NCBI GenBank assembly: GCA_949358305.1
Contig: OX442314.1
Location: 53,949,369-54,013,368, forward strand
Reading direction: 5' to 3'
DNA: 64,000 nt
DNA from: Strigamia acuminata
Taxonomy: Eukaryota > Arthropoda > Chilopoda > Geophilomorpha > Linotaeniidae
Shown: positions 1 through 64,000 of the stretch, piece by piece
How positions within the stretch are numbered: the first letter of the stretch is position 1
Layout: every line of letters starts with the position of its first letter
Made by a program: the position numbers and the translations under genes
The notes under the pieces: model-generated
What the model was told of the DNA's origin: nothing
Database searches by the model: none
The model's input: the letters and a program-made list of their open reading frames with translations, nothing else

Positions 1-1
1 A

Positions 2-130
2 GACTTCAAAACTACTATGCAAACTAGTATGACAAAATCCATGTCGGACTTATTCACTAAATTTTTGGATCCAAAAAATGCAACCACTCCACCTTTGGCG
101 ATTGAAGGTCCACCGGCCCCAAAAAACTAG
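2..130 (+). CDS. Gag C-terminal end, Ty3/gypsy family A copy 1 (partial)
   Basis: This is the last 42 codons of the Gag polyprotein; the rest of gag and the 5' LTR lie before the window. It is recognised by near identity to the end of gag in copy 2 (29029-31139): a Met/Ser/Thr-rich helix followed by a Pro-rich tail ending PPAPKN. The stop (TAG, 128-130) directly follows the slippery heptamer at 121-127, and pol lies in the -1 frame. Gag would form the virus-like particle core. The frame and end are certain; the function rests on copy 2, which carries the zinc knuckle. Confidence 0.8.
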   Translation, partial: DFKTTMQTSMTKSMSDLFTKFLDPKNATTPPLAIEGPPAPKN

Positions 131-155
131 TAGAGGGGGTTACCAAAAACCCCCT
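121..155 (+). promoter_or_regulatory. Programmed -1 ribosomal frameshift signal between gag and pol (family A)
   Basis: The heptamer A AAA AAC (121-127) lies in the correct phase of the gag frame (cca aaa aac) and is followed at once by the gag stop TAG (128-130). Six bases on, AGGGGGTT (134-141) and AACCCCCT (148-155) form a perfect 8-bp stem around a 6-nt loop. The pol frame is -1 relative to gag and stays open from here. This matches the standard X_XXY_YYZ plus downstream-structure arrangement used by retroelements to set the Gag to Gag-Pol ratio. Confidence 0.8.
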
Positions 156-3100
156 AAAAAACCAGAGTAGTACATTATCCTCAGAAATAGAAAATGTTCT
201 AAACGAAACTCTGAACAAATTAGTAATTCAAGATGAGGAAATTAAACGACCTAATCGTAAAACTAGGAAAAGGAATCCAAAGTATGTATTTAAGGAACCT
301 TATCCCAACACTCCTTTTTCGATGGAAGAGACTGAAAATCCATTTACATCATTCGATGACGACCTCTTCCCTGCGGATAAGGGGGACGAATCTTGGCGAG
401 AGTCCTTGAATGCAATAATTGAAAGCGCTATAAATCCTCCTGTTCGAGAGGAAACCACTAGTTCTAGTGGAGGAGTATGCGAAAGTTTGGAGGCAATGAT
501 GGAAAATTTAGATATCTCCTCGAAATTATCTAGACATCATAGACTTCGTAAATATGTCAAAGAACATCAGCTCAAGAGAGCTGAAGTAGTTGAACGCATC
601 AAACGTTTGGGAAACAGTATCGACGACCCCCGAATGAAAGTAACAATAGGTGGACTCACCTATAATGCTTTAATGGATTCAGGAGCCACCCAATGTTTTA
701 TTGGATTACAATTACTTGACAGTACTTGTGCCTCCCCTGACTTCATTCAAGATTGCCCCCGAAATATGAAAGTTTGTGCCGTCGGCATAACTCATATCCC
801 GCTAGGACAAATAACCCTTTGTGTTCAATGGGCGGATGGAGTAGAATTCACTCCAATGAATTTCATCATTTTAGACAGAAATGTGTGTGGCCTAATTTTA
901 GGCCACAATTTTATGCGTCGTACCACAATCAATTTAAATCCAGCACGAGCTGAATTTGATTGTGACAACAAACCTGGTTGGACTGCGCCTTACGTAGATA
1001 ACGAACTTAATGACAGTCTAGCGAGGTTACGCACAATAAAAAACGACGGAACAATCACTCATACACCCGACAATTGGGAAGAATTGTTGGTGAAAGATTG
1101 TGATTGCTCCGACGAGGAAAAGACCAAATTACTAGAAGTAATTTCCGGAATCAAGCACGTCTTTCGGGACAAAGTTGGTTGTACGAACCTTGCTAAACAT
1201 AAGATTACGTTTAAAAAGGACGCGAAATGGAAAAAACAACCATTTCGCATGTACAATCCAGCTAAAATTGCGATTATGACCAAACTAGTTGAAGAGCTAG
1301 AAGCAGAGAATCTCATTGAGAAATCTACGGGACCTTATATAAGTCATCCCGTAATAGTTGCCAAACCAAATGGCACATATAGGTTATGTATTGATTACCG
1401 ATGGCTAAATGCGATCACCGAAATCAATGCAATCCAAATGCCCAGTATTGATTTGCTCATGCACAATACGAATCAGGCAAAATACTTCACCTCACTTGAC
1501 CTTACAAAAGGATATTATCAAGTAGAAATGGAAGATGAAGATAAACAGAAAACTGCTTTCTATACTCCAAAAGGCAACTATCAATTTGTACGTATGCCAT
1601 TTGGGTTATGTAACGCGCCTTGTACATTTCAAGCTCTAATGGAACAGGTTATGGGTGACGCGTTATATAAACATGCATTAGTCTATTTAGACGATGTAAT
1701 CATCTTTTCTCAGACCTGGGACCAACATCTCGGTCACATTAAAGATGTCTTAGAACGACTAGACAAAGCCAACTTGTCCGTAAATAAAGAAAAGTCTAAG
1801 TTCGGCAGAACTACGCTAAAATTTCTGGGACATTTAATCACTCCAAATGGATTGGCCCCGGATCCTGACAAAATCGCGTCAGTACGAAAATTTCCAACCC
1901 CAAAAACATCGAAAGATGTTCAAAGGTTTCACGGGTTGGCAAATTTCTTTAGGAAGTTTATTCCTAACCACGGTGAAATTGCTACTCCACTGACTAGCAT
2001 AATGCATGAGAAAGCAACTTTTGTCTGGGGACAAGAGCAAATGGACGCTTTCGAAAGAATTAAAGACATCTTATGCGACGAAACTCAAGTTTTATTAATG
2101 CCTAATATGCTCGAACCCTTTGTGATTCTAACAGACGCTTCACATTCAGGATTAGGAGCGGTATTATGCCAAGATGTGGATTTTCTTGACAAAAACAAGG
2201 ACAAATGGATTAAAACTCCAAGACCCGTAGCTTACGCTAGTCGCGTACTTCGAGGAGCCGAGCAACGTTACACTACTCCCGAACTAGAGTGTCTAGCGGT
2301 AGTATGGGCTGTAGAACGCTTCCGCCCTTACATAGAATACACGTCTTTCACCCTGGAGTCAGATGCAGAAGCCTTAAAATGGCTAATGGGGACGCCAGAA
2401 CCTTCTGGTCGTTTTGGCCGATGGGCAATTAAACTGCAATGCGGCGCCTTTAAAATTAAGTATCGTCGTGGTACTCAAAATCAAGTCGCAGACGCATTTT
2501 CAAGAGCTCCTTTGAGTATTGAAGACATTCCGAAGGATGATTATATCGAACCCACAGAAATAACTCAATTCTGGCCCGAGTGGGACGGAAATAAAGAAGT
2601 TACTCGTAGAGAAGAACCAAAACCCTGTCAGTTCTTAACAAACGTGTCAGTAAAGTTTGATTATTCCAAAAAATTAAATAATTCTTTGGAAAAGGGGGAG
2701 AAAGGTCATGTTGAACCAGAAACTTTATTTAGTGCGTTAACCGAAGTACTAAGTATAGTTCCTCCTACCAGAGCAGAAATCATCGAAGCTCAGCTCAAAG
2801 ATTACGAATGCAGAAAAATAATAACTCATCTAAAGTTAGATGAAGTTGAACAAAAGAAAAATAGGAAAACTAAGCGATGGATGAAAGACATCAAAGGCTA
2901 CCAACTAGATTTCAAAGAAAATCATGATAATGAAGATGAGAATAGTAATGATTCTGAAATGTTAATCTTCTTCAAACCAACATTTGAAGAAGAATTAAAT
3001 GATTCCGGCAACGGATTTAAAGCGGTGATTCCACCGTCTTTAGTACGACGAGTGTTGTTCGCATGCCACGGACATCCGTTAAGTGGACATGCGGGGATGA

Positions 3101-4452
3101 GTAAAACGCTCGAACGAGCGAAACTCATCTATTATTGGCCTAAAATGAGCAAAGACACGTGTAATTATGTTCGTAGTTGTGTTCATTGCCAACAATACAA
3201 ACCTAGTCAACACCGCAAACACAGAGCGAGTTATACTCCTCACAATATGGCACAGCCATGGAAAGTTCTTTGTTTAGACTTCATGGGTCCCAAACCCGCT
3301 GGACAATACCAACATAAATATATTTTAGTAGGAATCGATCAATGTACTAAATGGGTAGAATTAGCCCCATTAAGCAAAGCTTCAAGTGAAGCAATTATAA
3401 CAAAATTAGGTGATATCGTACATAGATGGGGTTACCCCAGGAAAATTATCAGCGATAATGGAAAACAGTTCGCATCCACCATCTATGAGGGTTTCTGTAA
3501 AAGGCACAACATTAAAATGACTCATATAAGTCCTTATCATGCTCAGGCCAACCCCACAGAACGGGCAAACAGGGATATCAAAATAATGCTTGCAATTTAT
3601 TCTGATGTGCACTCTCACTGGCCACGTTTTCTGAATGAATTTGCATTTGCATCCAGGACGGCAAAATCCGAAGCAACCGGATCGACGCCATTTTTATTAA
3701 ATACGGGAAGAATAGTAACACTACCTTTCGACCCGCGAATTATTCAACACGCGAATAAATTCGATAAAAATAACCCTGAGGAATTCGTGTTTAATTTACT
3801 CGGGATTCTACGAAGAGCACACCAAGAAATGCACCGTAGGATCCAACTAAATTACGAGAAACACGACAGAATTCACCGTAATAAATTTCATATTTGCAAA
3901 TATGAAGTAGGTGATTTAGTCTGGAAAAATACACATATTCTTTCCAATCAAGACAAAGGCATTATTAAAGGATTTGCTGAAAAACGAGACGGACCGTGGG
4001 AAATCACGGCCGTATTAACAGGAGGTGCATACGCCTTACGAAAATTATTAGATGATTCAATTGAACCATCAATAAATACGGATGATCTCACCCCGTATAT
4101 CCCTTCATACCCGATTGAGACATGGACTCTGGGTCAGAAAAAAGGAAAATTGGAAGATCACCCAAACCCTGATTGGATGTCGGCAAATTCCGAATTTAAC
4201 AAATCTAATTCACAAGAATTAGATAATCAAGATATGGAAGAACTTCCTCAAGAAAGTCTTGAACAAGAAGAAAGAATAATTCCTACCTCAAATGAAAATG
4301 GAAACGAGATTATCGATCCACGAAGTAATAACTCGAATAAACGGAAGCGAACAGCTGACCTTCCGGAAATAATCTCGAGACCAAAAAGAACTTCGAGGCC
4401 AAATCCGAAATACACTACGGATTTTGTGCAGATGATTCAAGAACGTCGTTAA
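124..4452 (+). CDS. pol: Pol polyprotein, Ty3/gypsy family A copy 1 (protease, RT, RNase H, integrase)
   Basis: This long frame is open from the frameshift site; the first ATG is at 322 (1376 codons from there). The order is protease, RT, RNase H, integrase, as in Metaviridae (Ty3/gypsy). Counting from the 322 ATG, the aspartic protease motif DSGA is near residue 119, the RT motif YRLCIDYRW near 353 and the catalytic YLDD at 455 (bases 1684-1695). RNase H motif TDASHSGLG is near 603. The integrase HHCC zinc region spans about 914-960, and the D, D, E catalytic residues are near 985, 1045 and 1078 (SDNGKQF, TERAN). No stop or frameshift is seen, so this copy could be functional if gag is intact upstream. 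The likely product is a Gag-Pol fusion made by -1 frameshifting, not a protein started at 322. It is very close to copy 2. Confidence 0.95.
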   Translation, partial: KLVEGVTKNPLKNQSSTLSSEIENVLNETLNKLVIQDEEIKRPNRKTRKRNPKYVFKEPYPNTPFSMEETENPFTSFDDDLFPADKGDESWRESLNAIIESAINPPVREETTSSSGGVCESLEAMMENLDISSKLSRHHRLRKYVKEHQLKRAEVVERIKRLGNSIDDPRMKVTIGGLTYNALMDSGATQCFIGLQLLDSTCASPDFIQDCPRNMKVCAVGITHIPLGQITLCVQWADGVEFTPMNFIILDRNVCGLILGHNFMRRTTINLNPARAEFDCDNKPGWTAPYVDNELNDSLARLRTIKNDGTITHTPDNWEELLVKDCDCSDEEKTKLLEVISGIKHVFRDKVGCTNLAKHKITFKKDAKWKKQPFRMYNPAKIAIMTKLVEELEAENLIEKSTGPYISHPVIVAKPNGTYRLCIDYRWLNAITEINAIQMPSIDLLMHNTNQAKYFTSLDLTKGYYQVEMEDEDKQKTAFYTPKGNYQFVRMPFGLCNAPCTFQALMEQVMGDALYKHALVYLDDVIIFSQTWDQHLGHIKDVLERLDKANLSVNKEKSKFGRTTLKFLGHLITPNGLAPDPDKIASVRKFPTPKTSKDVQRFHGLANFFRKFIPNHGEIATPLTSIMHEKATFVWGQEQMDAFERIKDILCDETQVLLMPNMLEPFVILTDASHSGLGAVLCQDVDFLDKNKDKWIKTPRPVAYASRVLRGAEQRYTTPELECLAVVWAVERFRPYIEYTSFTLESDAEALKWLMGTPEPSGRFGRWAIKLQCGAFKIKYRRGTQNQVADAFSRAPLSIEDIPKDDYIEPTEITQFWPEWDGNKEVTRREEPKPCQFLTNVSVKFDYSKKLNNSLEKGEKGHVEPETLFSALTEVLSIVPPTRAEIIEAQLKDYECRKIITHLKLDEVEQKKNRKTKRWMKDIKGYQLDFKENHDNEDENSNDSEMLIFFKPTFEEELNDSGNGFKAVIPPSLVRRVLFACHGHPLSGHAGMSKTLERAKLIYYWPKMSKDTCNYVRSCVHCQQYKPSQHRKHRASYTPHNMAQPWKVLCLDFMGPKPAGQYQHKYILVGIDQCTKWVELAPLSKASSEAIITKLGDIVHRWGYPRKIISDNGKQFASTIYEGFCKRHNIKMTHISPYHAQANPTERANRDIKIMLAIYSDVHSHWPRFLNEFAFASRTAKSEATGSTPFLLNTGRIVTLPFDPRIIQHANKFDKNNPEEFVFNLLGILRRAHQEMHRRIQLNYEKHDRIHRNKFHICKYEVGDLVWKNTHILSNQDKGIIKGFAEKRDGPWEITAVLTGGAYALRKLLDDSIEPSINTDDLTPYIPSYPIETWTLGQKKGKLEDHPNPDWMSANSEFNKSNSQELDNQDMEELPQESLEQEERIIPTSNENGNEIIDPRSNNSNKRKRTADLPEIISRPKRTSRPNPKYTTDFVQMIQERR

Positions 4453-5047
4453 AAAGATTCTTAATATAAAAGGAATATTCTAAAAAAATATTTGATTTAA
4501 ATCAGATACCGAATATTCAAATCCGAAAATTCGCGAAGTCACCTGATAGGTTACGACCCCGGGTGGAGAGTAAAAGATTCGTTCTATATTCAGTCTTCTA
4601 ACACACACGTGAGAGAAGAAGAACTTCGTCGAATTCAACGAAAAACACGGTCAAACGCGTTGACATTGTTAGCTATAAATCAGCGAATACAGGTATTATG
4701 ATTATGCATATAAAGTTATATCTATATATCATGAAATTTCTTTGAATATTCGAAGAAATACGAACCAGCGGAATTCGTTTACTAGCGGCGGAGGATTTGA
4801 AAGCCACGTGCTCTAAACTCCAAGTTATCGTCGAGGCGACTACACTTAGAATTCTACAAGCTACGCTTCTAAAGGAAGCAGGACATTTTCGTAAGTTCGA
4901 TGAAATTATCAATACACAAAAGTGAAAAGTTGTAACGAATTATAATTATAAAATTCGTAAATTGAGTTACGCGTCTTCTCAATAGAGGGCGCGCGCATAC
5001 AAAAGTATTGCAAATAAAACTAAAACGTTTTCTATATTTGTAGAATT
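4453..5047 (+). other. Pol-ORF3 spacer with probable splice acceptor
   Basis: No coding sequence is seen in this AT-rich spacer. It ends in a pyrimidine-rich tract and TTGTAG (AG at 5042-5043), four bases before the ORF3 ATG. The same arrangement is kept in copy 2 (AG at 36079-36080), which suggests ORF3 is translated from a spliced subgenomic RNA as retroviral env is. The spliced RNA is inferred, not shown. Confidence 0.45.
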
Positions 5048-6658
5048 ATGGTCAAGAAGATACCAATTAAAAAGCGGCGAATTGTGATTCAGTCGAGTTC
5101 TTCGGAGGAAGAAGACACGCCAACAGTCAACCCAACCATCGTAACGGTCCCGGGAGCGCCAAACACTCCTATTGTGCTCGACCAAAAAGGATGGGACATA
5201 TTAACCTGGGCCCGAAACAACCCAGATGCCCTCCCAAAGGAAATTCGCCCAAAGACGGCTGTACCCAAAACGGCGATGGAGGTTACCCAAGAAACCTTCA
5301 TTATACCGAAAAAGGACAGTTTCTCTAAAAGCCACCCTTTACAGCCGATCCATAAACCAAGTACGAGTCGAATGGAAGATTCGTCGACCTCTCATGAGAG
5401 AAGTCTGGACGAGATTGTCAAATTAGAGGCAAATCGAAATCCCGAAGGAAATCGCCACCAAGACAACAAACGCAAACAGCGGGAGTACGTTCATTACGAC
5501 TCACCGCCACCCACGACTTCGCGCGAAGTAGTGTATACTCCCAGATATAATACGGCTAGAGGGAAACGTACGTTTGTGTCCACCAGAGCCCCCAAACTGC
5601 AGCCGATGACTGCTCAACAAAGAGCAGCTAATAAACAAGAAAAGGCACTACGTCGAAAAGCCGCCTGCGATCGTGACTTAGAATTGGGAATTCCACACAA
5701 CAATTTGGAGCTCGCAAAGGGCGAAATACCGTGCCCCTTCTGTTTCGGGGTTGGTTGGATGTCCGGCTCCGGGACAGGGTGCCATTTAGCATCATGCGGG
5801 AATTGTCTCGGATCAAAACGACGATTGAAAATCCAACCCTGGAACCCCAAGTTTGTTTCATTCGTGGTTAAAGGGTTGTTCGATCCAGTACCCCGAAAAT
5901 GGGCAACCTGCCACCTTTGTAAGGCTTTACTATCTAACGATGGCAAAGCTGTATACGAGGATCCCGAATTTATGAATTCGCGAAGAACGCCCCTTGGTCT
6001 TCAAATGGGTTTGGAAAAAATGCCAAGTGTTGTCTGCGTAGATAACGCGACCCAAACGGAAGAAGCCACATTGGTTCCCATGCCAAATATCGCGGAACAC
6101 GGGATTTCGAACGAATTCTTAATCGAACCCTACCAAGTTCCCCCGAACACCAAGATAGGACAGTTATTCGTTTGGGAGGTCGAATACTACTACCCCATCG
6201 TAGCTCGACTTGCGATAATAATTTCTCGCCAATTGATTACGGGTCTTCCCGATCAAATAACGGTAGGATACGTGACCAGGATCATGCAAATGATCTTGAA
6301 TCCACGTCGCGTTGAGGGCTTCAACATTTTGGAGCACCTTTGGAATCTGCTCGTGGGAAAAATCGCAGCTGAGATGAAAAACCAAATATGTGAAGGCTGG
6401 ATTTTGGTTTTGCCCCCGGTGATTGACATCTACGAAGATCTCAAAAAGATGATCGATGAAGAAGACGGATCGACTGATCAGCCTGAAGCAGGGGATAAAG
6501 CACCCGAAACGCCCATCGCCACGGAAGTTGTTGCGACCGCTGCATTTTTCATAGATCGGCAACCGGAAGAACCCCTTCCCGCCAAGAAACGTGGCAAAAA
6601 GTCTTCTTCAAAGGACAGGCAAAAGCCCGCCTCGGAGACCGAAAAAGGTCAAGATTAA
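5048..6658 (+). CDS. ORF3 of Ty3/gypsy family A (536 aa), unknown function, Cys cluster
   Basis: This third ORF sits between pol and the 3' LTR, where env would be, but no signal peptide or fusion/transmembrane pattern typical of an envelope is seen. The N-terminus is basic then acidic (MVKKIPIKKRRIV, SSSSEEE), suggesting a nuclear localisation signal and phosphorylation sites. Residues 229-253 hold CPFCFGVG...C....CGNCLG (C229, C232, C245, C250, C253: CX2CX12CX4CX2C), like a short DnaJ-type zinc finger; another CX2C is at 288-291. The segment from about 370 to 470 looks helical and hydrophobic. The C-terminus is Lys/Ser-rich. ORF3 of families B and C shares the Cys cluster. The ATG is the first after a candidate splice acceptor. 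Zinc and nucleic-acid binding are inferences. Confidence 0.85.
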   Translation: MVKKIPIKKRRIVIQSSSSEEEDTPTVNPTIVTVPGAPNTPIVLDQKGWDILTWARNNPDALPKEIRPKTAVPKTAMEVTQETFIIPKKDSFSKSHPLQPIHKPSTSRMEDSSTSHERSLDEIVKLEANRNPEGNRHQDNKRKQREYVHYDSPPPTTSREVVYTPRYNTARGKRTFVSTRAPKLQPMTAQQRAANKQEKALRRKAACDRDLELGIPHNNLELAKGEIPCPFCFGVGWMSGSGTGCHLASCGNCLGSKRRLKIQPWNPKFVSFVVKGLFDPVPRKWATCHLCKALLSNDGKAVYEDPEFMNSRRTPLGLQMGLEKMPSVVCVDNATQTEEATLVPMPNIAEHGISNEFLIEPYQVPPNTKIGQLFVWEVEYYYPIVARLAIIISRQLITGLPDQITVGYVTRIMQMILNPRRVEGFNILEHLWNLLVGKIAAEMKNQICEGWILVLPPVIDIYEDLKKMIDEEDGSTDQPEAGDKAPETPIATEVVATAAFFIDRQPEEPLPAKKRGKKSSSKDRQKPASETEKGQD

Positions 6659-7020
6659 GCCATGTTCAAAGTTAAAACAATTAGCAGTTTGTTTGTGTGT
6701 TCTGTGATAAAAACAAAAATATAATATGTAACCAGAAAATTCTTTAACGAAGATTTTTGTAAGAAGTGCTTCTTCGTTATACGAAAAGACTTCATGTTTA
6801 TTGTTTTAATAATAACCAAACTATTTTTTATAACCGTCTCTGAAAGGAGAAAATAAAAAAGCATTTTTTGAGCATCCTAAAGGATAAGAACATGTTTATT
6901 AAAAAACACTCGTGGGCCTTATAAATATTGGAAATAAAATATTTATTGACATGGATGAATTTGACACGAATGATATTCCTAAAGAATAACATAAAATATA
7001 AGAGTATATGTTTAGTTATT

Positions 7021-7030
7021 AAGGGGGATG
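7021..7030 (+). promoter_or_regulatory. Polypurine tract, family A copy 1
   Basis: AAGGGGGATG lies directly before the 3' LTR start (TGTGAC) and primes plus-strand DNA synthesis in LTR elements. The 360 bases between ORF3 and this site are AT-rich with no gene. Copy 2 has the same tract at 38872-38881. Confidence 0.75.
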
Positions 7031-8687
7031 TGTGACAAATTAGCAATAGATGGCGCCACTAGTACTAGCGGCAAATTCAACCTCGAACTTACTATTTTAC
7101 ATAGAAATGGTTCACAAAACATATTGTTATGTTTGCTATGACTAAATATAATTTAGATCGATAATATAAAGTTATATTATCAATACTCAATAAGTCAAAG
7201 CAGGTATTCTTGCTTTATCACGGGTACGCGACCTGAAACCCATTTTCAGAATGTATTTCCGTTCTGTGTATCCATTTCCTGTCCCCGGTATCCAGTTCCG
7301 GTTTATGCTAAAAGATTAGCATAATCCCAATTTGCGTCTCCATATCCACTTCCTGCGATACGAGATTGGTGGAACCTAATCCCACCGAGTATAAAACTCC
7401 CTGACAACAGGAAGTAAAGCTAGTTCTTGATTTCTGGTTATTTGGTATGTTCCGCATGTCAAATAACTGTTTCTTACTCAGGGCATGGGCCTACCGGTCC
7501 ATGCATAGCATGGCTCTGCTGAGCCATGCAACCCCCGTCAACTGAAGGCGAAGTTCGGACTGTTAATGTTTCCGTCAAACGGTCTTGCCGAGGAGAAAGC
7601 CTCCCGCATAAGTATCCTCGTGGTCGGACAATAGAGTCACGTGTGATACCAAAGTATTTAGTAACCGTTAGTAGCACTGTTACTGAAAGAGATTGACTCC
7701 ATCACTTGATGGTGCCAAAGCAGTCTGCATGCAAAACATGCAGTTACCGCCAGTAGCACTATGTGTTTGGGAAAGTTATATCTCTTCGGTGATGGTGCCA
7801 AAGCAGTCTACTTATGAGTAGTATCTCAGGTGATTAATTCTGTTGTGCAGAACTGCGGGCTATATCCCCCTGAATACCAGTGCCGTCTCTCACCGCACTG
7901 TTATTTAGGGCACGCGCGATACTGTTCTGCTCAGCAAGGCGAACTTTGACGGCAATTGTGTGTTGCGCTGTTTAATCTTTATTATATCTTGTAGTCGATA
8001 AAAAACCTTAATTGTTTAAACTTGGCAACAAGTTAACAACCGAAGTAAGTCACGAGACTTATTTCACTGTATGACGAATCAAATTCGTAACAATAAATTG
8101 AATACAATTTATTGAGTTAATTTATTAAACTCACAACATCGCGAATTAAATATAATTCGCAAGCGGAACCTTGGCGAATAAATGACTTCATTTATTCATT
8201 ACCAATTTCCAACCCTAGTTGTGGCGGTGCACATGAGTCAACCGCACCTCTCGGATCGAACCAAACCAGCATTACACGGACCATTACACCATACGAACCC
8301 GGAACGCGAACGAAGCAGTTCCATGATTACGGAGCACCGACGGAAGCCGCGAGGACACAGCCAGCCCGGCTACGCATAGATGACATCATTAACTCGGTCG
8401 AGCGGGCGTTTTGCCGTTCCCGAACCCCGGATCACCATTAACCGTAATCATATTATTTTAGGGCTGTTTCACAGCCAATTATTTGTATAGTTTAACTTGT
8501 ATTTAACTTGCCAAATGTCGGCATTAGAATTTGTATAACTCTTAGGATTGATTATATTGTTTAGTAACAATAAATGTCACGTTTTGAGAAACTCTGTTGT
8601 CTTTATTATCTCGTATTTTAATCACTTATTCACGCGACTTATACCCGGTACTATCATGCGATAGGAGTTGTGGTCGTCACCGTCACA
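7031..8687 (+). mobile_element. 3' LTR of family A copy 1 (1657 bp)
   Basis: The LTR begins TGTGAC and ends GTCACA, a perfect 6-bp terminal inverted repeat, and aligns along its length with the two LTRs of copy 2 (26554-28218; 38882-51385 net). A TATAAAA box is at 7390-7396. An AGATGGCGCC motif lies near the left end (7048-7057). Downstream are two adjacent hairpins (7483-7529) and an imperfect repeat of about 100 bp containing the phrase GGTGCCAAAGCAGTCT twice. The partner 5' LTR is outside the window, so no target duplication can be read. Confidence 0.9.
7483..7529 (+). other. Twin hairpins in LTR A transcript
   Basis: Two stem-loops lie back to back, each with a 9-bp stem and a 4-nt loop: 7483-7504 (GCATGGGCC / GGTCCATGC, one G-T wobble) and 7508-7529 (GCATGGCTC / GAGCCATGC). 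They sit about 90 bases after the TATA box, so in the R/U5 part of the RNA. The 5' LTR of copy 2 has the same pair at 27003-27049 with a Watson-Crick pair in place of the wobble. Confidence 0.6.
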
Positions 8688-9156
8688 ACCGTTAAAAAAA
8701 AATAATTATAACAGAAATTGTCAATCAAATATTACGAAAATTCATCAATTGAAGTGTTGCAGTGAAAGTAATCATTAAAGGTCAAGTGCACTGACAAGGG
8801 GAGAGCACCAATAAGCTATCACAGATTGTTGTAATATTAAACAAGAAGGATTGTTATATCATGCTGAATGAAACCCTAAAATAATTTCATTCCATAAACA
8901 GCCAACAATGCAAACAATGAGCTCAAAGTTGGCACTATTTTGTCTGTGTATACATCAAATCTGAGCAATCAGGCCTAGTGTATGAATACTGTAAACAACA
9001 GTTGCTAGGTAAAAAATAGTTCCAAGATCCAAGTTCAATTTTATCATTTGAGATTCAATGATGTCATTTCCTCTTTTGATATCACATGACATATGACATC
9101 AGAACTTTGTTCAACAACATGATTGTCTTCATGAAGACAATAATAGTTTGTAGTGG

Positions 9157-9210
9157 TGGTCCAGTGGTTAAGGCAATGGACTAGGTATCTTTCCACACAG
9201 GTTCAAATCC
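9157..9210 (+). promoter_or_regulatory. tRNA-like Pol III promoter (A and B boxes), left arm of FB1
   Basis: The A box TGGTCCAGTGG (9157-9167) and B box GGTTCAAATCC (9200-9210) are 32 nt apart, as in tRNA genes and tRNA-derived SINEs. The T arm (ACAGG/CCTGT with a TTCAAAT loop) folds perfectly. The acceptor stem does not pair, so this is a tRNA relic, not a tRNA gene. Confidence 0.6.
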
Positions 9211-9404
9211 TGTTGGGTGTGAAAATTTTTACATTTATTTTTTGTTAAATTTTAGCAGTTATTTTAATGTTTGTAATTTTATATTTGTTAAAAAATTAAA
9301 ATTAATCAAATTAAAATTTTCTGAAAACAAATATAAAATTACAAACATTAAAATAACTACTAAAATTTAACAAAAAATAAATGTAAAAATTTTCACACAC
9401 AACA

Positions 9405-9458
9405 GGATTTGAACCTGTGTGGAAAGATACCTAGTCCATTGCCTTAACCACTGGACCA
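9405..9458 (-). promoter_or_regulatory. tRNA-like Pol III promoter, right arm of FB1
   Basis: This is the mirror copy of the left-arm promoter: B box complement at 9405-9415 and A box complement at 9448-9458. It faces the left-arm promoter, so transcripts from the two would converge over the AT-rich centre. Confidence 0.6.
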
Positions 9459-9823
9459 CCACTACAAACTATTATTGTCTTCATGAAGACAGTCATGTTG
9501 TTGAACAAAGTTCTGATGTCATATGTCATGTGATATCAAAAGAGGAAATGACATCATTGAATCTCAAATGATAAAATTGAACTTGGATCTTGGAACTATT
9601 TTTTACCTAGCAACTGTTGTTTACAGTATTCATACACTAGGCCTAATTGCTCAGATTTGATGTATACACAGACAAAATAGTGCCAACTTTGAGCTCATTG
9701 TTTGCATTGTTGGCTGTTTATGGAATGAAATTATTTTAGGGTTTCATTCAGCATGATATAACAATCCTTCTCGTTTAATATTACAACAATCTGTGATAGC
9801 TTATTGGTGCTCTCCCCTTGTGA

Positions 9824-10585
9824 GTGGGTTTTATTTTTTTTCTGGTAGAGCCTAATATAAAAATATTTTTATGTTAAAAAAATAAAACTTGGGCCTTTAT
9901 CACTGTTTAATAACAATTGAAAAACTTGACTTTTTCAATAACCTACGTCATCAGTTCGGTGGTGGTTGGTGCTGATGTTGTTGCACATGCACATCAGACT
10001 GCGCATGCACAAAAGACAGTTTTCACTCCCGCAATCAAGGTCAGCTATTATGAATCTAACCTAAGCTTGGAACTAGTTCCAGGTCAACTGAACTAGAGAG
10101 CTTGTAATATTGCTTTCAATCATTCAGCCATACTTTCAAGCAATTTCAGTAGCACTGATGGAGATATTTTACACCAAACTTCAAGAATTGCTAATTTCAA
10201 CCATGAAACATTTTTTTCTAAAACTCTAAAAGGAACCTTTTGGTTCAAATCCAGAAATTATCTCATAAATGTTCAATTTGATTCAGGTTAAAATAACTGA
10301 GAAGGCCATTAAAGTTGTCTGATTTTTTTCTGGTGTGAAATACTCGCGCGCAAATTTTGTTGTATGTTTTTGGTTGTTGTCCTGTTGCTACAACCAATCC
10401 CTAAATTTTAAAACGAAAAACACCTGCTTAAATATTAATTACCTGGAACTTGCATGGATAGGAGTTCGTTGCTCTTTAATCTCTTGGACAACATTTGAAG
10501 TTAACTACGTAGATAAGAAAGTGTAGCACGTTTAGTGGTAATACATATTTTAAAAAAAAATTAACTTAAACAAAAACCAACTTAC
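9824..10585. other. Intergenic, no gene recognised
   Basis: This AT-rich sequence shows no convincing coding potential, RNA gene or element end. Confidence 0.5.
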
Positions 10586-10903
10586 AACTTCGTGTAAATC
10601 CAGTGAGATCTTAATTGGCTTCACATACAATGTTCCGTGTTTAATCAATTTTGCTATGTGGTTACTTGTATATCCACCGTTTCCGGTTGGAAATGAAATT
10701 GGATGCAACACCCTACTTCTTCCATTCGTTTTCATTATTTGAAAACCGCCTCCTTGGCGTAACAGTGGATAAAGCGTGAAAATGGCATTAACAAAATCTC
10801 TGATGTTGTCGTTTAAAGGCATGATCAGTAATTTCTCGCCCAATCCCGCATTCTTTAATTCTGTTAATTTATCCGCGTCAGCAACGTTTAAAAAAATAGT
10901 AGT
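10586..10903 (-). CDS. Possible internal exon of an unidentified gene
   Basis: On the minus strand an open stretch of 106 codons is bounded by a good acceptor (TTAATTTTTAG, AG at 10905-10904) and a good donor (GTAAGT, from 10585), both in phase 0. The peptide has varied composition, unlike a random AT-rich ORF: it begins TTIFLNVADADK and contains LRQGGGFQIMKTNGRSR. I do not recognise the family. A second open stretch upstream on the same strand (about 10950-11099), starting ATG right after TATATCTAG, could be a preceding exon but does not join clearly. It could be a fragment of a host gene or of a captured domain. Confidence 0.35.
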
Positions 10904-11303
10904 CTAAAAATTAAAATGCTTTAATTAGTATTTGTGCCAAAAAAATTAAAATCCAGTCTTGGAAAAATTATTGTACTTGATGCCGAGACGAGAAGCAAAA
11001 AACGCGACAATGTAACGTTGTGGGTATCTTGAGTTGACTTCTTTTCTTTGGTTCCTGTACGCCTGGGCATCTCGTGGCATCATTATCTCGTTCAGTCATC
11101 TAGATATACGCAGAAATAAATATATTTTAATTTAAATTTTATGTCATTCACTTTTCAGGTACACCACCTGGGATGTGTCCGTGAGAAAAATTAATAAGAA
11201 ATTTTTTTAGGGGCACATACTAGTAAGTGCCAAAATTGAATGTCAATGAGTAAACAAACTGTTCATCGATGGACTTGACAGAGCAGTCTATCTTGTAAAT
11301 AGT

Positions 11304-11954
11304 AGAGGTTTTGCGATTGCACTTTTTATAAGTATAACTTATAACTTATAACTTATAGATTTATGACCTAAAAGTTATAAGTTATAAGTTATAAGTTCAT
11401 TCATTTTGCGATTGAACTTTTTTGGAACATGTAACTTTTACATATAAAAACTAAAAGTGATCTGTTAAAGTGTTCTTAAATTTTTATATCTTTTCTTTTC
11501 TTTTATTTATTCATTTATTTATTTTTATTTCTTATGAAAATTATTGTGTGTGTGTTTGTGTGTTTTTTCTACCTCCCTGCACGCCTCGTCAAAGCTATGT
11601 TTAGCCGCATTTGTGCGATTGAATGCGGCCGAACATCGCCCGCATTTGTGCGATCGAATGCAGGCGATGTTCGGCCACATTCAATCGCAATAATGCGTCC
11701 AAACATCGCTTTGACGAGGCCACAGACGAGGCGATCTATCGGTAAAAAAAATGGCGTCTTGTTTTGGCCAATTATTGACCAATGCGCATGCGCGCCCTAT
11801 ACGTACTATACGTATAGGGCAACGTATAGGGCAACGTATAGTTCAAATCTATACGTTCATTTTTACATTTTTCAAACGTATAACTTATACTTTTTACTTA
11901 TAAGTTATAAGTTATAAGTTATACGTTTGAAAAAAGTCCAATCGCAAAACCTCT
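11304..11954. mobile_element. Non-autonomous TIR transposon (651 bp)
   Basis: The ends AGAGGTTTTGCGATTG and CAATCGCAAAACCTCT are a perfect 16-bp inverted repeat, flanked by AGT on both sides (11301-11303, 11955-11957). Near both ends are runs of the self-complementary motif ACTTATAAGTTATAAGT. No transposase is present. The superfamily is uncertain. Confidence 0.65.
11583..11719. repeat. 137-bp near-perfect palindrome nested in the TIR element
   Basis: It begins GCCTCGTCAAAGC and ends with the exact complement. Its arms include GGCCGAACATCGCC and its inverse. It may be a separate short MITE or a subterminal structure of the host transposon; no target duplication is evident. Confidence 0.5.
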
Positions 11955-11957
11955 AGT

Positions 11958-12274
11958 ATCTCGTGTGATTATACTGCTGTGTGGGGCCATGCTCGATTCT
12001 GCCCTGCATGGTGAGTTGATAATTCTGAAGGCAACAGTTATGTATAATATGTGTTAGTCACAGTATCTTAGTGTTGAATTTAAGTTATGCCATTTGAAGA
12101 GTGCTTATTTTTAGATACCGTATGTTATGTCATGCATGTCATTAGAATGTGTGTCATAGTATTGTTCTTTTGTTGCATTAGTTTACTTTTTTAATCAAAA
12201 CATTATGCTTGTACAGATGCCGTTTTGCTTAACTAGTAAAAGGTTCGGAAAACATTTTGTGCCCAAGATTTCAA
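11958..12274. other. Intergenic, no gene recognised
   Basis: Nothing coding is seen. The last bases (from about 12268) continue the tRNA-Pro complementarity of the adjoining reversed retroelement leader. Confidence 0.4.
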
Positions 12275-12601
12275 ATCCCGGCCAGGCCCCCAATTGTGAG
12301 TGTTCGGACGGACGCCATGTGGTCAGGGGAGGGCCACGAGGCGCTGGACGCAACACACACGATGATTAAATCCACTAAATACACAAAAGACACAAGTTTA
12401 GGTTTTGGTTATTGCTTTATTGTTGTCTAGGGGTATGATATGGTGTCTCAAGGTGTATTTCCCAAATGTAATGGCTGCCCACAGGTCCACCTGGTTGCGG
12501 GGAACCACAACACGTCGTGCGAGACACACATGATGCGCGAGAGCTGTATTGAGTGCCCTGTGTTGCAGGCAAGTGATCAGCCTGCTTGGGCAGCTGGTCA
12601 C
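12275..12601 (-). mobile_element. Reversed, internally deleted family C LTR with its primer binding site
   Basis: On the minus strand the sequence reads as LTR C (39667-40289) with about half its middle missing, from GGTCAC at 12601 to TGTGAG at 12295. Beyond the LTR end, two spacer bases (12293-12294) and an 18-base site (12275-12292) match the 3' end of tRNA-Pro at 16 of 18 positions including the CCA. It is therefore a 5' LTR plus the start of the leader, not a plain solo LTR. Confidence 0.75.
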
Positions 12602-13258
12602 GTATTTTCATTTAGCAACAACAACCCACAGAGAGAAGTACCGAAACATCACAAATACGAGTAAAACCGCAGCAACATTTCCGAACACGGAAGCACAAAA
12701 CGATTACAAATTTTAACAAAGGAACAAAGAAATAGCAGAAGTTAACAAGTAAAAATCAAATCTATTGGGTTGATTTGAATACGTTCGCATAAAATAATGA
12801 AAGGAACTCTGTTGTACTCACAGAAAAAAATTAAGGCTTTAGGAATTGTAAATGCTCCAAAAATTCATGTGTAAATGTAAGCTTTACAGTTTTTGTAAAC
12901 TTGTTGTATAATCAAACCGGCCAGGACCTAATCCGCGGGGGCCTGATCCGCGCGACCCCATTCCGCGTCAAACAAGAATTAGAAATTTAACATTGCATTT
13001 ACACACTTCTTAAATTTCATGTGTAAATTAGACATTTACATTAAATTTAAGTTGCTGGTAAATGACTTGGAAAGTCGATGTATGAGTTTATCACCAGCTG
13101 GCAACATATTCCAAAAATTAAAAACTAATAAATGTAAATTTGCTAAATATGGGGTTGGTTCTATAAATTTTACTTCAAAACTTAATTAGAATATCATTGA
13201 TAGAGCTAAATGAAACAAAAGGTTATAAAATTCTGTAGTTTAACATTTTAATTTAGTT
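12602..13258. other. Intergenic, no gene recognised
   Basis: This AT-rich sequence contains a short GC-rich patch around 12920-12970 with three variations on TCCGCG. No gene is recognised. Confidence 0.4.
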
Positions 13259-14973
13259 TGTGACCGTTACGCCCTTTTATTAAATAAATTACAATTTCTG
13301 TCAATAGATGGCGCTGGTTGCAGAGAGCGCCAAACTCGAGTTACGAATCAATATAGTTATTATGCTGGTTCTAATTAGACTCCACAACGACAATATTCAA
13401 TATAAATCAAGATTTATATCTGGAATAAATAAGAAGAGGAGGTTAACTGGGGATTAGCAGGCAATTAGACTACCCTTTCATCTACCTCGAACTCTCGGCA
13501 GACAAAAGGACCTCACCCAAAACTGACCCCAGTGTCCAGTTCCTGCATGGACTTAGTAGAGAACCGTGCTGAGTGTATCCTATCCCTGCTAGCAAGGATT
13601 GGAGGGATTTCACTAACCAATGTTCCCATTGGAGCAATGGTCAAACTATTATTCAAACTGACTATATATTTCCCGACAAACCGGAAATAGCTCGCTCTTG
13701 TCTTGATATTATTTGTTGAAACCACTGATACATACTTGAGCCCTATCTTCTACTTCTGCTTCTGGCTGGCTGTGTAACATTTTACACAGGCCAGCATTTC
13801 TACTATTCTGCAGGCAGATGAAAACCTGCAACCGGCGATTATCTGGGCGGGATGATGGAGCAATACCATCCCGACCGGGTGCGCTGTTGACGGCCGTGTG
13901 GCCGTGAGGAGACTGCATCCGGGGTCGCGGGAAAAGTTTCCTCGGGTGTGGTAAATATCAACAGTGTTCAACCACGCATGCCAGATGCCGTAAGCCAGGG
14001 CTGAAACATGCTTGGTGAAAAGGCATCCCGACGTTCTAATATTTGTACTTTTTAGGTTTACCAGAATTGAATTTGCTAATAACTTTATTAACAACTTCAT
14101 TCAAAATAGGACATCAAGTTGAACGGTTTGATTTACGGGAATAAATTACGAGTAATTTATTTATCCCTAATCAAAGCCAAATAGGATTTTTACGTAGTAA
14201 TTTGCACGCATGTTACTCGTACACAACAATCCTAACAACTCCGATATAAATTCCAAGGAATTTATTACACAATGTTGTGGCGATGCAGCAAAGCCAACCG
14301 TACGCCTCGAATAACTTCATTACCATTACACCCATTTAGAACCACCTTAATCCACCATAGATGAGAGTCAACCGACTCAGATGACACCTGTTATCATCCA
14401 TAATGCTAAGGGCATAATCTCTCAACCGAAGATATTAATTGATATTATTTTAGGGCTTCAACAAGCCAAACTATTGTATATTTTAATAGCAGTGTTGTAT
14501 CTCGTTCATCAAATCGCGAACTAGTTCAAGTTGGCGTTCATCACCATGTGAACTAGTTCACATTCGCGTTCAGTTCACTTTTTTTCAAAGTGAACTAAGT
14601 TCTGGTTCGCGAACTTGAACCAATAGTTCAGTTCACTTTTCAAATTTTTTTTTTAAAAATTGAAACGTTTTTTTTATGTTTTGTGGTATGCAGATGAAAA
14701 AAAAAAAAAAAAAAAAAACACTTTTTTTTGTAAAGCAGTCGTTTTCATTGCTTTTAATGATGAATACAGCTGATTTTGCCGTTTTCATTGTAAAAAGTGA
14801 TCAAATTGAATGTTTTGATGATGAAAACGTCATCAAAACGTTTAAAACCAATGCAAAAAGTTACGTTTTTGCGACGTTTTCATCATCAAACATGGTGAAC
14901 GCGAACTTCGTTCTAGTTCAATGTTAAAAGTGAACTAAGTTCGTTTTTTCCGTTCACTTGTAAAAGTTAACTA

Positions 14974-15376
14974 CCGTATATCTTTGATTTGTACGCGGGC
15001 CTGTAATAGCCCGCGGACCTTATTTAACACGCGGGGCTGAACTTTTTTTTTGCAAATAAGGCGCAGGCCTTGTTAAGCGCGGGACGCCAATTGTTACGTT
15101 TTCAAAACGTAACAATTGTACGTACCGAACTACCGGTATAGGCCGAAAATATTTCAAATGTGGCGAAAAAGGATGATAAATGAAACGTTTTGCATATGTT
15201 TCAGTAGAAATTACCGAAACACATGCAAAACGTTTCATTTATCACACTGTTTTGGTGATTTTCCTCGCAAATTGGCCGATGTTTTTTTCCAATTCGGAAT
15301 AAACCGCGGGCCTTAAATAGCGCGCGGACCTCAAACAGCGCGCGGGTCAAAATATTTTTTTGCAAATAGCGCACGG
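14974..15376. mobile_element. TA-flanked MITE inside the hAT element
   Basis: It is bounded by TA (14972-14973, 15377-15378) with ends CCGTATA... and ...GCACGG. It has repeated GCGGGCC/GCGCGG units and internal palindromes, for example about 15090-15120 and 15175-15243 (GAAACGTTTTGCA with its inverse). No ORF is seen. The short ends and TA duplication fit a MITE of a TA-inserting superfamily. Confidence 0.5.
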
Positions 15377-15779
15377 TAGTTCCCATTCTTACGAGGGGAA
15401 CACCCGTATAAGACACTCACAGATTGTTGTAATATTAAACAAGAAGGATTGTTATATCATGCTGAATGAGACCCTAAAGTAATTTCATTCCATAAACAGC
15501 CAACAATGCAAACAATGAGCTGAAAGTTGGCACTATTTTGTCTGTGTATACATCCAATCTGAGCAGTCAGGCCTAGTGTATGAATTCTGTAAACAACAGT
15601 TGCTAGATAAAAAATAGTTCCAAGATCAACCTGTTCAAACCTTACTCTGGAACCCAAGTAATTTGATATCTCATGACATATGACATCACAACTTTGTTCA
15701 CCAACATGACTGCCTGCATGAAGGCAACAAAAGTGTGTAGTGGTGGCTCAGTGGTTAAGACAATGAACTAGAAATCTTT

Positions 15780-18700
15780 CGTCGCTCGAAGAGTGATTGT
15801 GCCGTGGCCCCTGTCGTCGTCCCCAAGAAAGATGGCAGATGGAGGTGTGCCATGGACTTTCGCCCTATCAACGCGCAAACGATGCCCGACGTGTATCCCC
15901 TCCCAGATATTGATAACATCTTTTCATATTTGGGCGGGGCTAAGTGGTTCTCCATAATAGATGGACGTGAAGCGTTTCATCAGATCGGCGTTAGGCCAGG
16001 AGATGAACGTTTTCTCGCTTTTATCACGCATCGCGGACTCTACGAGTATGTCCGCATGCCTTTTGGACCAATAAATGGCCCTGCAACACTGCAACGCGCT
16101 ATGAATCTTACGCTTGCGGAGTTTCTTTACAAATGCGTCTTTGTTTACATCGACAACATTATTGTCTTTAGTAAAACATTTGAAGAACATGTAGAACATC
16201 TGAAGCAAGTTTTGACACTTCTTGACGCGGCAGGATTCACGATGAATGCCGGCAAGACAGAGTTGTGTAAGCGTAGCCTTGAAGTGTTGGGTCATATTGT
16301 TGAAGAAGGAAAGATTCGTCCTAATCCGAAAAAGACCAGCGCGATCCAATTATTTCCCGCGCCGACTAACGTCAAAGAGTTGCAGCGCTTTAAGGGCATG
16401 ATTGGTTACTATTCTTCGTTTTTTCCGGGGTACTCGAAGACTTGTGAAGTTTTCAGGCCCTTGATGAAGAAGAACGCGCCATGGAATTGGACGGATGGCT
16501 GTCAAGCAGCGTTCGAGTATCTACGGGACCAAGTTGCAACGTCAACTTTGCAGCGGAGGTTTCCTGACTGGTCGAAGCCGTATATTCTGCAGACAGACGC
16601 GAGCTACTCAGGCTTGGGTGCTGCGTTGATGCAGTTGGATAATAACGGCATCCGTGTGCCAATTGCATTTGCTTCACGCGCTTTAAATAGTGCGGAAAAG
16701 AATTATAATGTTACGGAGATCGAATGTCTAGCTGCTGTTTGGGCAGTTAAGCGTTTCCGCAGTTACTTAGAACTTATGGATTTTTACCTTGAGAGCGATC
16801 ACAAGTGTTTAAAATGGCTTTTTGCTCAGCGCGAACCAAAGGGCAGATTGGCTCGATGGATTCTGTCAATGTCAGACTTTCGGTTTACATTTCTGCATTG
16901 CAGTGGCACAAGTAATCGTGTCGCTGATGCGTTGAGCAGGGCTCCTGTAGATCCAGCCATTGAAATTGGCGATGATGATTGTCCGCTCGTTGATGATGCG
17001 ACATATTGTGCGTTCTTTGACGATTTCGCGAGTTGGCCAACCATTGAGATGGTGGAGCTTGACGAGCATTTCGTGCCAAAACCATCTGGCTCAAAGATCG
17101 TTAACGCGGCCAAACTTCGGAAGAAATCGCGTATTCTTCAAAAGAAGCGCGAGTTTGAGGAGTTGGAAACGCTTGAGTTGTTTGGGGATTTAAACACCCG
17201 ACCCCCCAAACCCCCCGGCCCCTCAAGGGGGGGTAGTGTGCCGGCCGACATGGAAAATGCCGTGTTCGGTGCACACCAGCTCTCCGGTGTAAGTACGCCT
17301 CCAGCTGCCTTGCCGCCAAAAAGGCGTGTTGGAAGGCCCTGTAAGGTCAAAGTGGTTCCTTCTGATCCTGTGCCTAAAAGGAAAAGAGGACGGCCACCAA
17401 AACAAAAACGTAAAGTTGGAAGACCCAAAAAAATTGTATCACCTGCAAGAAGTGAGCATTCGTCTTCACCAGCGTCACCAGTTTCGAATAGAGAAAAATC
17501 TGGTAGCGAGCGATTTTTGAGTGACCATAGTTCCGACGAATATCGGACTACGGTGCCACCTTTGCCGGCGCGACCAAATACGCGTTCGAGGCAGACTCAA
17601 CAACCTTTGGTGGATGGCCAAGTCTCGCCATACGAATCCGAAGATCTGGATGAGGATCGACCAGCTGAGCATCCGGCTTACGAGCTTTTGCCAACTCAGA
17701 AGAGAATGAGGGAAGTTCAGTTGGCTGATAGTTGGGCGAAGGGTATTATAATGTATCTGGATACTGGGCATTTGCCGCCTGACGAAGACGAGGCTGAGAA
17801 AATTAAAAAGCAATCTGTTGACATGGCCTTGTATCATGGGCTTCTGTGTAGGTACCCGCCAGTAGCAATTGGCCAACGCGCTGAATCGCGTCGTATTTAC
17901 TTGCCAGAGCCTTTGAGACGAATTTATTTTCACTGCCTTCACTTCCCGCCAACTTCTGGCCACCTCGGAATTGAAAAGACCATGATGCGTTTAAAGACGC
18001 GTGTTTTTTGGCCAGGGATGAAGAAAGATGTGGCGGAGTGGATCAAAGTATGCGGGCCATGCCAGAGAGCAAAGGTCGAACGGCGTTTGCCAATGGGAGA
18101 AATGGAGACGGCAAAACCACGCCGTCGTTTCAGAACCATCTACGTCGACTACTTTGGGAAAAAGTTGAAGTCTAGCCAGGGTAATTGCTACGCGTTCGTG
18201 ATGGTGGATGCGGCCAGCAGATGGGTTGATGTCCGCCTCACCGAAGCAGCGGATGTTCCAACTACAATTGCGCAAATTGAGGCATTTGTGCAACGTTGGG
18301 CCTTCCCAAAGACTTTAATTAGTGACAATGCGCCTACTTTTCGTTCTGCGCGTTTTCAAGCGCACTGTGCGGGAATGGGCATTGTAAATAAGTACATATC
18401 TGTGTATCATCCGCAAGGAAATTTGGCGGAGCGCCTGAACCAGTCACTGAAGACCTGCATTCTCGCGTACATCGACGAGCACGTGAATTGGGACCGTCAT
18501 ATTGGCTACTTCATTTTGGCCATTAACGCTAGCTATCAAACATCGCTGAAGTTCTCACCATATATGATGATCGTTGGACAGGAAGCGCGTTATCCGGGCG
18601 ACCTCGACAGCGACACCGACGACGGGGATCCGCTCCCGCCGGATGAGGCGAGGTATTTGCATCGATACATGCTACGCGTCGGAGCTGAGGCGCGGAAGAA

Positions 18701-19190
18701 CTTGGAGATAGCGAACCTGCGACATAAGCGATGGTACGATCGGAAACGGCGGCCCCACGACTTCAAGCCTGGCGACTGGGTCACGCTGAGGAGCAGGATC
18801 TTGTCGTCGGCGGACAAGCAGGTTTCAGCGGGTTTCCAGCAGCGTACCGAAGGGATTTACATCATCCACCGGATCATCGGACCGAATACCGTGCTGCTGA
18901 TGAAGGAGGACGGAAGTGTTACACAACCTTACCACATCGTGGACCTCCGACATTGGTATCGCGACCCGGATGAAGACGCGAAGGACTCGGAGGATGTTCC
19001 GGACCCACTAGAAGCGCTGAGTGCTGTTGGAGATGGTTGCGGCGCCAGTTTTATTTCCCGGGTGGATATGGACGATATACACGCCCGAGTGGACAAATTC
19101 AGTGCGGAATCACGTGAGATTTGTATAAAATATTACGCCGAGAACAATATTCGGTATAATGATTGTGAACAGGAAGAGGATCCGCCATAA
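15780..19190 (+). CDS. pol: Pol (RT, RNase H, integrase), family B, N-terminally truncated, RT active site altered
   Basis: The frame is open from the truncation junction; there is no native start. RT begins at APVVVPKKDGRWRCAMDFRP. The catalytic motif reads YIDN (16146-16157) instead of YIDD: codon AAC in place of GAC, which should abolish polymerase activity. RNase H (TDASYSGLG) and integrase follow; the zinc region is SGHLG...CGPCQRAK and D, D, E are present (VDYFG, SDNAP, AERLN). Between RNase H and integrase is an unusual basic linker with three AT-hook-like motifs (RRVGRPCK, KRGRPPK, KVGRPKK), preceded by a C-run/G-run stretch (17197-17236). Apart from truncation and the D-to-N change the frame is clean, suggesting moderate age. 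Confidence 0.85.
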   Translation, partial: RRSKSDCAVAPVVVPKKDGRWRCAMDFRPINAQTMPDVYPLPDIDNIFSYLGGAKWFSIIDGREAFHQIGVRPGDERFLAFITHRGLYEYVRMPFGPINGPATLQRAMNLTLAEFLYKCVFVYIDNIIVFSKTFEEHVEHLKQVLTLLDAAGFTMNAGKTELCKRSLEVLGHIVEEGKIRPNPKKTSAIQLFPAPTNVKELQRFKGMIGYYSSFFPGYSKTCEVFRPLMKKNAPWNWTDGCQAAFEYLRDQVATSTLQRRFPDWSKPYILQTDASYSGLGAALMQLDNNGIRVPIAFASRALNSAEKNYNVTEIECLAAVWAVKRFRSYLELMDFYLESDHKCLKWLFAQREPKGRLARWILSMSDFRFTFLHCSGTSNRVADALSRAPVDPAIEIGDDDCPLVDDATYCAFFDDFASWPTIEMVELDEHFVPKPSGSKIVNAAKLRKKSRILQKKREFEELETLELFGDLNTRPPKPPGPSRGGSVPADMENAVFGAHQLSGVSTPPAALPPKRRVGRPCKVKVVPSDPVPKRKRGRPPKQKRKVGRPKKIVSPARSEHSSSPASPVSNREKSGSERFLSDHSSDEYRTTVPPLPARPNTRSRQTQQPLVDGQVSPYESEDLDEDRPAEHPAYELLPTQKRMREVQLADSWAKGIIMYLDTGHLPPDEDEAEKIKKQSVDMALYHGLLCRYPPVAIGQRAESRRIYLPEPLRRIYFHCLHFPPTSGHLGIEKTMMRLKTRVFWPGMKKDVAEWIKVCGPCQRAKVERRLPMGEMETAKPRRRFRTIYVDYFGKKLKSSQGNCYAFVMVDAASRWVDVRLTEAADVPTTIAQIEAFVQRWAFPKTLISDNAPTFRSARFQAHCAGMGIVNKYISVYHPQGNLAERLNQSLKTCILAYIDEHVNWDRHIGYFILAINASYQTSLKFSPYMMIVGQEARYPGDLDSDTDDGDPLPPDEARYLHRYMLRVGAEARKNLEIANLRHKRWYDRKRRPHDFKPGDWVTLRSRILSSADKQVSAGFQQRTEGIYIIHRIIGPNTVLLMKEDGSVTQPYHIVDLRHWYRDPDEDAKDSEDVPDPLEALSAVGDGCGASFISRVDMDDIHARVDKFSAESREICIKYYAENNIRYNDCEQEEDPP

Positions 19191-20164
19191 TAGCCTTCTT
19201 TTTATGTTTTTAAAGTGTTTATTAATATTTATTCGTTTTTTAGCATTGTTTCAATTTTATAAGAGTTTTGGTGTTCGTGTTGATTTTTGTTTATATTGGA
19301 ATGGGTGTGTTGTTGTGTTTTTTGATGTATTTTGCACTAATATTTGGTTTTAGAATATTTTTTACTAATTGTTGATATTCGCTGACGTTTCGAGGGGGAA
19401 TGCGGGGTTAAAACTCCATTCTTTTCCCGTCGGAGTGTTTACGCGACTTTGTTTTCATTAACTTTGATGTTGTAAGCGCTTGGTGTTGTTTTTCATGCTC
19501 GGTGACTGTTGCGCGTGTGTGGTCTTATTTGCGACAGATGGCGCCGGAGTGTCTAGTGTCATCTGACCAGTGACGTCACTTTTCAATCAGTGTCTGGCTG
19601 CCATCTTGTTTTCGCGACTTGACACGGTGCACATCGTCTCCACGCGTTCGGGATATTTTGAACGCGATTTGTGCTGAGAAACTGAGCGTGGGAACACACC
19701 AAGGCGCGTTGACTGTTGTAGTAATACTAACCGTGAGTTTTATTGAAGTTTTGAGTGATTTTTGATAATTTTTCGCCGCTCGAGCAAACAAGTGTTTTTG
19801 AGTGCCGTGACTTGATTTATTTCTCGCCACGTGCCTCTACGCGAAGTTAGGAGAAGTTTATGTTAGTTTCTCGTTGATTTTATGGTTTTATTTAGTTTTA
19901 GAGTCTAATTAACGACAATTTACGCGTGTTTAGAATTTTCTAGTGTTTTTCGTGAATGTATTAACTTCGTTTTGCAAAATGCAAGATGGCGTCGCCATAC
20001 GCTTTAGATTTTTCTTTCGGGTCACGTGATGTCGGCCATCTTTGTCAAGTGCCCGTATGTCTATAGATGGACTTAGCCAATTTTTGAGCTTGTGCATTTT
20101 GCTTTGCTACGCGATAGACTTTGTTCGTTCGCGTGTCGCTCATTAATTGAGTTTAATTGTTACG

Positions 20165-20422
20165 ATGAACTTTATACATTTGTGCGAAGATTTTGTATTG
20201 TTATTAGATTTTTTGATTAATGTTTTTTCTGTTATTTTTAACTTTTGTTTTGGGTTATTGCGCATTGGTATTTCGCTCATTTTGATCGTAATCCCATTTC
20301 ACGCGCTTTGTTTCCTAATTTTCATAACATCAGTGATTTTTAATTGCGAGTACCTTTTTTGGTTAAGTTACGAGCTGCTACTTGAACTGTATCGCGTAAT
20401 TTTTTATAATCCGCGTTATTAG
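20165..20422 (+). CDS. Small hydrophobic ORF between pol and ORF3 of family B (85 aa)
   Basis: The ORF runs ATG to TAG with two or three membrane-like stretches (for example FVLLLDFLINVFSVIFNFCF). It lies in a very T-rich spacer (19191-20543), and T-rich DNA yields hydrophobic peptides by chance, so it may not be a gene. The rest of the spacer holds no convincing ORF, though it has an AGATGGCGCC motif at 19536-19545 and AAGATGGCG at 19983-19991. Confidence 0.2.
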   Translation: MNFIHLCEDFVLLLDFLINVFSVIFNFCFGLLRIGISLILIVIPFHALCFLIFITSVIFNCEYLFWLSYELLLELYRVIFYNPRY

Positions 20423-20543
20423 CTGTTTAGTTTTGTATTTTTTTTGTTTACTCTTGCTCGAGTGGTGTAATTTTTGTCATTTGTTGTTTGTATGATTTTT
20501 TGATTTGTTTTGTTACTTCTGATTTGGTGACTAGATTTGTGAT

Positions 20544-22334
20544 ATGACCGGACGTGGTAACGGATCGAAGCCCCCGTCGCGTGGTGGAAAGGGCCACAAG
20601 AACAAAACACCCGTCGAAACGCGCCGCCAGCGACAGGCGCGTGAGAGATACGTGTGCCCCTACCCAGTGCCCGGATTATTTGAGCGAGGCCCGGTCTTGA
20701 TGCCGAACTATCATCCCGACCACCCGATGTGTCGGGCCTTCCCCAATCGAGAGTTGTGCCCGGTGTGCTCGGGTTGGGGCCACCTTCGTGACGGTGCTGA
20801 AGAATGTTTCGCGTGCGAGGGGTTTGGGAATTTGAGACGCGCTCAATTCCGGATTTGGATGCGGCGCGTGCAGGCCCTGTGTTTGGGACGGACCATCGCA
20901 GATGGACGGGACATTTCCCGTTACGTGCTCCCGAGGATTTTCCAGCCTTTACTCGGTTCCGCCTCTGATTGTAACCGCTTCGTTATACAACATGAAGCGT
21001 ACTGGAGGAATACGATGCAGATGGCCGCTCGCGCTGGATTCTGCCCGCACAATTGGCAGTACCCACCGTTGGGGTGCCTGGTGTTGGCATCTGGGGTGAC
21101 GGCGCCGCCATTACCCTCATTTTTCCAACGTTATGCGCTGAGGGAAGCTCCGGTGGCTCCAAGAGCGGATAGGCTTCCGTCCGTGACCCCGAGACTCCAT
21201 TCTACGGCTCATAAAAAGCGCGATGATCCAAATGCTTACATCGCCATGGGAGCCGCGCGATTCGATGAAGAACGAGACCGACTCCGAGGAATCGAGGAGC
21301 GTAATGAGAATTTACTCCAGGACATCGCGCATTTGCAGGACTTTCATCGTCGTGTGCGAACGGAGGTCGTTGCGTGTGATGTGGCTGCTGCCGCCGGTGC
21401 CTCGACTGTACCGTTGATAAGACCTGTCCCCACGTTGACGCTGGTCCCTGAGCCGTCTGGACCTTCTGTCGAGACTGAAGTGCCGCCACCAATTGACGAA
21501 GTTGCGTTGTCCACGGCCTTGTTGCCGGCTGGTGTGTTGATCTGCGAGATGGATGAGATAGCGACGCCATTTGGTGTCAATTTGCGTCGCGACTGGGCCG
21601 AGAGCGACCTCGACTACCTCATCCGGTGCCACGACGAGGCTGCGCGTCGTCGGGAAGTTGCTGGTTCGAGGGGAATGATTCCTCATTCTTCCCTTGAACA
21701 AATGGAGGACTCAATGGACTACGTGGGTGAGTTACCCAACCTCCGCGTATGTTTAACTGAAGCCGGCCGAGGAGTCGAGTATTTGCCAGCGGGCGAAGAG
21801 TCAGACGATGATGAGGATTCCCGACCGCGGCGACAGCTTTTGCCGCTGTTTACTGGTCGTCAAGCCCAGCGTGACTTGCCTTTTCCGACTCAGCCCGAGG
21901 ATTTGACCGCTGCCGTTCGAAAGTTGGTGGCTGATCAGCATAAGAAGCGCGACTTTGCGACGCTACGAGAGCTTGAGCTGTACTTTGAGACGATGATGGC
22001 GCGTGCTCATTTTGATGTGATTTTTCCCATGGGAACCCTGGAGTGGGAGGGTCCGTCTCGATGGCGCAACAACACCTACTTGGAGGCAGATTCCACCCGA
22101 TGGCGCGAGTTCTTCTACGGAGTTATCAAACGCGAACTTGGACTTTCGGAGAGCATGGCGGCCCTTGTGCACCTTCTTGAAGAGGGGCACATCATGACCC
22201 TGCAACGACTGATCGCCAACGTTTTGACTGAGTTTCGTCCGCGAAAGGAGCGCCAGTTGGGGGATGTCGTGACGTACCGCGCCATTGGTCTAATGAAAGA
22301 ACTCATTACGGCCATCACGGGGTATGAGTTCTGA
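20544..22334 (+). CDS. ORF3 of Ty3/gypsy family B (596 aa), Cys cluster
   Basis: This third ORF after pol starts at ATG 20544. The N-terminus MTGRGNGSKPPSRGGKGHK is Gly/Arg/Lys-rich and opens like a histone H4 tail. Residues 72-91 hold CPVCSGWG...CFACEGFG (C72, C75, C88, C91: CX2CX12CX2C), two CxxCxGxG units as in DnaJ zinc fingers. A coiled-coil-like stretch lies near 230-270 (ERDRLRGIEERNENL). The C-terminal 150 residues look helical (RELELYFETMMARAHF...). No signal peptide or envelope features are seen. Position and Cys cluster match ORF3 of families A and C, though overall sequence does not. Function is unknown; nucleic-acid or chromatin binding is a guess. Confidence 0.8.
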   Translation: MTGRGNGSKPPSRGGKGHKNKTPVETRRQRQARERYVCPYPVPGLFERGPVLMPNYHPDHPMCRAFPNRELCPVCSGWGHLRDGAEECFACEGFGNLRRAQFRIWMRRVQALCLGRTIADGRDISRYVLPRIFQPLLGSASDCNRFVIQHEAYWRNTMQMAARAGFCPHNWQYPPLGCLVLASGVTAPPLPSFFQRYALREAPVAPRADRLPSVTPRLHSTAHKKRDDPNAYIAMGAARFDEERDRLRGIEERNENLLQDIAHLQDFHRRVRTEVVACDVAAAAGASTVPLIRPVPTLTLVPEPSGPSVETEVPPPIDEVALSTALLPAGVLICEMDEIATPFGVNLRRDWAESDLDYLIRCHDEAARRREVAGSRGMIPHSSLEQMEDSMDYVGELPNLRVCLTEAGRGVEYLPAGEESDDDEDSRPRRQLLPLFTGRQAQRDLPFPTQPEDLTAAVRKLVADQHKKRDFATLRELELYFETMMARAHFDVIFPMGTLEWEGPSRWRNNTYLEADSTRWREFFYGVIKRELGLSESMAALVHLLEEGHIMTLQRLIANVLTEFRPRKERQLGDVVTYRAIGLMKELITAITGYEF

Positions 22335-22886
22335 GTGTTTTTTGCCTTCATGAGTGACATTTTTTCCCGAACGTGACTTTTTTCGCGTAGTTCTTCGCGA
22401 AGTTAGTGTTGAACGCGAACTTTTCTTTTGAACAATACCAGTGATATTGACATTTTCCTGAATTGTGTTTGTTTTATTTTTTGTGTTCTTTGTCGCGCCG
22501 ATGTTTGAATTTGATTTTTCCTTTACGCGACTTTGAATTCTGTTTTTGATATTTAGTATAGTGCATTTCTAGTGTTTAATAAGTGTCGAGATGCCCTTAT
22601 GGCGTGATTTAATGCGATTAACGCATTCTTGGCCTGGCGCTTATGCTAGTAGTTTTTTGTTATTGTTTAGTTCTTAGAAGCGCTTAACGCTTGCGTTGTT
22701 TAGTCCGCGCGGTTTGTAGTTTTTGATTTCGGCGCTTAACGTCGCTTGTGTTGTTGAGTCCACGCGATAAGTTCTCGCGCCTCAAAGTGTTTAATCATTC
22801 CAATTGTTATTTGATTTTTTCGTATCGCATTTTTATTTCTTTTTGCAGATTTGAACAGAGAATAAAAATGCTCTGGTCCGAGGGGC
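22335..22886 (+). other. 3' untranslated region of family B ending in a polypurine tract
   Basis: This is T-rich non-coding sequence. The last bases, CCGAGGGGCG (22877-22886), form a short purine-rich tract directly before the LTR start TGTCACGG. Confidence 0.5.
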
Positions 22887-23878
22887 GTGTCACGGCCCGG
22901 CATTTACGCGCTTTGTGATCCTCACCTAATTGTTGTGTTGTGCGCGTTATTCCGTGTGTTTTCCACCATTGTTAAAACTCCCAATAAATCCCTAAACCTA
23001 TTTGTGTTTGAATTTGAGTTTTGATTTGTCCTCATTTCCTATTCATGTTTATCCCTTGACCTGGCCTGGTGTGGCTCAATTTGGCCACATCAGACTAGTC
23101 TAAGTCAGGTATTTCCCACTGTTACCCCTCCTGATTTCGTTTAGTTTATCCTACCTAATTTAAATGTTTAGTCACTCGCGACTGACTCATCGCGATGATT
23201 ATTCACGAGCGCGCCTGATTGGCTTACGCGTGCTTGACTCATGGTTTTCCCCTCGTTTTCTGTGATGGACTTGGCCCAAGTTTACTTCTGAGCTGTTTCA
23301 GCCAAGTCTGATCAGAAGGCGTAAGACCATGAGCTATCGTAAGTGCCTTAACTGGCCGTTGTGCATTTGGCGACTTTTCCTGTGTTAATTCGCAGTAACT
23401 CCATGCAAGTTAACTCTGCATGTTTGAGGACTTACATTATCATATCGCGTGTCTAAATTCCGCGTGTCATCTTTGATTCCTTTCCTTTCGATGTTCTTTT
23501 GTGTTTTATGCCGCTGATACGTGCCGAAGGACTAGAAGTTAGATTCAAGTAGCTAATGAGTTGTTTATTTCGTCTTTTGCGCGCGATTAGTGCGCGCTTG
23601 CTCGGTCTGGCCGCTCCGCCATTAGGGGTCCCTGCCAGATTAGCTTAAGCCACGTTAGCGTTGTTAAGTCCGCACGTGAGCATTACTTCTTCCACTTTTA
23701 AGGCTCCAACAAACTCGGTAATAATTCGTAACATGATCGAATAGGGGGTTAAGCTTGCCGCCACACTTCAGGCTGCTTAACGTTGCCGGGCCCTTATTCG
23801 GGACCAGGCTCTCTTGTATCGTAACTGGCGCGCCTTTCAAACGCGGTTTCCAAAACCAGAAACAACCGGTTCATGACA
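22887..23878 (+). mobile_element. 3' LTR of family B (992 bp)
   Basis: The LTR starts TGTCA after a polypurine tract and ends TGACA where the FB2 tRNA-like sequence resumes, giving a 5-bp terminal inverted repeat. The 5' LTR is lost, so the borders rest on the tract, the termini and the junction with FB2. Confidence 0.65.
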
Positions 23879-24083
23879 AGGTTCAAATCCTGTTGACTAT
23901 AAAAATTTTTACTTTTTTTTTTATTTATTTTTAGCAGTAAAGTTAATGTTTGTTATTTTATATTTGTTTTTAAAAAATTTTAATATAATTAATTTTAATT
24001 TTTTAACAAATATAAAATAACAAACATTAACTTTACTGCTAAAAATAAATAAAAAAAAAAAGTAAACATTTTTACAGACAACA

Positions 24084-24137
24084 GGATTTGAACCTGTGTG
24101 GAAAGATTCCTAGTTCATTGTCTTAACCACTGAGCCA
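24084..24137 (-). promoter_or_regulatory. tRNA-like Pol III promoter, right arm of FB2
   Basis: The B box complement is at 24084-24094 and the A box complement at 24127-24137, the same design as FB1. The left-arm twin is split by element B. Confidence 0.55.
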
Positions 24138-24759
24138 CCACTACACACTTTTGTTGCCTTCATGCAGGCAGTCATGTTGGTGAACAAAGTTGTGATGTCA
24201 TATGTCATGAGATATCAAATTACTTGGGTTCCAGAGTAAGGTTTGAACGGGTTGATCTTGGAACTATTTTTTACCTAGCAACTGTTGTTTACAGAATTCA
24301 TACACTAGGCCTGATTGCTCAGATTGGATGTATACACAGACAAAATAGTGCCAACTTTCAGCTCATTGTTTGCATTGTTGGCTGTTTATGGAATGAAATT
24401 ACTTTAGGGTCTCATTCAGCATGATATAACAATCCTTCTTGTTTAATATTACAACAATCTGTGAGTGTCTTATACGGGTGTTCCCCTCGTTAGTTCGCAA
24501 ACTAACGAACTTAGTACCAACACTGTTTAATAGTAATAATTTAGCCATTTGTCGGCATAGTTTTGTTTAATATTTCAACTCAGAAAAACTGTTAATGTCT
24601 TGAGAAAAACCCACGATTTGTTTATTTTACCTCAGCTTCAAGTTCACTTGTTTTCCAGCCAAATCAACTATCTCGCGCGTCATACATTAAGCTCCAAAGC
24701 GACATAGTCACAAGTTCTAGAATTTGTAACTCCATAACCATAACATAGATGCCAGCTTA

Positions 24760-25188
24760 CCGTATTACCTCACATTAAGCCGCATGCCGGTATATTTCGA
24801 GTTATACCGGCATGCCCATAAACCTCGTTTATAACGGCATGCCAGTGTAAGTGAGTACAAATTTTTTTTTTAATTTTGAGCCCAAAACATGCTTAAAACG
24901 CATATTTAAATGTCCAAGATGTAGGAAATTGGCATAAATTTATACAAATTTTTCCAAAAATTTAGTAGTAATCTTTAGAATATCAAGAAAACTTCAATTT
25001 CAGGCCCAAATTTTAACATAATTATTCATCTGGGCGCTTTTAAACAAAAACACAAAAAACCAGTTTTTTCACTTATACCGGCATGTTTCGTTGTATACCG
25101 GCATGCCGGTATAAATTTTTTGTACCTGATTTTGAAAAGCTGGTAAACCCATGCCCAGCTGCATGCCGCTTTATGTGAGGTAATACGG
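24760..25188. mobile_element. TA-flanked MITE (429 bp)
   Basis: The ends CCGTATTACCTCACAT and its complement (about 26 bp with few mismatches) are flanked by TA (24758-24759, 25189-25190). Internally, CCGGTATA/TATACCGGCATG motifs recur in both orientations. It has no ORF and is probably the deletion derivative of a TA-inserting DNA transposon. Confidence 0.65.
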
Positions 25189-25190
25189 TA

Positions 25191-26553
25191 TATCATTGCT
25201 TTCTGTTGATTTTGTTCACGCTTTTGATCGAGGCTATGAATCCTGAACATATCTTTAGTAAGTGTAAGATTTTCATAGGATTGATTTTCATGAAAATTAT
25301 TCTCATGGAATAATAAAAATATTTACATTAACTTTTCAGCATTTAAAAGACTGTAAACATCAAATCACAACAATAATAAACCGCTCAATATACGAAATTA
25401 TTTAAAATTTTCATATTTTCTTACATTTTCCAAACTCGCCAAAATCGTCGCTCCTCAAGCAATCTTGATCGTATTCTCGCACTTTGAATCCAATTAATTT
25501 CAAAGACTTTTTGAGGCCCCTTTAGCCTCGTCCTTCCTCGTAGTTTGTACTTCTTGTCAGTATCCAGCTGCAATGTTAACAAAAAAATCCAAAAAAACCC
25601 AATAAAGTATTGTTTTTTGACACAAATAATGATAATAATTATTACCCTGGTGACTTAAAATTATAATTTCATACACAAAACCCACCACATTCGTTTACAC
25701 ACACACAATTGTTGTTTTAAAGGCGAGTTTATACTTCTCACCGCTAGGAGTTGTATTTATGGATAAAAATTGTTCAAGAAGTTATGTGCAAGTCTAAATG
25801 TAAAATTTAACATGTAAGATTTAAATTTAAAAAATAAAAACAAGCTGCCAGACAGCTGAATACGTGGCAACAACACAACAAACATGATTTTATGTCGTTT
25901 ATTTTCAAGCTGAAAATTGACCTGTAAATTTACCGCTAAATTATCCAACCTGCCATCTATTGGCAAAATTAGTTATTAATTCGGAATAAAGCGTCATAAC
26001 CGCCAACATTTCTCGAATTTCCCAGAATAAACGTTTTATACACACACCTTTGACTGGCTATAGCGCCCTGATGTTCTAGGGTTATTTATAAGATTTGAAC
26101 TCTCATTTCTATCACAAAAATCACGTTTCTTAATTAAAGTTAAAATCTGTACTTACAATTTGACAAAAGTGCTCGTGTTTGGCTCGATAGACTCACTCAA
26201 ACTCAAGTGGGTGATGGGTTGCGATGGATGAAATTTAGCGCGAGTGAGATGTTAAATTTAACATGTGTTTTGATTTTTGCCACCAGTTGGCGCTGTGTTG
26301 TTGTATGTCCCTATACTCGCCATGTTTTTGTTTGAAGCAGTAAAAATGACCTTTTTTCTGCAGATGTGTGATTTCGTCTTTCATTTAGAACTAAAATATT
26401 AAATGTTTTTTGCTTGTGTGTTAGTCAAAACGAACTGAGTTGGGCTGGGATGGGAGAAATTTAAAAACTAGGTCATCGACTTGAATTACAAAATAGAGGG
26501 TCCAATGCTCAATGACCTTGAAATCCCCTTTTATTAGTCTTCTCACTAAACGT
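25191..26553. other. Intergenic, no gene recognised
   Basis: This AT-rich sequence contains no coding stretch that reads like protein. The last four bases (ACGT, 26550-26553) are the target duplication of retroelement A copy 2. Confidence 0.5.
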
Positions 26554-28218
26554 TGTGACAAATTAGCAATAGATGGCGCCACTAGTACTAGCGGCAAATT
26601 CAACCTCGAGCTTACTATTTTACATAGAAATGGTTCACAAACATATTGTTATGTTTGCTATGACTAAATATAATTTAGATCGATAATATAAAGATATATT
26701 ATCATTATTCAATAAGATAAAGCAGGTATTCTTGCTTTACCACGGATACACGACACGGAGCTCATTTTCGGAAGGTATTTCCGTTCTGCGTATCCATTTC
26801 CTGTCCCCGGTATCCAGATCCGGTTTACATTAAGGATTAGCATAATCCAACTTTGCATCCCTGTATCCACTTCCTGCGATACAGGATTGGTGGAATTTAA
26901 TCCCACCAAGTATAAAACTCCCTGACAACAGGAAGTTAAGTTAGTCTTGTTTTCTGGTTATTTGGTATGTTCCGCATGTCAAATAGCCGTTTCTTACTCA
27001 GGGCATGGTCCTACCGGACCATGCATAGCATGGCTCTGCTGAGCCATGCAACCCCCGTCAACTGAAGGCGAAGTTCGGACTATTCATGTTTCCGTCAAAC
27101 GGTCTTGCCGAGGAGAAAGCCTCCCGCATAAGTATCCTCGTGGTCGGACAATAGAATCACGTGTGATACCAAAGTATTTAGTAACCGTCAGTAGCACTGT
27201 TACTGCAAGAGATTGACTCCATCACCTGATGGTGCCAAAGCAGTCTGCATGCAAAACATGCAGTTACCGCTAGTAGCACTATGTGTTTGGGAATGTTATA
27301 TCTCTTCGGTGATGGTGCCAAAGCAGTCTACTTATGAGTAGTATCTCGGGTGGTTAATTCTGTTGTGCAGAACTGCGGGCTATATCCCCCTGAATACCAG
27401 TGCCGTCTCTCACCGCACTGTTATTTAGGGCACGCGCGATACTGTTCTGCTCAGCAAGGCGAACTTTGACGGCAATTGTGTGTTGCGATGTTTAACCCTA
27501 ATTTATTTTGTAGTTGATAATAAACATTAATTGTTTGAACTTGACAACAAGTAAACAACCGAAGTAAGTCACGAGACTTATTTCACTGTATGACGAATCA
27601 AATTCGTAACAATAAATTGAATACAATTTATTGAGTTAATTTATCAAACTCACAACCTCGCGAGTTAAATATAATTCGCAAGCGGAACCTTGGCGAATAA
27701 ATGACTTCATTTATTCATTGCCAATTTCCAACCCTAGTTGTGGCGGTGCAGTTAAAAGTCAACCGCACCTCTCGGATCGAACCACGAAGCATTACACGGA
27801 CCATTACACCAGATACGAACCAGGAACGCGAAAGGACGCGAAGGAACCAGTTCCACGATTACGAAGCGCCGACAGAAGCCGCGAGGACACAGCCAGCCCG
27901 GCTACGCGTAGATGACATCTTTTAACTCGGTCGAGCGGGCGTTTTGCCGTTCCCGAACCCCGGATCACCAATAACCGTAATGTTATTATTTTAGGGCCAT
28001 TTGGCCAATTTATTTGTATAGTTTAATTTGTATTTAACTTGCCAAATGTCGGCATTAGTTTATGTATAACTTTAGTAATTGATTGCATTGGATAAAACCA
28101 ATAAATGTTATGATTTGAGAAACCATTCTTGTCTTATTTTATCTCGTATTTAATCACTATTTGCGCGACTTATACCCGGTACTATCATGCGATAAGAGTT
28201 GTGGTCGTCACCGTCACA
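26554..28218 (+). mobile_element. 5' LTR of family A copy 2 (1665 bp)
   Basis: The LTR runs TGTGAC to GTCACA. AGATGGCGCC is at 26571-26580, the TATA box TATAAAA at 26911-26917 and twin hairpins at 27003-27024 and 27028-27049. The 3' LTR has the same net length and differs at only a few positions. It should contain the promoter and the start of the genomic RNA. Confidence 0.9.
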
Positions 28219-28220
28219 CG

Positions 28221-28238
28221 TGAAGGTTCTACCGAGAT
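28221..28238 (+). promoter_or_regulatory. Primer binding site, tRNA-Gln type
   Basis: TGAAGGTTCTACCGAGAT lies two bases after the LTR and matches the complement of the metazoan tRNA-Gln 3' end (TGGAGGTTCCACCGAGAT) at 16 of 18 positions. One mismatch is in the CCA complement. The tRNA comparison is from memory of the conserved sequence. Confidence 0.65.
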
Positions 28239-29028
28239 AGGTTGCACAGTTTTAAATTTAACGAATTTAAATAGAAAGTGAAAATTGAGATAAATAAAGA
28301 TTATAACATTTTGAAAACGAATTTTATATTTCTACTTTTGCGAAGTAGGAGAATTTCTTTTAAAAACGTTGGAATTCATACGAAAACCGACATTAAAGGG
28401 AATGTTACGTTGTGTTGTAAAACACTCAAAAATTGAAGGAATTTATTTTCTAAATTTTCACGGAAGGTCTGGTAAAAAGTTTCAATGTTAGTTGAATATT
28501 TTCGAAAGAAATATCCAATCAATAACGAGATTGACCAGGCCAAAGCGCGGACATGGTAGAAAACTACTGTGAGTAAAGGATTAGTCCCCATTTTATCATT
28601 GGATAAAACGACTTTCCACCAATAATATATCGAGGGATTAAAGGATTATCGATCCTCGATGCCACGCGGATCCAGACTACAGAAGACCATTCGTATCCAG
28701 AACAGACCCGCGTACACGTGTTCCAGTACCCATCTTGACCACGCCGTCCCGTTCAGTCCCGATTCGAATTTTCCACGCCGTAAACCAGCGAAAGTTAAGT
28801 GTATTTCATCTATTATTTTAACAAATAGTTTAAAGCGCATTCTCACCCGACGCTAGTTTACTTGTAGTAAGATTCAGTTGATTGTTTAAAGTTTGTCGAT
28901 AGTTTAACACATTTAACCACCACGTGGAGTTTAAACTTAACCTTATCGAAGTGTATTGTTATTTTGAAGTGTATTTTTATAAAGTGTGCTATCGTTCTTT
29001 AGTAATAAAGAATTTAAAACCTTTTATT
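28239..29028 (+). other. Leader of family A copy 2
   Basis: This is the untranslated region between the primer site and the gag ATG (29029). It is AT-rich, with no convincing ORF. Confidence 0.5.
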
Positions 29029-31139
29029 ATGTCTGACGAAAACATTCATATGAATGAACGAGAAGTCGAGGACGGAAACTTGGAAAATAGTTACGTCCGA
29101 CTCGAAGACCAAACGGATTTAATTCCGGACGATTTGACAGAGTATTGTCAACTCTATAATCTAAATCGGGCTGATTTCAAAACAATAACCGATGCGGTTA
29201 ATCATGTACGCGTACTTGAGAAAAGAAATCAAAGAATTAGGCCTGATGAAGATGAAGGTTCGGAAAATGAAAGTCGGCATTAGCGGACTTCACACCGAAC
29301 CCCACGAAAAACGATTCCCACGAATCGTAAACTGGACTTTCCCTCTCCTAAAAAGAGGTTGGGATATCAAGCCCGGATAGTGTCGACTCCACAGCTAAAC
29401 GATAGAATGGTACGCGACCATCGTTTAGCCGATCACGTAGTCAACAAAGTTCTGGACAAAGAACACCCATTTCTAATAGTCCTTTAAATCTAGCCAAACC
29501 AAGGTCTAGATCGAATAGTGTTAATCGAACGATTAACAATAATAATTCGGGTTTTATCCCCCAAACTTCAGGGAATAGACAAAATGTCTCCCAAAACTCT
29601 GGACATAGACAGTATGTCACTCCAACCTCTGGAAATAGACGTTACGTCCCCCCGACACCGGGAAAAGGACAGTATGTTCCCCCAACACAGTCAAAAAGAG
29701 TGTCAAATCGAACTCCAAGGAGATCCGATCCGATCCCTCCGTCCCCCGTTATTCAAAATTTACCGGCGGGAAAGACTCGTTCAAATCAGACACCCCCGGA
29801 ACATGTACAAAATAAAAATGGTGTTCCACATGGACAACATGTACCACCTGACAATCATACACAGTATGAGAATTATGTTCCTCCAAGGAAAGAAATCCCC
29901 CAGGACAATCAGGTCCCTAAGGGAAATCTGCCCAATTTTGAACATAATTCTGGCTCGGCATCCTCCGCTGGTAGTTCATCTCAAGCGAGATTTTCTACCA
30001 ACGACTTGGGAGCCATCCTTACCCATGTGCGAAATATTCAAACTGATTGTGCACATCAAGTACAACAATTTATGCAGAATAATGCGCAGCAAAATAATAA
30101 TGCAAACAATTCGAACAAGACCTTTTTCAAAGGTCAGGATATGCCTGTTTTCGATGGAAAACAGAACGAAGTGGCTAAATTTTTAGCCACAGCCAAAACA
30201 GTCGCTGTCGCTAAAGGTTTGACTCTGGATGAGATGGTAAAACGCGGAATACCAACTTATTTATCCGGTATAGCCCAAGAATGGCATACAGATAACGTCG
30301 ACAAAATTGTTGATTGGAAAACTTTCGAAAAGTTGTTTTTGGCGGAGTTTGACATGATCCCTGTCACTCGAGCCCGAAAGCTTCGAAACTTAATCCAGGG
30401 CCCAGAAGAGCCACTTTATACATTCCTTTTGAGATTTAAACAAGCTCAGGGATCCTATTCGAAAAGAGATGAAGCTCCCACTCTTCTCGAGAATTTGAAC
30501 TTAGTTAGTTACAATCGAATAATCGATAGAGGTCTCTATGAAGAATCATTCAATGATATATTTCAATTTGTCCGACAGAATAGGGCTCTTTTCGAAGCCC
30601 AAAACGCTAGTGTGGACACTATTGTCAATAAAGAGGACGAAACTGTCCCGTCGAATACTCAAAAAGGTAAAGACGCCAGGAGTTCGCGCCCACTCATACG
30701 ATCTACTCAGACGTTGAACGCCGAACCAGAAGCTGAACCTATGGAATCTGACGAGACAGACAATATTGAAAATGATGTTGGATTCCACAACATGGTATGT
30801 GCTATGTCAGAGAAAGCAACTGGAAAATGTTTCCATTGCAATCAACCAGGACACTTTAAGAGGGAATGTCCGTTACTGCAAAAAAGGAAATTTGCTCAGG
30901 ACAAACCTACAGGTACTGGTAATAATACCAATACCAATCCCGCCTCTGATCTTTTTAAACGACAGAGACAAAATTGGGTAACAGCTGAATCTTTGGATCA
31001 AAAACTCGAAGACTTCAAAACTACTATGCAAACTAGTATGACAAAATCCATGTCGGATCTATTCACTAAATTTTTGGATCCAAAAAATGCGACCACTCCG
31101 CCTTTGGCGATTGAAGGTCCACCGGCCCCAAAAAACTAA
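29029..31139 (+). pseudogene. gag: Gag, family A copy 2, broken by a stop and a frameshift
   Basis: The gene starts at ATG 29029 (MSDENIHMNERE). In frame 1 it meets TAG at 29281-29283 and then continues as gag-like sequence; near 29400 the gag-like reading passes to frame 0, which runs open to 31139. Around 29550-29700 a Pro/Gln/Gly-rich stretch repeats (SGNRQ, SGHRQ, SGNRR, PGKGQ). The central part has the retrotransposon Gag core (FDGKQNEVAKFLATAK, WKTFEKLFLAEF). A zinc knuckle CFHCNQPGHFKREC (CX2CX4HX4C) is at about 30827-30870. The stop follows slippery A AAA AAC. Because this is the only copy of the N-terminal part in the window, the lesions are inferred from reading frames rather than alignment. 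Confidence 0.75.
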
Positions 31140-31164
31140 TAGAGGGGGTTACCGAAAACCCCCT
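31130..31164 (+). promoter_or_regulatory. -1 frameshift signal, family A copy 2
   Basis: The heptamer A AAA AAC (31130-31136), gag stop TAA (31137-31139), and 8-bp stem AGGGGGTT (31143-31150) with AACCCCCT (31157-31164) are preserved; the loop differs by one base from copy 1. One extra A in the A-run just after the stem shifts pol so that a -1 slip no longer enters it. Confidence 0.7.
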
Positions 31165-31166
31165 AA

Positions 31167-34100
31167 AAAAACCAGAGTAGTACATTGTCTTCGGAAATAG
31201 AAAATACTTTAAACGAAACTCTGAATAAATTAGTAATTCAAGATGAGGAAATTAAACGACCTAATCGTAAAACTAGGAAAAGGAATCCAAAGTATGTATT
31301 TAAGGAACCTTATCCAAACACTCCTTTTTCGTTAGAGGAAACGGAAAATCCATTTACATCATTCGATGATGACCTCTTTCCTGTGGATAAGGGGGACGAA
31401 TCTTGGCGAGAGTCCTTGAATGCAATAATTGAAAACGCTACCAATCCTTCTGTTCGAGAGGAAACCACTAGTTCTAGTGGAGGAGTATGCGAAAGTTTAG
31501 AATCAATGATGGAGAATCTAGATATCTCTTCAAAATTATCTAGACATCATAGACTTCGTAAATATGTCAAAGAACATCAGCTCAAGAGAGCTGAAATAGT
31601 TGAACACATCAAACGTTTGGGAAACAGCATCGACGACCCCCGAATGAAAGTAACAATAGGTGGACTCACCTACAATGCCTTAATGGATTCAGGAGCCACC
31701 CAATGTTTTATTGGGTTACAATTACTTGATAGTACTTGTGCTTCCCCTGACTTCATTCAAGATTGTCCACGAAATATGAAAGTTTGTGCCGTCGGTATAA
31801 CTCATATCCCTCTAGGACAAATAACCCTTTGTGTTCAATGGGCAGATGGAGTAGAATTCACACCAATGAATTTCATCATTTTAGACCGGAATGTGTGTGG
31901 TCTAATCTTAGGACACAATTTTATGCGTCGTACCACAATTAATTTAAATCCAGCACGAGCTGTATTTGATTGTGACAACAAACCTGGTTGGACTGCGCCT
32001 TACGTAGATAACGAATTCAACGACAGTCTAGCGAGGTTACGAACACTAAAAGACGACGGAACAGTCACTCATACACCCGACAATTGGGAAGAATTGTTGG
32101 TGAAAGATTGTGATTGTTCCGACGAGGAAAAGACCAAATTACTAGAAGTAATTTCCGGAATCAAGCATGTCTTTCGGGACAAAGTTGGTTGTACGAACCT
32201 TACTAAGCATAAAATTACGTTTAAAAAGGACGCGAAATGGAAAAAACAACCGTTTCGCATGTACAATCCAGCTAAAATTGCTATTATGACTAAACTAGTT
32301 GAAGAACTAGAAGCAGACAATCTCATTGAGAAATCTACGGGACCTTACATAAGCCATCCCGTAATAGTTGCCAAACCAAATGGCACGTATAGGTTATGTA
32401 TTGATTACCGATGGCTAAATGCGATCACCGAAATCAATGCAATCCAAATGCCCAGTATTGATTTGCTCATGCACAATACTAATCAGGCAAAATACTTCAC
32501 CTCACTTGATCTTACAAAAGGATATTATCAAGTAGAGATGGAAGACGAAGATAAGCAGAAAACTGCTTTCTATACTCCAAAAGGCAACTATCAATTCGTA
32601 CGCATGCCATTTGGGTTATGTAACGCGCCGTGTACATTTCAAGCCCTAATGGAACAAGTTATGGGTGAAGCGTTATATAAACACGCATTAGTCTATTTAG
32701 ACGATGTAATTATCTTTTCACAGACCTGGGACCAACATCTCGGTCACATTAAAGATGTCTTAGAACGACTAGACAAAGCAAACTTGTCCGTAAATAAAGA
32801 AAAGTCTAAGTTCGGCAGAACTACACTAAAATTTCTGGGACACCTAATCACCCCAAATGGATTGGCCCCAGATCCAGATAAAATCGCGTCAGTACGAAAG
32901 TTTCCAACCCCGAAAACATCGAAAGATGTTCAAAGGTTTCACGGGTTGGCAAATTTCTTTAGGAAGTTTATTCCTAACCACGGTGAAATTGCTACTCCAC
33001 TGACTAGCATAATGCATGAGAAAGCAACCTTTGTCTGGGGACAAGAGACGCTTTCGAAAGAATTAAAGACATCTTATGCGACGAAACTCAAGTTTTGTTA
33101 ATGCCTAATATGCTCGAACCCTTTGTGATTCTAACAGACGCTTCACATTCAGGATTAGGAGCGGTGTTATGCCAAGATGTGGATTTTCTTGACAAAAACA
33201 AGGACAAGTGGATTAAAACTCCAAGACCCGTAGCTTATGCTAGTCGCGTATTTCGAGGAGCCGAGCAACGTTACACTACCCCCGAACTAGAGTGTCTAGC
33301 TGTAGTATGGGCTGTAGAACGTTTCCGCCCCTACATAGAGTACACGTCATTTACCCTAGAGTCAGATGCAGAAGCATTAAAATGGCTAATGGGAACGCCA
33401 GAACCTTCTGGTCGTTTTGGCCGATGGGCAATTAAACTGCAATGCGGCGCCTTTAAAATTAAGTATCGTCGTGGTACTCAAAATCAAGTCGCAGACGCAT
33501 TTTCAAGAGCTCCTTTGAGTATTGAAGACATTCCGAAGGATGATTATATCGAACCCACGGAAATAACTCAATTCTGGCCCGAGTGGGACGGAAATAAAGA
33601 AGTTACTCGTAGAGAAGAACCAAAACCCTGTCAGTTCTTAACAAACGTGCCAATAAAGTTTGATTATTCCAAAAAATTAGATAATTCCTTGGAAAAGGGG
33701 GAGAAAGGTCATGTAGAACCAGAAACTTTATTTAGTGCTTTAACCGAAGTATTAAGTATAGTTCCTCCTACCAGAGCAGAAATCATCGAAGCTCAGCTCA
33801 AAGATTATGAGTGTAGAAAAATAATAACTCATCTAAAATTAGATGAAGTTGAGCAAAGAAAGAATAAGAAAACAAAGCGATGGATGAAAGACATCAAAGG
33901 CTACCAACTAGATTTCAAAGAAAATCATGATAATGAAGATGAGAATAGTAATGATTCTGAAATGTTAATTTTCTTCAAACCAACATTTGAAGAAGAATTA
34001 AATGATTCCGGCAACGGATTTAAAGCGGTGATTCCACCTTCTTTAGTACGACGAGTGTTGTTCGCATGCCACGGACATCCGTTAAGTGGACATGCGGGGA

Positions 34101-35491
34101 TGAGTAAAACGCTCGAACGAGCAAAACTCATCTATTATTGGCCGAAAATGAGCAAAGATACGTGTAATTACGTTCGTAGTTGTGTTCATTGCCAACAATA
34201 CAAACCCAGTCAGCACCGCAAACACAGAGCGAGTTATACTCCTCACAATATGGCACAGCCATGGGAAGTTCTTTGTTTAGACTTCATGGGTCCCAAACCC
34301 GCTGGTCAATACCAACATAAATATATTTTAGTAGGAATTGATCAATGTACTAAATGGGTGGAATTAGCTCCATTAAGCAAAGCTTCAAGTGAAGCAATTA
34401 TAACCAAGTTGGGTGATATCGTACATAGATGGGGATACCCCAGAAAAATTATCAGTGATAATGGAAAACAGTTCGTATCCACCATCTACGAGGGTTTCTG
34501 TAAAAGGCATAACATTAAAATGGCCCATATAAGTCCTTACCATGCTCAGGCCAACCCCACAGAACGAGCAAACAGAAATATCAAAATAATGCTTGCAATT
34601 TATTCTGACGTGCACTCTCACTGGCCACGTTTCCTGAATGAATTTGCATTCGCATCCAGAACGGCAAAATCCGAAGCAACCGGATCGACGCCATTTTTAT
34701 TAAATACGGGAAGAATTGTAACACTACCTTTCGACCCGCGAATTATTCAACACCCGAATAAATTCGACAAAAATAACCCTGAGGAATTCGTGTTTAATTT
34801 ACTCGGGATTTTACGGAGAGCACACCAAGAAATGCACCGTAGAATCCAACTAAACTACGAGAAACACGACAAAATTCACCGCAATAAATTTCATATTTGC
34901 AAATATGAAGTAGGTGATTTAGTCTGGAAGAATACGCATATTCTTTCCAATCAAGACAAAGGCATTACTAAAGGATTTGCTGAAAAACGAGACGGATCGT
35001 GGGAAATCACGGCCGTATTACAAGGAGGTGCGTACACCTTACGAAAATTATTAGATGATTCAATCGAACCATCAATAAATACGGACGATCTCACCCCGTA
35101 TATCCCTTCATACCCGATAGAGACATGGACTCTAGGTCAGAAAAAAGGAAAACTGGAAGATCATCCAAACCCTGATTGGATGTCATCAAATTCCGAATTT
35201 AACAAATCTAATTCACAAGAATTAGATAATCAAGATACGGAAGAAATCCTTCGTGAAAACCTTGAACAAGATATGGAAGAACTTCCTCAAGAAAATCTTG
35301 AACAAGAAGAAATATTAATTCCTACCTCAAATGAAAATGGAGACAAGATTATAGATCCAAGAGTTGACAATTCGAATAAAAGAAAGCGGACAGCTGACCT
35401 TCCAGAAATAATCTCGAGACCGAAAAGGGTTTCAAAACCAAATCCTAAATACACTACGGATTTTGTGCAAATGATTCAAGAACGTCGTTAA
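31167..35491 (+). pseudogene. pol: Pol, family A copy 2, frameshifted
   Basis: It is almost identical to pol of copy 1. The first part is open to 33101 (protease DSGA, RT with YLDD). At about 33047 seven bases present in copy 1 are missing (after GGGACAAGAG), shifting the frame at the RT/RNase H connection. RNase H and integrase continue in another frame, 33095-35491, with catalytic residues retained. A one-base insertion upstream (A-run after the frameshift stem) also puts pol out of register with gag. The C-terminus carries a short duplicated acidic segment (EELPQENLEQ type) relative to copy 1. This copy cannot make a normal Gag-Pol. Confidence 0.9.
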
Positions 35492-36084
35492 GAGTTTCTA
35501 AAATCTAAAATGAATATTCTAAAAAATATTTGATTTAAATCAGATACCGAATATTCAAATCCGAAAATTCTCGAAGTCACCTGATAGATTACGACCCCGG
35601 GTGGAGAGTAAAAGATTCGTTCTATATTCAGTCTTCTAACACACACGTGAGAGAAGAAGAACTTCGGCGAATTCAACAAAAATCACGGACAATTGCGTCG
35701 ATATTGTTAGCCATTAAACAAAGAATACAGGTATGATGATTATACATATGAATTAATATATATATCATGACATTTCTTTATATTTAAAGAAATACAACCA
35801 GCGGAATTCATTCGTTAGCGGCGGAGGATTTGAAAGCCACGTGCTCTAAAAAACTCCGAGTTGTCACCGAGGCGACTACGCTTATAATTCTACAAGCTAC
35901 GCTTCTAAAGGAAGCAGGACATTTTCGTAAGTTCGATAAAATTATCAATACACGAAAAACATAAAATTATAAACGAATTACAAACATAAAATTCGTAAAT
36001 TCAGTAACGCGTTTTCTCAATAGAGGGCGCACGATACAAAAGTATTGTAAATAAAACTAAGATGTTTTCTATATTTGTAGAATT

Positions 36085-38522
36085 ATGGTCAAGAAGATAC
36101 CAATAAAGAAGCGACGAATTGTGATTCAGTCGAGCTCTTCAGAGGAAGAAAACACGCCAACGGTCAACCCGACCATCGTAACGGTCCCGGGAGCGCCAAA
36201 TACTCCTCTCGTTCTCGATCAAAAAGGATGGGACATATTAACCTGGGCCCGAAACAACCCAGATGCTCTTCCAAAGGAAATTCGCCCAAAAACGGCTGTA
36301 CCCAAAACGGCGATGGAGGTTACCCAAGAAACCTTTATTATACCAAAAAAGGACAGTTTTTCCAAAAACCATCCTTTATCGTCAACTCATAAACCAAGTA
36401 CGAGTCGAATGGAAGACTCATCGACCTTTCATGAGAGAAGTCTAGACGAAATTGTTAATTTGGAGGCGAATCGAAATCCAGAGGAAAATCGTCCCCAAAA
36501 CAACAAGCGAAAGCAGCGAGAGTATGTCCACTACGACTCGCCGCCACCCACGACTTCACGCGAAGTAGTGTATGTCCCTAGAAAACCAACTACTAGAGGA
36601 AATCGTACGTTTGTGCCCAATAGAGCACCGAAACTCCAGCCGATGTCTGCTCAACAACGAGCCGCAAACAAACTGGAAAAGGCACAGCGCCGAAAAGCTG
36701 CCTGCAATCGCGACTTGGAACTGGGGATTCCCCATGATAATTTAGAACTCGCGAAGGGCGAGATACCGTGCCCTTTCTGTTTCGGGGTCGGATGGATGTC
36801 CGGCTCCGGAACCGGATGCCATTTAGCATCGTGCGGGAACTGTCTCGGAACGAAACGACGATTAAAGATCCAACCCTGGAACCCAAAGTTTGTTTCGTTC
36901 GTAATTAAAGGGTTTGTCGCGTCCTACCTGGTGATAGGTTTAAATAGCGCTAACGTGTAATACTTTACCTGTGATCAATTATGCAAATACCCAAATGAAT
37001 ACCAAATGTATTTAAATGAACAAGTAATTTATTCAGTAGGCTTGAAGGCCTTAAAATACACTCAGTAATAATTCTAGAGTCGACGTGGTCAGTGTCGAAC
37101 AAAGGATTTCTCAAGATGGCGTCGTCGGTTCCGCGTGGTCGGCGGAACAAAGGCGGCGTCTCGAGTTGTCGTTAATTCGTCACGGATTCGTCTTCACGGA
37201 CGCGGTGGAATGCTCTTTCGAGTCTTCTATCCGTGCCTGTTGTCTAGGGTTTGGTTTAGCGTCGCAGAGGCCTCGTCTAGGAACTTTGGGGTTCCCTACA
37301 AAGCACTCGGACACTTACTTCGGCGAATAATCGACTGGGCGATTATTCTGGGTGATTTCACAAGGGCTATTCTCGTGCTTTCGCAGGAATAGCTCGCAAG
37401 TGACTTCGTGAGAGTTACAGTTTGCACTTTACTCAGCGATCCTCGATCAATCCTAACTTGTAGTTGAAGTTGGCCTGACGGTGAGGTAGTTGCTGTGTTC
37501 TTGGTGTCGTTTGTGTAAGTTCTGTCTTGTTGGCGGGAAACACAGCCTTTTATGCAGTGGGGTGAAGGGCCGGCGATCAACCAATGGGGGCTGACCACCA
37601 GCCGCTTCCTCCCCCTCGGGGCACACACCTGCCATGGGGAGGTGGAGCCAACTCAGGGGGGAACGACTCTTCCATCATAGTGACTCAGAGGGCAAGTATC
37701 CGCCCTGGGGGGACACTTATCCAACTGGGTCACCACAGGTTGTTTGATCCAGAACCCCGAAAATGGGCAACCTGCCACCTTTGTAAAGCTTTATTATCCA
37801 ACGATGGCAAAGCTGTGTACGAGGATCCCGAATTTATGAATTCACGAAGAACGCCCCTTGGCCTTCAAATGGGTTTGGAAAAAATGCCAAGTATTGTCTG
37901 TGTAGATAATGCGACTCAAACGGACGAAGCCGCATTAGTCCCCATGCCAAACGTTGTGGAACACGGAATTTCGAACGAGTTCTTAATTGAACCTTACCAA
38001 GTTCCTCCGAACACCAAGATAGGACAGTTATTTGTTTGGGAAGTTGAATACTACTACCCCATCGTGGCTCGACTTGCAATTATCATTTCTCGTCAATTGG
38101 TTACGGGTCTACCCGATCAAATAACAGTAGGATATGTGACTAGGATCATGCAAATGATCTTAAATCCGCGTCGCATCGAGGGCTTCAACATTTTGGAGCA
38201 CCTTTGGAATCTGCTCGTGGGAAAAATCGCAGATGAACTGAAAAACCAAATATGTGAAGGCTGGATCTTGGTTCTGCCCCCGGTAATCGACATCTATGAA
38301 GATCTCAAAAAGATGATCGATGAAGAAGACGGATCGAATGATCAGCTGGAATCAAAGGATACGGCATCCAAGTCTCCCATCACCACGGAAGTTGTTGCGG
38401 CTACTACGTTCTTCATAGACCGACAACCGGAAGAACCTCTTCCCGTCAAAAAACGTGGCAAAAGTTCCTCTTTGAAGGATAGGCAAAAGCCCACCACGGA
38501 GACCGAAAAAAGTCAAGATTAA
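36085..38522 (+). pseudogene. ORF3, family A copy 2, split by a solo LTR
   Basis: The N-terminal part runs from ATG 36085 to 36914 and matches ORF3 of copy 1, including the Cys cluster CPFCFGVG...CGNCLG. The solo LTR (36915-37737) then interrupts it, and homology resumes at 37742 (FDPEPRKWATCHLC) to the stop at 38520-38522. Apart from the insertion both parts stay open, so ORF3 was intact when the LTR element landed. The upstream spacer (35492-36084) keeps the candidate splice acceptor TTGTAG (AG 36079-36080). Confidence 0.85.
36915..37737 (+). mobile_element. Solo LTR, family D (823 bp), inserted in ORF3
   Basis: It begins TGTCGCG and ends CACCACA, with the 4-bp target duplication GGTT on both sides (36911-36914, 37738-37741). 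Comparison with the uninterrupted ORF3 of copy 1 (5048-6658) gives the exact borders. No internal region remains. An AAGATGGCG motif is at 37113-37121. I see no clear similarity to LTRs A, B or C. Confidence 0.8.
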
Positions 38523-38868
38523 GCTGTGTTTCGAATTTAAAAATAGCAGTTTATTTGTTTGTTCTGTGATAAAAGAATATAATATGTAACCGAAAATTAC
38601 TTTAACTAAGATTTTTGTAAGAAGTGCTTCCTCGATATAAGAGAATGACTTCATGTTTATTTTTTTAATAACCAAATTATTTTTATAACCGTCTCTGTAA
38701 GGAGAAAATAAAAACAATTTTTGAGCATCCTAATGATAAGAACATGTTTATTAAAAACACTCATGAACTTTATGAAATTAAATAGTAAAATATTTAATAA
38801 TATGGATGAATTTGGCACGAAAGATATTCCTAAAGAATAACTTAAAATATAAAGGTATATGTTTAGTT

Positions 38869-38881
38869 ATTAAGGGGGATG
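38869..38881 (+). promoter_or_regulatory. Polypurine tract, family A copy 2
   Basis: ATTAAGGGGGATG precedes the 3' LTR start (TGTGAC at 38882), as in copy 1. Confidence 0.75.
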
Positions 38882-39666
38882 TGTGACAAATTAGCAATAG
38901 ATGGCGCCACTAGTACTAGCGGCAAATTCAACCTCGAGCTTACTATTTTACATAGAAATGGTTCACAAACATATTGTTATGTTTGCTATGACTAAATATA
39001 ATTTAGATCGATAATATAAAGATATATTATCATTATTCAATAAGATAAAGCAGGTATTCTTGCTTTACCACGGATACACGACACGGAGCTCATTTTCGGA
39101 AGGTATTTCCGTTCTGCGTATCCATTTCCTGTCCCCGGTATCCAGATCCGGTTTACATTAAGGATTAGCATAATCCAACTTTGCATCCCTGTATCCACTT
39201 CCTGCGATACAGGATTGGTGGAATTTAATCCCACCAAGTATAAAACTCCCTGACAACAGGAAGTTAAGTTAGTCTTGTTTTCTGGTTATTTGGTATGTTC
39301 CGCATGTCAAATAGCCGTTTCTTACTCAGGGCATGGTCCTACTGGACCATGCATAGCATGGCTCTGCTGAGCCATGCAACCCCCGTCAACTGAAGGCGAA
39401 GTTCGGACTATTCATGTTTCCGTCAAACGGTCTTGCCGAGGAGAAAGCCTACCGCATAAGTATCCTCGTGGTCGGACAATAGAATCACGTGTGATACCAA
39501 AGTATTTAGTAACCGTCAGTAGCACTGTTACTGCAAGAGATTGACTCCATCACCTGATGGTGCCAAAGCAGTCTGCATGCAAAACATGCAGTTACCGCTA
39601 GTAGCACTATGTGTTTGGGAATGTTATATCTCTTCGGTGATGGTGCCAAAGCAGTCTACTTATGAG

Positions 39667-40289
39667 TGTGACCGGCTGCCCGATCAGTCCGTTCACTTAC
39701 CTGCAACACACGGCGCTTCCACGGCTCTCGCGCACCTCGTGTGTTTCTCGCGCGCACCTGACGCGGTCCCCCGCGCCAGGTGGAGCTGATGGTCGTTGGC
39801 TCCGCCAATTGGGAACCGGAAGTGCCCTTCCGGAAGTGGTCGGCCCCGCAGGAGGCCCAGAGAGTTCTCTTGCAACCAGCGTGGCGAACGGTCGCTTCTA
39901 CGATCGCTCTTCCACACTGGCAATCATGACGAATCCGATTGGCGTGGCGACTCTGTCGCCCGCCGGGACTTGATAGTCCGTGTTCCCCGCGCCTGTCCTA
40001 CGTTCTCCGTGAACGTAGCGACGACGCGGCCGAACAGTATTCAGACCACGCGTGTCATTCGGCCAATGGCCGCCGTGCCACGCGGTCTTGTTAGGGATGG
40101 CTGTTTCTCAGCCATCGCATTGGGAAATGCACTGTAGAGACACCACATCATACCCCTAGACATAATAAAGCTTACCTTAAACTAAACTTGTGTCTCTTGT
40201 GTATTTCGGAAGTGTATTTTATCGTGTGTGTTGTGTCCAGCGTCCCGTGGCTCTCCCCCGACCACGTGGCGTCCGTCCAAACACTCACA
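39667..40289 (+). mobile_element. 5' LTR of element C (623 bp)
   Basis: The LTR runs TGTGACCGG to ACTCACA and is much richer in GC than family A. An AATAAA polyadenylation signal lies near 40163, within CATAATAAAGC. It has relatives in reverse orientation at 12275-12601 and 62172-62761. Confidence 0.9.
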
Positions 40290-40291
40290 AT

Positions 40292-40309
40292 TGTGGGCCC
40301 GTCCAGGAT
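40292..40309 (+). promoter_or_regulatory. Primer binding site, tRNA-Pro type
   Basis: TGTGGGCCCGTCCAGGAT lies two bases after the LTR and matches the complement of the tRNA-Pro 3' end (TGGGGGCTCGTCCGGGAT) at 15 of 18 positions. The reversed family C relic at 12275-12292 matches better (16 of 18), supporting tRNA-Pro as the family primer. Confidence 0.6.
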
Positions 40310-42588
40310 TGTTGAACTCTCTCGCGAAATTTTTTTTCTATTCACTGATTGTGTTATACACAGTATTGTTTAGAAAAAGAGCTTTTCTTTTCAACAGAGG
40401 GGGAAATTTCTTGAACATGGTTGTGATAGGGAATCAGCAGGCGAAAACGGCCGCAAATCGCTGATTTTGGACCCTAACTTGACAAAATTTGTGGCTGTGC
40501 ATGTCCAGCTTGCCTGGGTAATGGCAAGCAGGGACTTACATTGGCCACACTGTCCAACGGTCTTCTATTCTTTTCTAGCTCAGCCTAAAAAACTGAGTGG
40601 TTGGGAGAGGAATAAAATTCCAAATCTTCTTATTATTTTCTATTTCTTGGTGCGTAGCCCAAGTAAAATAGTGGAACAGTCTGCAGCGGTTTGAACCCGA
40701 TTCGAGGAGGAGGCGCGCTGGCGGCCACCAGCAAACCAAAATCCCACGGGGGAAAGACTGGCATAATCCAATTACCACGCTGCAATACCCAGTTCCATTA
40801 TGGGCCGGGCGAGGAGTCGATGTGAACTGAGCTTTGGGTGACACCAATTTTTTTGTACGGACTTTTAGTCGGCGTCAAACCAGGTTGCTATTACAGGGAA
40901 GTTGGCCTATGGAAACATTCACTTGCAATGAATGGGGTTTATTAAAAATTTGATCTTAATAGCAGCGAGGTGCTAGCAAGCATTAGGATAACTGGCAGAA
41001 AAGTTGCTGTGGCGATTTATCAGCTATGAATCGTCCGTGGCTGCTCGAGGTGCTCGATACCAGGTTCACATGGATCATTATCCTACCCTGTCCCGTGTAC
41101 TGGTCAGAAGCAGTTGCAAGTTGATATATACAACCCAAGAACTGTGGAGATTGGGACCCGGATAGCGGGGCGAGCTGCCGGAGGTACGGGGATACCGATG
41201 GTGAAGTGCTCAAATGGTGCAGAGAGTTCGTTAGGGCGTAGGAACGATATCTGTGCGTTCAGGTGGCTACCAGCTTTGAAAAAAGACTGGGAATCCAGCC
41301 TGTAACTTTATTTTCCTGAATTATATTCACCTTTTTGATTTCCAGGAGTTGTTTCAGTTTGTGCGAGGACTGTGCTTGAACCACAGTTTTAGGCAATCTT
41401 GACACTCTTGGGAGTTTATTATTTAAAACATCTTTCTGTTTTTTCTCTTTCTCTTCAATTTTTTACTTCCCTATCTATGATTTTCATGGTTCTTTGGGAC
41501 ACCACACCTGACAGTAGGATGCATGGTCACTTTAGGATTATTAGGTTTTCCTGACGGTATGATACATGTAATCCGCATGACCGGGCGGTATACAGCACCA
41601 AATGGAGGGTGATATGGCTTCGAGATGGCAGCTGAAGGGTGGGACCCAATAGCAACTAGGAACAGGAGGTGCATTGCCTTCCTCACTTTTTAAGTGCATC
41701 TAATTGTTCCACAAAAACAACCACTTCATTGGGATGTGCAGATATCCCAGTGTGGGCACGTTTCTGTCGAGAAGGCAGCCTCGTGCAAACTGAGGTGAAG
41801 GTTTCCGTAAAAGGTACGAGCGGGCGCAGTTGCGCTGATCTCTTGGGGCAGAAGGAGAGATTAACAACATCCCCGTGCACATCTGCAACTTCTGCTAAAG
41901 AAATGGTAATTTTTTGAGTGTATTTTTTCTTATATAAAAAACCACCCAGTATTTTATTTATTCCTTTTTTTTTTTTCTATTTTTCTTGTCTTTCTTCCTT
42001 TGATTATCGTTGCTGTGCGACAAGAATCAATTTTTGTGACTGCGCACTTGTGCGATTAACTTTTATTGTTGCTTGCGACGATAAAAAACTCTGTTTGAAA
42101 AGATTCGAAGTTCTATGGACACGATTTCGTGCTTTTATTGGCACAAAAGTCATGTTTTCATGGAATCAGACCATTTTGATCTGGTTCAGAACTTCTAGTT
42201 CCAAACAAAGGTCACTATTGCTTTTCGAAATGTTGTTTTTTCTGCAGAAATGTGGAAATTTAGATATTTATTGGTCAAAATCTTTATTTTCTTCATAAAA
42301 TTCCAAGATGGCGGCCCGAAAACAATAGAAAAACATGTGGAGATTACAGAATTTTCGAGTAAAACCGGAATTGAGATATTCTCAAAACTGTTGGGAATTC
42401 TGGGAAATTAATTCTGTGAATAAATTTCGATTTTCTACCAATTGGAGACAAGGGGGGGGAGTGACATCACTAATCCCTCTCTCCAGAATGGCTACTTTAG
42501 CCCGAACTACTGCTCTCTTATTGGGTTTGAGTTAATCTCTCTCATCCATTTTGTTTGCTGCGGTCCTGCTCTTGGGCACATTCAGTCA
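40310..42588 (+). other. Long leader of element C
   Basis: About 2.3 kb lies between the primer site and the first gag ATG, unusually long. The ORFs in it are short, and none looks like a known protein. A full YY1/PHO-type site CAAGATGGCGGCC is at 42304-42316. A strong splice donor ACAG|GTAAGA lies just after the first gag ATG (G of GT at 42608). It may contain packaging signals or an older insertion; I see no element ends. Confidence 0.45.
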
Positions 42589-44253
42589 ATGCCATACACA
42601 AGGACAGGTAAGACCACGTGGAATTCACCAGCAAGTAGTCTTTCCACACAAGCAACCGAAGCAAACACGGCAAATTCAGACAATTCGCCTCTCGATTCTT
42701 CAGACGACGAAACAATCAACATGTCTCACAACAAACAAAAGACGTTAGATCAGGCCATGCTTGAAACTACGTGCCACATTTTTGATTTGAAAGTTGAAGA
42801 AATGACGTCTTATGCGGTTTGGGAAACTACTCTTTTAGATGTAGCCAACCATATTGTAGAAACGCAAGATAAAGCTGATGTTGCAATGCAACAATTAGAT
42901 AGAACTCGTGCAGAATTAAACACAGCGCAAACAAAGATTGAGGAAATCAATGATCAACTCTTTCGCGCAAAGAATTCATTACGGGAAATGGATTCGGTTA
43001 AATTAACCAACAACAGTTTAATGAACCTATTAGCTCAACAAAAAGCTGTTGTGGACGGAGTAGTAGCTGCGGGCCAAGCAAACGCGGCGGCCCGAGCTTT
43101 GCTACCAAATCCACCGGCGGTTGTCACCACAGCAAATTCTGCTATAAATTCGACGACTGTCAGCGGTACTACACCATTGCTTACAACGGGTAATCCGTTA
43201 CTTTTAGCATGGGGTGACAAATACACCCGCAAGACTGACCAACCCATGCCTCCGTCTAGACCTATGGACGAGGTAGAGTTGAGTAAGAGGGTGAAGTCGA
43301 TTGGATTAGAAGCCTTTTCCGGCGACAAAACAAAATCGAAGGCTTTCATGATTGATTTAAAACGGTCTCTAAGATTTGCAGAACCATATATCAACCAGGT
43401 ACTAGCCGAACACTTGTTCAAGTTTTTCAGAGGCGACGCAGCCACATGGTTCTCGTCTCATGAGAAAACTGACTGGGAAAGCTTCGAACACGAATTCATA
43501 ATTCATTTTCGACCCAGCGACACGTTGCTACTGGCAGAAATTGCCAAAATGCAGCAGCTGTCCCACGAGTCTGCCACTCAGGTGGTATTACGACTAGAAA
43601 AGCTGTATTCTCAGCTAATGAATCCGGTTCACGAGAGTCAACAGCTCCAAAAGGTGCTGTCGATCTTACGACCGGCCGCGAAAACCATGGCAATAACTGC
43701 ATTAGATGCAGATAATTCCTGGGCGGCTCTGAAAAGAGCTTGTATTGCCACAGAAGCATCTACTTTGAACGTGGAAACTGTGGCAAATGCAGCAATAATC
43801 GAGGCACAAAAGACAGAATCTGTCGCACAAACCTCGAAACTTATTTCAAACTCTCAGCAAATGGTAGCAATATCAAATGCTGCTGGTGTTGAAAAAACAA
43901 AGTTTGTCCCTTATGGATTAAGAAATCCAAGCAATCGGACATTATTTCCAACACCAAAAAACGCTGCAAATTCAGCAACAAAAGGTGCTGAAAATACAGA
44001 AAAAGCACTAGTCCCGAGCAACAAACTTAAGGATTATGCAACTAGACCTCGCAATGGTGGTTGTTGGGGCTGTGGAGGTGGACACTTTGAGAAGGATTGC
44101 CCTCACAAAGTCGAAGCAGCCAAGGCAGCAATTGAATCCATGGCTTCCGCCCAACAGAGCCTCATGCAGGCCATGCTAGCTGCCAGTGAATTTGGCGCTT
44201 GGCCACCAATGACGGGAAACGAGGAGGAGCAGTCGCCAGAGACAACCGAGTAA
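42589..44253 (+). CDS. gag: Gag of element C (554 aa)
   Basis: The first ATG is at 42589; a second candidate, MSHNKQKTLDQ, is at 42721 and may be the real start because a splice donor lies between them. An N-terminal coiled-coil-like region (DQLFRAKNSLREMDSV) precedes the retrotransposon Gag core (FSGDKTKSKAFMIDLKRSL ... FFRGDAATWFSS ... FEHEFIIHFRPSD). Near the C-terminus is a zinc knuckle CWGCGGGHFEKDC (CX2CX3HX4C, a spacing seen in some Ty3/gypsy lineages). It overlaps pol by 40 bases; pol is reached by -1 frameshifting at 44214-44220. It is intact. Confidence 0.9.
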   Translation: MPYTRTGKTTWNSPASSLSTQATEANTANSDNSPLDSSDDETINMSHNKQKTLDQAMLETTCHIFDLKVEEMTSYAVWETTLLDVANHIVETQDKADVAMQQLDRTRAELNTAQTKIEEINDQLFRAKNSLREMDSVKLTNNSLMNLLAQQKAVVDGVVAAGQANAAARALLPNPPAVVTTANSAINSTTVSGTTPLLTTGNPLLLAWGDKYTRKTDQPMPPSRPMDEVELSKRVKSIGLEAFSGDKTKSKAFMIDLKRSLRFAEPYINQVLAEHLFKFFRGDAATWFSSHEKTDWESFEHEFIIHFRPSDTLLLAEIAKMQQLSHESATQVVLRLEKLYSQLMNPVHESQQLQKVLSILRPAAKTMAITALDADNSWAALKRACIATEASTLNVETVANAAIIEAQKTESVAQTSKLISNSQQMVAISNAAGVEKTKFVPYGLRNPSNRTLFPTPKNAANSATKGAENTEKALVPSNKLKDYATRPRNGGCWGCGGGHFEKDCPHKVEAAKAAIESMASAQQSLMQAMLAASEFGAWPPMTGNEEEQSPETTE

Positions 44254-44264
44254 CTGACGACTGC
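44214..44264 (+). promoter_or_regulatory. -1 frameshift signal, element C
   Basis: The heptamer G GGA AAC (44214-44220) is in the right phase of gag (acg gga aac). Eight bases later, GCAGTCG (44229-44235) can pair with CGACTGC (44258-44264), with a 22-nt loop that contains the gag stop. The pol frame is -1 and open here. This is a canonical retroviral-type slippery site; the stem is inferred by eye. Confidence 0.65.
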
Positions 44265-47200
44265 GCTCTTACCATTATTTTGGTTCCAACAATAGAAGAT
44301 ATGGAAGACTCTTTATTTGATGTTTCATCACCCAAAGAGCCAGACCCGCGTATTGTTTTCTCTACGAAACCGGAAATTGATCACGTAAACGTTGCACTGA
44401 AATCTGGAAGGAGTATTACTCCACTACCTTACATCAAAGCAACGTTGAATGGACTAAAGGTCACTGCTCTGATGGACACTGGGGCAACCCATAGATACAT
44501 CAGTGGTGGTATGCTTAAAAAGCTAGATCTTCTACGTTTTATGACTCCATTTTTAACAAACAGAGTTGTATACACTGGGGACAGACCTACACGTCCAATT
44601 GGGACCATCACAATGCCACTTAAGTGGCAAGGTGGCGAACTCCCTGTAACATTTACTGTTCTTCCATCAGCTTCAGAATTCATCCTGTTAGGCTGCTCTT
44701 GGATAATGGAAAATAGGATTGTTATCAATCTAACACAGAGGGAATATTTCCACCTTGATTTCCCGCATGAAACGTTTCCTTTCGACGACCCACCATCGCC
44801 GGAAGAAATGGGAAATGCAATAATGGATAAATGGGATGCATTGGTTACAGAATCAAAAAATCCCTCTGTCTCCTCAGCCGAATTAAGTGAGAGACTTTTA
44901 GCTCGAAGCAATTTGTCAGCAAAACAGAGATTTCAAATCTCACAACTTGTGAATAAACACAGACATGTGTTTAGTGACAAAGCTGGTTGCCACCCCACGT
45001 TGGAACATCCAATTCCAACTGGAGATGCACCTCCATTTAAATGCAAAGATAGACCAATGAATCCCAAAAAAGCTGAGATTTATCGGGAATTGGTTGCCGA
45101 ATTGCTTAGAGATGGTTGGGCTGAACCTTGCGAAGGAAGTTACAAGAACCCTCCAGTTATTGTGGCTAAAAAAGATGGCGGTTACCGCCTTTGTATTGAT
45201 TTTCGTTGGCTGAATAAAATCACAATTAAGGACGTCTACCAGATGCCCTCAATTTCCATGATTTTGGCCTGTTTAGGTGGAAAAAAGTTCTTTTCTACTT
45301 TGGATTTGACTAAAGGTTATTACCAAATAAAGTTGAAGCCAAGTGATAAAAGGAAGACTGCTTTCTCCACTTCTGATGGGACGTACCAGTTCACCCGTAT
45401 GCCTTTCGGTCTGTGCAATGCACCCAGTGCGTTCCAAAGAATGATGGACCAAGTGCTTGGAAAAGCTCAACACAAGTGGGCTCTCGCATATCTTGATGAT
45501 ATCATCATTTTCAGCGACTCATTTGAAGAACATCTTCAACATCTTGATGACATTTTGTCAAAATTAGATGCAAACAAGCTAACAGCAAGTCCATCAAAGT
45601 CATTTCTCTGCCCAGAGGAATTAAATTTTCTTGGATTCACAATGTCAAATGGGAATTATAGCCCAAACAATGACAAAGTGGAAGCTATCATAGATTATCC
45701 AACTCCTTCCAGTGTAAAGCAGCTACAACGCTTTATTGGAATGGTGGGTTTCTATGCCGCTTTGATTCCAAAACTGAGTATCACCCAAAAACCATTTTTT
45801 GCCCTCTTAAAAAAGGACGTCAAATGGCAGTGGTCCGAAGAATGCAATACTGCGTTCGAGTATTTGAAGAATCAACTTGCTGTAGGAATTATGCTGCCTC
45901 TGCCTGATTTTGCACGCAACTTTACCATCCACACGGATGCAAGTGGCGGCGGGCTCGGAGCTGTCCTGATGCAACTTGATGACCATGGTGCTTTAAGACC
46001 AGTGGCTTATGCCAGCAGAACTCTGCAAGGTGCTGAAAACAACTACAGCACCACTGATTTGGAATGTTTAGCTGTGGTTTGGGCTGTTGATAAGTTCAAA
46101 CCATACATTGAATATTCTGAATTCCAGGTTGAGACAGACCATCATGCTTTGAGATTTCTCATGACGATGGAAAATCCAGCCGGCAGACTGGCTAGGTGGG
46201 CAATGAAATTGCAAAACGAAAATTTCACCATCAAGTACAGAAAAGGCACCGACAATCAAGTCGCAGATGCCCTGTCTAGAGTCTCCCTTGATAACGGCAA
46301 TCCATTAGAAGGCAAAGCGACATTAGAAGAGGTTATGGAGCCTGTTGCTCTGGCTTATCTCTCCAATGAAATTGACGACTCTATGAGTTTTGAAAACATT
46401 ATTTCACAGCAACGTGCTGACAAACATCTTTCCAAATTAATCGAATGGTTAGAATTGGGTGATGACCAACCTCGTCCAGAACTCCCTAAGTTCTTGGAGG
46501 ACAAACAGTACGACTGCACTCTCACGAGAAAAGGAATGCTTATCATTTATGCACCCTTTAAAACTGATTTCTTTGTAGAAGAAGAAGAGGATTTGGGGAC
46601 TGGATTTAAAATCTTTATCCCACCATCCCTGCAATTGACAGCACTTCAACTAATTCATGATCATCCAATGGCTGGACATGGAGGAATTGAGGTGACTTTA
46701 GAACGATTGAAGAGAGTTTATTTTTGGCCTGGTATGCAAAAAGATGTAAAACATCACGTAGCTAGCTGCGACCGCTGCCAGCGTTGTAAACCAATCCAAA
46801 GAAAGCCAAAAGGACTAATGATCCCAACTTCCCCAAAGATTGGTCGGTTTGAAAAGATAGGAATTGATTTAATAGGTCCACTTCCTAGAACATCAAATAG
46901 AAACAGATTCATTTTAGTCATAGTAGATTATGCCACAGGCTGGATGGAAGCCACACCGCTAAGATCTTCAAAAATGGTTGTAATCGCACCAATTTTGAAA
47001 CGATTCTTTAGCAATCACGGGTGCCCTCGCTTCATGTTGAGCGACAATGGCCCTCAGTTCATTTCTGACGTTTATCAGACTCTGTGTGATGATGCGGGGG
47101 TTGTTCCACTAAAAACGACGCCTTATCATCCTCAGACAAACCTCACTGAACGTGTTAACAGAAATATTAAGATCATGCTTAGGATTTTTACTTTTGAGCA

Positions 47201-47990
47201 CGATCATTGGGACAGATGCATTGATCAAATTAATTTTGCATTGCACTCTGCACCAAATGTGTCTACCGGTTTTACACCAGCAATGCTGACGTATGGCAAG
47301 GAAATACGACCTTTTTGGGACAATCGAGATGTGTCTTACGACACCCCATTCGACCCAGAAAGACCTTTTGACGCTGCCAGAATGCTAGTCGCTAGACACC
47401 AAACTCTGATTGCTGCAGCTCTTAAAAATAAGAGTCTGGCCCAAGCAAAACAGAAAGGATATTACGACCGACACCGCAGTGACGAGACATTCGAGGTTGG
47501 AGATTTGGTTCTGCTAAAAACTCATCCCCTGTCCAATGCTGCTAATCGGTATGCTGCATCCCTCGAAGATCGCTTTGAAGGACCATATGTAATTACCAAA
47601 GTTTACAATCCAAATGTATATGTTTTAGCTAAACCAATAACTTTACAAGTTAAAGGCTCTTACAATATTGTACAATTGAGAAGGTTCATTCCTTCGGAAG
47701 AAAAAGCTCAGTGGCCTATTCAAGACAAGGATGATGAAGAAGTTCCTGAGAACCAACCTGCAAATACTGGAGCAGCAACAATCTTGCCACAACCAGTACG
47801 ACCAGTGGATACGGATATCGCAATCAAATTGCCAACACCCGTAAAACCTTGGAGAAATCCAAAGAAGAACAGGAATTTGCCCCTGCCGAACATGGATTTG
47901 CAAAAACCCACGGCAGCGTGGCCAAAACCGAATTTGAATTCAAAAAGACCTCAAAGGAATCACACAATACCAATACGATATCGTGATTGA
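44214..47990 (+). CDS. pol: Pol of element C (protease, RT, RNase H, integrase)
   Basis: The frame is open from the slippery site to TGA. Protease has DTGA (codon GAC at 44475-44477). RT has YRLCIDFRW and the intact catalytic YLDD (45487-45498). RNase H has TDASGGGLG. Integrase has the zinc region HPMAGHGG...CDRCQRCK and the D, D, E residues (IDLIGP, LSDNGPQF, NLTERVN). The C-terminal tail is Pro/Lys-rich. About 1258 codons are read after the slip. No lesion is seen, so it is probably functional. It is clearly Ty3/gypsy and related to but distinct from family A, which shares the same domain order and frameshift strategy. Confidence 0.95.
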   Translation, partial: GKRGGAVARDNRVTDDCALTIILVPTIEDMEDSLFDVSSPKEPDPRIVFSTKPEIDHVNVALKSGRSITPLPYIKATLNGLKVTALMDTGATHRYISGGMLKKLDLLRFMTPFLTNRVVYTGDRPTRPIGTITMPLKWQGGELPVTFTVLPSASEFILLGCSWIMENRIVINLTQREYFHLDFPHETFPFDDPPSPEEMGNAIMDKWDALVTESKNPSVSSAELSERLLARSNLSAKQRFQISQLVNKHRHVFSDKAGCHPTLEHPIPTGDAPPFKCKDRPMNPKKAEIYRELVAELLRDGWAEPCEGSYKNPPVIVAKKDGGYRLCIDFRWLNKITIKDVYQMPSISMILACLGGKKFFSTLDLTKGYYQIKLKPSDKRKTAFSTSDGTYQFTRMPFGLCNAPSAFQRMMDQVLGKAQHKWALAYLDDIIIFSDSFEEHLQHLDDILSKLDANKLTASPSKSFLCPEELNFLGFTMSNGNYSPNNDKVEAIIDYPTPSSVKQLQRFIGMVGFYAALIPKLSITQKPFFALLKKDVKWQWSEECNTAFEYLKNQLAVGIMLPLPDFARNFTIHTDASGGGLGAVLMQLDDHGALRPVAYASRTLQGAENNYSTTDLECLAVVWAVDKFKPYIEYSEFQVETDHHALRFLMTMENPAGRLARWAMKLQNENFTIKYRKGTDNQVADALSRVSLDNGNPLEGKATLEEVMEPVALAYLSNEIDDSMSFENIISQQRADKHLSKLIEWLELGDDQPRPELPKFLEDKQYDCTLTRKGMLIIYAPFKTDFFVEEEEDLGTGFKIFIPPSLQLTALQLIHDHPMAGHGGIEVTLERLKRVYFWPGMQKDVKHHVASCDRCQRCKPIQRKPKGLMIPTSPKIGRFEKIGIDLIGPLPRTSNRNRFILVIVDYATGWMEATPLRSSKMVVIAPILKRFFSNHGCPRFMLSDNGPQFISDVYQTLCDDAGVVPLKTTPYHPQTNLTERVNRNIKIMLRIFTFEHDHWDRCIDQINFALHSAPNVSTGFTPAMLTYGKEIRPFWDNRDVSYDTPFDPERPFDAARMLVARHQTLIAAALKNKSLAQAKQKGYYDRHRSDETFEVGDLVLLKTHPLSNAANRYAASLEDRFEGPYVITKVYNPNVYVLAKPITLQVKGSYNIVQLRRFIPSEEKAQWPIQDKDDEEVPENQPANTGAATILPQPVRPVDTDIAIKLPTPVKPWRNPKKNRNLPLPNMDLQKPTAAWPKPNLNSKRPQRNHTIPIRYRD

Positions 47991-48194
47991 CCACTAGGGG
48001 GAACACCTTCGAATTCAAAAATCTGTTCGACCAATCACGAAACGATTACATAGCGTCTGCGGCCCTTGTGCGACGCACCCAAAACGTTTTTTTATAATAC
48101 TTAACAAAGGAATCTGCACGAATTCATCATTCTCGCAGCGACAGGCAACTAGCAAGTTACTTTCCATTCTTTCTCGACTTCAAAACTATTCGAA

Positions 48195-49358
48195 ATGGAT
48201 AAATATCCAAAAGGAACCCGCACGAAATGTCCAGTATGCTTAGGAAAGAGATTCACGCGACACGAAAATTGCGCTTTTACGCAATGTGGGAATTGCCTGG
48301 GGAAAGGCCACGTGGACGAAAACCATCAACTGGAACGCTTTTTCGAAATCAACATGACCGTCCCCGGTGTGCCGATCTCAGACAAAAAACAAGAGATTAG
48401 TTGGATGCACGTACGTACACGCGCCGAACGAGACGCAGCTGAGAAGGCATTTTATGCCAAATCGGTCGCGTCAACTTCCACCAGACCGAACCCGAAGACT
48501 GTCCGATCGTCGAAAGAATTATCGACAAAGACGTCAACGAAAAAAATCGCTCAATCATCGGAGAAAACGACCAACATGAACCAAATGTCTCGTAAATCGA
48601 CAAAGAGTTCGAAACCGTTTGTGAAAAAGATGACTGAACCGAAGGAATCGAATGGCAATAATTTGCCAAAAGCTGCGCCCGCCAAAACGGCGACTGCAGC
48701 CAGATCTGAAATCTCCCCAGCTCTCGTAAAAATAAGAGAGACGCTTCGTGCCCAAAATCCAACCTGGTCGAAAGACAAAGTGGTGACGATAGCGAAGGAA
48801 AAGCTAAAGTGGCAGAAAGTTGCGGATTATAAATTGGAACGAAGACTTCGCGCCGCTCTTGCCGCAGTTGAACGACCCGCGTGCTCGAACTCATCGGAAA
48901 AATCGCCGACGGAATTAGAATCGACCTGGAAATTGAAATTTCCTACAACTTCACTGCCACACACAATCACGTCGGGTGAAGTAATCGAAATGACAGAATC
49001 TGTCGAAACCCCGGCGGTCGTGATGCCACCACTTTTCGGCGAACGACCGACAAACTTGACTTTCCAAGTGAGTCCGATTAATGACTCCAAGGAGGTCGCC
49101 GTCGAGGATATGACTAATACGCTCGACGCCATGGAAATCGAGCCATCCGAACCAGCTCAGCCGATGATCGGGGAACCGCGAACGTCTCCTCCGCCCCTTC
49201 CGCCGCAAACGAAAACGGAAAAGAAAACCAGATCCGCCGCAAAGAAGGAAAAGAAAGTTCGACGAAACTTGGCGAAAGAACTGCCACACGTCGAAGAAGA
49301 CAAACGCGAGGACGACGAAGATTTACCGCCAACACCCGGAAAATCGCTGGAATCGTAA
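48195..49358 (+). CDS. ORF3 of element C (387 aa), Cys cluster, Lys-rich
   Basis: This third ORF begins 205 bases after pol; ATG 48195 is the first ATG after a possible acceptor CATTCTCGCAG near 48140. The N-terminus carries CPVCLG...C....CGNCLGKGH at residues 12-37 (C12, C15, C26, C31, C34: CX2CX10CX4CX2C), nearly the same spacing as family A. A helical stretch near 175-225 (ALVKIRETLRAQNP...) follows. The rest is low-complexity Ser/Thr/Lys. The C-terminus has KKTRSAAKKEKKVRRN then an acidic tail, likely nuclear. There is no signal peptide or membrane segment, so it is not an envelope. Its intactness in a young element argues that it is used. Function is unknown. Confidence 0.85.
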   Translation: MDKYPKGTRTKCPVCLGKRFTRHENCAFTQCGNCLGKGHVDENHQLERFFEINMTVPGVPISDKKQEISWMHVRTRAERDAAEKAFYAKSVASTSTRPNPKTVRSSKELSTKTSTKKIAQSSEKTTNMNQMSRKSTKSSKPFVKKMTEPKESNGNNLPKAAPAKTATAARSEISPALVKIRETLRAQNPTWSKDKVVTIAKEKLKWQKVADYKLERRLRAALAAVERPACSNSSEKSPTELESTWKLKFPTTSLPHTITSGEVIEMTESVETPAVVMPPLFGERPTNLTFQVSPINDSKEVAVEDMTNTLDAMEIEPSEPAQPMIGEPRTSPPPLPPQTKTEKKTRSAAKKEKKVRRNLAKELPHVEEDKREDDEDLPPTPGKSLES

Positions 49359-49866
49359 TAGTTCGAAGAAGAATTGGCCAGGTTTTGTTCGAAAAAACCT
49401 TTATAGTGCCAGAAATCGATTGTTGTTTACATTTTTTAAGTGTTTTTTCAATCTTAAATAGCATTTAGTAGTAATAGTCCTAACTTTTATTAGAATCTAA
49501 GTATTTAAAAGTATTTATACTTACCATTTAATATTAAAATTGCTTAAATAATTACAAAAATCGTTAAAATTTAAAAATTCAAGTGTTTTATTCATGTTAC
49601 AAGTGTTGTACAAATTTATTTTTCATAGTATCAAATTGTAGTATTCTCTTCATCCTGGGGGTAAGTGTGCGTTGTTTTTATCGGTGTTATTTCCCATTGT
49701 TACCTACTGGTGATCCGCGCTCTAGCTGTATCAGCTCATCCGCATTAAAGTCATCTGTTTATCTGTAAAAAAGAGAAGTAATGATTAGTTTATAATTAAA
49801 AATTAACTTTCAAACAACCACTTTCGTGATTGTGTTGAGGTACCCCTCTCAGTACTTACCTTTTTT

Positions 49867-49878
49867 AGGGGGGGGAGA
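49867..49878 (+). promoter_or_regulatory. Polypurine tract, element C
   Basis: AGGGGGGGGAGA lies just before the 3' LTR. The 500 bases from ORF3 to here are AT-rich 3' untranslated sequence with no gene. Confidence 0.75.
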
Positions 49879-50501
49879 TGTGACCGGCTGCCCGATCAGT
49901 CCGTTCACTTACCTGCAACACACGGCGCTTCCACGGCTCTCGCGCACCTCGTGTGTTTCTCGCGCGCACCTGACGCGGTCCCCCGCGCCAGGTGGAGCTG
50001 ATGGTCGTTGGCTCCGCCAATTGGGAACCGGAAGTGCCCTTCCGGAAGTGGTCGGCCCCGCAGGAGGCCCAGAGAGTTCTCTTGCAACCAGCGTGGCGAA
50101 CGGTCGCTTCTACGATCGCTCTTCCACACTGGCAATCATGACGAATCCGATTGGCGTGGCGACTCTGTCGCCCGCCGGGACTTGATAGTCCGTGTTCCCC
50201 GCGCCTGTCCTACGTTCTCCGTGAACGTAGCGACGACGCGGCCGAACAGTATTCAGACCACGCGTGTCATTCGGCCAATGGCCGCCGTGCCACGCGGTCT
50301 TGTTAGGGATGGCTGTTTCTCAGCCATCGCATTGGGAAATGCACTGTAGAGACACCACATCATACCCCTAGACATAATAAAGCTTACCTTAAACTAAACT
50401 TGTGTCTCTTGTGTATTTCGGAAGTGTATTTTATCGTGTGTGTTGTGTCCAGCGTCCCGTGGCTCTCCCCCGACCACGTGGCGTCCGTCCAAACACTCAC
50501 A
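49879..50501 (+). mobile_element. 3' LTR of element C (623 bp)
   Basis: It has the same length as the 5' LTR and reads the same by eye. It is followed by TGAG, the duplicated target, and then by the rest of LTR A. Confidence 0.9.
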
Positions 50502-51389
50502 TGAGTAGTATCTCGGGTGATTAATTCTGTTGTGCAGAACTGCGGGCTATATCCCCCTGAATACCAGTGCCGTCTCTCACCGCACTGTTATTTAGGGCAC
50601 GCGCGATACTGTTCTGCTCAGCAAGGCGAACTTTGACGGCAATTGTGTGTTGCGATGTTTAACCCTAATTTATTTTGTAGTTGATAATAAACATTAATTG
50701 TTTGAACTTGACAACAAGTAAACAACCGAAGTAAGTCACGAGACTTATTTCACTGTATGACGAATCAAATTCGTAACAATAAATTGAATACAATTTATTG
50801 AGTTAATTTATCAAACTCACAACCTCGCGAGTTAAATATAATTCGCAAGCGGAACCTTGGCGAATAAATGACTTCATTTATTCATTGCCAATTTCCAACC
50901 CTAGTTGTGGCGGTGCAGTTAAAAGTCAACCGCACCTCTCGGATCGAACCACGAAGCATTACACGGACCATTACACCAGATACGAACCAGGAACGCGAAA
51001 GGACGCGAAGGAACCAGTTCCACGATTACGAAGCGCCGACGGAAGCCGCGAGGACACAGCCAGCCCGGCTACGCGTAGATGACATCTTTTAACTCGGTCG
51101 AGCGGGCGTTTTGCCGTTCCCGAACCCCGGATCACCAATAACCGTAATGTTATTATTTTAGGGCCATTTGGCCGATTTATTTGTATAGTTTAATTTGTAT
51201 TTAACTTGCCAAATGTCGGCATTAGTTTATGTATAACTTTAGTAATTGATTGCATTGGATAAAACCAATAAATGTTATGATTTGAGAAACCATTCTTGTC
51301 TTATTTTATCTCGTATTTAATCACTATTTGCGCGACTTATACCCGGTACTATCATGCGATAAGAGTTGTGGTCGTCACCGTCACAACGT

Positions 51390-52557
51390 TTTTTCCACCC
51401 ACTATTCTAACTAAATTTCATATTTACAAAAATTAAATTCCAATAAATACGAAGTATAAATTCATATTTAACGCGTAAAGTAAATTTTTGTTAAATCGAA
51501 TTCATATTTATTTGCTTTTGATAAATTCTCGTCAAATTTAATATTTCCTTTTCTTTTTTCTTTTTCGAAATTGTAATTACTATTTATATTTAAAAAAGCG
51601 CAGAAAACCGCAAAGCCGCAGACAACAGAATATCTGCAAATTTTATTTTATTTTATTTAAAAAAAAAAAAAAAAAATGCATTTTTATCTTAAAATGTGCA
51701 GTTTTGCATTTAAAAAGATACCTACCCTTTTACTTTTGCATTAAAGTATGCCGTTAGATGTAAAAATGTATTTGTTATCTTAAAATGTGTATTTTTGATT
51801 TCGAAAATGCACTTTTTCCCAAATGTGTATTTTTGCATTTTTTCTGTCTAAATAGTAGATTTGACCGACATCGATATTTTGCAGTATTGCCGATACCGAT
51901 AATCGACAACCGAATATTGGCCGATACAGATACCTGCGCCGATATTAAAATTAAAATGCCCATCATTTGCAGTAGCGGTAGTTCCTATTACTAGACGATA
52001 AAAACGAAAAACATGAAACAATATTAAAACAAGTGGACTTCCCATCGAAAATAAATTCCAAATGAACAAGAAACAACAATAATCTGCCATTATACCTGAG
52101 ATTTGTTTAAATTTATTTTCTTTAAACGTATTTATGGAATTTTAGCAACACATTTCACTCCACTCTTCGGTAATGACAATTATCTCTCTGGAGTAATTAA
52201 GTCTATACAAGATTTTTAAATTCACAATACCTTTACAAATGGATTGAGAACAAGCAAATATAGGCAAAATTCCGTACTCCCTTCCTTCTTCCTATGAGCT
52301 TCGTGTCGAATTTATTATAATTGACAATTTTAATTTATTCCAGCAAATGCTTGTACTAATCACCCAGCCCACCCGCCCGACAGAACCCACCCCACCATTT
52401 CGGCATTTCAGTGACACAAGGATGCAAAATGAGATGGAAGAAAAGGTGGTAACGAGTTAAAAACAATGTAAGAGTAATACAGAATTAACTAATTTACACA
52501 CTGTGGATGTTTAAATACTATCGAATTTGTTTAACTTCCAATAACTCGCGTTTCTTT
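51390..52557. other. Intergenic, no gene recognised
   Basis: AT-rich sequence. At 51860-51960 CCGATA/TATCGG-like motifs recur in both orientations, suggesting a decayed DNA transposon. Nothing coding is seen. The makorin 3' end begins at 52558. Confidence 0.4.
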
Positions 52558-53125
52558 TCAATCCCAAAGGTCGTATTCGCTCCAATCCGATTCGTCGTCG
52601 GACTCCGAGAAAAATTCGAGCATGTCCTCCAAATCAAACTGAAAAAGCCAGCGACTATCGCGTTCTTCCAAGAAATCCCACAGAATGACGCTCTAAAACC
52701 AAACAATCAATCAAAATCAAATCAAAATCAAATCTAAACTAATCAAATCAAATCAAATCAAATCAAATCACCTGCATAATACTTAGGTCACCGTCGGCTG
52801 TCTGTCGTTTGCGAGGCTGCGGTGGCGGCAAATCCGCTTTTCGGCCGTCCGGATAGGCGTGCAAGTAAAAACAATTGCCCGCGAACGGACATTCTCCGCC
52901 TCCTTGCTTGAAATACTTGCATGGTTTTGTACTGTTGGCATTGAAATTTTTGTTATTAATCGTTATTCAAAAAAAAATTCATTTATACCTCAAAGCTTTA
53001 CGATAGTCGGCAATAAGCTTGTCTTTGTCGTCTTTGGAATCGACCCAATATTTGCTCGGAGTGACGAAATCGGACGCGACCCTGCACTCGGGACAAGCCC
53101 TGTAATAATAATAATAATAATAATG

Positions 53126-53161
<36 letters not shown>

Positions 53162-55997
53162 TTCAATTTTCGTACCTCACTAATTTGTTGTCGAATTGTT
53201 TTGCACCGCGCCATTTGCGGATACAAGAGAGGCAAAAAATGTGGCCGCAGTTGGCGAGAATGCCGAAACGACGTTCGTTCGGCGGCGACTTCTCCATAAT
53301 CAGGTCCATACAAATCCCGCACGTCTTATCTTTGCTGCGGGCGATTGCGAACGACAGCTCCATGTCCCTCTCGTGTTCTTTCATACACTCCTTCAAGTTC
53401 AAAACAAACAAATAAATAAATAAATAAAGAAATGAATGCACTTTTTATAATAAAAAAAAACCGCAACACAATTAACCGCAAACCGCAAAAAACCGAAAAT
53501 CTGAAAATTTTATTTTATTTTATTTTATTTTATTTAAAAAAAAAAATTTAATTTATATTTTTTTCTTCTTAAATTTTAGAGTTTTTAGGATTTATTTTCT
53601 TGAAATTTTGGGTTTTAGGGTTTATTTTCTTGAAATTTTGGGTTTTAGGGTTTATTTTCTTGAAATTTTGGGTTTTAGGGTTTATTTTCTTGAAATTTTG
53701 GGTTTTAGGGTTTATTTTCTTGAAATTTTGGGTTTTAGGGTTTATTTTCTTGAAATTTTGGGTTTTTAGGGTTTATTTTCTTGAAATTTTGGGTTTTAGG
53801 GTTTATTTTCTTGAAATTTTGGGTTTTTAGGGTTTATTTTCTTGAAATTTTGGGTTTTAGGGTTTATTTTCTTGAAATTTTGGGTTTTAGGGTTTATTTT
53901 CTTGAAATTTTGGGTTTTAGGGTTTATTTTCTTGAAATTTTGGGTTTTTAGGGTTTATTTTCTTGAAATTTTGGGTTTTAGGGTTTATTTTCTTGAAATT
54001 TTGGGTTTTTAGGGTTTATTTTCTTGAAATTTTGGGTTTTTAGGGTTTATTTTCTTGAAATTTTGGGTTTTAGGGTTTATTTTCTTGAAATTTTGGGTTT
54101 TAGGGTTTATTTTCTTGAAATTTTGGGTTTTAGGGTTTATTTTCTTGATATTTTGGGTTTTAGGGTTTATTTTCTTGAAATTTTGGGTTTTTAGGGTTTA
54201 TTTTCTTGAAATTTTGGGTTTTAGGGTTTATTTTCTTGATATTTTGGGTTTTAGGGTTTATTTTCTTGAAATTTTGGGTTTTAGGGTTTATTTTCTTGAA
54301 ATTTTGGGTTTTTAGGGTTTTTCTTGAAATTTGGAGATATTAGGGTTTATTTTCTTGAAATTTTGGGTTTTAGGGTTTATTTTCTTGATATTTTGGGTTT
54401 TAGGGTTTATTTTCTTGAAATTTTGGGTTTTAGGGTTTATTTTCTTGAAATTTTGGGTTTTTAGGGTTTTTCTTGAAATTTGGAGATATTAGGGTTTATT
54501 TTCTTGAAATTTTGGGTTTTAGGGTTTATTTTCTTGATATTTTGGGTTTTAGGGTTTATTTTCTTGAAATTTTGGGTTTTAGGGTTTATTTTCTTGAAAT
54601 TTTGGGTTTTTAGGGTTTTTCTTGAAATTTGGAGATATTAGGGTTTATTTTCTTGAAATTTTGGGTTTTAGGGTTTATTTTCTTGATATTTTGGGTTTTA
54701 GGGTTTATTTTCTTGAAATTTTGGGTTTTAGGGTTTATTTTCTTGAAATTTTGGGTTTTTAGGGTTTTTCTTGAAATTTGGAGATATTAGGGTTTATTTT
54801 CTTGAAATTTTGGGTCTTTGCAACTATGCAGTTTTTTTCAGTTATGGTTTTATGCGATTTTTGCGATATACCAAAAAAAATAACAGTACAACCCTCCACC
54901 ATACCAACCTGAGTATGCTTCTTCCGCTGCTCTCCATCGGTCGGATGAAGGCACGAATACCCGCAAAGGTCGCACAGATCGCCGTGGATGAACTCGCAAC
55001 TCTCGCCGTACGGACAATCGCTCACCGTCGCGTACGGGCACAGACTACCACTCCCATCTTCTTCAACGAGCGGAAGTGCATCTTGTACATCCATTTCCGG
55101 CTTCTGCTCGGCCGGAATCACAGCAGATGCGTACGATTTCGGCCCTAATTCAATTAAAATTCAATACAAATTTTCATTAATTAATGAATTAATTTATTAC
55201 CTCCTGGCACAAATTCAGGCGCGTTCACCCAATCCTTCTTTAAGGCTCCGATTTCATCACCTAGCCTACTAGTGCTACACTTTCCCTGCTTGTGTAGGAC
55301 GATCATTCGTCCAGCGGTCGGGGTTGTGCTGATCATTTGTGTGGGCTTTGGTATGATTTTACACGACGACGTTTGTTGGCTGATCCTTTTCACGACGCTC
55401 GATTTCGATGACAGCGAGACGGGCAGACTACTCGTACAATGCTGAGCCTCGCTTTTCAGCGCGTCAGGCTTGACGTGGTCGTACCTGGAAAATAAAAACA
55501 AACACCAACCACACAATTCGATCAAAAACACGAACCAACTAACTAAAAATCGTCCGTTATGACAAAACCTGCATCTTTCGCCGTACGCGCAACATCCGCG
55601 GACGTAATAACGACAAATGTTCGAAGCTTGGGAGTTCTGTCTATCGTGACTGAAGTCGCAGCGATTTGCGTCGCGACACACGCCATTTAAGTGGTAACTG
55701 AAACAAACAAAAATCAAATTAGTCAAAATCCCGAAAATCTCGAAAATCTCCGTTCGCATACACGTATTGTGCAACGGAATATCAAAAGTCAAATATTAGC
55801 TCAATTTGTAACGTGTTAATTCGCGAATATAACGCGAATATAAATTTAAAAAGCTGATTTAAAAAGGAAAGAAAAAAAGAAGCCTTTTACGTTACGCGAT
55901 AGTTTCTTTGGTTTCTTTTTTCGTTTGTGCGGACAAAATCGATTTTCCTTCTTCGTTTATTTACAGTAATTTACCAATGTCGTGGCACGTTCGACAT
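52558..55997 (-). CDS. MKRN: Makorin-type E3 ubiquitin ligase (8 exons, 430 aa)
   Basis: Exons on the minus strand: 55975-55997, 55569-55697, 55201-55484, 54909-55144, 53176-53390, 52989-53099, 52772-52931, 52558-52692. All junctions are GT-AG and stay in frame from ATG (55997) to TGA (52560-52558). Domains in order: two CCCH zinc fingers (exons 1-3, CRDANRCDFSH and CAYGERCRYDH); a DWVNAPEFVPG motif; a third CCCH (CPYATVSDCPYGESCEFIH) and the makorin Cys-His motif (CDLCGYSCLHP, exon 4); a C3HC4 RING (CGICM...CGHIFCLSCIRKW...CPEC, exons 5-6); a last CCCH (CKYFKQGGGECPF...H, exon 7); and an acidic tail (exon 8). This is the makorin layout, so it should ubiquitinate substrates and bind RNA. The first finger depends on a 23-bp exon 1 and is the least certain part. 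Introns are 56-277 bp except intron 4 (1518 bp), which holds a minisatellite. Confidence 0.92.
53104..53158. repeat. AAT trinucleotide microsatellite in makorin intron 5
   Basis: About 18 AAT repeats with one interruption (ATGATAAT) fill most of the 76-bp intron. Confidence 0.8.
53578..54830. repeat. 30-bp minisatellite in makorin intron 4
   Basis: About 41 copies of a 30-31 bp unit, TTTAGGGTTTATTTTCTTGA plus AATTTTGGGT, run head to tail. In the last third a variant (TTGGAGATATTAGGG) recurs every 149-150 bases (about 54331, 54480, 54629, 54779), a higher-order repeat of five units. The TTTAGGG phrase resembles a telomere repeat but is embedded in a longer unit. It lies wholly inside the intron. 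Confidence 0.9.
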
Positions 55998-56418
55998 TTT
56001 TTTTTCTGTTTTGCTGAAATTTTACAAAACAATCACATTCATACGTCTTACCGACACAACACACTAGAAGTCCATCCTTCCGCCATTTTTCAACATACCG
56101 ACTGCAACTGTTGAAGTAAAGAGCCAACAGCCAATCACAGCGCTTGTACTAAACCGTTTGTAGCTGGACCAGCGACCCGACCTGACACCTATGTTCCTAA
56201 AAGAATAACAACCGAAGGGTTGTAGCGAAAACCTGATTCAAACGTCAGTGAAGTTTTAGCCTAATTTTTGAATCTATAAAAAATATTTGTTTTAAAATCG
56301 TTTTATTCCTGATCTCGTTGGATGGTGTCATGTATTTTCAATCAACGAATAAATTCTTGGTGCAGTTGAAATTTACAATTTATTTATTCAAGGTGAAAAT
56401 ACAAAAAAATTAGAATTT

Positions 56419-57933
56419 TTATCGATTTTCTTCGTTTTCCCTTTCATCTCGCCTGGATCTCGACCCATCTCGCCTGAATCCCGTCTCATCTCGCCTCGAT
56501 CTCGACCCTTCTCGCCTAAATCCCGTCTCATCTCGCCTGAATCCCGTCTCATCTCGCCTGAATCCCGTCTCATCTCGCCTGAATCCCGTCTCATCTCGCC
56601 TGAATCCCGTCTCATCTCGCCTGAATCCCGTCTCATCTCGCCTGAATCCCGTCTCATCTCGCCTGAATCCCGTCTCATCTCGCCTGAATCCCGTCTCATC
56701 TCGCCTGAATCCCGTCTCATCTCGCCTGAATCCCGTCTCATCTCGCCTGAATCCCGTCTCATCTCGCCTCGATCTCGACCCTTCTCGCCTAAATCCCGTC
56801 TCATCTCGCCTGAATCCCGTCTCATCTCGCCTGAATCCCGTCTCATCTCGCCTGAATCCCGTCTCATCTCGCCTGAATCCCGTCTCATCTCGCCTGAATC
56901 CCGTCTCATCTCGCCTGAATCCCGTCTCATCTCGCCTGAATCCCGTCTCATCTCGCCTGAATCCCGTCTCATCTCGCCTGAATCCCGTCTCATCTCGCCT
57001 GAATCCCGTCTCATCTCGCCTGAATCCCGTCTCATCTCGCCTGAATCCCGTTTCATCTCGCCTCGATCTCGACCCATCTCGCCTGAATCCAGTCTCATCT
57101 CGCCTGAATCCAGTCTCATCTCGCCTGAATCCCGTCTCATCTCGTCTTGATCTCCGATCACGAGAATTATCTTCACGACTTCGCCGATCGAATCGTTGGT
57201 CAGATGGAGGCGGACAATCAAAATAAATCGGAGGCGGCGGACAATTGAAAGGTTGAAACGGCGGCGGTGGTAAATTGAACGGCGGAAAATTGAATGCTAG
57301 CAGTGGTGGCGGGCCTGGCGGCGGTTGGTTGAATTTATTTACATCAAACACCGCCCGAACGTTCGCTTCTCGGTGCACCATCTCCATCGCTGCTCCCACT
57401 TCGACGATCCCCATCGCAACTTGCGCTTGCAACAACGCGTACGCCAGTTGCGGGTTATCAATCAGCATCTGTCGCGTTTCTTCAGGAAAACTCTCAAAAC
57501 TCTTCCTCATTTCCGCCATCATCTGCGACATTTCTTCCGGCGGCATACTGGCGACAACCGCCGATATCGCCGACATCGCGTCGTCCGAATCCGCCGCCGC
57601 TCCGTGTGAACTTTGCGGCGGCGAGTCGGCGCCGAGTCGGTCGGATTGTGGCTTTTTCGTCGCTTTCTCTCTCTTATTCGCCTCGTTCACGCGAAGCGGA
57701 CGACCGTTTAATTCGTATTTGTTTAAATTTCGCGCCGCACACATCGCCGTCTCGTGGTCGTGGAACAAACAAAACGCGTAGTTTTTCGCCTTTTTCGTCT
57801 CGCGGTCGTAAACGATTGATAGTTTAACGATCGGTCCGATTTGCGAGAATAAATCTCTGAGCTGTTCTTCCGTCGTGTCGGGCGATAAACCGCCGATGAA
57901 GACGGAACAGCTGGAATTATCGTAATCGGACAT
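56419..57933 (-). CDS. CSTF2: CstF-64 homologue (cleavage stimulation factor subunit 2), 504 aa
   Basis: The start chosen is ATG at 57933 (MSDYDNSSCSVFIGGL); an upstream in-frame ATG at 57975 adds 14 residues without homology. Residues about 8-85 form an RRM with RNP2 (SVFIGGL) and RNP1 (KNYAFCLF), close to CstF-64. Then come an acidic linker and the CstF-64 hinge (PPEEMSQMM ... DNPQLAYALLQAQVAMGIV), which binds CstF-77 and symplekin. A Pro-rich stretch follows (FPPFNLPPPPFQPF). The rest is about 30 copies of a 7-residue unit RRDETGF, ending DERENEENR. CstF-64 acts in mRNA 3'-end cleavage by binding GU-rich RNA. It has no introns, unlike the neighbouring makorin. The conserved C-terminal helical domain is not seen. 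An AATAAA lies about 35 bases past the stop on the minus strand. It may be a divergent orthologue or a retrocopy. Confidence 0.85.
   Translation of the reverse strand: MSDYDNSSCSVFIGGLSPDTTEEQLRDLFSQIGPIVKLSIVYDRETKKAKNYAFCLFHDHETAMCAARNLNKYELNGRPLRVNEANKREKATKKPQSDRLGADSPPQSSHGAAADSDDAMSAISAVVASMPPEEMSQMMAEMRKSFESFPEETRQMLIDNPQLAYALLQAQVAMGIVEVGAAMEMVHREANVRAVFDVNKFNQPPPGPPPLLAFNFPPFNLPPPPFQPFNCPPPPIYFDCPPPSDQRFDRRSREDNSRDRRSRRDETGFRRDETGFRRDETGFRRDGSRSRRDETGFRRDETGFRRDETGFRRDETGFRRDETGFRRDETGFRRDETGFRRDETGFRRDETGFRRDETGFRRDETGFRRDETGFRRDETGFRREGSRSRRDETGFRRDETGFRRDETGFRRDETGFRRDETGFRRDETGFRRDETGFRRDETGFRRDETGFRRDETGFRRDETGFRRDETGFRREGSRSRRDETGFRRDGSRSRRDERENEENR
56445..57158 (-). repeat. 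21-bp coding tandem repeat in CSTF2 homologue
   Basis: About 33 head-to-tail 21-bp units encode RRDETGF, with RRDGSRS or RREGSRS variants at four places (about 57071, 56775, 56501, 56461). Spacings of about 296 and 274 bases show block duplication. Because 21 is divisible by 3 and the unit lacks stops, a second frame on the same strand is open too (56388-57221). Confidence 0.9.
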
Positions 57934-58254
57934 AATCAAACATAAACCGACTTCACAAAAATACTGAATGACCAATTATGCGTTATGTTCTTATATACGC
58001 TTATCGTTTTTCATTACGTCGTAATAACGTTACGTCCGCACTTTTTTATGCAAAAAATGGCGCACAAATTCACTTCTAAATATTTATTTCAGCTTTTACT
58101 CGAGTCAAAGATGGGAGGCGATCAAATCGAGTACATAAATGTCGAGATAAGAATTTATATTCAGTTTGATTTGAGTATCAAGATACTGGGCACAAAAAAA
58201 TTGATTTATTACTATCTGCAATGACACAGCATATAAATTATCTGAAACATTCTG

Positions 58255-58287
58255 TATAAAACATCGAAAAGAATTGCCCATATCAGT
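58255..58287 (+). promoter_or_regulatory. TATA box and initiator of Cys-rich gene 1
   Basis: TATAAAA (58255-58261) and TCAGT (58283-58287) have 30 bases between the TATA start and the initiator A. TCAGT is the arthropod initiator consensus. The predicted 5' UTR is spliced: donor CAG|GTAAAT (intron 58310-58377) to acceptor GTTTAG|GAAC, four bases before the ATG. Confidence 0.7.
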
Positions 58288-58381
58288 TTGGATTCTCTCA
58301 GCTGTTCAGGTAAATAAGGTGTTTTCTACTTGTTGTAATTAACATACAAATGCTTTTTTTTTAAATATGTTGTTTAGGAAC

Positions 58382-58672
58382 ATGGCTTCCAAGACAAAGG
58401 CATGTTGTGTTATAAAATGCAAGAAAGGGCAAGGAAGAAATTGCTGCGTAGTGCAGTGCGGTGAAGCCAACGATGAATCCGAAGCAAAGGCCTGCTGCAT
58501 CATTACTTGCAACAACCAACATGCAAGTGGTAATGCTTGCTGTGTCATTCAGTGTGAGGAAGATGATGAGTCGGTTGATGCTTGCTGCGTGATACAATGT
58601 AACGGCACATGCTCAACTGAAGGCCAGATTTGTTGCTTAGTTAAATGCAAACAAGGCACTTGTAATGCTTAA
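58382..58672 (+). CDS. Small Cys-rich repeat protein 1 (96 aa)
   Basis: The start is MASKTKACC, just after the 5'-UTR acceptor; an ATG at 58367 falls in the predicted intron. The protein has 20 cysteines in 96 residues and six repeats of CC[VIL][IV]xC (CCVIKC, CCVVQC, CCIITC, CCVIQC, CCVIQC, CCLVKC) spaced 15-17 residues, joined by acidic or polar linkers such as GEANDESEAKA and EEDDESVDA. No signal peptide is present, so it is probably cytosolic. The regular paired cysteines suggest a metallothionein-like metal-binding protein, but I do not recognise the family. A tandem copy is at 61804-62100, with matching promoter and intron. Confidence 0.75.
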   Translation: MASKTKACCVIKCKKGQGRNCCVVQCGEANDESEAKACCIITCNNQHASGNACCVIQCEEDDESVDACCVIQCNGTCSTEGQICCLVKCKQGTCNA

Positions 58673-58788
58673 TATTGCTGATCAATTTGTTATTAAAAAG
58701 TAATGATTTAATTCATTTTGTCATCATTTTTTTAATTTAAACTTTAAAGTCAACACAGTAATTCATTAATATTATATTATATTATAAA

Positions 58789-58945
58789 GGGTGTCCCAAA
58801 AATAACGCAAGATTTGAATTAACCGCCATTTGTGCAGTAAATTGTTGGCAACCCTAAAACAACAACGATTTGACAGCTGAAAGTTTAGGGTTTTATCTGC
58901 CGAAATGGCGGCTAATTCAAATCTTGCGTTATTTTTGGGACACCC
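58789..58945. mobile_element. MITE with 43-bp inverted repeats (157 bp)
   Basis: It begins GGGTGTCCCAAAAATAACGC and ends with the complement; 42 of 43 terminal bases match. AT-rich flanks with TATA on the left and TAT on the right suggest a TA target. The GGGTGTCCCA end resembles arthropod mariner-type ends (inference). No ORF is present. Confidence 0.7.
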
Positions 58946-59035
58946 TATATTATACATTAACACCAAATTAAATATGCAACTTAGGTGAATGGAGAACCAA
59001 TTGTCTAACAACAAATCTCATTTGCAATCGACCAT

Positions 59036-59617
59036 TTGGTTGACCAAAGCATTTTCAGACTGATAAAACATTCATTGTGGGCCACACCCTTAGTGGTGGT
59101 GGTCAAGGCTAATGGATCGCTGAGAATATGCGGTGATTACCGTTCCACCATAAATTGGGTCATATTGCCGGACCCATATCCTTTACCTTTGATTGCTGAC
59201 CTTTTGGTTGGTTCGGCAGGTGCAAGGTATTTTACGCTGCTTGATTTGTGCCAGGCCTACCAGCAGATACCTTTGACCGAAAAATCGTCTTACTTGGTTG
59301 CGATCAACAGTACTCGAGGGCTGATGGCAGCCACACGACTGCCCTTTGGAACAGCACCCTCTTCAGGGATTCTCCAAAGAGTGGTGGACGGACTTTTCCA
59401 TGGCATTGAGGGAGTTTTAGTCTACCAGGTTGACATCTTGGTGGCCACAGCTACCCTTGACCAACACTTTACCACCTTACAGGTGGTTATTGACAAACTA
59501 CATTTGTCTGGCCTTAAAGGTTTAATGCTTCCGACATGGGTAGCTCATAACAGTAATCATTTCTCTTTTATTAAGCATGCAAATTTCTGTACAGTTTCCA
59601 AGGAAATTCCTTGCTAA
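59036..59617 (+). pseudogene. Ty3/gypsy reverse transcriptase relic
   Basis: This is an isolated RT piece with WATPLVVVVKANGSLRICGDYR, YPLPLIADLLV and FTLLDLCQAYQQIPL. The catalytic motif is degenerate (YQVDIL in place of YxDD), and nothing of RNase H or integrase follows. It looks closest to the K02A2.6/Mag-like side of Ty3/gypsy and differs from families A, B and C. It has no start codon of its own and is clearly dead. Confidence 0.75.
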
Positions 59618-59737
59618 CTCTCCATTTATTCCTAAATCACATTCAGAAGGTTATGGTTAGAATTCGATAGCAAATAGGATTCTTCACAGTTTCAACTGAC
59701 AAGCAACAAGAAACCAAAACCAGAACAATCTCTATAA

Positions 59738-59995
59738 CTTCCTGTTGTCAGGAAATACAAGTATATACATACCGGTATAAGGTCTTGGTTGGATTAAGGG
59801 ATTTGACCAATTATCCAATAGGAACTTGGGTTACATAAATCTCTCCAATCTTGTGATACAGGAACTGGATACAGAGGAACATATCTTAGATTATGCTAAT
59901 CCGATATCTGAGACAGGAAGTGGATACCCAGAACAGGAAGTGGATACCCAGGACAGGAAGTGGATACCCAGGACACCCCCCCCATTCCAAGACAG
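59738..59995 (-). mobile_element. Decayed LTR related to family A, reverse orientation
   Basis: On the minus strand the order of phrases follows LTR A around its TATA region: GGATTAGCATAATC, a TATCCA-type phrase, TCCTGTATC and finally TGACAACAGGAAGT. Identity is patchy and the ends cannot be placed. Confidence 0.5.
59912..59971. repeat. Three tandem 20-bp repeats
   Basis: Three copies of GACAGGAAGTGGATACCCAG (one with A as first base) lie within the LTR A relic. The motif matches the repeated GGTATCC/TATCCACTTCCTG phrases of LTR A, so the relic has amplified a native LTR motif. Confidence 0.75.
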
Positions 59996-60255
59996 CATTG
60001 TTGTACTGCCAAGAATGTGACCCATTCTTCTCCCAATCGCTTAAAACAATAATATAAATTTATATTCCTGAATATTTTGTTTCCATAAATGGGGATATTA
60101 ATATGCATAACTTTGTTCATATATTTATTCAACTTCTTATAACTTATATTCAAATCTTTACTGCTGATACATGTTTGCACCATCCAGCAGCAGCATCAAA
60201 CACTGAGCCGACTGAGGATTACGGTTTTATAACTGTCACAAGGTATTTACACTGG

Positions 60256-60801
60256 TGTGACCGCTTGGCCACCCGGGTGACCTGTGGCACTGCCACACAC
60301 CACCGTACGGCCCCAAAGGTCATCCCCTCATTGGATGAACGGACCTAGCCTGGGGGAGGAGGGAGCTGAGTGGTGTGGTGAGGAGAGGAGTGTGGGGCAG
60401 TCTGTTACCGGCCGTGAGAGAGACGAGAGGACCTCTCTGACCAGGAGAGAGCTGAGGACCTGTAGCCATCCAAGGGACAAGACGTGTCCCGCGTTGTGAA
60501 CTCTGCACTCCTCGCCATTCACCACAGCAACGCTCAGTACTATGGCGGTCTCCATAGTGCACCCTCCATGAGTGGTTGCTGCGGGTCGTAGGTGAGTACA
60601 ACATGAATGCTATGTTGAACCAACCACGTCACCCATGGGGCTCACACCCTGTGTGTGACGGGTCGGTTACCGGTGCGGTGTGCCTTCGTGGCACCCCCGC
60701 AACGGGTGACGGAATTCCCCATACCCCTAGACAACAGTAATAAAAGCCAACCAACCAATATTAGGGAGTCTCTGTCATTTTACGTGAGTATGCGTCCCAC
60801 A
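60256..60801 (+). mobile_element. LTR F, relative of LTR C
   Basis: It starts TGTGACCGCTTGG and shares the phrase CATACCCCTAGACA...AATAAAAGCC with LTR C. The end is put at CCCACA (60801) by the TG...CA rule. No direct target duplication is visible; instead the flanks extend the termini into a 12-bp inverted repeat TACACTGGTGTG. A second fragment starts at 63480. Confidence 0.5.
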
Positions 60802-60904
60802 CCAGTGTATTCAGTCCCCTGATTGCTCTGGTGAAGACCAAGTCAGTCGCACTAGCTACACTGAAAAAATTATTATGCACATTCTACGATCCCCGCAGAA
60901 ATTA

Positions 60905-61333
60905 ACCAAGTTGTCGGAGGCGTGCATTTACAACCATATTGCTAATTTGGCTTCAATTATTGACGTCAAAACCTGATGGAACTCGACATTCTACATGATG
61001 CAACGCGCCTTGATTTTAAAAGAAGCTTTGATGACCGCTATCACCACCGAACGTGATTTGAGGGGTAGTATGATAACGGAAGAGGAATGGACAACAATAG
61101 CTTCGGTGATGGGGATCATAGATAAGTTTGACCAAGCTTCAAAATTTGTAAGTACCAACAAAACTTCAACAGAGGCAACATTTATACCGGTGCAAGACTG
61201 GTTAGTTGACTGTCTTACAAGTTCCTCTTCCATATTCATTTCCAAGTCCACCAGCAGATTTAGTGCCATTGTCGTCCCAGTGATGAACACGAGTAATGAA
61301 ATAAGTAAATTTCTAACGGTGTTGAAGAAATAA
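60905..61333 (+). pseudogene. hAT transposase fragment, with a stop
   Basis: The frame reads KLSEACIYNHIANLASIIDV, then KT-stop-WNSTFYMMQRALILKEAL, then LRGSMITEEEWTTIASVMG. The WNSTxxMxxRA and L[ST]xEEW motifs are typical of hAT transposases. The stop TGA (60974-60976) stands where CGA (Arg of TRWNST) is expected. The fragment lacks the N-terminal zinc finger and the C-terminal dimerisation domain. Confidence 0.7.
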
Positions 61334-61677
61334 GAATAATTTTTGACGATTTTAACCAATTTTTATAAAGGAACTACGTCCTAAGAGAAAAAATTTTGAA
61401 AAATTTATCTTTCTCAATCTTTATCAGAGGGAATTAACAGTATATAACTTTTGTTCCAAACAAAAGTTTTCTTGAGAGGTTTTTGAGTTAGGTTACTTTC
61501 AATAATTCTTTAAGGAGAAAATGAGTCAAAGGTGGGAGGTTATCACATCGAGTACATAAATAGAGATAAGAATTTATATTCAGTTTGATTTGAGTATCAA
61601 GATAGTGGGCGCAAAATATTAATTTAGTACTATCATATCTGCAATGACACAGCATATAAATTATCTGAAACATTCTG

Positions 61678-61710
61678 TATAAAACATCGAAAACAATTCC
61701 CCATATCAGT
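61678..61710 (+). promoter_or_regulatory. TATA box and initiator of Cys-rich gene 2
   Basis: TATAAAA (61678-61684) and TCAGT (61706-61710) have the same 30-base spacing as gene 1. The 5'-UTR intron is 61733-61799 (CAG|GTAGCT ... GTTTAG|AAAC). Confidence 0.7.
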
Positions 61711-61803
61711 TTTGATTCTCTCAGCTGTTCAGGTAGCTAAGGTGTTTTCTACTTGTTGTAATTAACATACAAATGCTTTTTTTAAAATATGTTGTTTAGA
61801 AAC

Positions 61804-62100
61804 ATGGCTTCCAAGACAAAGGCATGCTGTGTTATAAAATACAAGAAAGGGCAAGGGAAAAATTGCTGCATAGTGCAGTGCGGTGAAGCCAACGATGAAT
61901 CCGAAGCAAAGGCCTGCTGCATTATTACTTGCAACTACAACTACCAACATGCAAGTGGTAATGCTTGCTGTGTCATACAGTGTGAGGAAGATGATGAGTC
62001 AGTTGATGCTTGTTGCGTGATACAATGTAACGACACATGCTCAACTGAAGGCCAGATTTGTTGCTTAGTTAAATGCAAACAAGGCACTTGTAATGCTTAA
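61804..62100 (+). CDS. Small Cys-rich repeat protein 2 (98 aa)
   Basis: This is a tandem duplicate of the gene at 58382-58672, with a few substitutions and a two-residue insertion (CNYNYQHAS). One cysteine of the first repeat is replaced by Tyr (CCVIKY), leaving 19 cysteines; the other five CC[VIL][IV]xC repeats are intact. Promoter, 5'-UTR intron and 3' flank are duplicated as well (unit about 58100-58775 against 61510-62178 and beyond). The frame is intact, so it is probably expressed. Confidence 0.75.
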   Translation: MASKTKACCVIKYKKGQGKNCCIVQCGEANDESEAKACCIITCNYNYQHASGNACCVIQCEEDDESVDACCVIQCNDTCSTEGQICCLVKCKQGTCNA

Positions 62101-62171
62101 TGTTGCTGATCAATTTGTTATTAAAAAGTAATGATTTAATTTATTTTGTCATCATTTTTTAATTTAAAAAT

Positions 62172-62761
62172 CTGAGTGTTTGGATGCCATGTGGTCAGGG
62201 AGAGCCACTGGACGCTGGACGCAACACACAAGATAAGAATACAACAAAAGACACAAGAACCACCAGATAGTTTTGGTATTGGCTTTATTGTAGTCTAGGG
62301 TTATCATGGGTGTCTTACAGTGCATTTCCTAATGCAATGGCTACTGCAGCCATTCCTAATCAGACCGCGTGTCACAGCAATCATTGGGTCGCATGACACG
62401 TTAGGCGAAGTTGCGTTTCGGCCACGCCGCCGTAACGTTATTGAGAACTTAAACCTCAGGTTCCGGTGGGCGGTTCCGGTGGGCGACAGAGTCGCCATGC
62501 CGATTGATTGGATCGCTATCACAGTCAGTTTGGATGAGCAATCGCAATGCGACGGTTTGCATTGCTGGCTAGAAAAACAACTCTGTGCGCCGCTGCAGGT
62601 CCCACCCACTTCCGGGGCCCGATACCACCAATCAAGGGCCCGCAGCTCCATCTGGTTGCGAAGGACCGCAACAGGCGCGCGAGAGACATGAGAGGTGCGA
62701 GAACTGCTTCAAGTGCATTGTCGTTGCAGTGCAGTGATCAGCCTGCGGGGGCAGCTGGTCA
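62172..62761 (-). mobile_element. LTR of family C type, reverse orientation, in the 3' flank of Cys-rich gene 2
   Basis: On the minus strand it reads as a diverged LTR C, from GGTCA at 62761 to GAGTGTTTGGA near 62172. The duplicated 3' flank of the Cys-rich gene is interrupted here: the flank of gene 1 (to 58765) resumes after 62761 with TTTAAAGTCAACACAG. So the LTR arrived after the gene duplication. Internal parts are diverged or missing. Confidence 0.7.
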
Positions 62762-62914
62762 AAAAATTTAAAGTCAACACAGTACTTCAATATGATGCCA
62801 ATCCACTTTTTGTTAAATGTTTTTGTCACATGTTATGTTCTTGGAACGTGACCGCACTTGGACTCTCAGGTGCTGACACGTAAGAAAGCTATCACGTCAA
62901 TCAGGTAAGAAGTA

Positions 62915-63193
62915 ATGATGAGTGCCAGCCAAGATAATGTGGTTGGATGCAACTATTTGCCATACAGGTCCAAGAACAACTTGTGGGTCCCTCAACTGAC
63001 CAAGACATTTCACGCTTTTCCAGTGTATGGATTTATAGGGGTGACAAAGTACCTTTTGTCACAAGGACTAGACTTTGTGCTTAGTCATCGGTTTTTGCAA
63101 GATGCATTGGAGGAACATTTTGGAAGACACCGGCAATTGGGCTGCAGATCAGACAATCCAACTCTACAGTCGTTTGGGTATAAACGTAATTAA
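62915..63193 (+). pseudogene. Possible P-element/THAP9-type transposase C-terminal fragment
   Basis: The 92-codon ORF contains LSHRFLQDALEEHFGRHRQL followed by CRSDNPTLQSFGY. The pattern xxQDxLExxFGxxRxxGxxxDNPT resembles the end of the P-element-type transposase catalytic domain. It is too short to be functional. The assignment is from memory of the pattern and is uncertain. Confidence 0.4.
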
Positions 63194-63479
63194 TCATTGT
63201 GTAAAGCAAGAGCCATAGTTAGGTAATTTTGCCAATGATGGATAATTCTACCTGCGATAAAAAACATTTTTTAGTCAGTGACGTAAAAAGTAATTTTTTA
63301 CTGATCAAAATCAAAAATTTACTACAATCGAAATTTCTTTAAAAAACTAAACAAAGAATAAAAATAAATTAAAATAGATATTTAAGTCATCTGAAATTTA
63401 TAAATTTGTGCCATTTTTGTTCAAATTGCATGGCGAATTAACAACCCAGAGTCAGCGATGAACGCGGTAGATTAATCAA
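63194..63479. other. Intergenic, no gene recognised
   Basis: Very AT-rich sequence, with nothing coding or repeated that I can recognise. Confidence 0.4.
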
Positions 63480-63597
63480 TGTGACCGCTTGACCACCCAC
63501 AGTGACCTGCATCACTCTACACACCACCCAGTGACCCTAAGGTCGTCCCCCCTTGCGGGGTGGACCGACCCAGCTAGGGAAGGAGGGAGCACAGGAT
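63480..63597 (+). mobile_element. LTR F fragment
   Basis: The first 118 bases match the start of the LTR at 60256 (TGTGACCGCTTGACCACCC...GGAGGGAGCACAGG) and then similarity stops. Its start confirms TGTGACCGC as the LTR F terminus. Confidence 0.55.
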
Positions 63598-64000
63598 GTA
63601 GCCCCTATGATTGTCATGAAAAGCGTGTGAAATCTAATTTACAGCAAATGGTATTTCCTGTTAGCACGAGGAGAATCCTCAGTCTGAACAAAAACTTGAA
63701 CCGGAAAACATCTCTAGAAAACACACTTGAAAAACCTTAAACATTTCTTGTTTGTTTTGAGATATTCACTTTATTTTGTTCTCATTGCTTGGAATAACAG
63801 CCAGTTAATGCCAGCTCAACAGATTATTGTCTTTTCCAAAAAGATAAGCTGTGTGAAGAAGCGGTTAGTGTCTTTTCCTAAAAAGACAGAGAATTTTCAA
63901 GTCTGTCACCGAGAAATGCGCTTTTCCGCTGTCGCATCCAATAAAAACCACATATCTCCAAATCTGCACCTTGTGATTTATTGAAAATTGGCCAGGGTGT
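63598..64000. other. Intergenic to window end
   Basis: No coding sequence or element is recognised. AAAAAGATA/AAAAAGACA phrases recur but do not form a clear repeat array. Confidence 0.4.

What the first reader, a model, noticed from the sequence alone, without database searches (positions are those of the whole stretch)
5048..49358. Three different Ty3/gypsy families share a non-envelope ORF3 with a DnaJ-like cysteine cluster
Families A (5048-6658, and split at 36085-38522), B (20544-22334) and C (48195-49358) all carry an ORF after pol. The proteins are dissimilar overall but each has a CP[FV]CxG...CGNCLG / C..C.G.G cluster: A CX2CX12CX4CX2C, C CX2CX10CX4CX2C, B CX2CX12CX2C. None has a signal peptide or envelope-like membrane pattern. 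All have basic, Ser/Lys-rich regions suggesting nuclear action. Conservation of position and motif in elements with different LTRs and primers points to an old, maintained accessory protein, perhaps a zinc-binding factor for RNA packaging, nuclear import or silencing escape. It is intact in the young element C.
Basis: partly seen in the sequence, partly recalled or inferred. Interest (0 to 1): 0.88.

Follow-up and report, generated by a model that had tools for sequence, protein, structure and literature searches.

The report
Swapped zinc-knuckle gene in arthropod retrotransposons
Several families of retrovirus-like jumping genes in an arthropod genome carry an extra, carefully preserved gene with a small zinc-binding-type motif, and at least one group of them seems to have traded this gene between elements like an exchangeable cartridge.

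Summary
Confirmed and extended. Each post-pol ORF (A 5048-6658; A2 in two pieces; B 20544-22334; C 48195-49358) carries C-x2-C-x-G ... C-x2-C-x-G. Only these 4 of 1224 stop-to-stop frames in the window match, against 0 in 300 shuffles of the 27 long frames. All three are multicopy and mostly open in this 237 Mb genome: A (52 full-length matches, 49 without stops) with a 38% relative A'; B (13, 10 without stops) with B' and B''; C with newly found relatives D, E and F. Copy pairs of A, E and F show dN/dS 0.08-0.27, so ORF3 is a maintained gene. C-F share one homologous protein. A resembles it only around the Cys cluster; B shows little beyond Cys/Pro/Gly, so common origin of all three is unproven. 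Unexpectedly, D and E pol are 95% identical but their ORF3s only about 30%, and pol and ORF3 trees reject each other (AU p=0.0003 and 0.0016): ORF3 behaves as an exchangeable cassette. In C-F a conserved CCAAT/TATA/Inr-like block precedes it. Function is inferred: a nuclear nucleic-acid-binding accessory factor.

The parts
5048..6658 (+). Family A ORF3, 536 aa, Cys4(+1) knuckle at residues 229-253, basic N-terminal part, C-terminal part conserved with A'
322..4452 (+). Family A1 pol (RT, RNase H, integrase; protease matches only sub-threshold)
7031..8687 (+). Family A1 3' LTR (TGTGAC...CACA)
26554..28218 (+). Family A2 5' LTR (TSD ACGT before it)
   Evidence: 6 differences in 1670 aligned positions against its partner
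29700..31139 (+). Family A2 gag with its own CCHC zinc knuckle
36085..36960 (+). First piece of A2 ORF3 (frame runs on into the insert)
36915..37737 (+). 823-bp TG...CA insert with TSD GGTT that interrupts A2 ORF3 (solo-LTR-like)
37738..38522 (+). Remaining piece of A2 ORF3 (the listed frame 37584-38522 begins inside the insert)
38882..39666 (+). A2 3' LTR, first part, split by element C
50502..51385 (+). A2 3' LTR, second part
15804..19190 (+). Family B pol frame beginning at RT (no gag or protease found upstream by tblastn with C and A queries)
20544..22334 (+). Family B ORF3, 596 aa, double CxxCxGxG at residues 72-95 followed by LRR..FxIWMRR
39667..40289 (+). Element C 5' LTR (623 bp); TSD TGAG at 39663-39666 and 50502-50505
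42442..44253 (+). Element C gag (Retrotrans_gag; CX2CX3HX4C knuckle)
44199..47990 (+). Element C pol (PR, RT, RNase H, integrase)
48029..48132 (+). Conserved promoter-like block in the pol-ORF3 gap (GACCAATCAC; TACTTAA; TCATTC with its A 31 nt after the TACTTAA start)
48195..49358 (+). Element C ORF3, 387 aa: N-terminal Cys4 knuckle (12-34), basic linker, predicted helical hairpin (about 172-226), AVxMPP motif, acidic PPTPGKSL tail
49879..50501 (+). Element C 3' LTR

Best explanation
ORF3 is a separately expressed accessory gene of Ty3/gypsy elements in this arthropod genome. Its product carries a C4 zinc-knuckle-type motif (inferred to bind zinc), lies in largely disordered basic sequence with a few NLS-like patches, and most likely works in the nucleus on nucleic acid or on the host machinery that handles the element's RNA or chromatin, in the manner of a retroviral regulatory or accessory protein. 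Shown: the gene is multicopy, mostly open and under purifying selection in the families tested; its four Cys are invariant in the rows aligned within each family group; in C-F it has a different ancestry from the neighbouring pol. Inferred: (a) zinc binding; (b) nuclear action; (c) in C-F, its own transcript from a core promoter between pol and ORF3 (in A, possibly splicing to an acceptor-like site just before the ATG); (d) swapping of the ORF3 cassette between elements by template switching because ORF3 fits an element to a host factor or silencing system.
For: Open full-length copies: C 13 of 13 and D 19 of 19 (list cut short, 107 of 328 candidates scored); A 49 of 52 and A' 13 of 13 (81 of 669 candidates scored); B 10 of 13 and B' 7 of 7 (73 of 344 scored). 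dN/dS: A1/A2 0.078 and 0.125; four E pairs 0.10-0.25; two F pairs 0.11 and 0.27. C-F share one protein with invariant C12, C15, G17, N25, C31, N33, C34, G36 and a conserved tail. Cassette: over the last 1500 nt of pol D/E are 90.9% identical but 46.6% in the gap and 48.3% in ORF3; C/D are 83.8% in pol, 53.7% in ORF3 and 85.3% in 3'UTR+LTR. C/D synonymous difference is 0.47 in pol but 0.75 in ORF3. Pol rejects the ORF3 topology (AU p=0.000285) and ORF3 rejects the pol topology (p=0.0016). Promoter-like block: invariant GACCAATCAC, longest invariant run 10, reached by 86 of 100000 column shuffles; CCAATCA + TA[TC]TTA[AG] + TCA[TC]T[TC] 28-34 nt apart in 21 of 22 distinct gaps. NLS-like patches, 1-4 per protein by a loose pattern without control.
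Against: No RNA, protein or localisation data. The C model is confident only around residues 172-226 (mean pLDDT 45.9) and the A model is useless (35.0), so a zinc fold is not modelled. The promoter motifs were defined after looking at these sequences; a textbook Inr (TCA[GT]T[TC]) is absent in E (0 of 7 distinct gaps); the A gaps hold no CCAAT (the B gap holds three CCAAT/ATTGG), and a TATA-Inr pair appeared only in A2, not in A1 or B. Some partial or distant copies have stops (3 of 16 partial A rows; at least 3 partial B' and 2 B'' rows). In 3 of 9 D loci (L014, L015, L017) ORF3 is open but pol is only fragmentary. Trees rest on 8 chosen sequences, C and F one each. Gag of C and of A2 already has a knuckle, so need for another is not evident. 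Net charge is near zero in A, A' and B (+8, +5, -2).
Confidence: 0.45

Rival explanations
1. ORF3 is a structural or packaging protein that travels with the particle: its knuckle binds the element's RNA as a second nucleocapsid, or it is a Gag partner.
For: Zinc knuckles are the usual nucleic-acid-binding module of Gag (general knowledge); basic, Ser/Lys-rich sequence with net charge +13 to +21 in C, D, E and F.
Against: Gag of A2 and C already has a knuckle of CCHC type; ORF3 is C4, not CCHC; net charge is only +8 in A, +5 in A' and -2 in B. Exchange of ORF3 against a nearly unchanged pol fits a host-facing role better than a packaging role, but gag was not compared across families.
Confidence: 0.22
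2. The low ORF3 identity among C-F is not exchange but fast divergence in place (relaxed or positive selection).
For: Identity falls gradually over the last 150-450 nt of pol rather than at one sharp point.
Against: Synonymous sites are also far more diverged in ORF3 (pS 0.75) than in pol (0.47) for C/D; the C/D 3'UTR+LTR is again 85.3% identical; the trees conflict in topology, not only in length; recent pairs show purifying selection.
Confidence: 0.12
3. The three groups (A/A', B/B'/B'', C-F) acquired unrelated ORF3s that converged on a CxxCxG knuckle.
For: No significant similarity outside the Cys region by blastp or hhalign; the knuckle starts at residue 12, 72 or 229; B shows little beyond C/P/G (884 of 2000 shuffles; 126-444 of 1000 for four B-group sequences against the C-F profile).
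Against: Same post-pol position in A, B, C, D, E and F; A against the C-F profile exceeds most C/P/G-preserving shuffles (41 of 2000 reach it; A' 38 of 2000), and E against the A profile 5 of 1000; C-F against the B group gives hhalign P=3.9e-5, probability 70.5%.
Confidence: 0.45
4. ORF3 is a decayed envelope gene.
For: It lies where env lies in insect errantiviruses (PMC12992720, passages seen).
Against: No long hydrophobic stretch, no Pfam envelope match, and the frames are conserved, not decayed.
Confidence: 0.03

Closest known systems
sORF1/sORF2 accessory ORFs of MDG1-group LTR retrotransposons (PMC11952523; abstract and two sections read)
   Same: Non-envelope accessory proteins of insect Ty3/gypsy elements with low nonsynonymous rates; sORF1 is subnuclear.
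   Different: They are about 110 and 70 aa and normally lie upstream of gag (sORF2 downstream of pol in 7 of 22 lepidopteran consensus sequences, per the paper); sORF2 has a transmembrane segment; the sections read mention no Cys knuckle. ORF3 here is 387-596 aa in the window, post-pol and C4.
Errantivirus env-F, the third ORF of insect gypsy elements (PMC12992720; passages only)
   Same: Third ORF after pol in Metaviridae.
   Different: Env-F has a signal peptide, furin site, fusion peptide and TM and comes from a spliced RNA; no TM-like stretch was seen in ORF3; furin site and fusion peptide were not looked for.
DnaJ central zinc domain (PF00684) and Anti-TRAP (PF15777)
   Same: CxxCxGxG spacing; they are the best, sub-threshold Pfam matches of several ORF3s.
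   Different: PF00684 13.5-18.5 bits against a cut-off of 32.7, Anti-TRAP at most 20.3 against 32; two Cys pairs, not four; no J-domain match.
Retroviral regulatory/accessory proteins such as Tat and Rev (recalled, no call)
   Same: Proposed working analogy: a small, basic, Cys- or Arg-rich nuclear factor made from its own transcript.
   Different: No sequence relation was tested; the function here is inferred.

Membership tests
Ty3/gypsy (Metaviridae) element | PR-RT-RNase H-integrase order in pol | tested here: met
   C: all four over or near cut-off in that order. A: RT-RH-IN over cut-off, PR matches only sub-threshold. B: RT-RH-IN only, no PR found
Ty3/gypsy (Metaviridae) element | Paired LTRs with short TSD | tested here: met
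   A2 (TSD ACGT) and C (TSD TGAG); not met for B in this window
Errantivirus envelope (env-F) | Transmembrane segment | tested here: not met
   Hydropathy maxima 0.84-1.49 over 19 residues in 7 proteins; no Pfam match. Upstream exons not tested
DnaJ/Hsp40 central domain | Four CxxCxGxG repeats and curated Pfam score | tested here: not met
   Two Cys pairs; 13.5-18.5 bits against 32.7 where matched
DnaJ/Hsp40 | J domain | tested here: not met
   No J-domain match among the ORF3s scanned
MDG1-group sORF2 (FAST-like) | Short protein with a transmembrane segment | tested here: not met
   387-596 aa in the window, no TM-like stretch
MDG1-group sORF1 | Nuclear, helix-turn-helix-like, upstream of gag | tested here: inconclusive
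   Position differs; a helical hairpin is predicted in C (about 172-226); localisation not testable
Gag CCHC zinc knuckle | CX2CX4HX4C | tested here: not met
   ORF3 core is C4; Gag of A2 and C has its own knuckle
C/D/E/F ORF3 family (defined here) | Whole-length homology and invariant C4 knuckle | tested here: met
   for C-F; A and B not met beyond the Cys region
Zinc-binding domain | Bound metal or common fold | not testable with these tools
   Models too weak at the Cys region

The most novel reading that the evidence does not exclude
An ancient zinc-knuckle ORF3 superfamily spans at least three Ty3/gypsy groups in arthropods and circulates between elements as a self-contained expression cassette (own promoter plus coding sequence), so that pol lineages repeatedly change their host-facing nuclear factor, much as retroviruses exchange env, but inside the nucleus rather than at the membrane.
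Probability: 0.3. Interest if true: 0.85.

Novelty: new variant of a known kind. Interest (0 to 1): 0.62.

Why it matters
Insect LTR elements are usually sorted into env-bearing and env-less kinds. A large, selected, env-unrelated third gene, exchanged between elements separately from pol, would be a different route of adaptation: changing a nuclear or RNA-level factor instead of a receptor-binding one. If it turns out to counter silencing or control RNA export, it would give arthropods a system comparable to retroviral regulatory genes. It also warns that classification by pol hides the gene that differs most between elements.

Tried and rejected
Envelope remnant: rejected. Captured chaperone: rejected. 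HMG-box idea for the C helical hairpin: HMG-boxes recur among the Foldseek hits but none of 31 hits reached E<=0.001, and Pfam on one piece from each of C, D, E and F gave no HMG match; dropped. Troyka (PMC12440569, abstract and part 1 of the results section): the protein content described there holds no ORF3; dropped. Relatives elsewhere: protein search found none at E<=0.001 for C (8000 candidates scored) or A (5644 candidates); B was not searched there; one IMG/VR scan with the C-F profile gave 17 pattern matches and no relative (it may leave out records near this genome); PDB sequence searches gave nothing useful (two coiled-coil matches to B at E 0.57 and 0.68). Similarity of A, A' or B to C-F just after the knuckle: none beyond shuffles.

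Could not be done: a third protein search with the C-F profile (database switched off). Paper searches failed, so the literature check rests on the listings. The position of pol next to A', B' and B'' is untested (genome searches not answered), as is a wider search with A' (not completed). The host is only placed as an arthropod, from 54 matches to PF00379, a domain that I recall as arthropod cuticle.
Full report
1. WHAT IS IN THE WINDOW. The window lies in a 237.5 Mb genome (G000) with 54 matches to PF00379, which I recall as the arthropod cuticle domain; the species is not known to me. Element C (39667-50501, 623-bp LTRs with 0 substitutions in 621 aligned positions, TSD TGAG) is inserted in the 3' LTR of element A2 (26554-51385, TSD ACGT, LTRs differing at 6 of 1670 aligned positions). 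A1 enters from the left edge and ends with an LTR at 7031-8687. B is different: its pol frame (15804-19190) begins at RT, no gag or protease was found upstream by tblastn with C and A queries, and it lies between 390-bp inverted repeats, 99% identical, of a foldback-type element. B should not be cited as an element with known LTRs.

2. All ORF3 frames and Cys spacings are as reported. The strict pattern C..C.G-x(6-20)-C..C.G occurs in 4 of 1224 window frames, all four of them post-pol frames, and in none of 300 shuffles of the 27 frames of at least 150 aa. A2 ORF3 is broken by an 823-bp TG...CA insert with TSD GGTT.

3. ORF3 IS A LARGE, MOSTLY OPEN GENE SET. These lists are capped: 107 of 328, 81 of 669 and 73 of 344 candidates were scored. 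C: 13 full-length matches, none with stops. New family D: 19 full-length, none with stops. E: 24 rows spanning query residues 8-386 in one piece, none with stops, plus many split rows; rows not fetched are assigned to E by their identity. F: 6 loci, one with a stop (list cut short). A: 52 full-length matches, 3 with a stop, and 16 shorter ones, 3 with a stop; second family A' at 37-38% identity, 13 of 13 without stops. B: 13 full-length at 94% or more, 3 with a stop; B' at 68-71%, 7 full-length of 7 without stops, but three partial B' rows with stops; more distant B'' with frames mostly of 596 and 671 aa, two rows with a stop. A long pol frame directly precedes ORF3 in 6 of 9 D loci read (L012, L013, L016, L018, L019, L020; fragmentary in L014, L015, L017), 8 of 12 E loci and 1 of 4 F loci. 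For A', B' and B'' this was not tested. A 17-base pattern for C-P-[hydrophobic]-C-x-G has 1177 matches in the genome against 173 for the pattern read backwards (582+595 and 88+85), so further families are likely; these were not read.

4. SELECTION. Nei-Gojobori dN/dS: A1/A2 0.078 (residues 1-277) and 0.125 (C-terminal part); E pairs 0.10, 0.23, 0.22, 0.25 (not independent, three share one copy); F pairs 0.27 and 0.11. C/D and A/A' are saturated at synonymous sites and give no ratio. B was not tested for lack of sequence, and the near-identical C copies were not tested.

5. ANATOMY. C-F: N-terminal C4 knuckle followed by an LExwFxxFM segment, a basic linker, a predicted helical hairpin (about 172-226, pLDDT near 90), an AVxMPP motif, and a LA...PxTPGKSL tail. 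A/A': conserved SSSSeEE N-terminus, knuckle CPFC...CxNC, a further WATCxxCK pair, conserved C-terminal part. B group: PYPVPxL...HPDHP, then CPxCSGWG...ECxxCxGxGxLRR..FkIWMRR. Structure models are poor (mean pLDDT 45.9 and 35.0), and no fold match was significant (0 of 31 hits at E<=0.001). Best Pfam matches are all under their cut-offs: DnaJ central domain, Anti-TRAP, and for A' a C2HC finger (ZNF512_C2HC, 18.6 bits against 27).

6. ONE ORIGIN OR THREE? hhalign gives P=1.6e-4 (probability 51%) for C-F against A/A' and P=3.9e-5 (probability 70.5%) for C-F against the B group, both over the Cys region only, and P=0.011 (probability 4%) for A/A' against the B group. Cys pairs inflate such scores. 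With Cys, Pro and Gly fixed, the C-F profile is matched as well by 41 of 2000 shuffles of A, 38 of 2000 of A' and 884 of 2000 of B. In the larger test the three group profiles gave 20 to 504 of 1000 for A, A' and B-group targets, and 5 to 407 of 1000 for C, D, E and F targets. I read A-C as suggestive and B as open.

7. CASSETTE BEHAVIOUR (new). Pol identity (aa): D-E 95%, C-D 90%, C-E 89%, C-F 80%; ORF3 identity: C-D 40%, E-F 32%, D-E 30%, C-E 28%. DNA identity over the last 1500 nt of pol, the gap, ORF3 (without its last 48 codons) and 3'UTR+LTR as far as held: C/D 83.8, 61.3, 53.7, 85.3; D/E 90.9, 46.6, 48.3, 65.4. Synonymous differences C/D: pol 0.47, ORF3 0.75 (saturated). Trees of 8 sequences chosen from those read (C; 2 D; 4 E; 1 F): pol supports (D,E)|(C,F) and rejects (C,D)|(E,F), AU p=0.000285; ORF3 supports (C,D)|(E,F) and rejects the pol topology, p=0.0016. 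Exchange of the gap+ORF3 segment (or homogenisation of everything around it) explains all of this; rapid evolution alone does not explain the synonymous sites or the topology. Caveats: C and F are one sequence each and F has a long branch; identity begins to fall in the last 150-450 nt of pol; the LTR history (C/D closest) also differs from that of pol, so more than one exchange is needed.

8. HOW IT MIGHT BE EXPRESSED. In C-F the 204-254 nt gap holds an invariant GACCAATCAC (CCAAT box), then TA[TC]TTA[AG], then TCA[TC]T[TC] 31-32 nt on, before the ATG; 21 of 22 distinct gaps (from 55 held, some the same place read twice) have the set, and the 10-nt invariant run is reached by 86 of 100000 column shuffles. 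The motif set was chosen after seeing the data; the strict textbook Inr is missing in E (0 of 7) and present in C, D and F. A has no CCAAT in its gap but an acceptor-like TAG, pyrimidine fraction 0.73 before it, 4 nt before its ATG in both A1 and A2. So C-F may use an internal promoter and A may use splicing; neither is shown.

9. FUNCTION. With no membrane features, a C4 knuckle, basic and apparently disordered parts and exchange against a nearly constant pol, I favour a nuclear, host-facing regulatory or accessory factor (0.45) over a packaging or structural role (0.22). The nearest functional parallel read here is the nuclear sORF1 of MDG1-group elements (PMC11952523, section read); its sequence was not compared.

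10. NOVELTY. Accessory ORFs in insect Metaviridae are known (sORF1/2, env-F). A C4-knuckle post-pol ORF3 family with cassette exchange did not appear in the listings of the paper searches that worked; later searches failed, and Repbase could not be searched. I therefore call it a new variant of a known kind, with the literature check incomplete.

Noticed in passing
window 8800-9820, 15391-15780, 23876-24490: Foldback-type element with long inverted arms; two inverted arms (99% identical over 390 bp) enclose the B pol-ORF3 segment, as if a retroelement piece had been captured between them.
   Followed up: partly
window 36915-37737: 823-bp TG...CA insert with TSD GGTT inside A2 ORF3, solo-LTR-like.
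   Followed up: partly
window 58102-58741 and 61523-62168: Another direct-repeat pair (93%) enclosing an RT-like frame (59036-59617).
   Followed up: no
window 53461-54636 and 56313-57221 (and some copies beyond): Two tandem arrays with units of about 30 bp and 21 bp; the 21-bp array lies in long open frames on the minus strand.
   Followed up: no
window 55181-55792 (-): Frame with CCCH zinc-finger matches (zf-CCCH_4 above its cut-off), possibly a host gene.
   Followed up: no
window 12274-12477: LTR fragment related to the C and F LTRs, in reverse orientation.
   Followed up: no
L014, L015, L017: D copies with an open ORF3 but only fragments of pol upstream: possibly non-autonomous elements that keep ORF3.
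   Followed up: no
L043 frame 1422-4667: An E copy in which the end of pol and ORF3 lie in one open frame of 1082 codons.
   Followed up: no
L009, L010, L011: Degraded, partial relatives of C ORF3 without a long intact frame.
   Followed up: partly
G000 genome-wide: 1177 matches to a CP[hydrophobic]CxG codon pattern against 173 in the reversed control, with recurrent variants not assigned to A-F: probably further ORF3 families.
   Followed up: no
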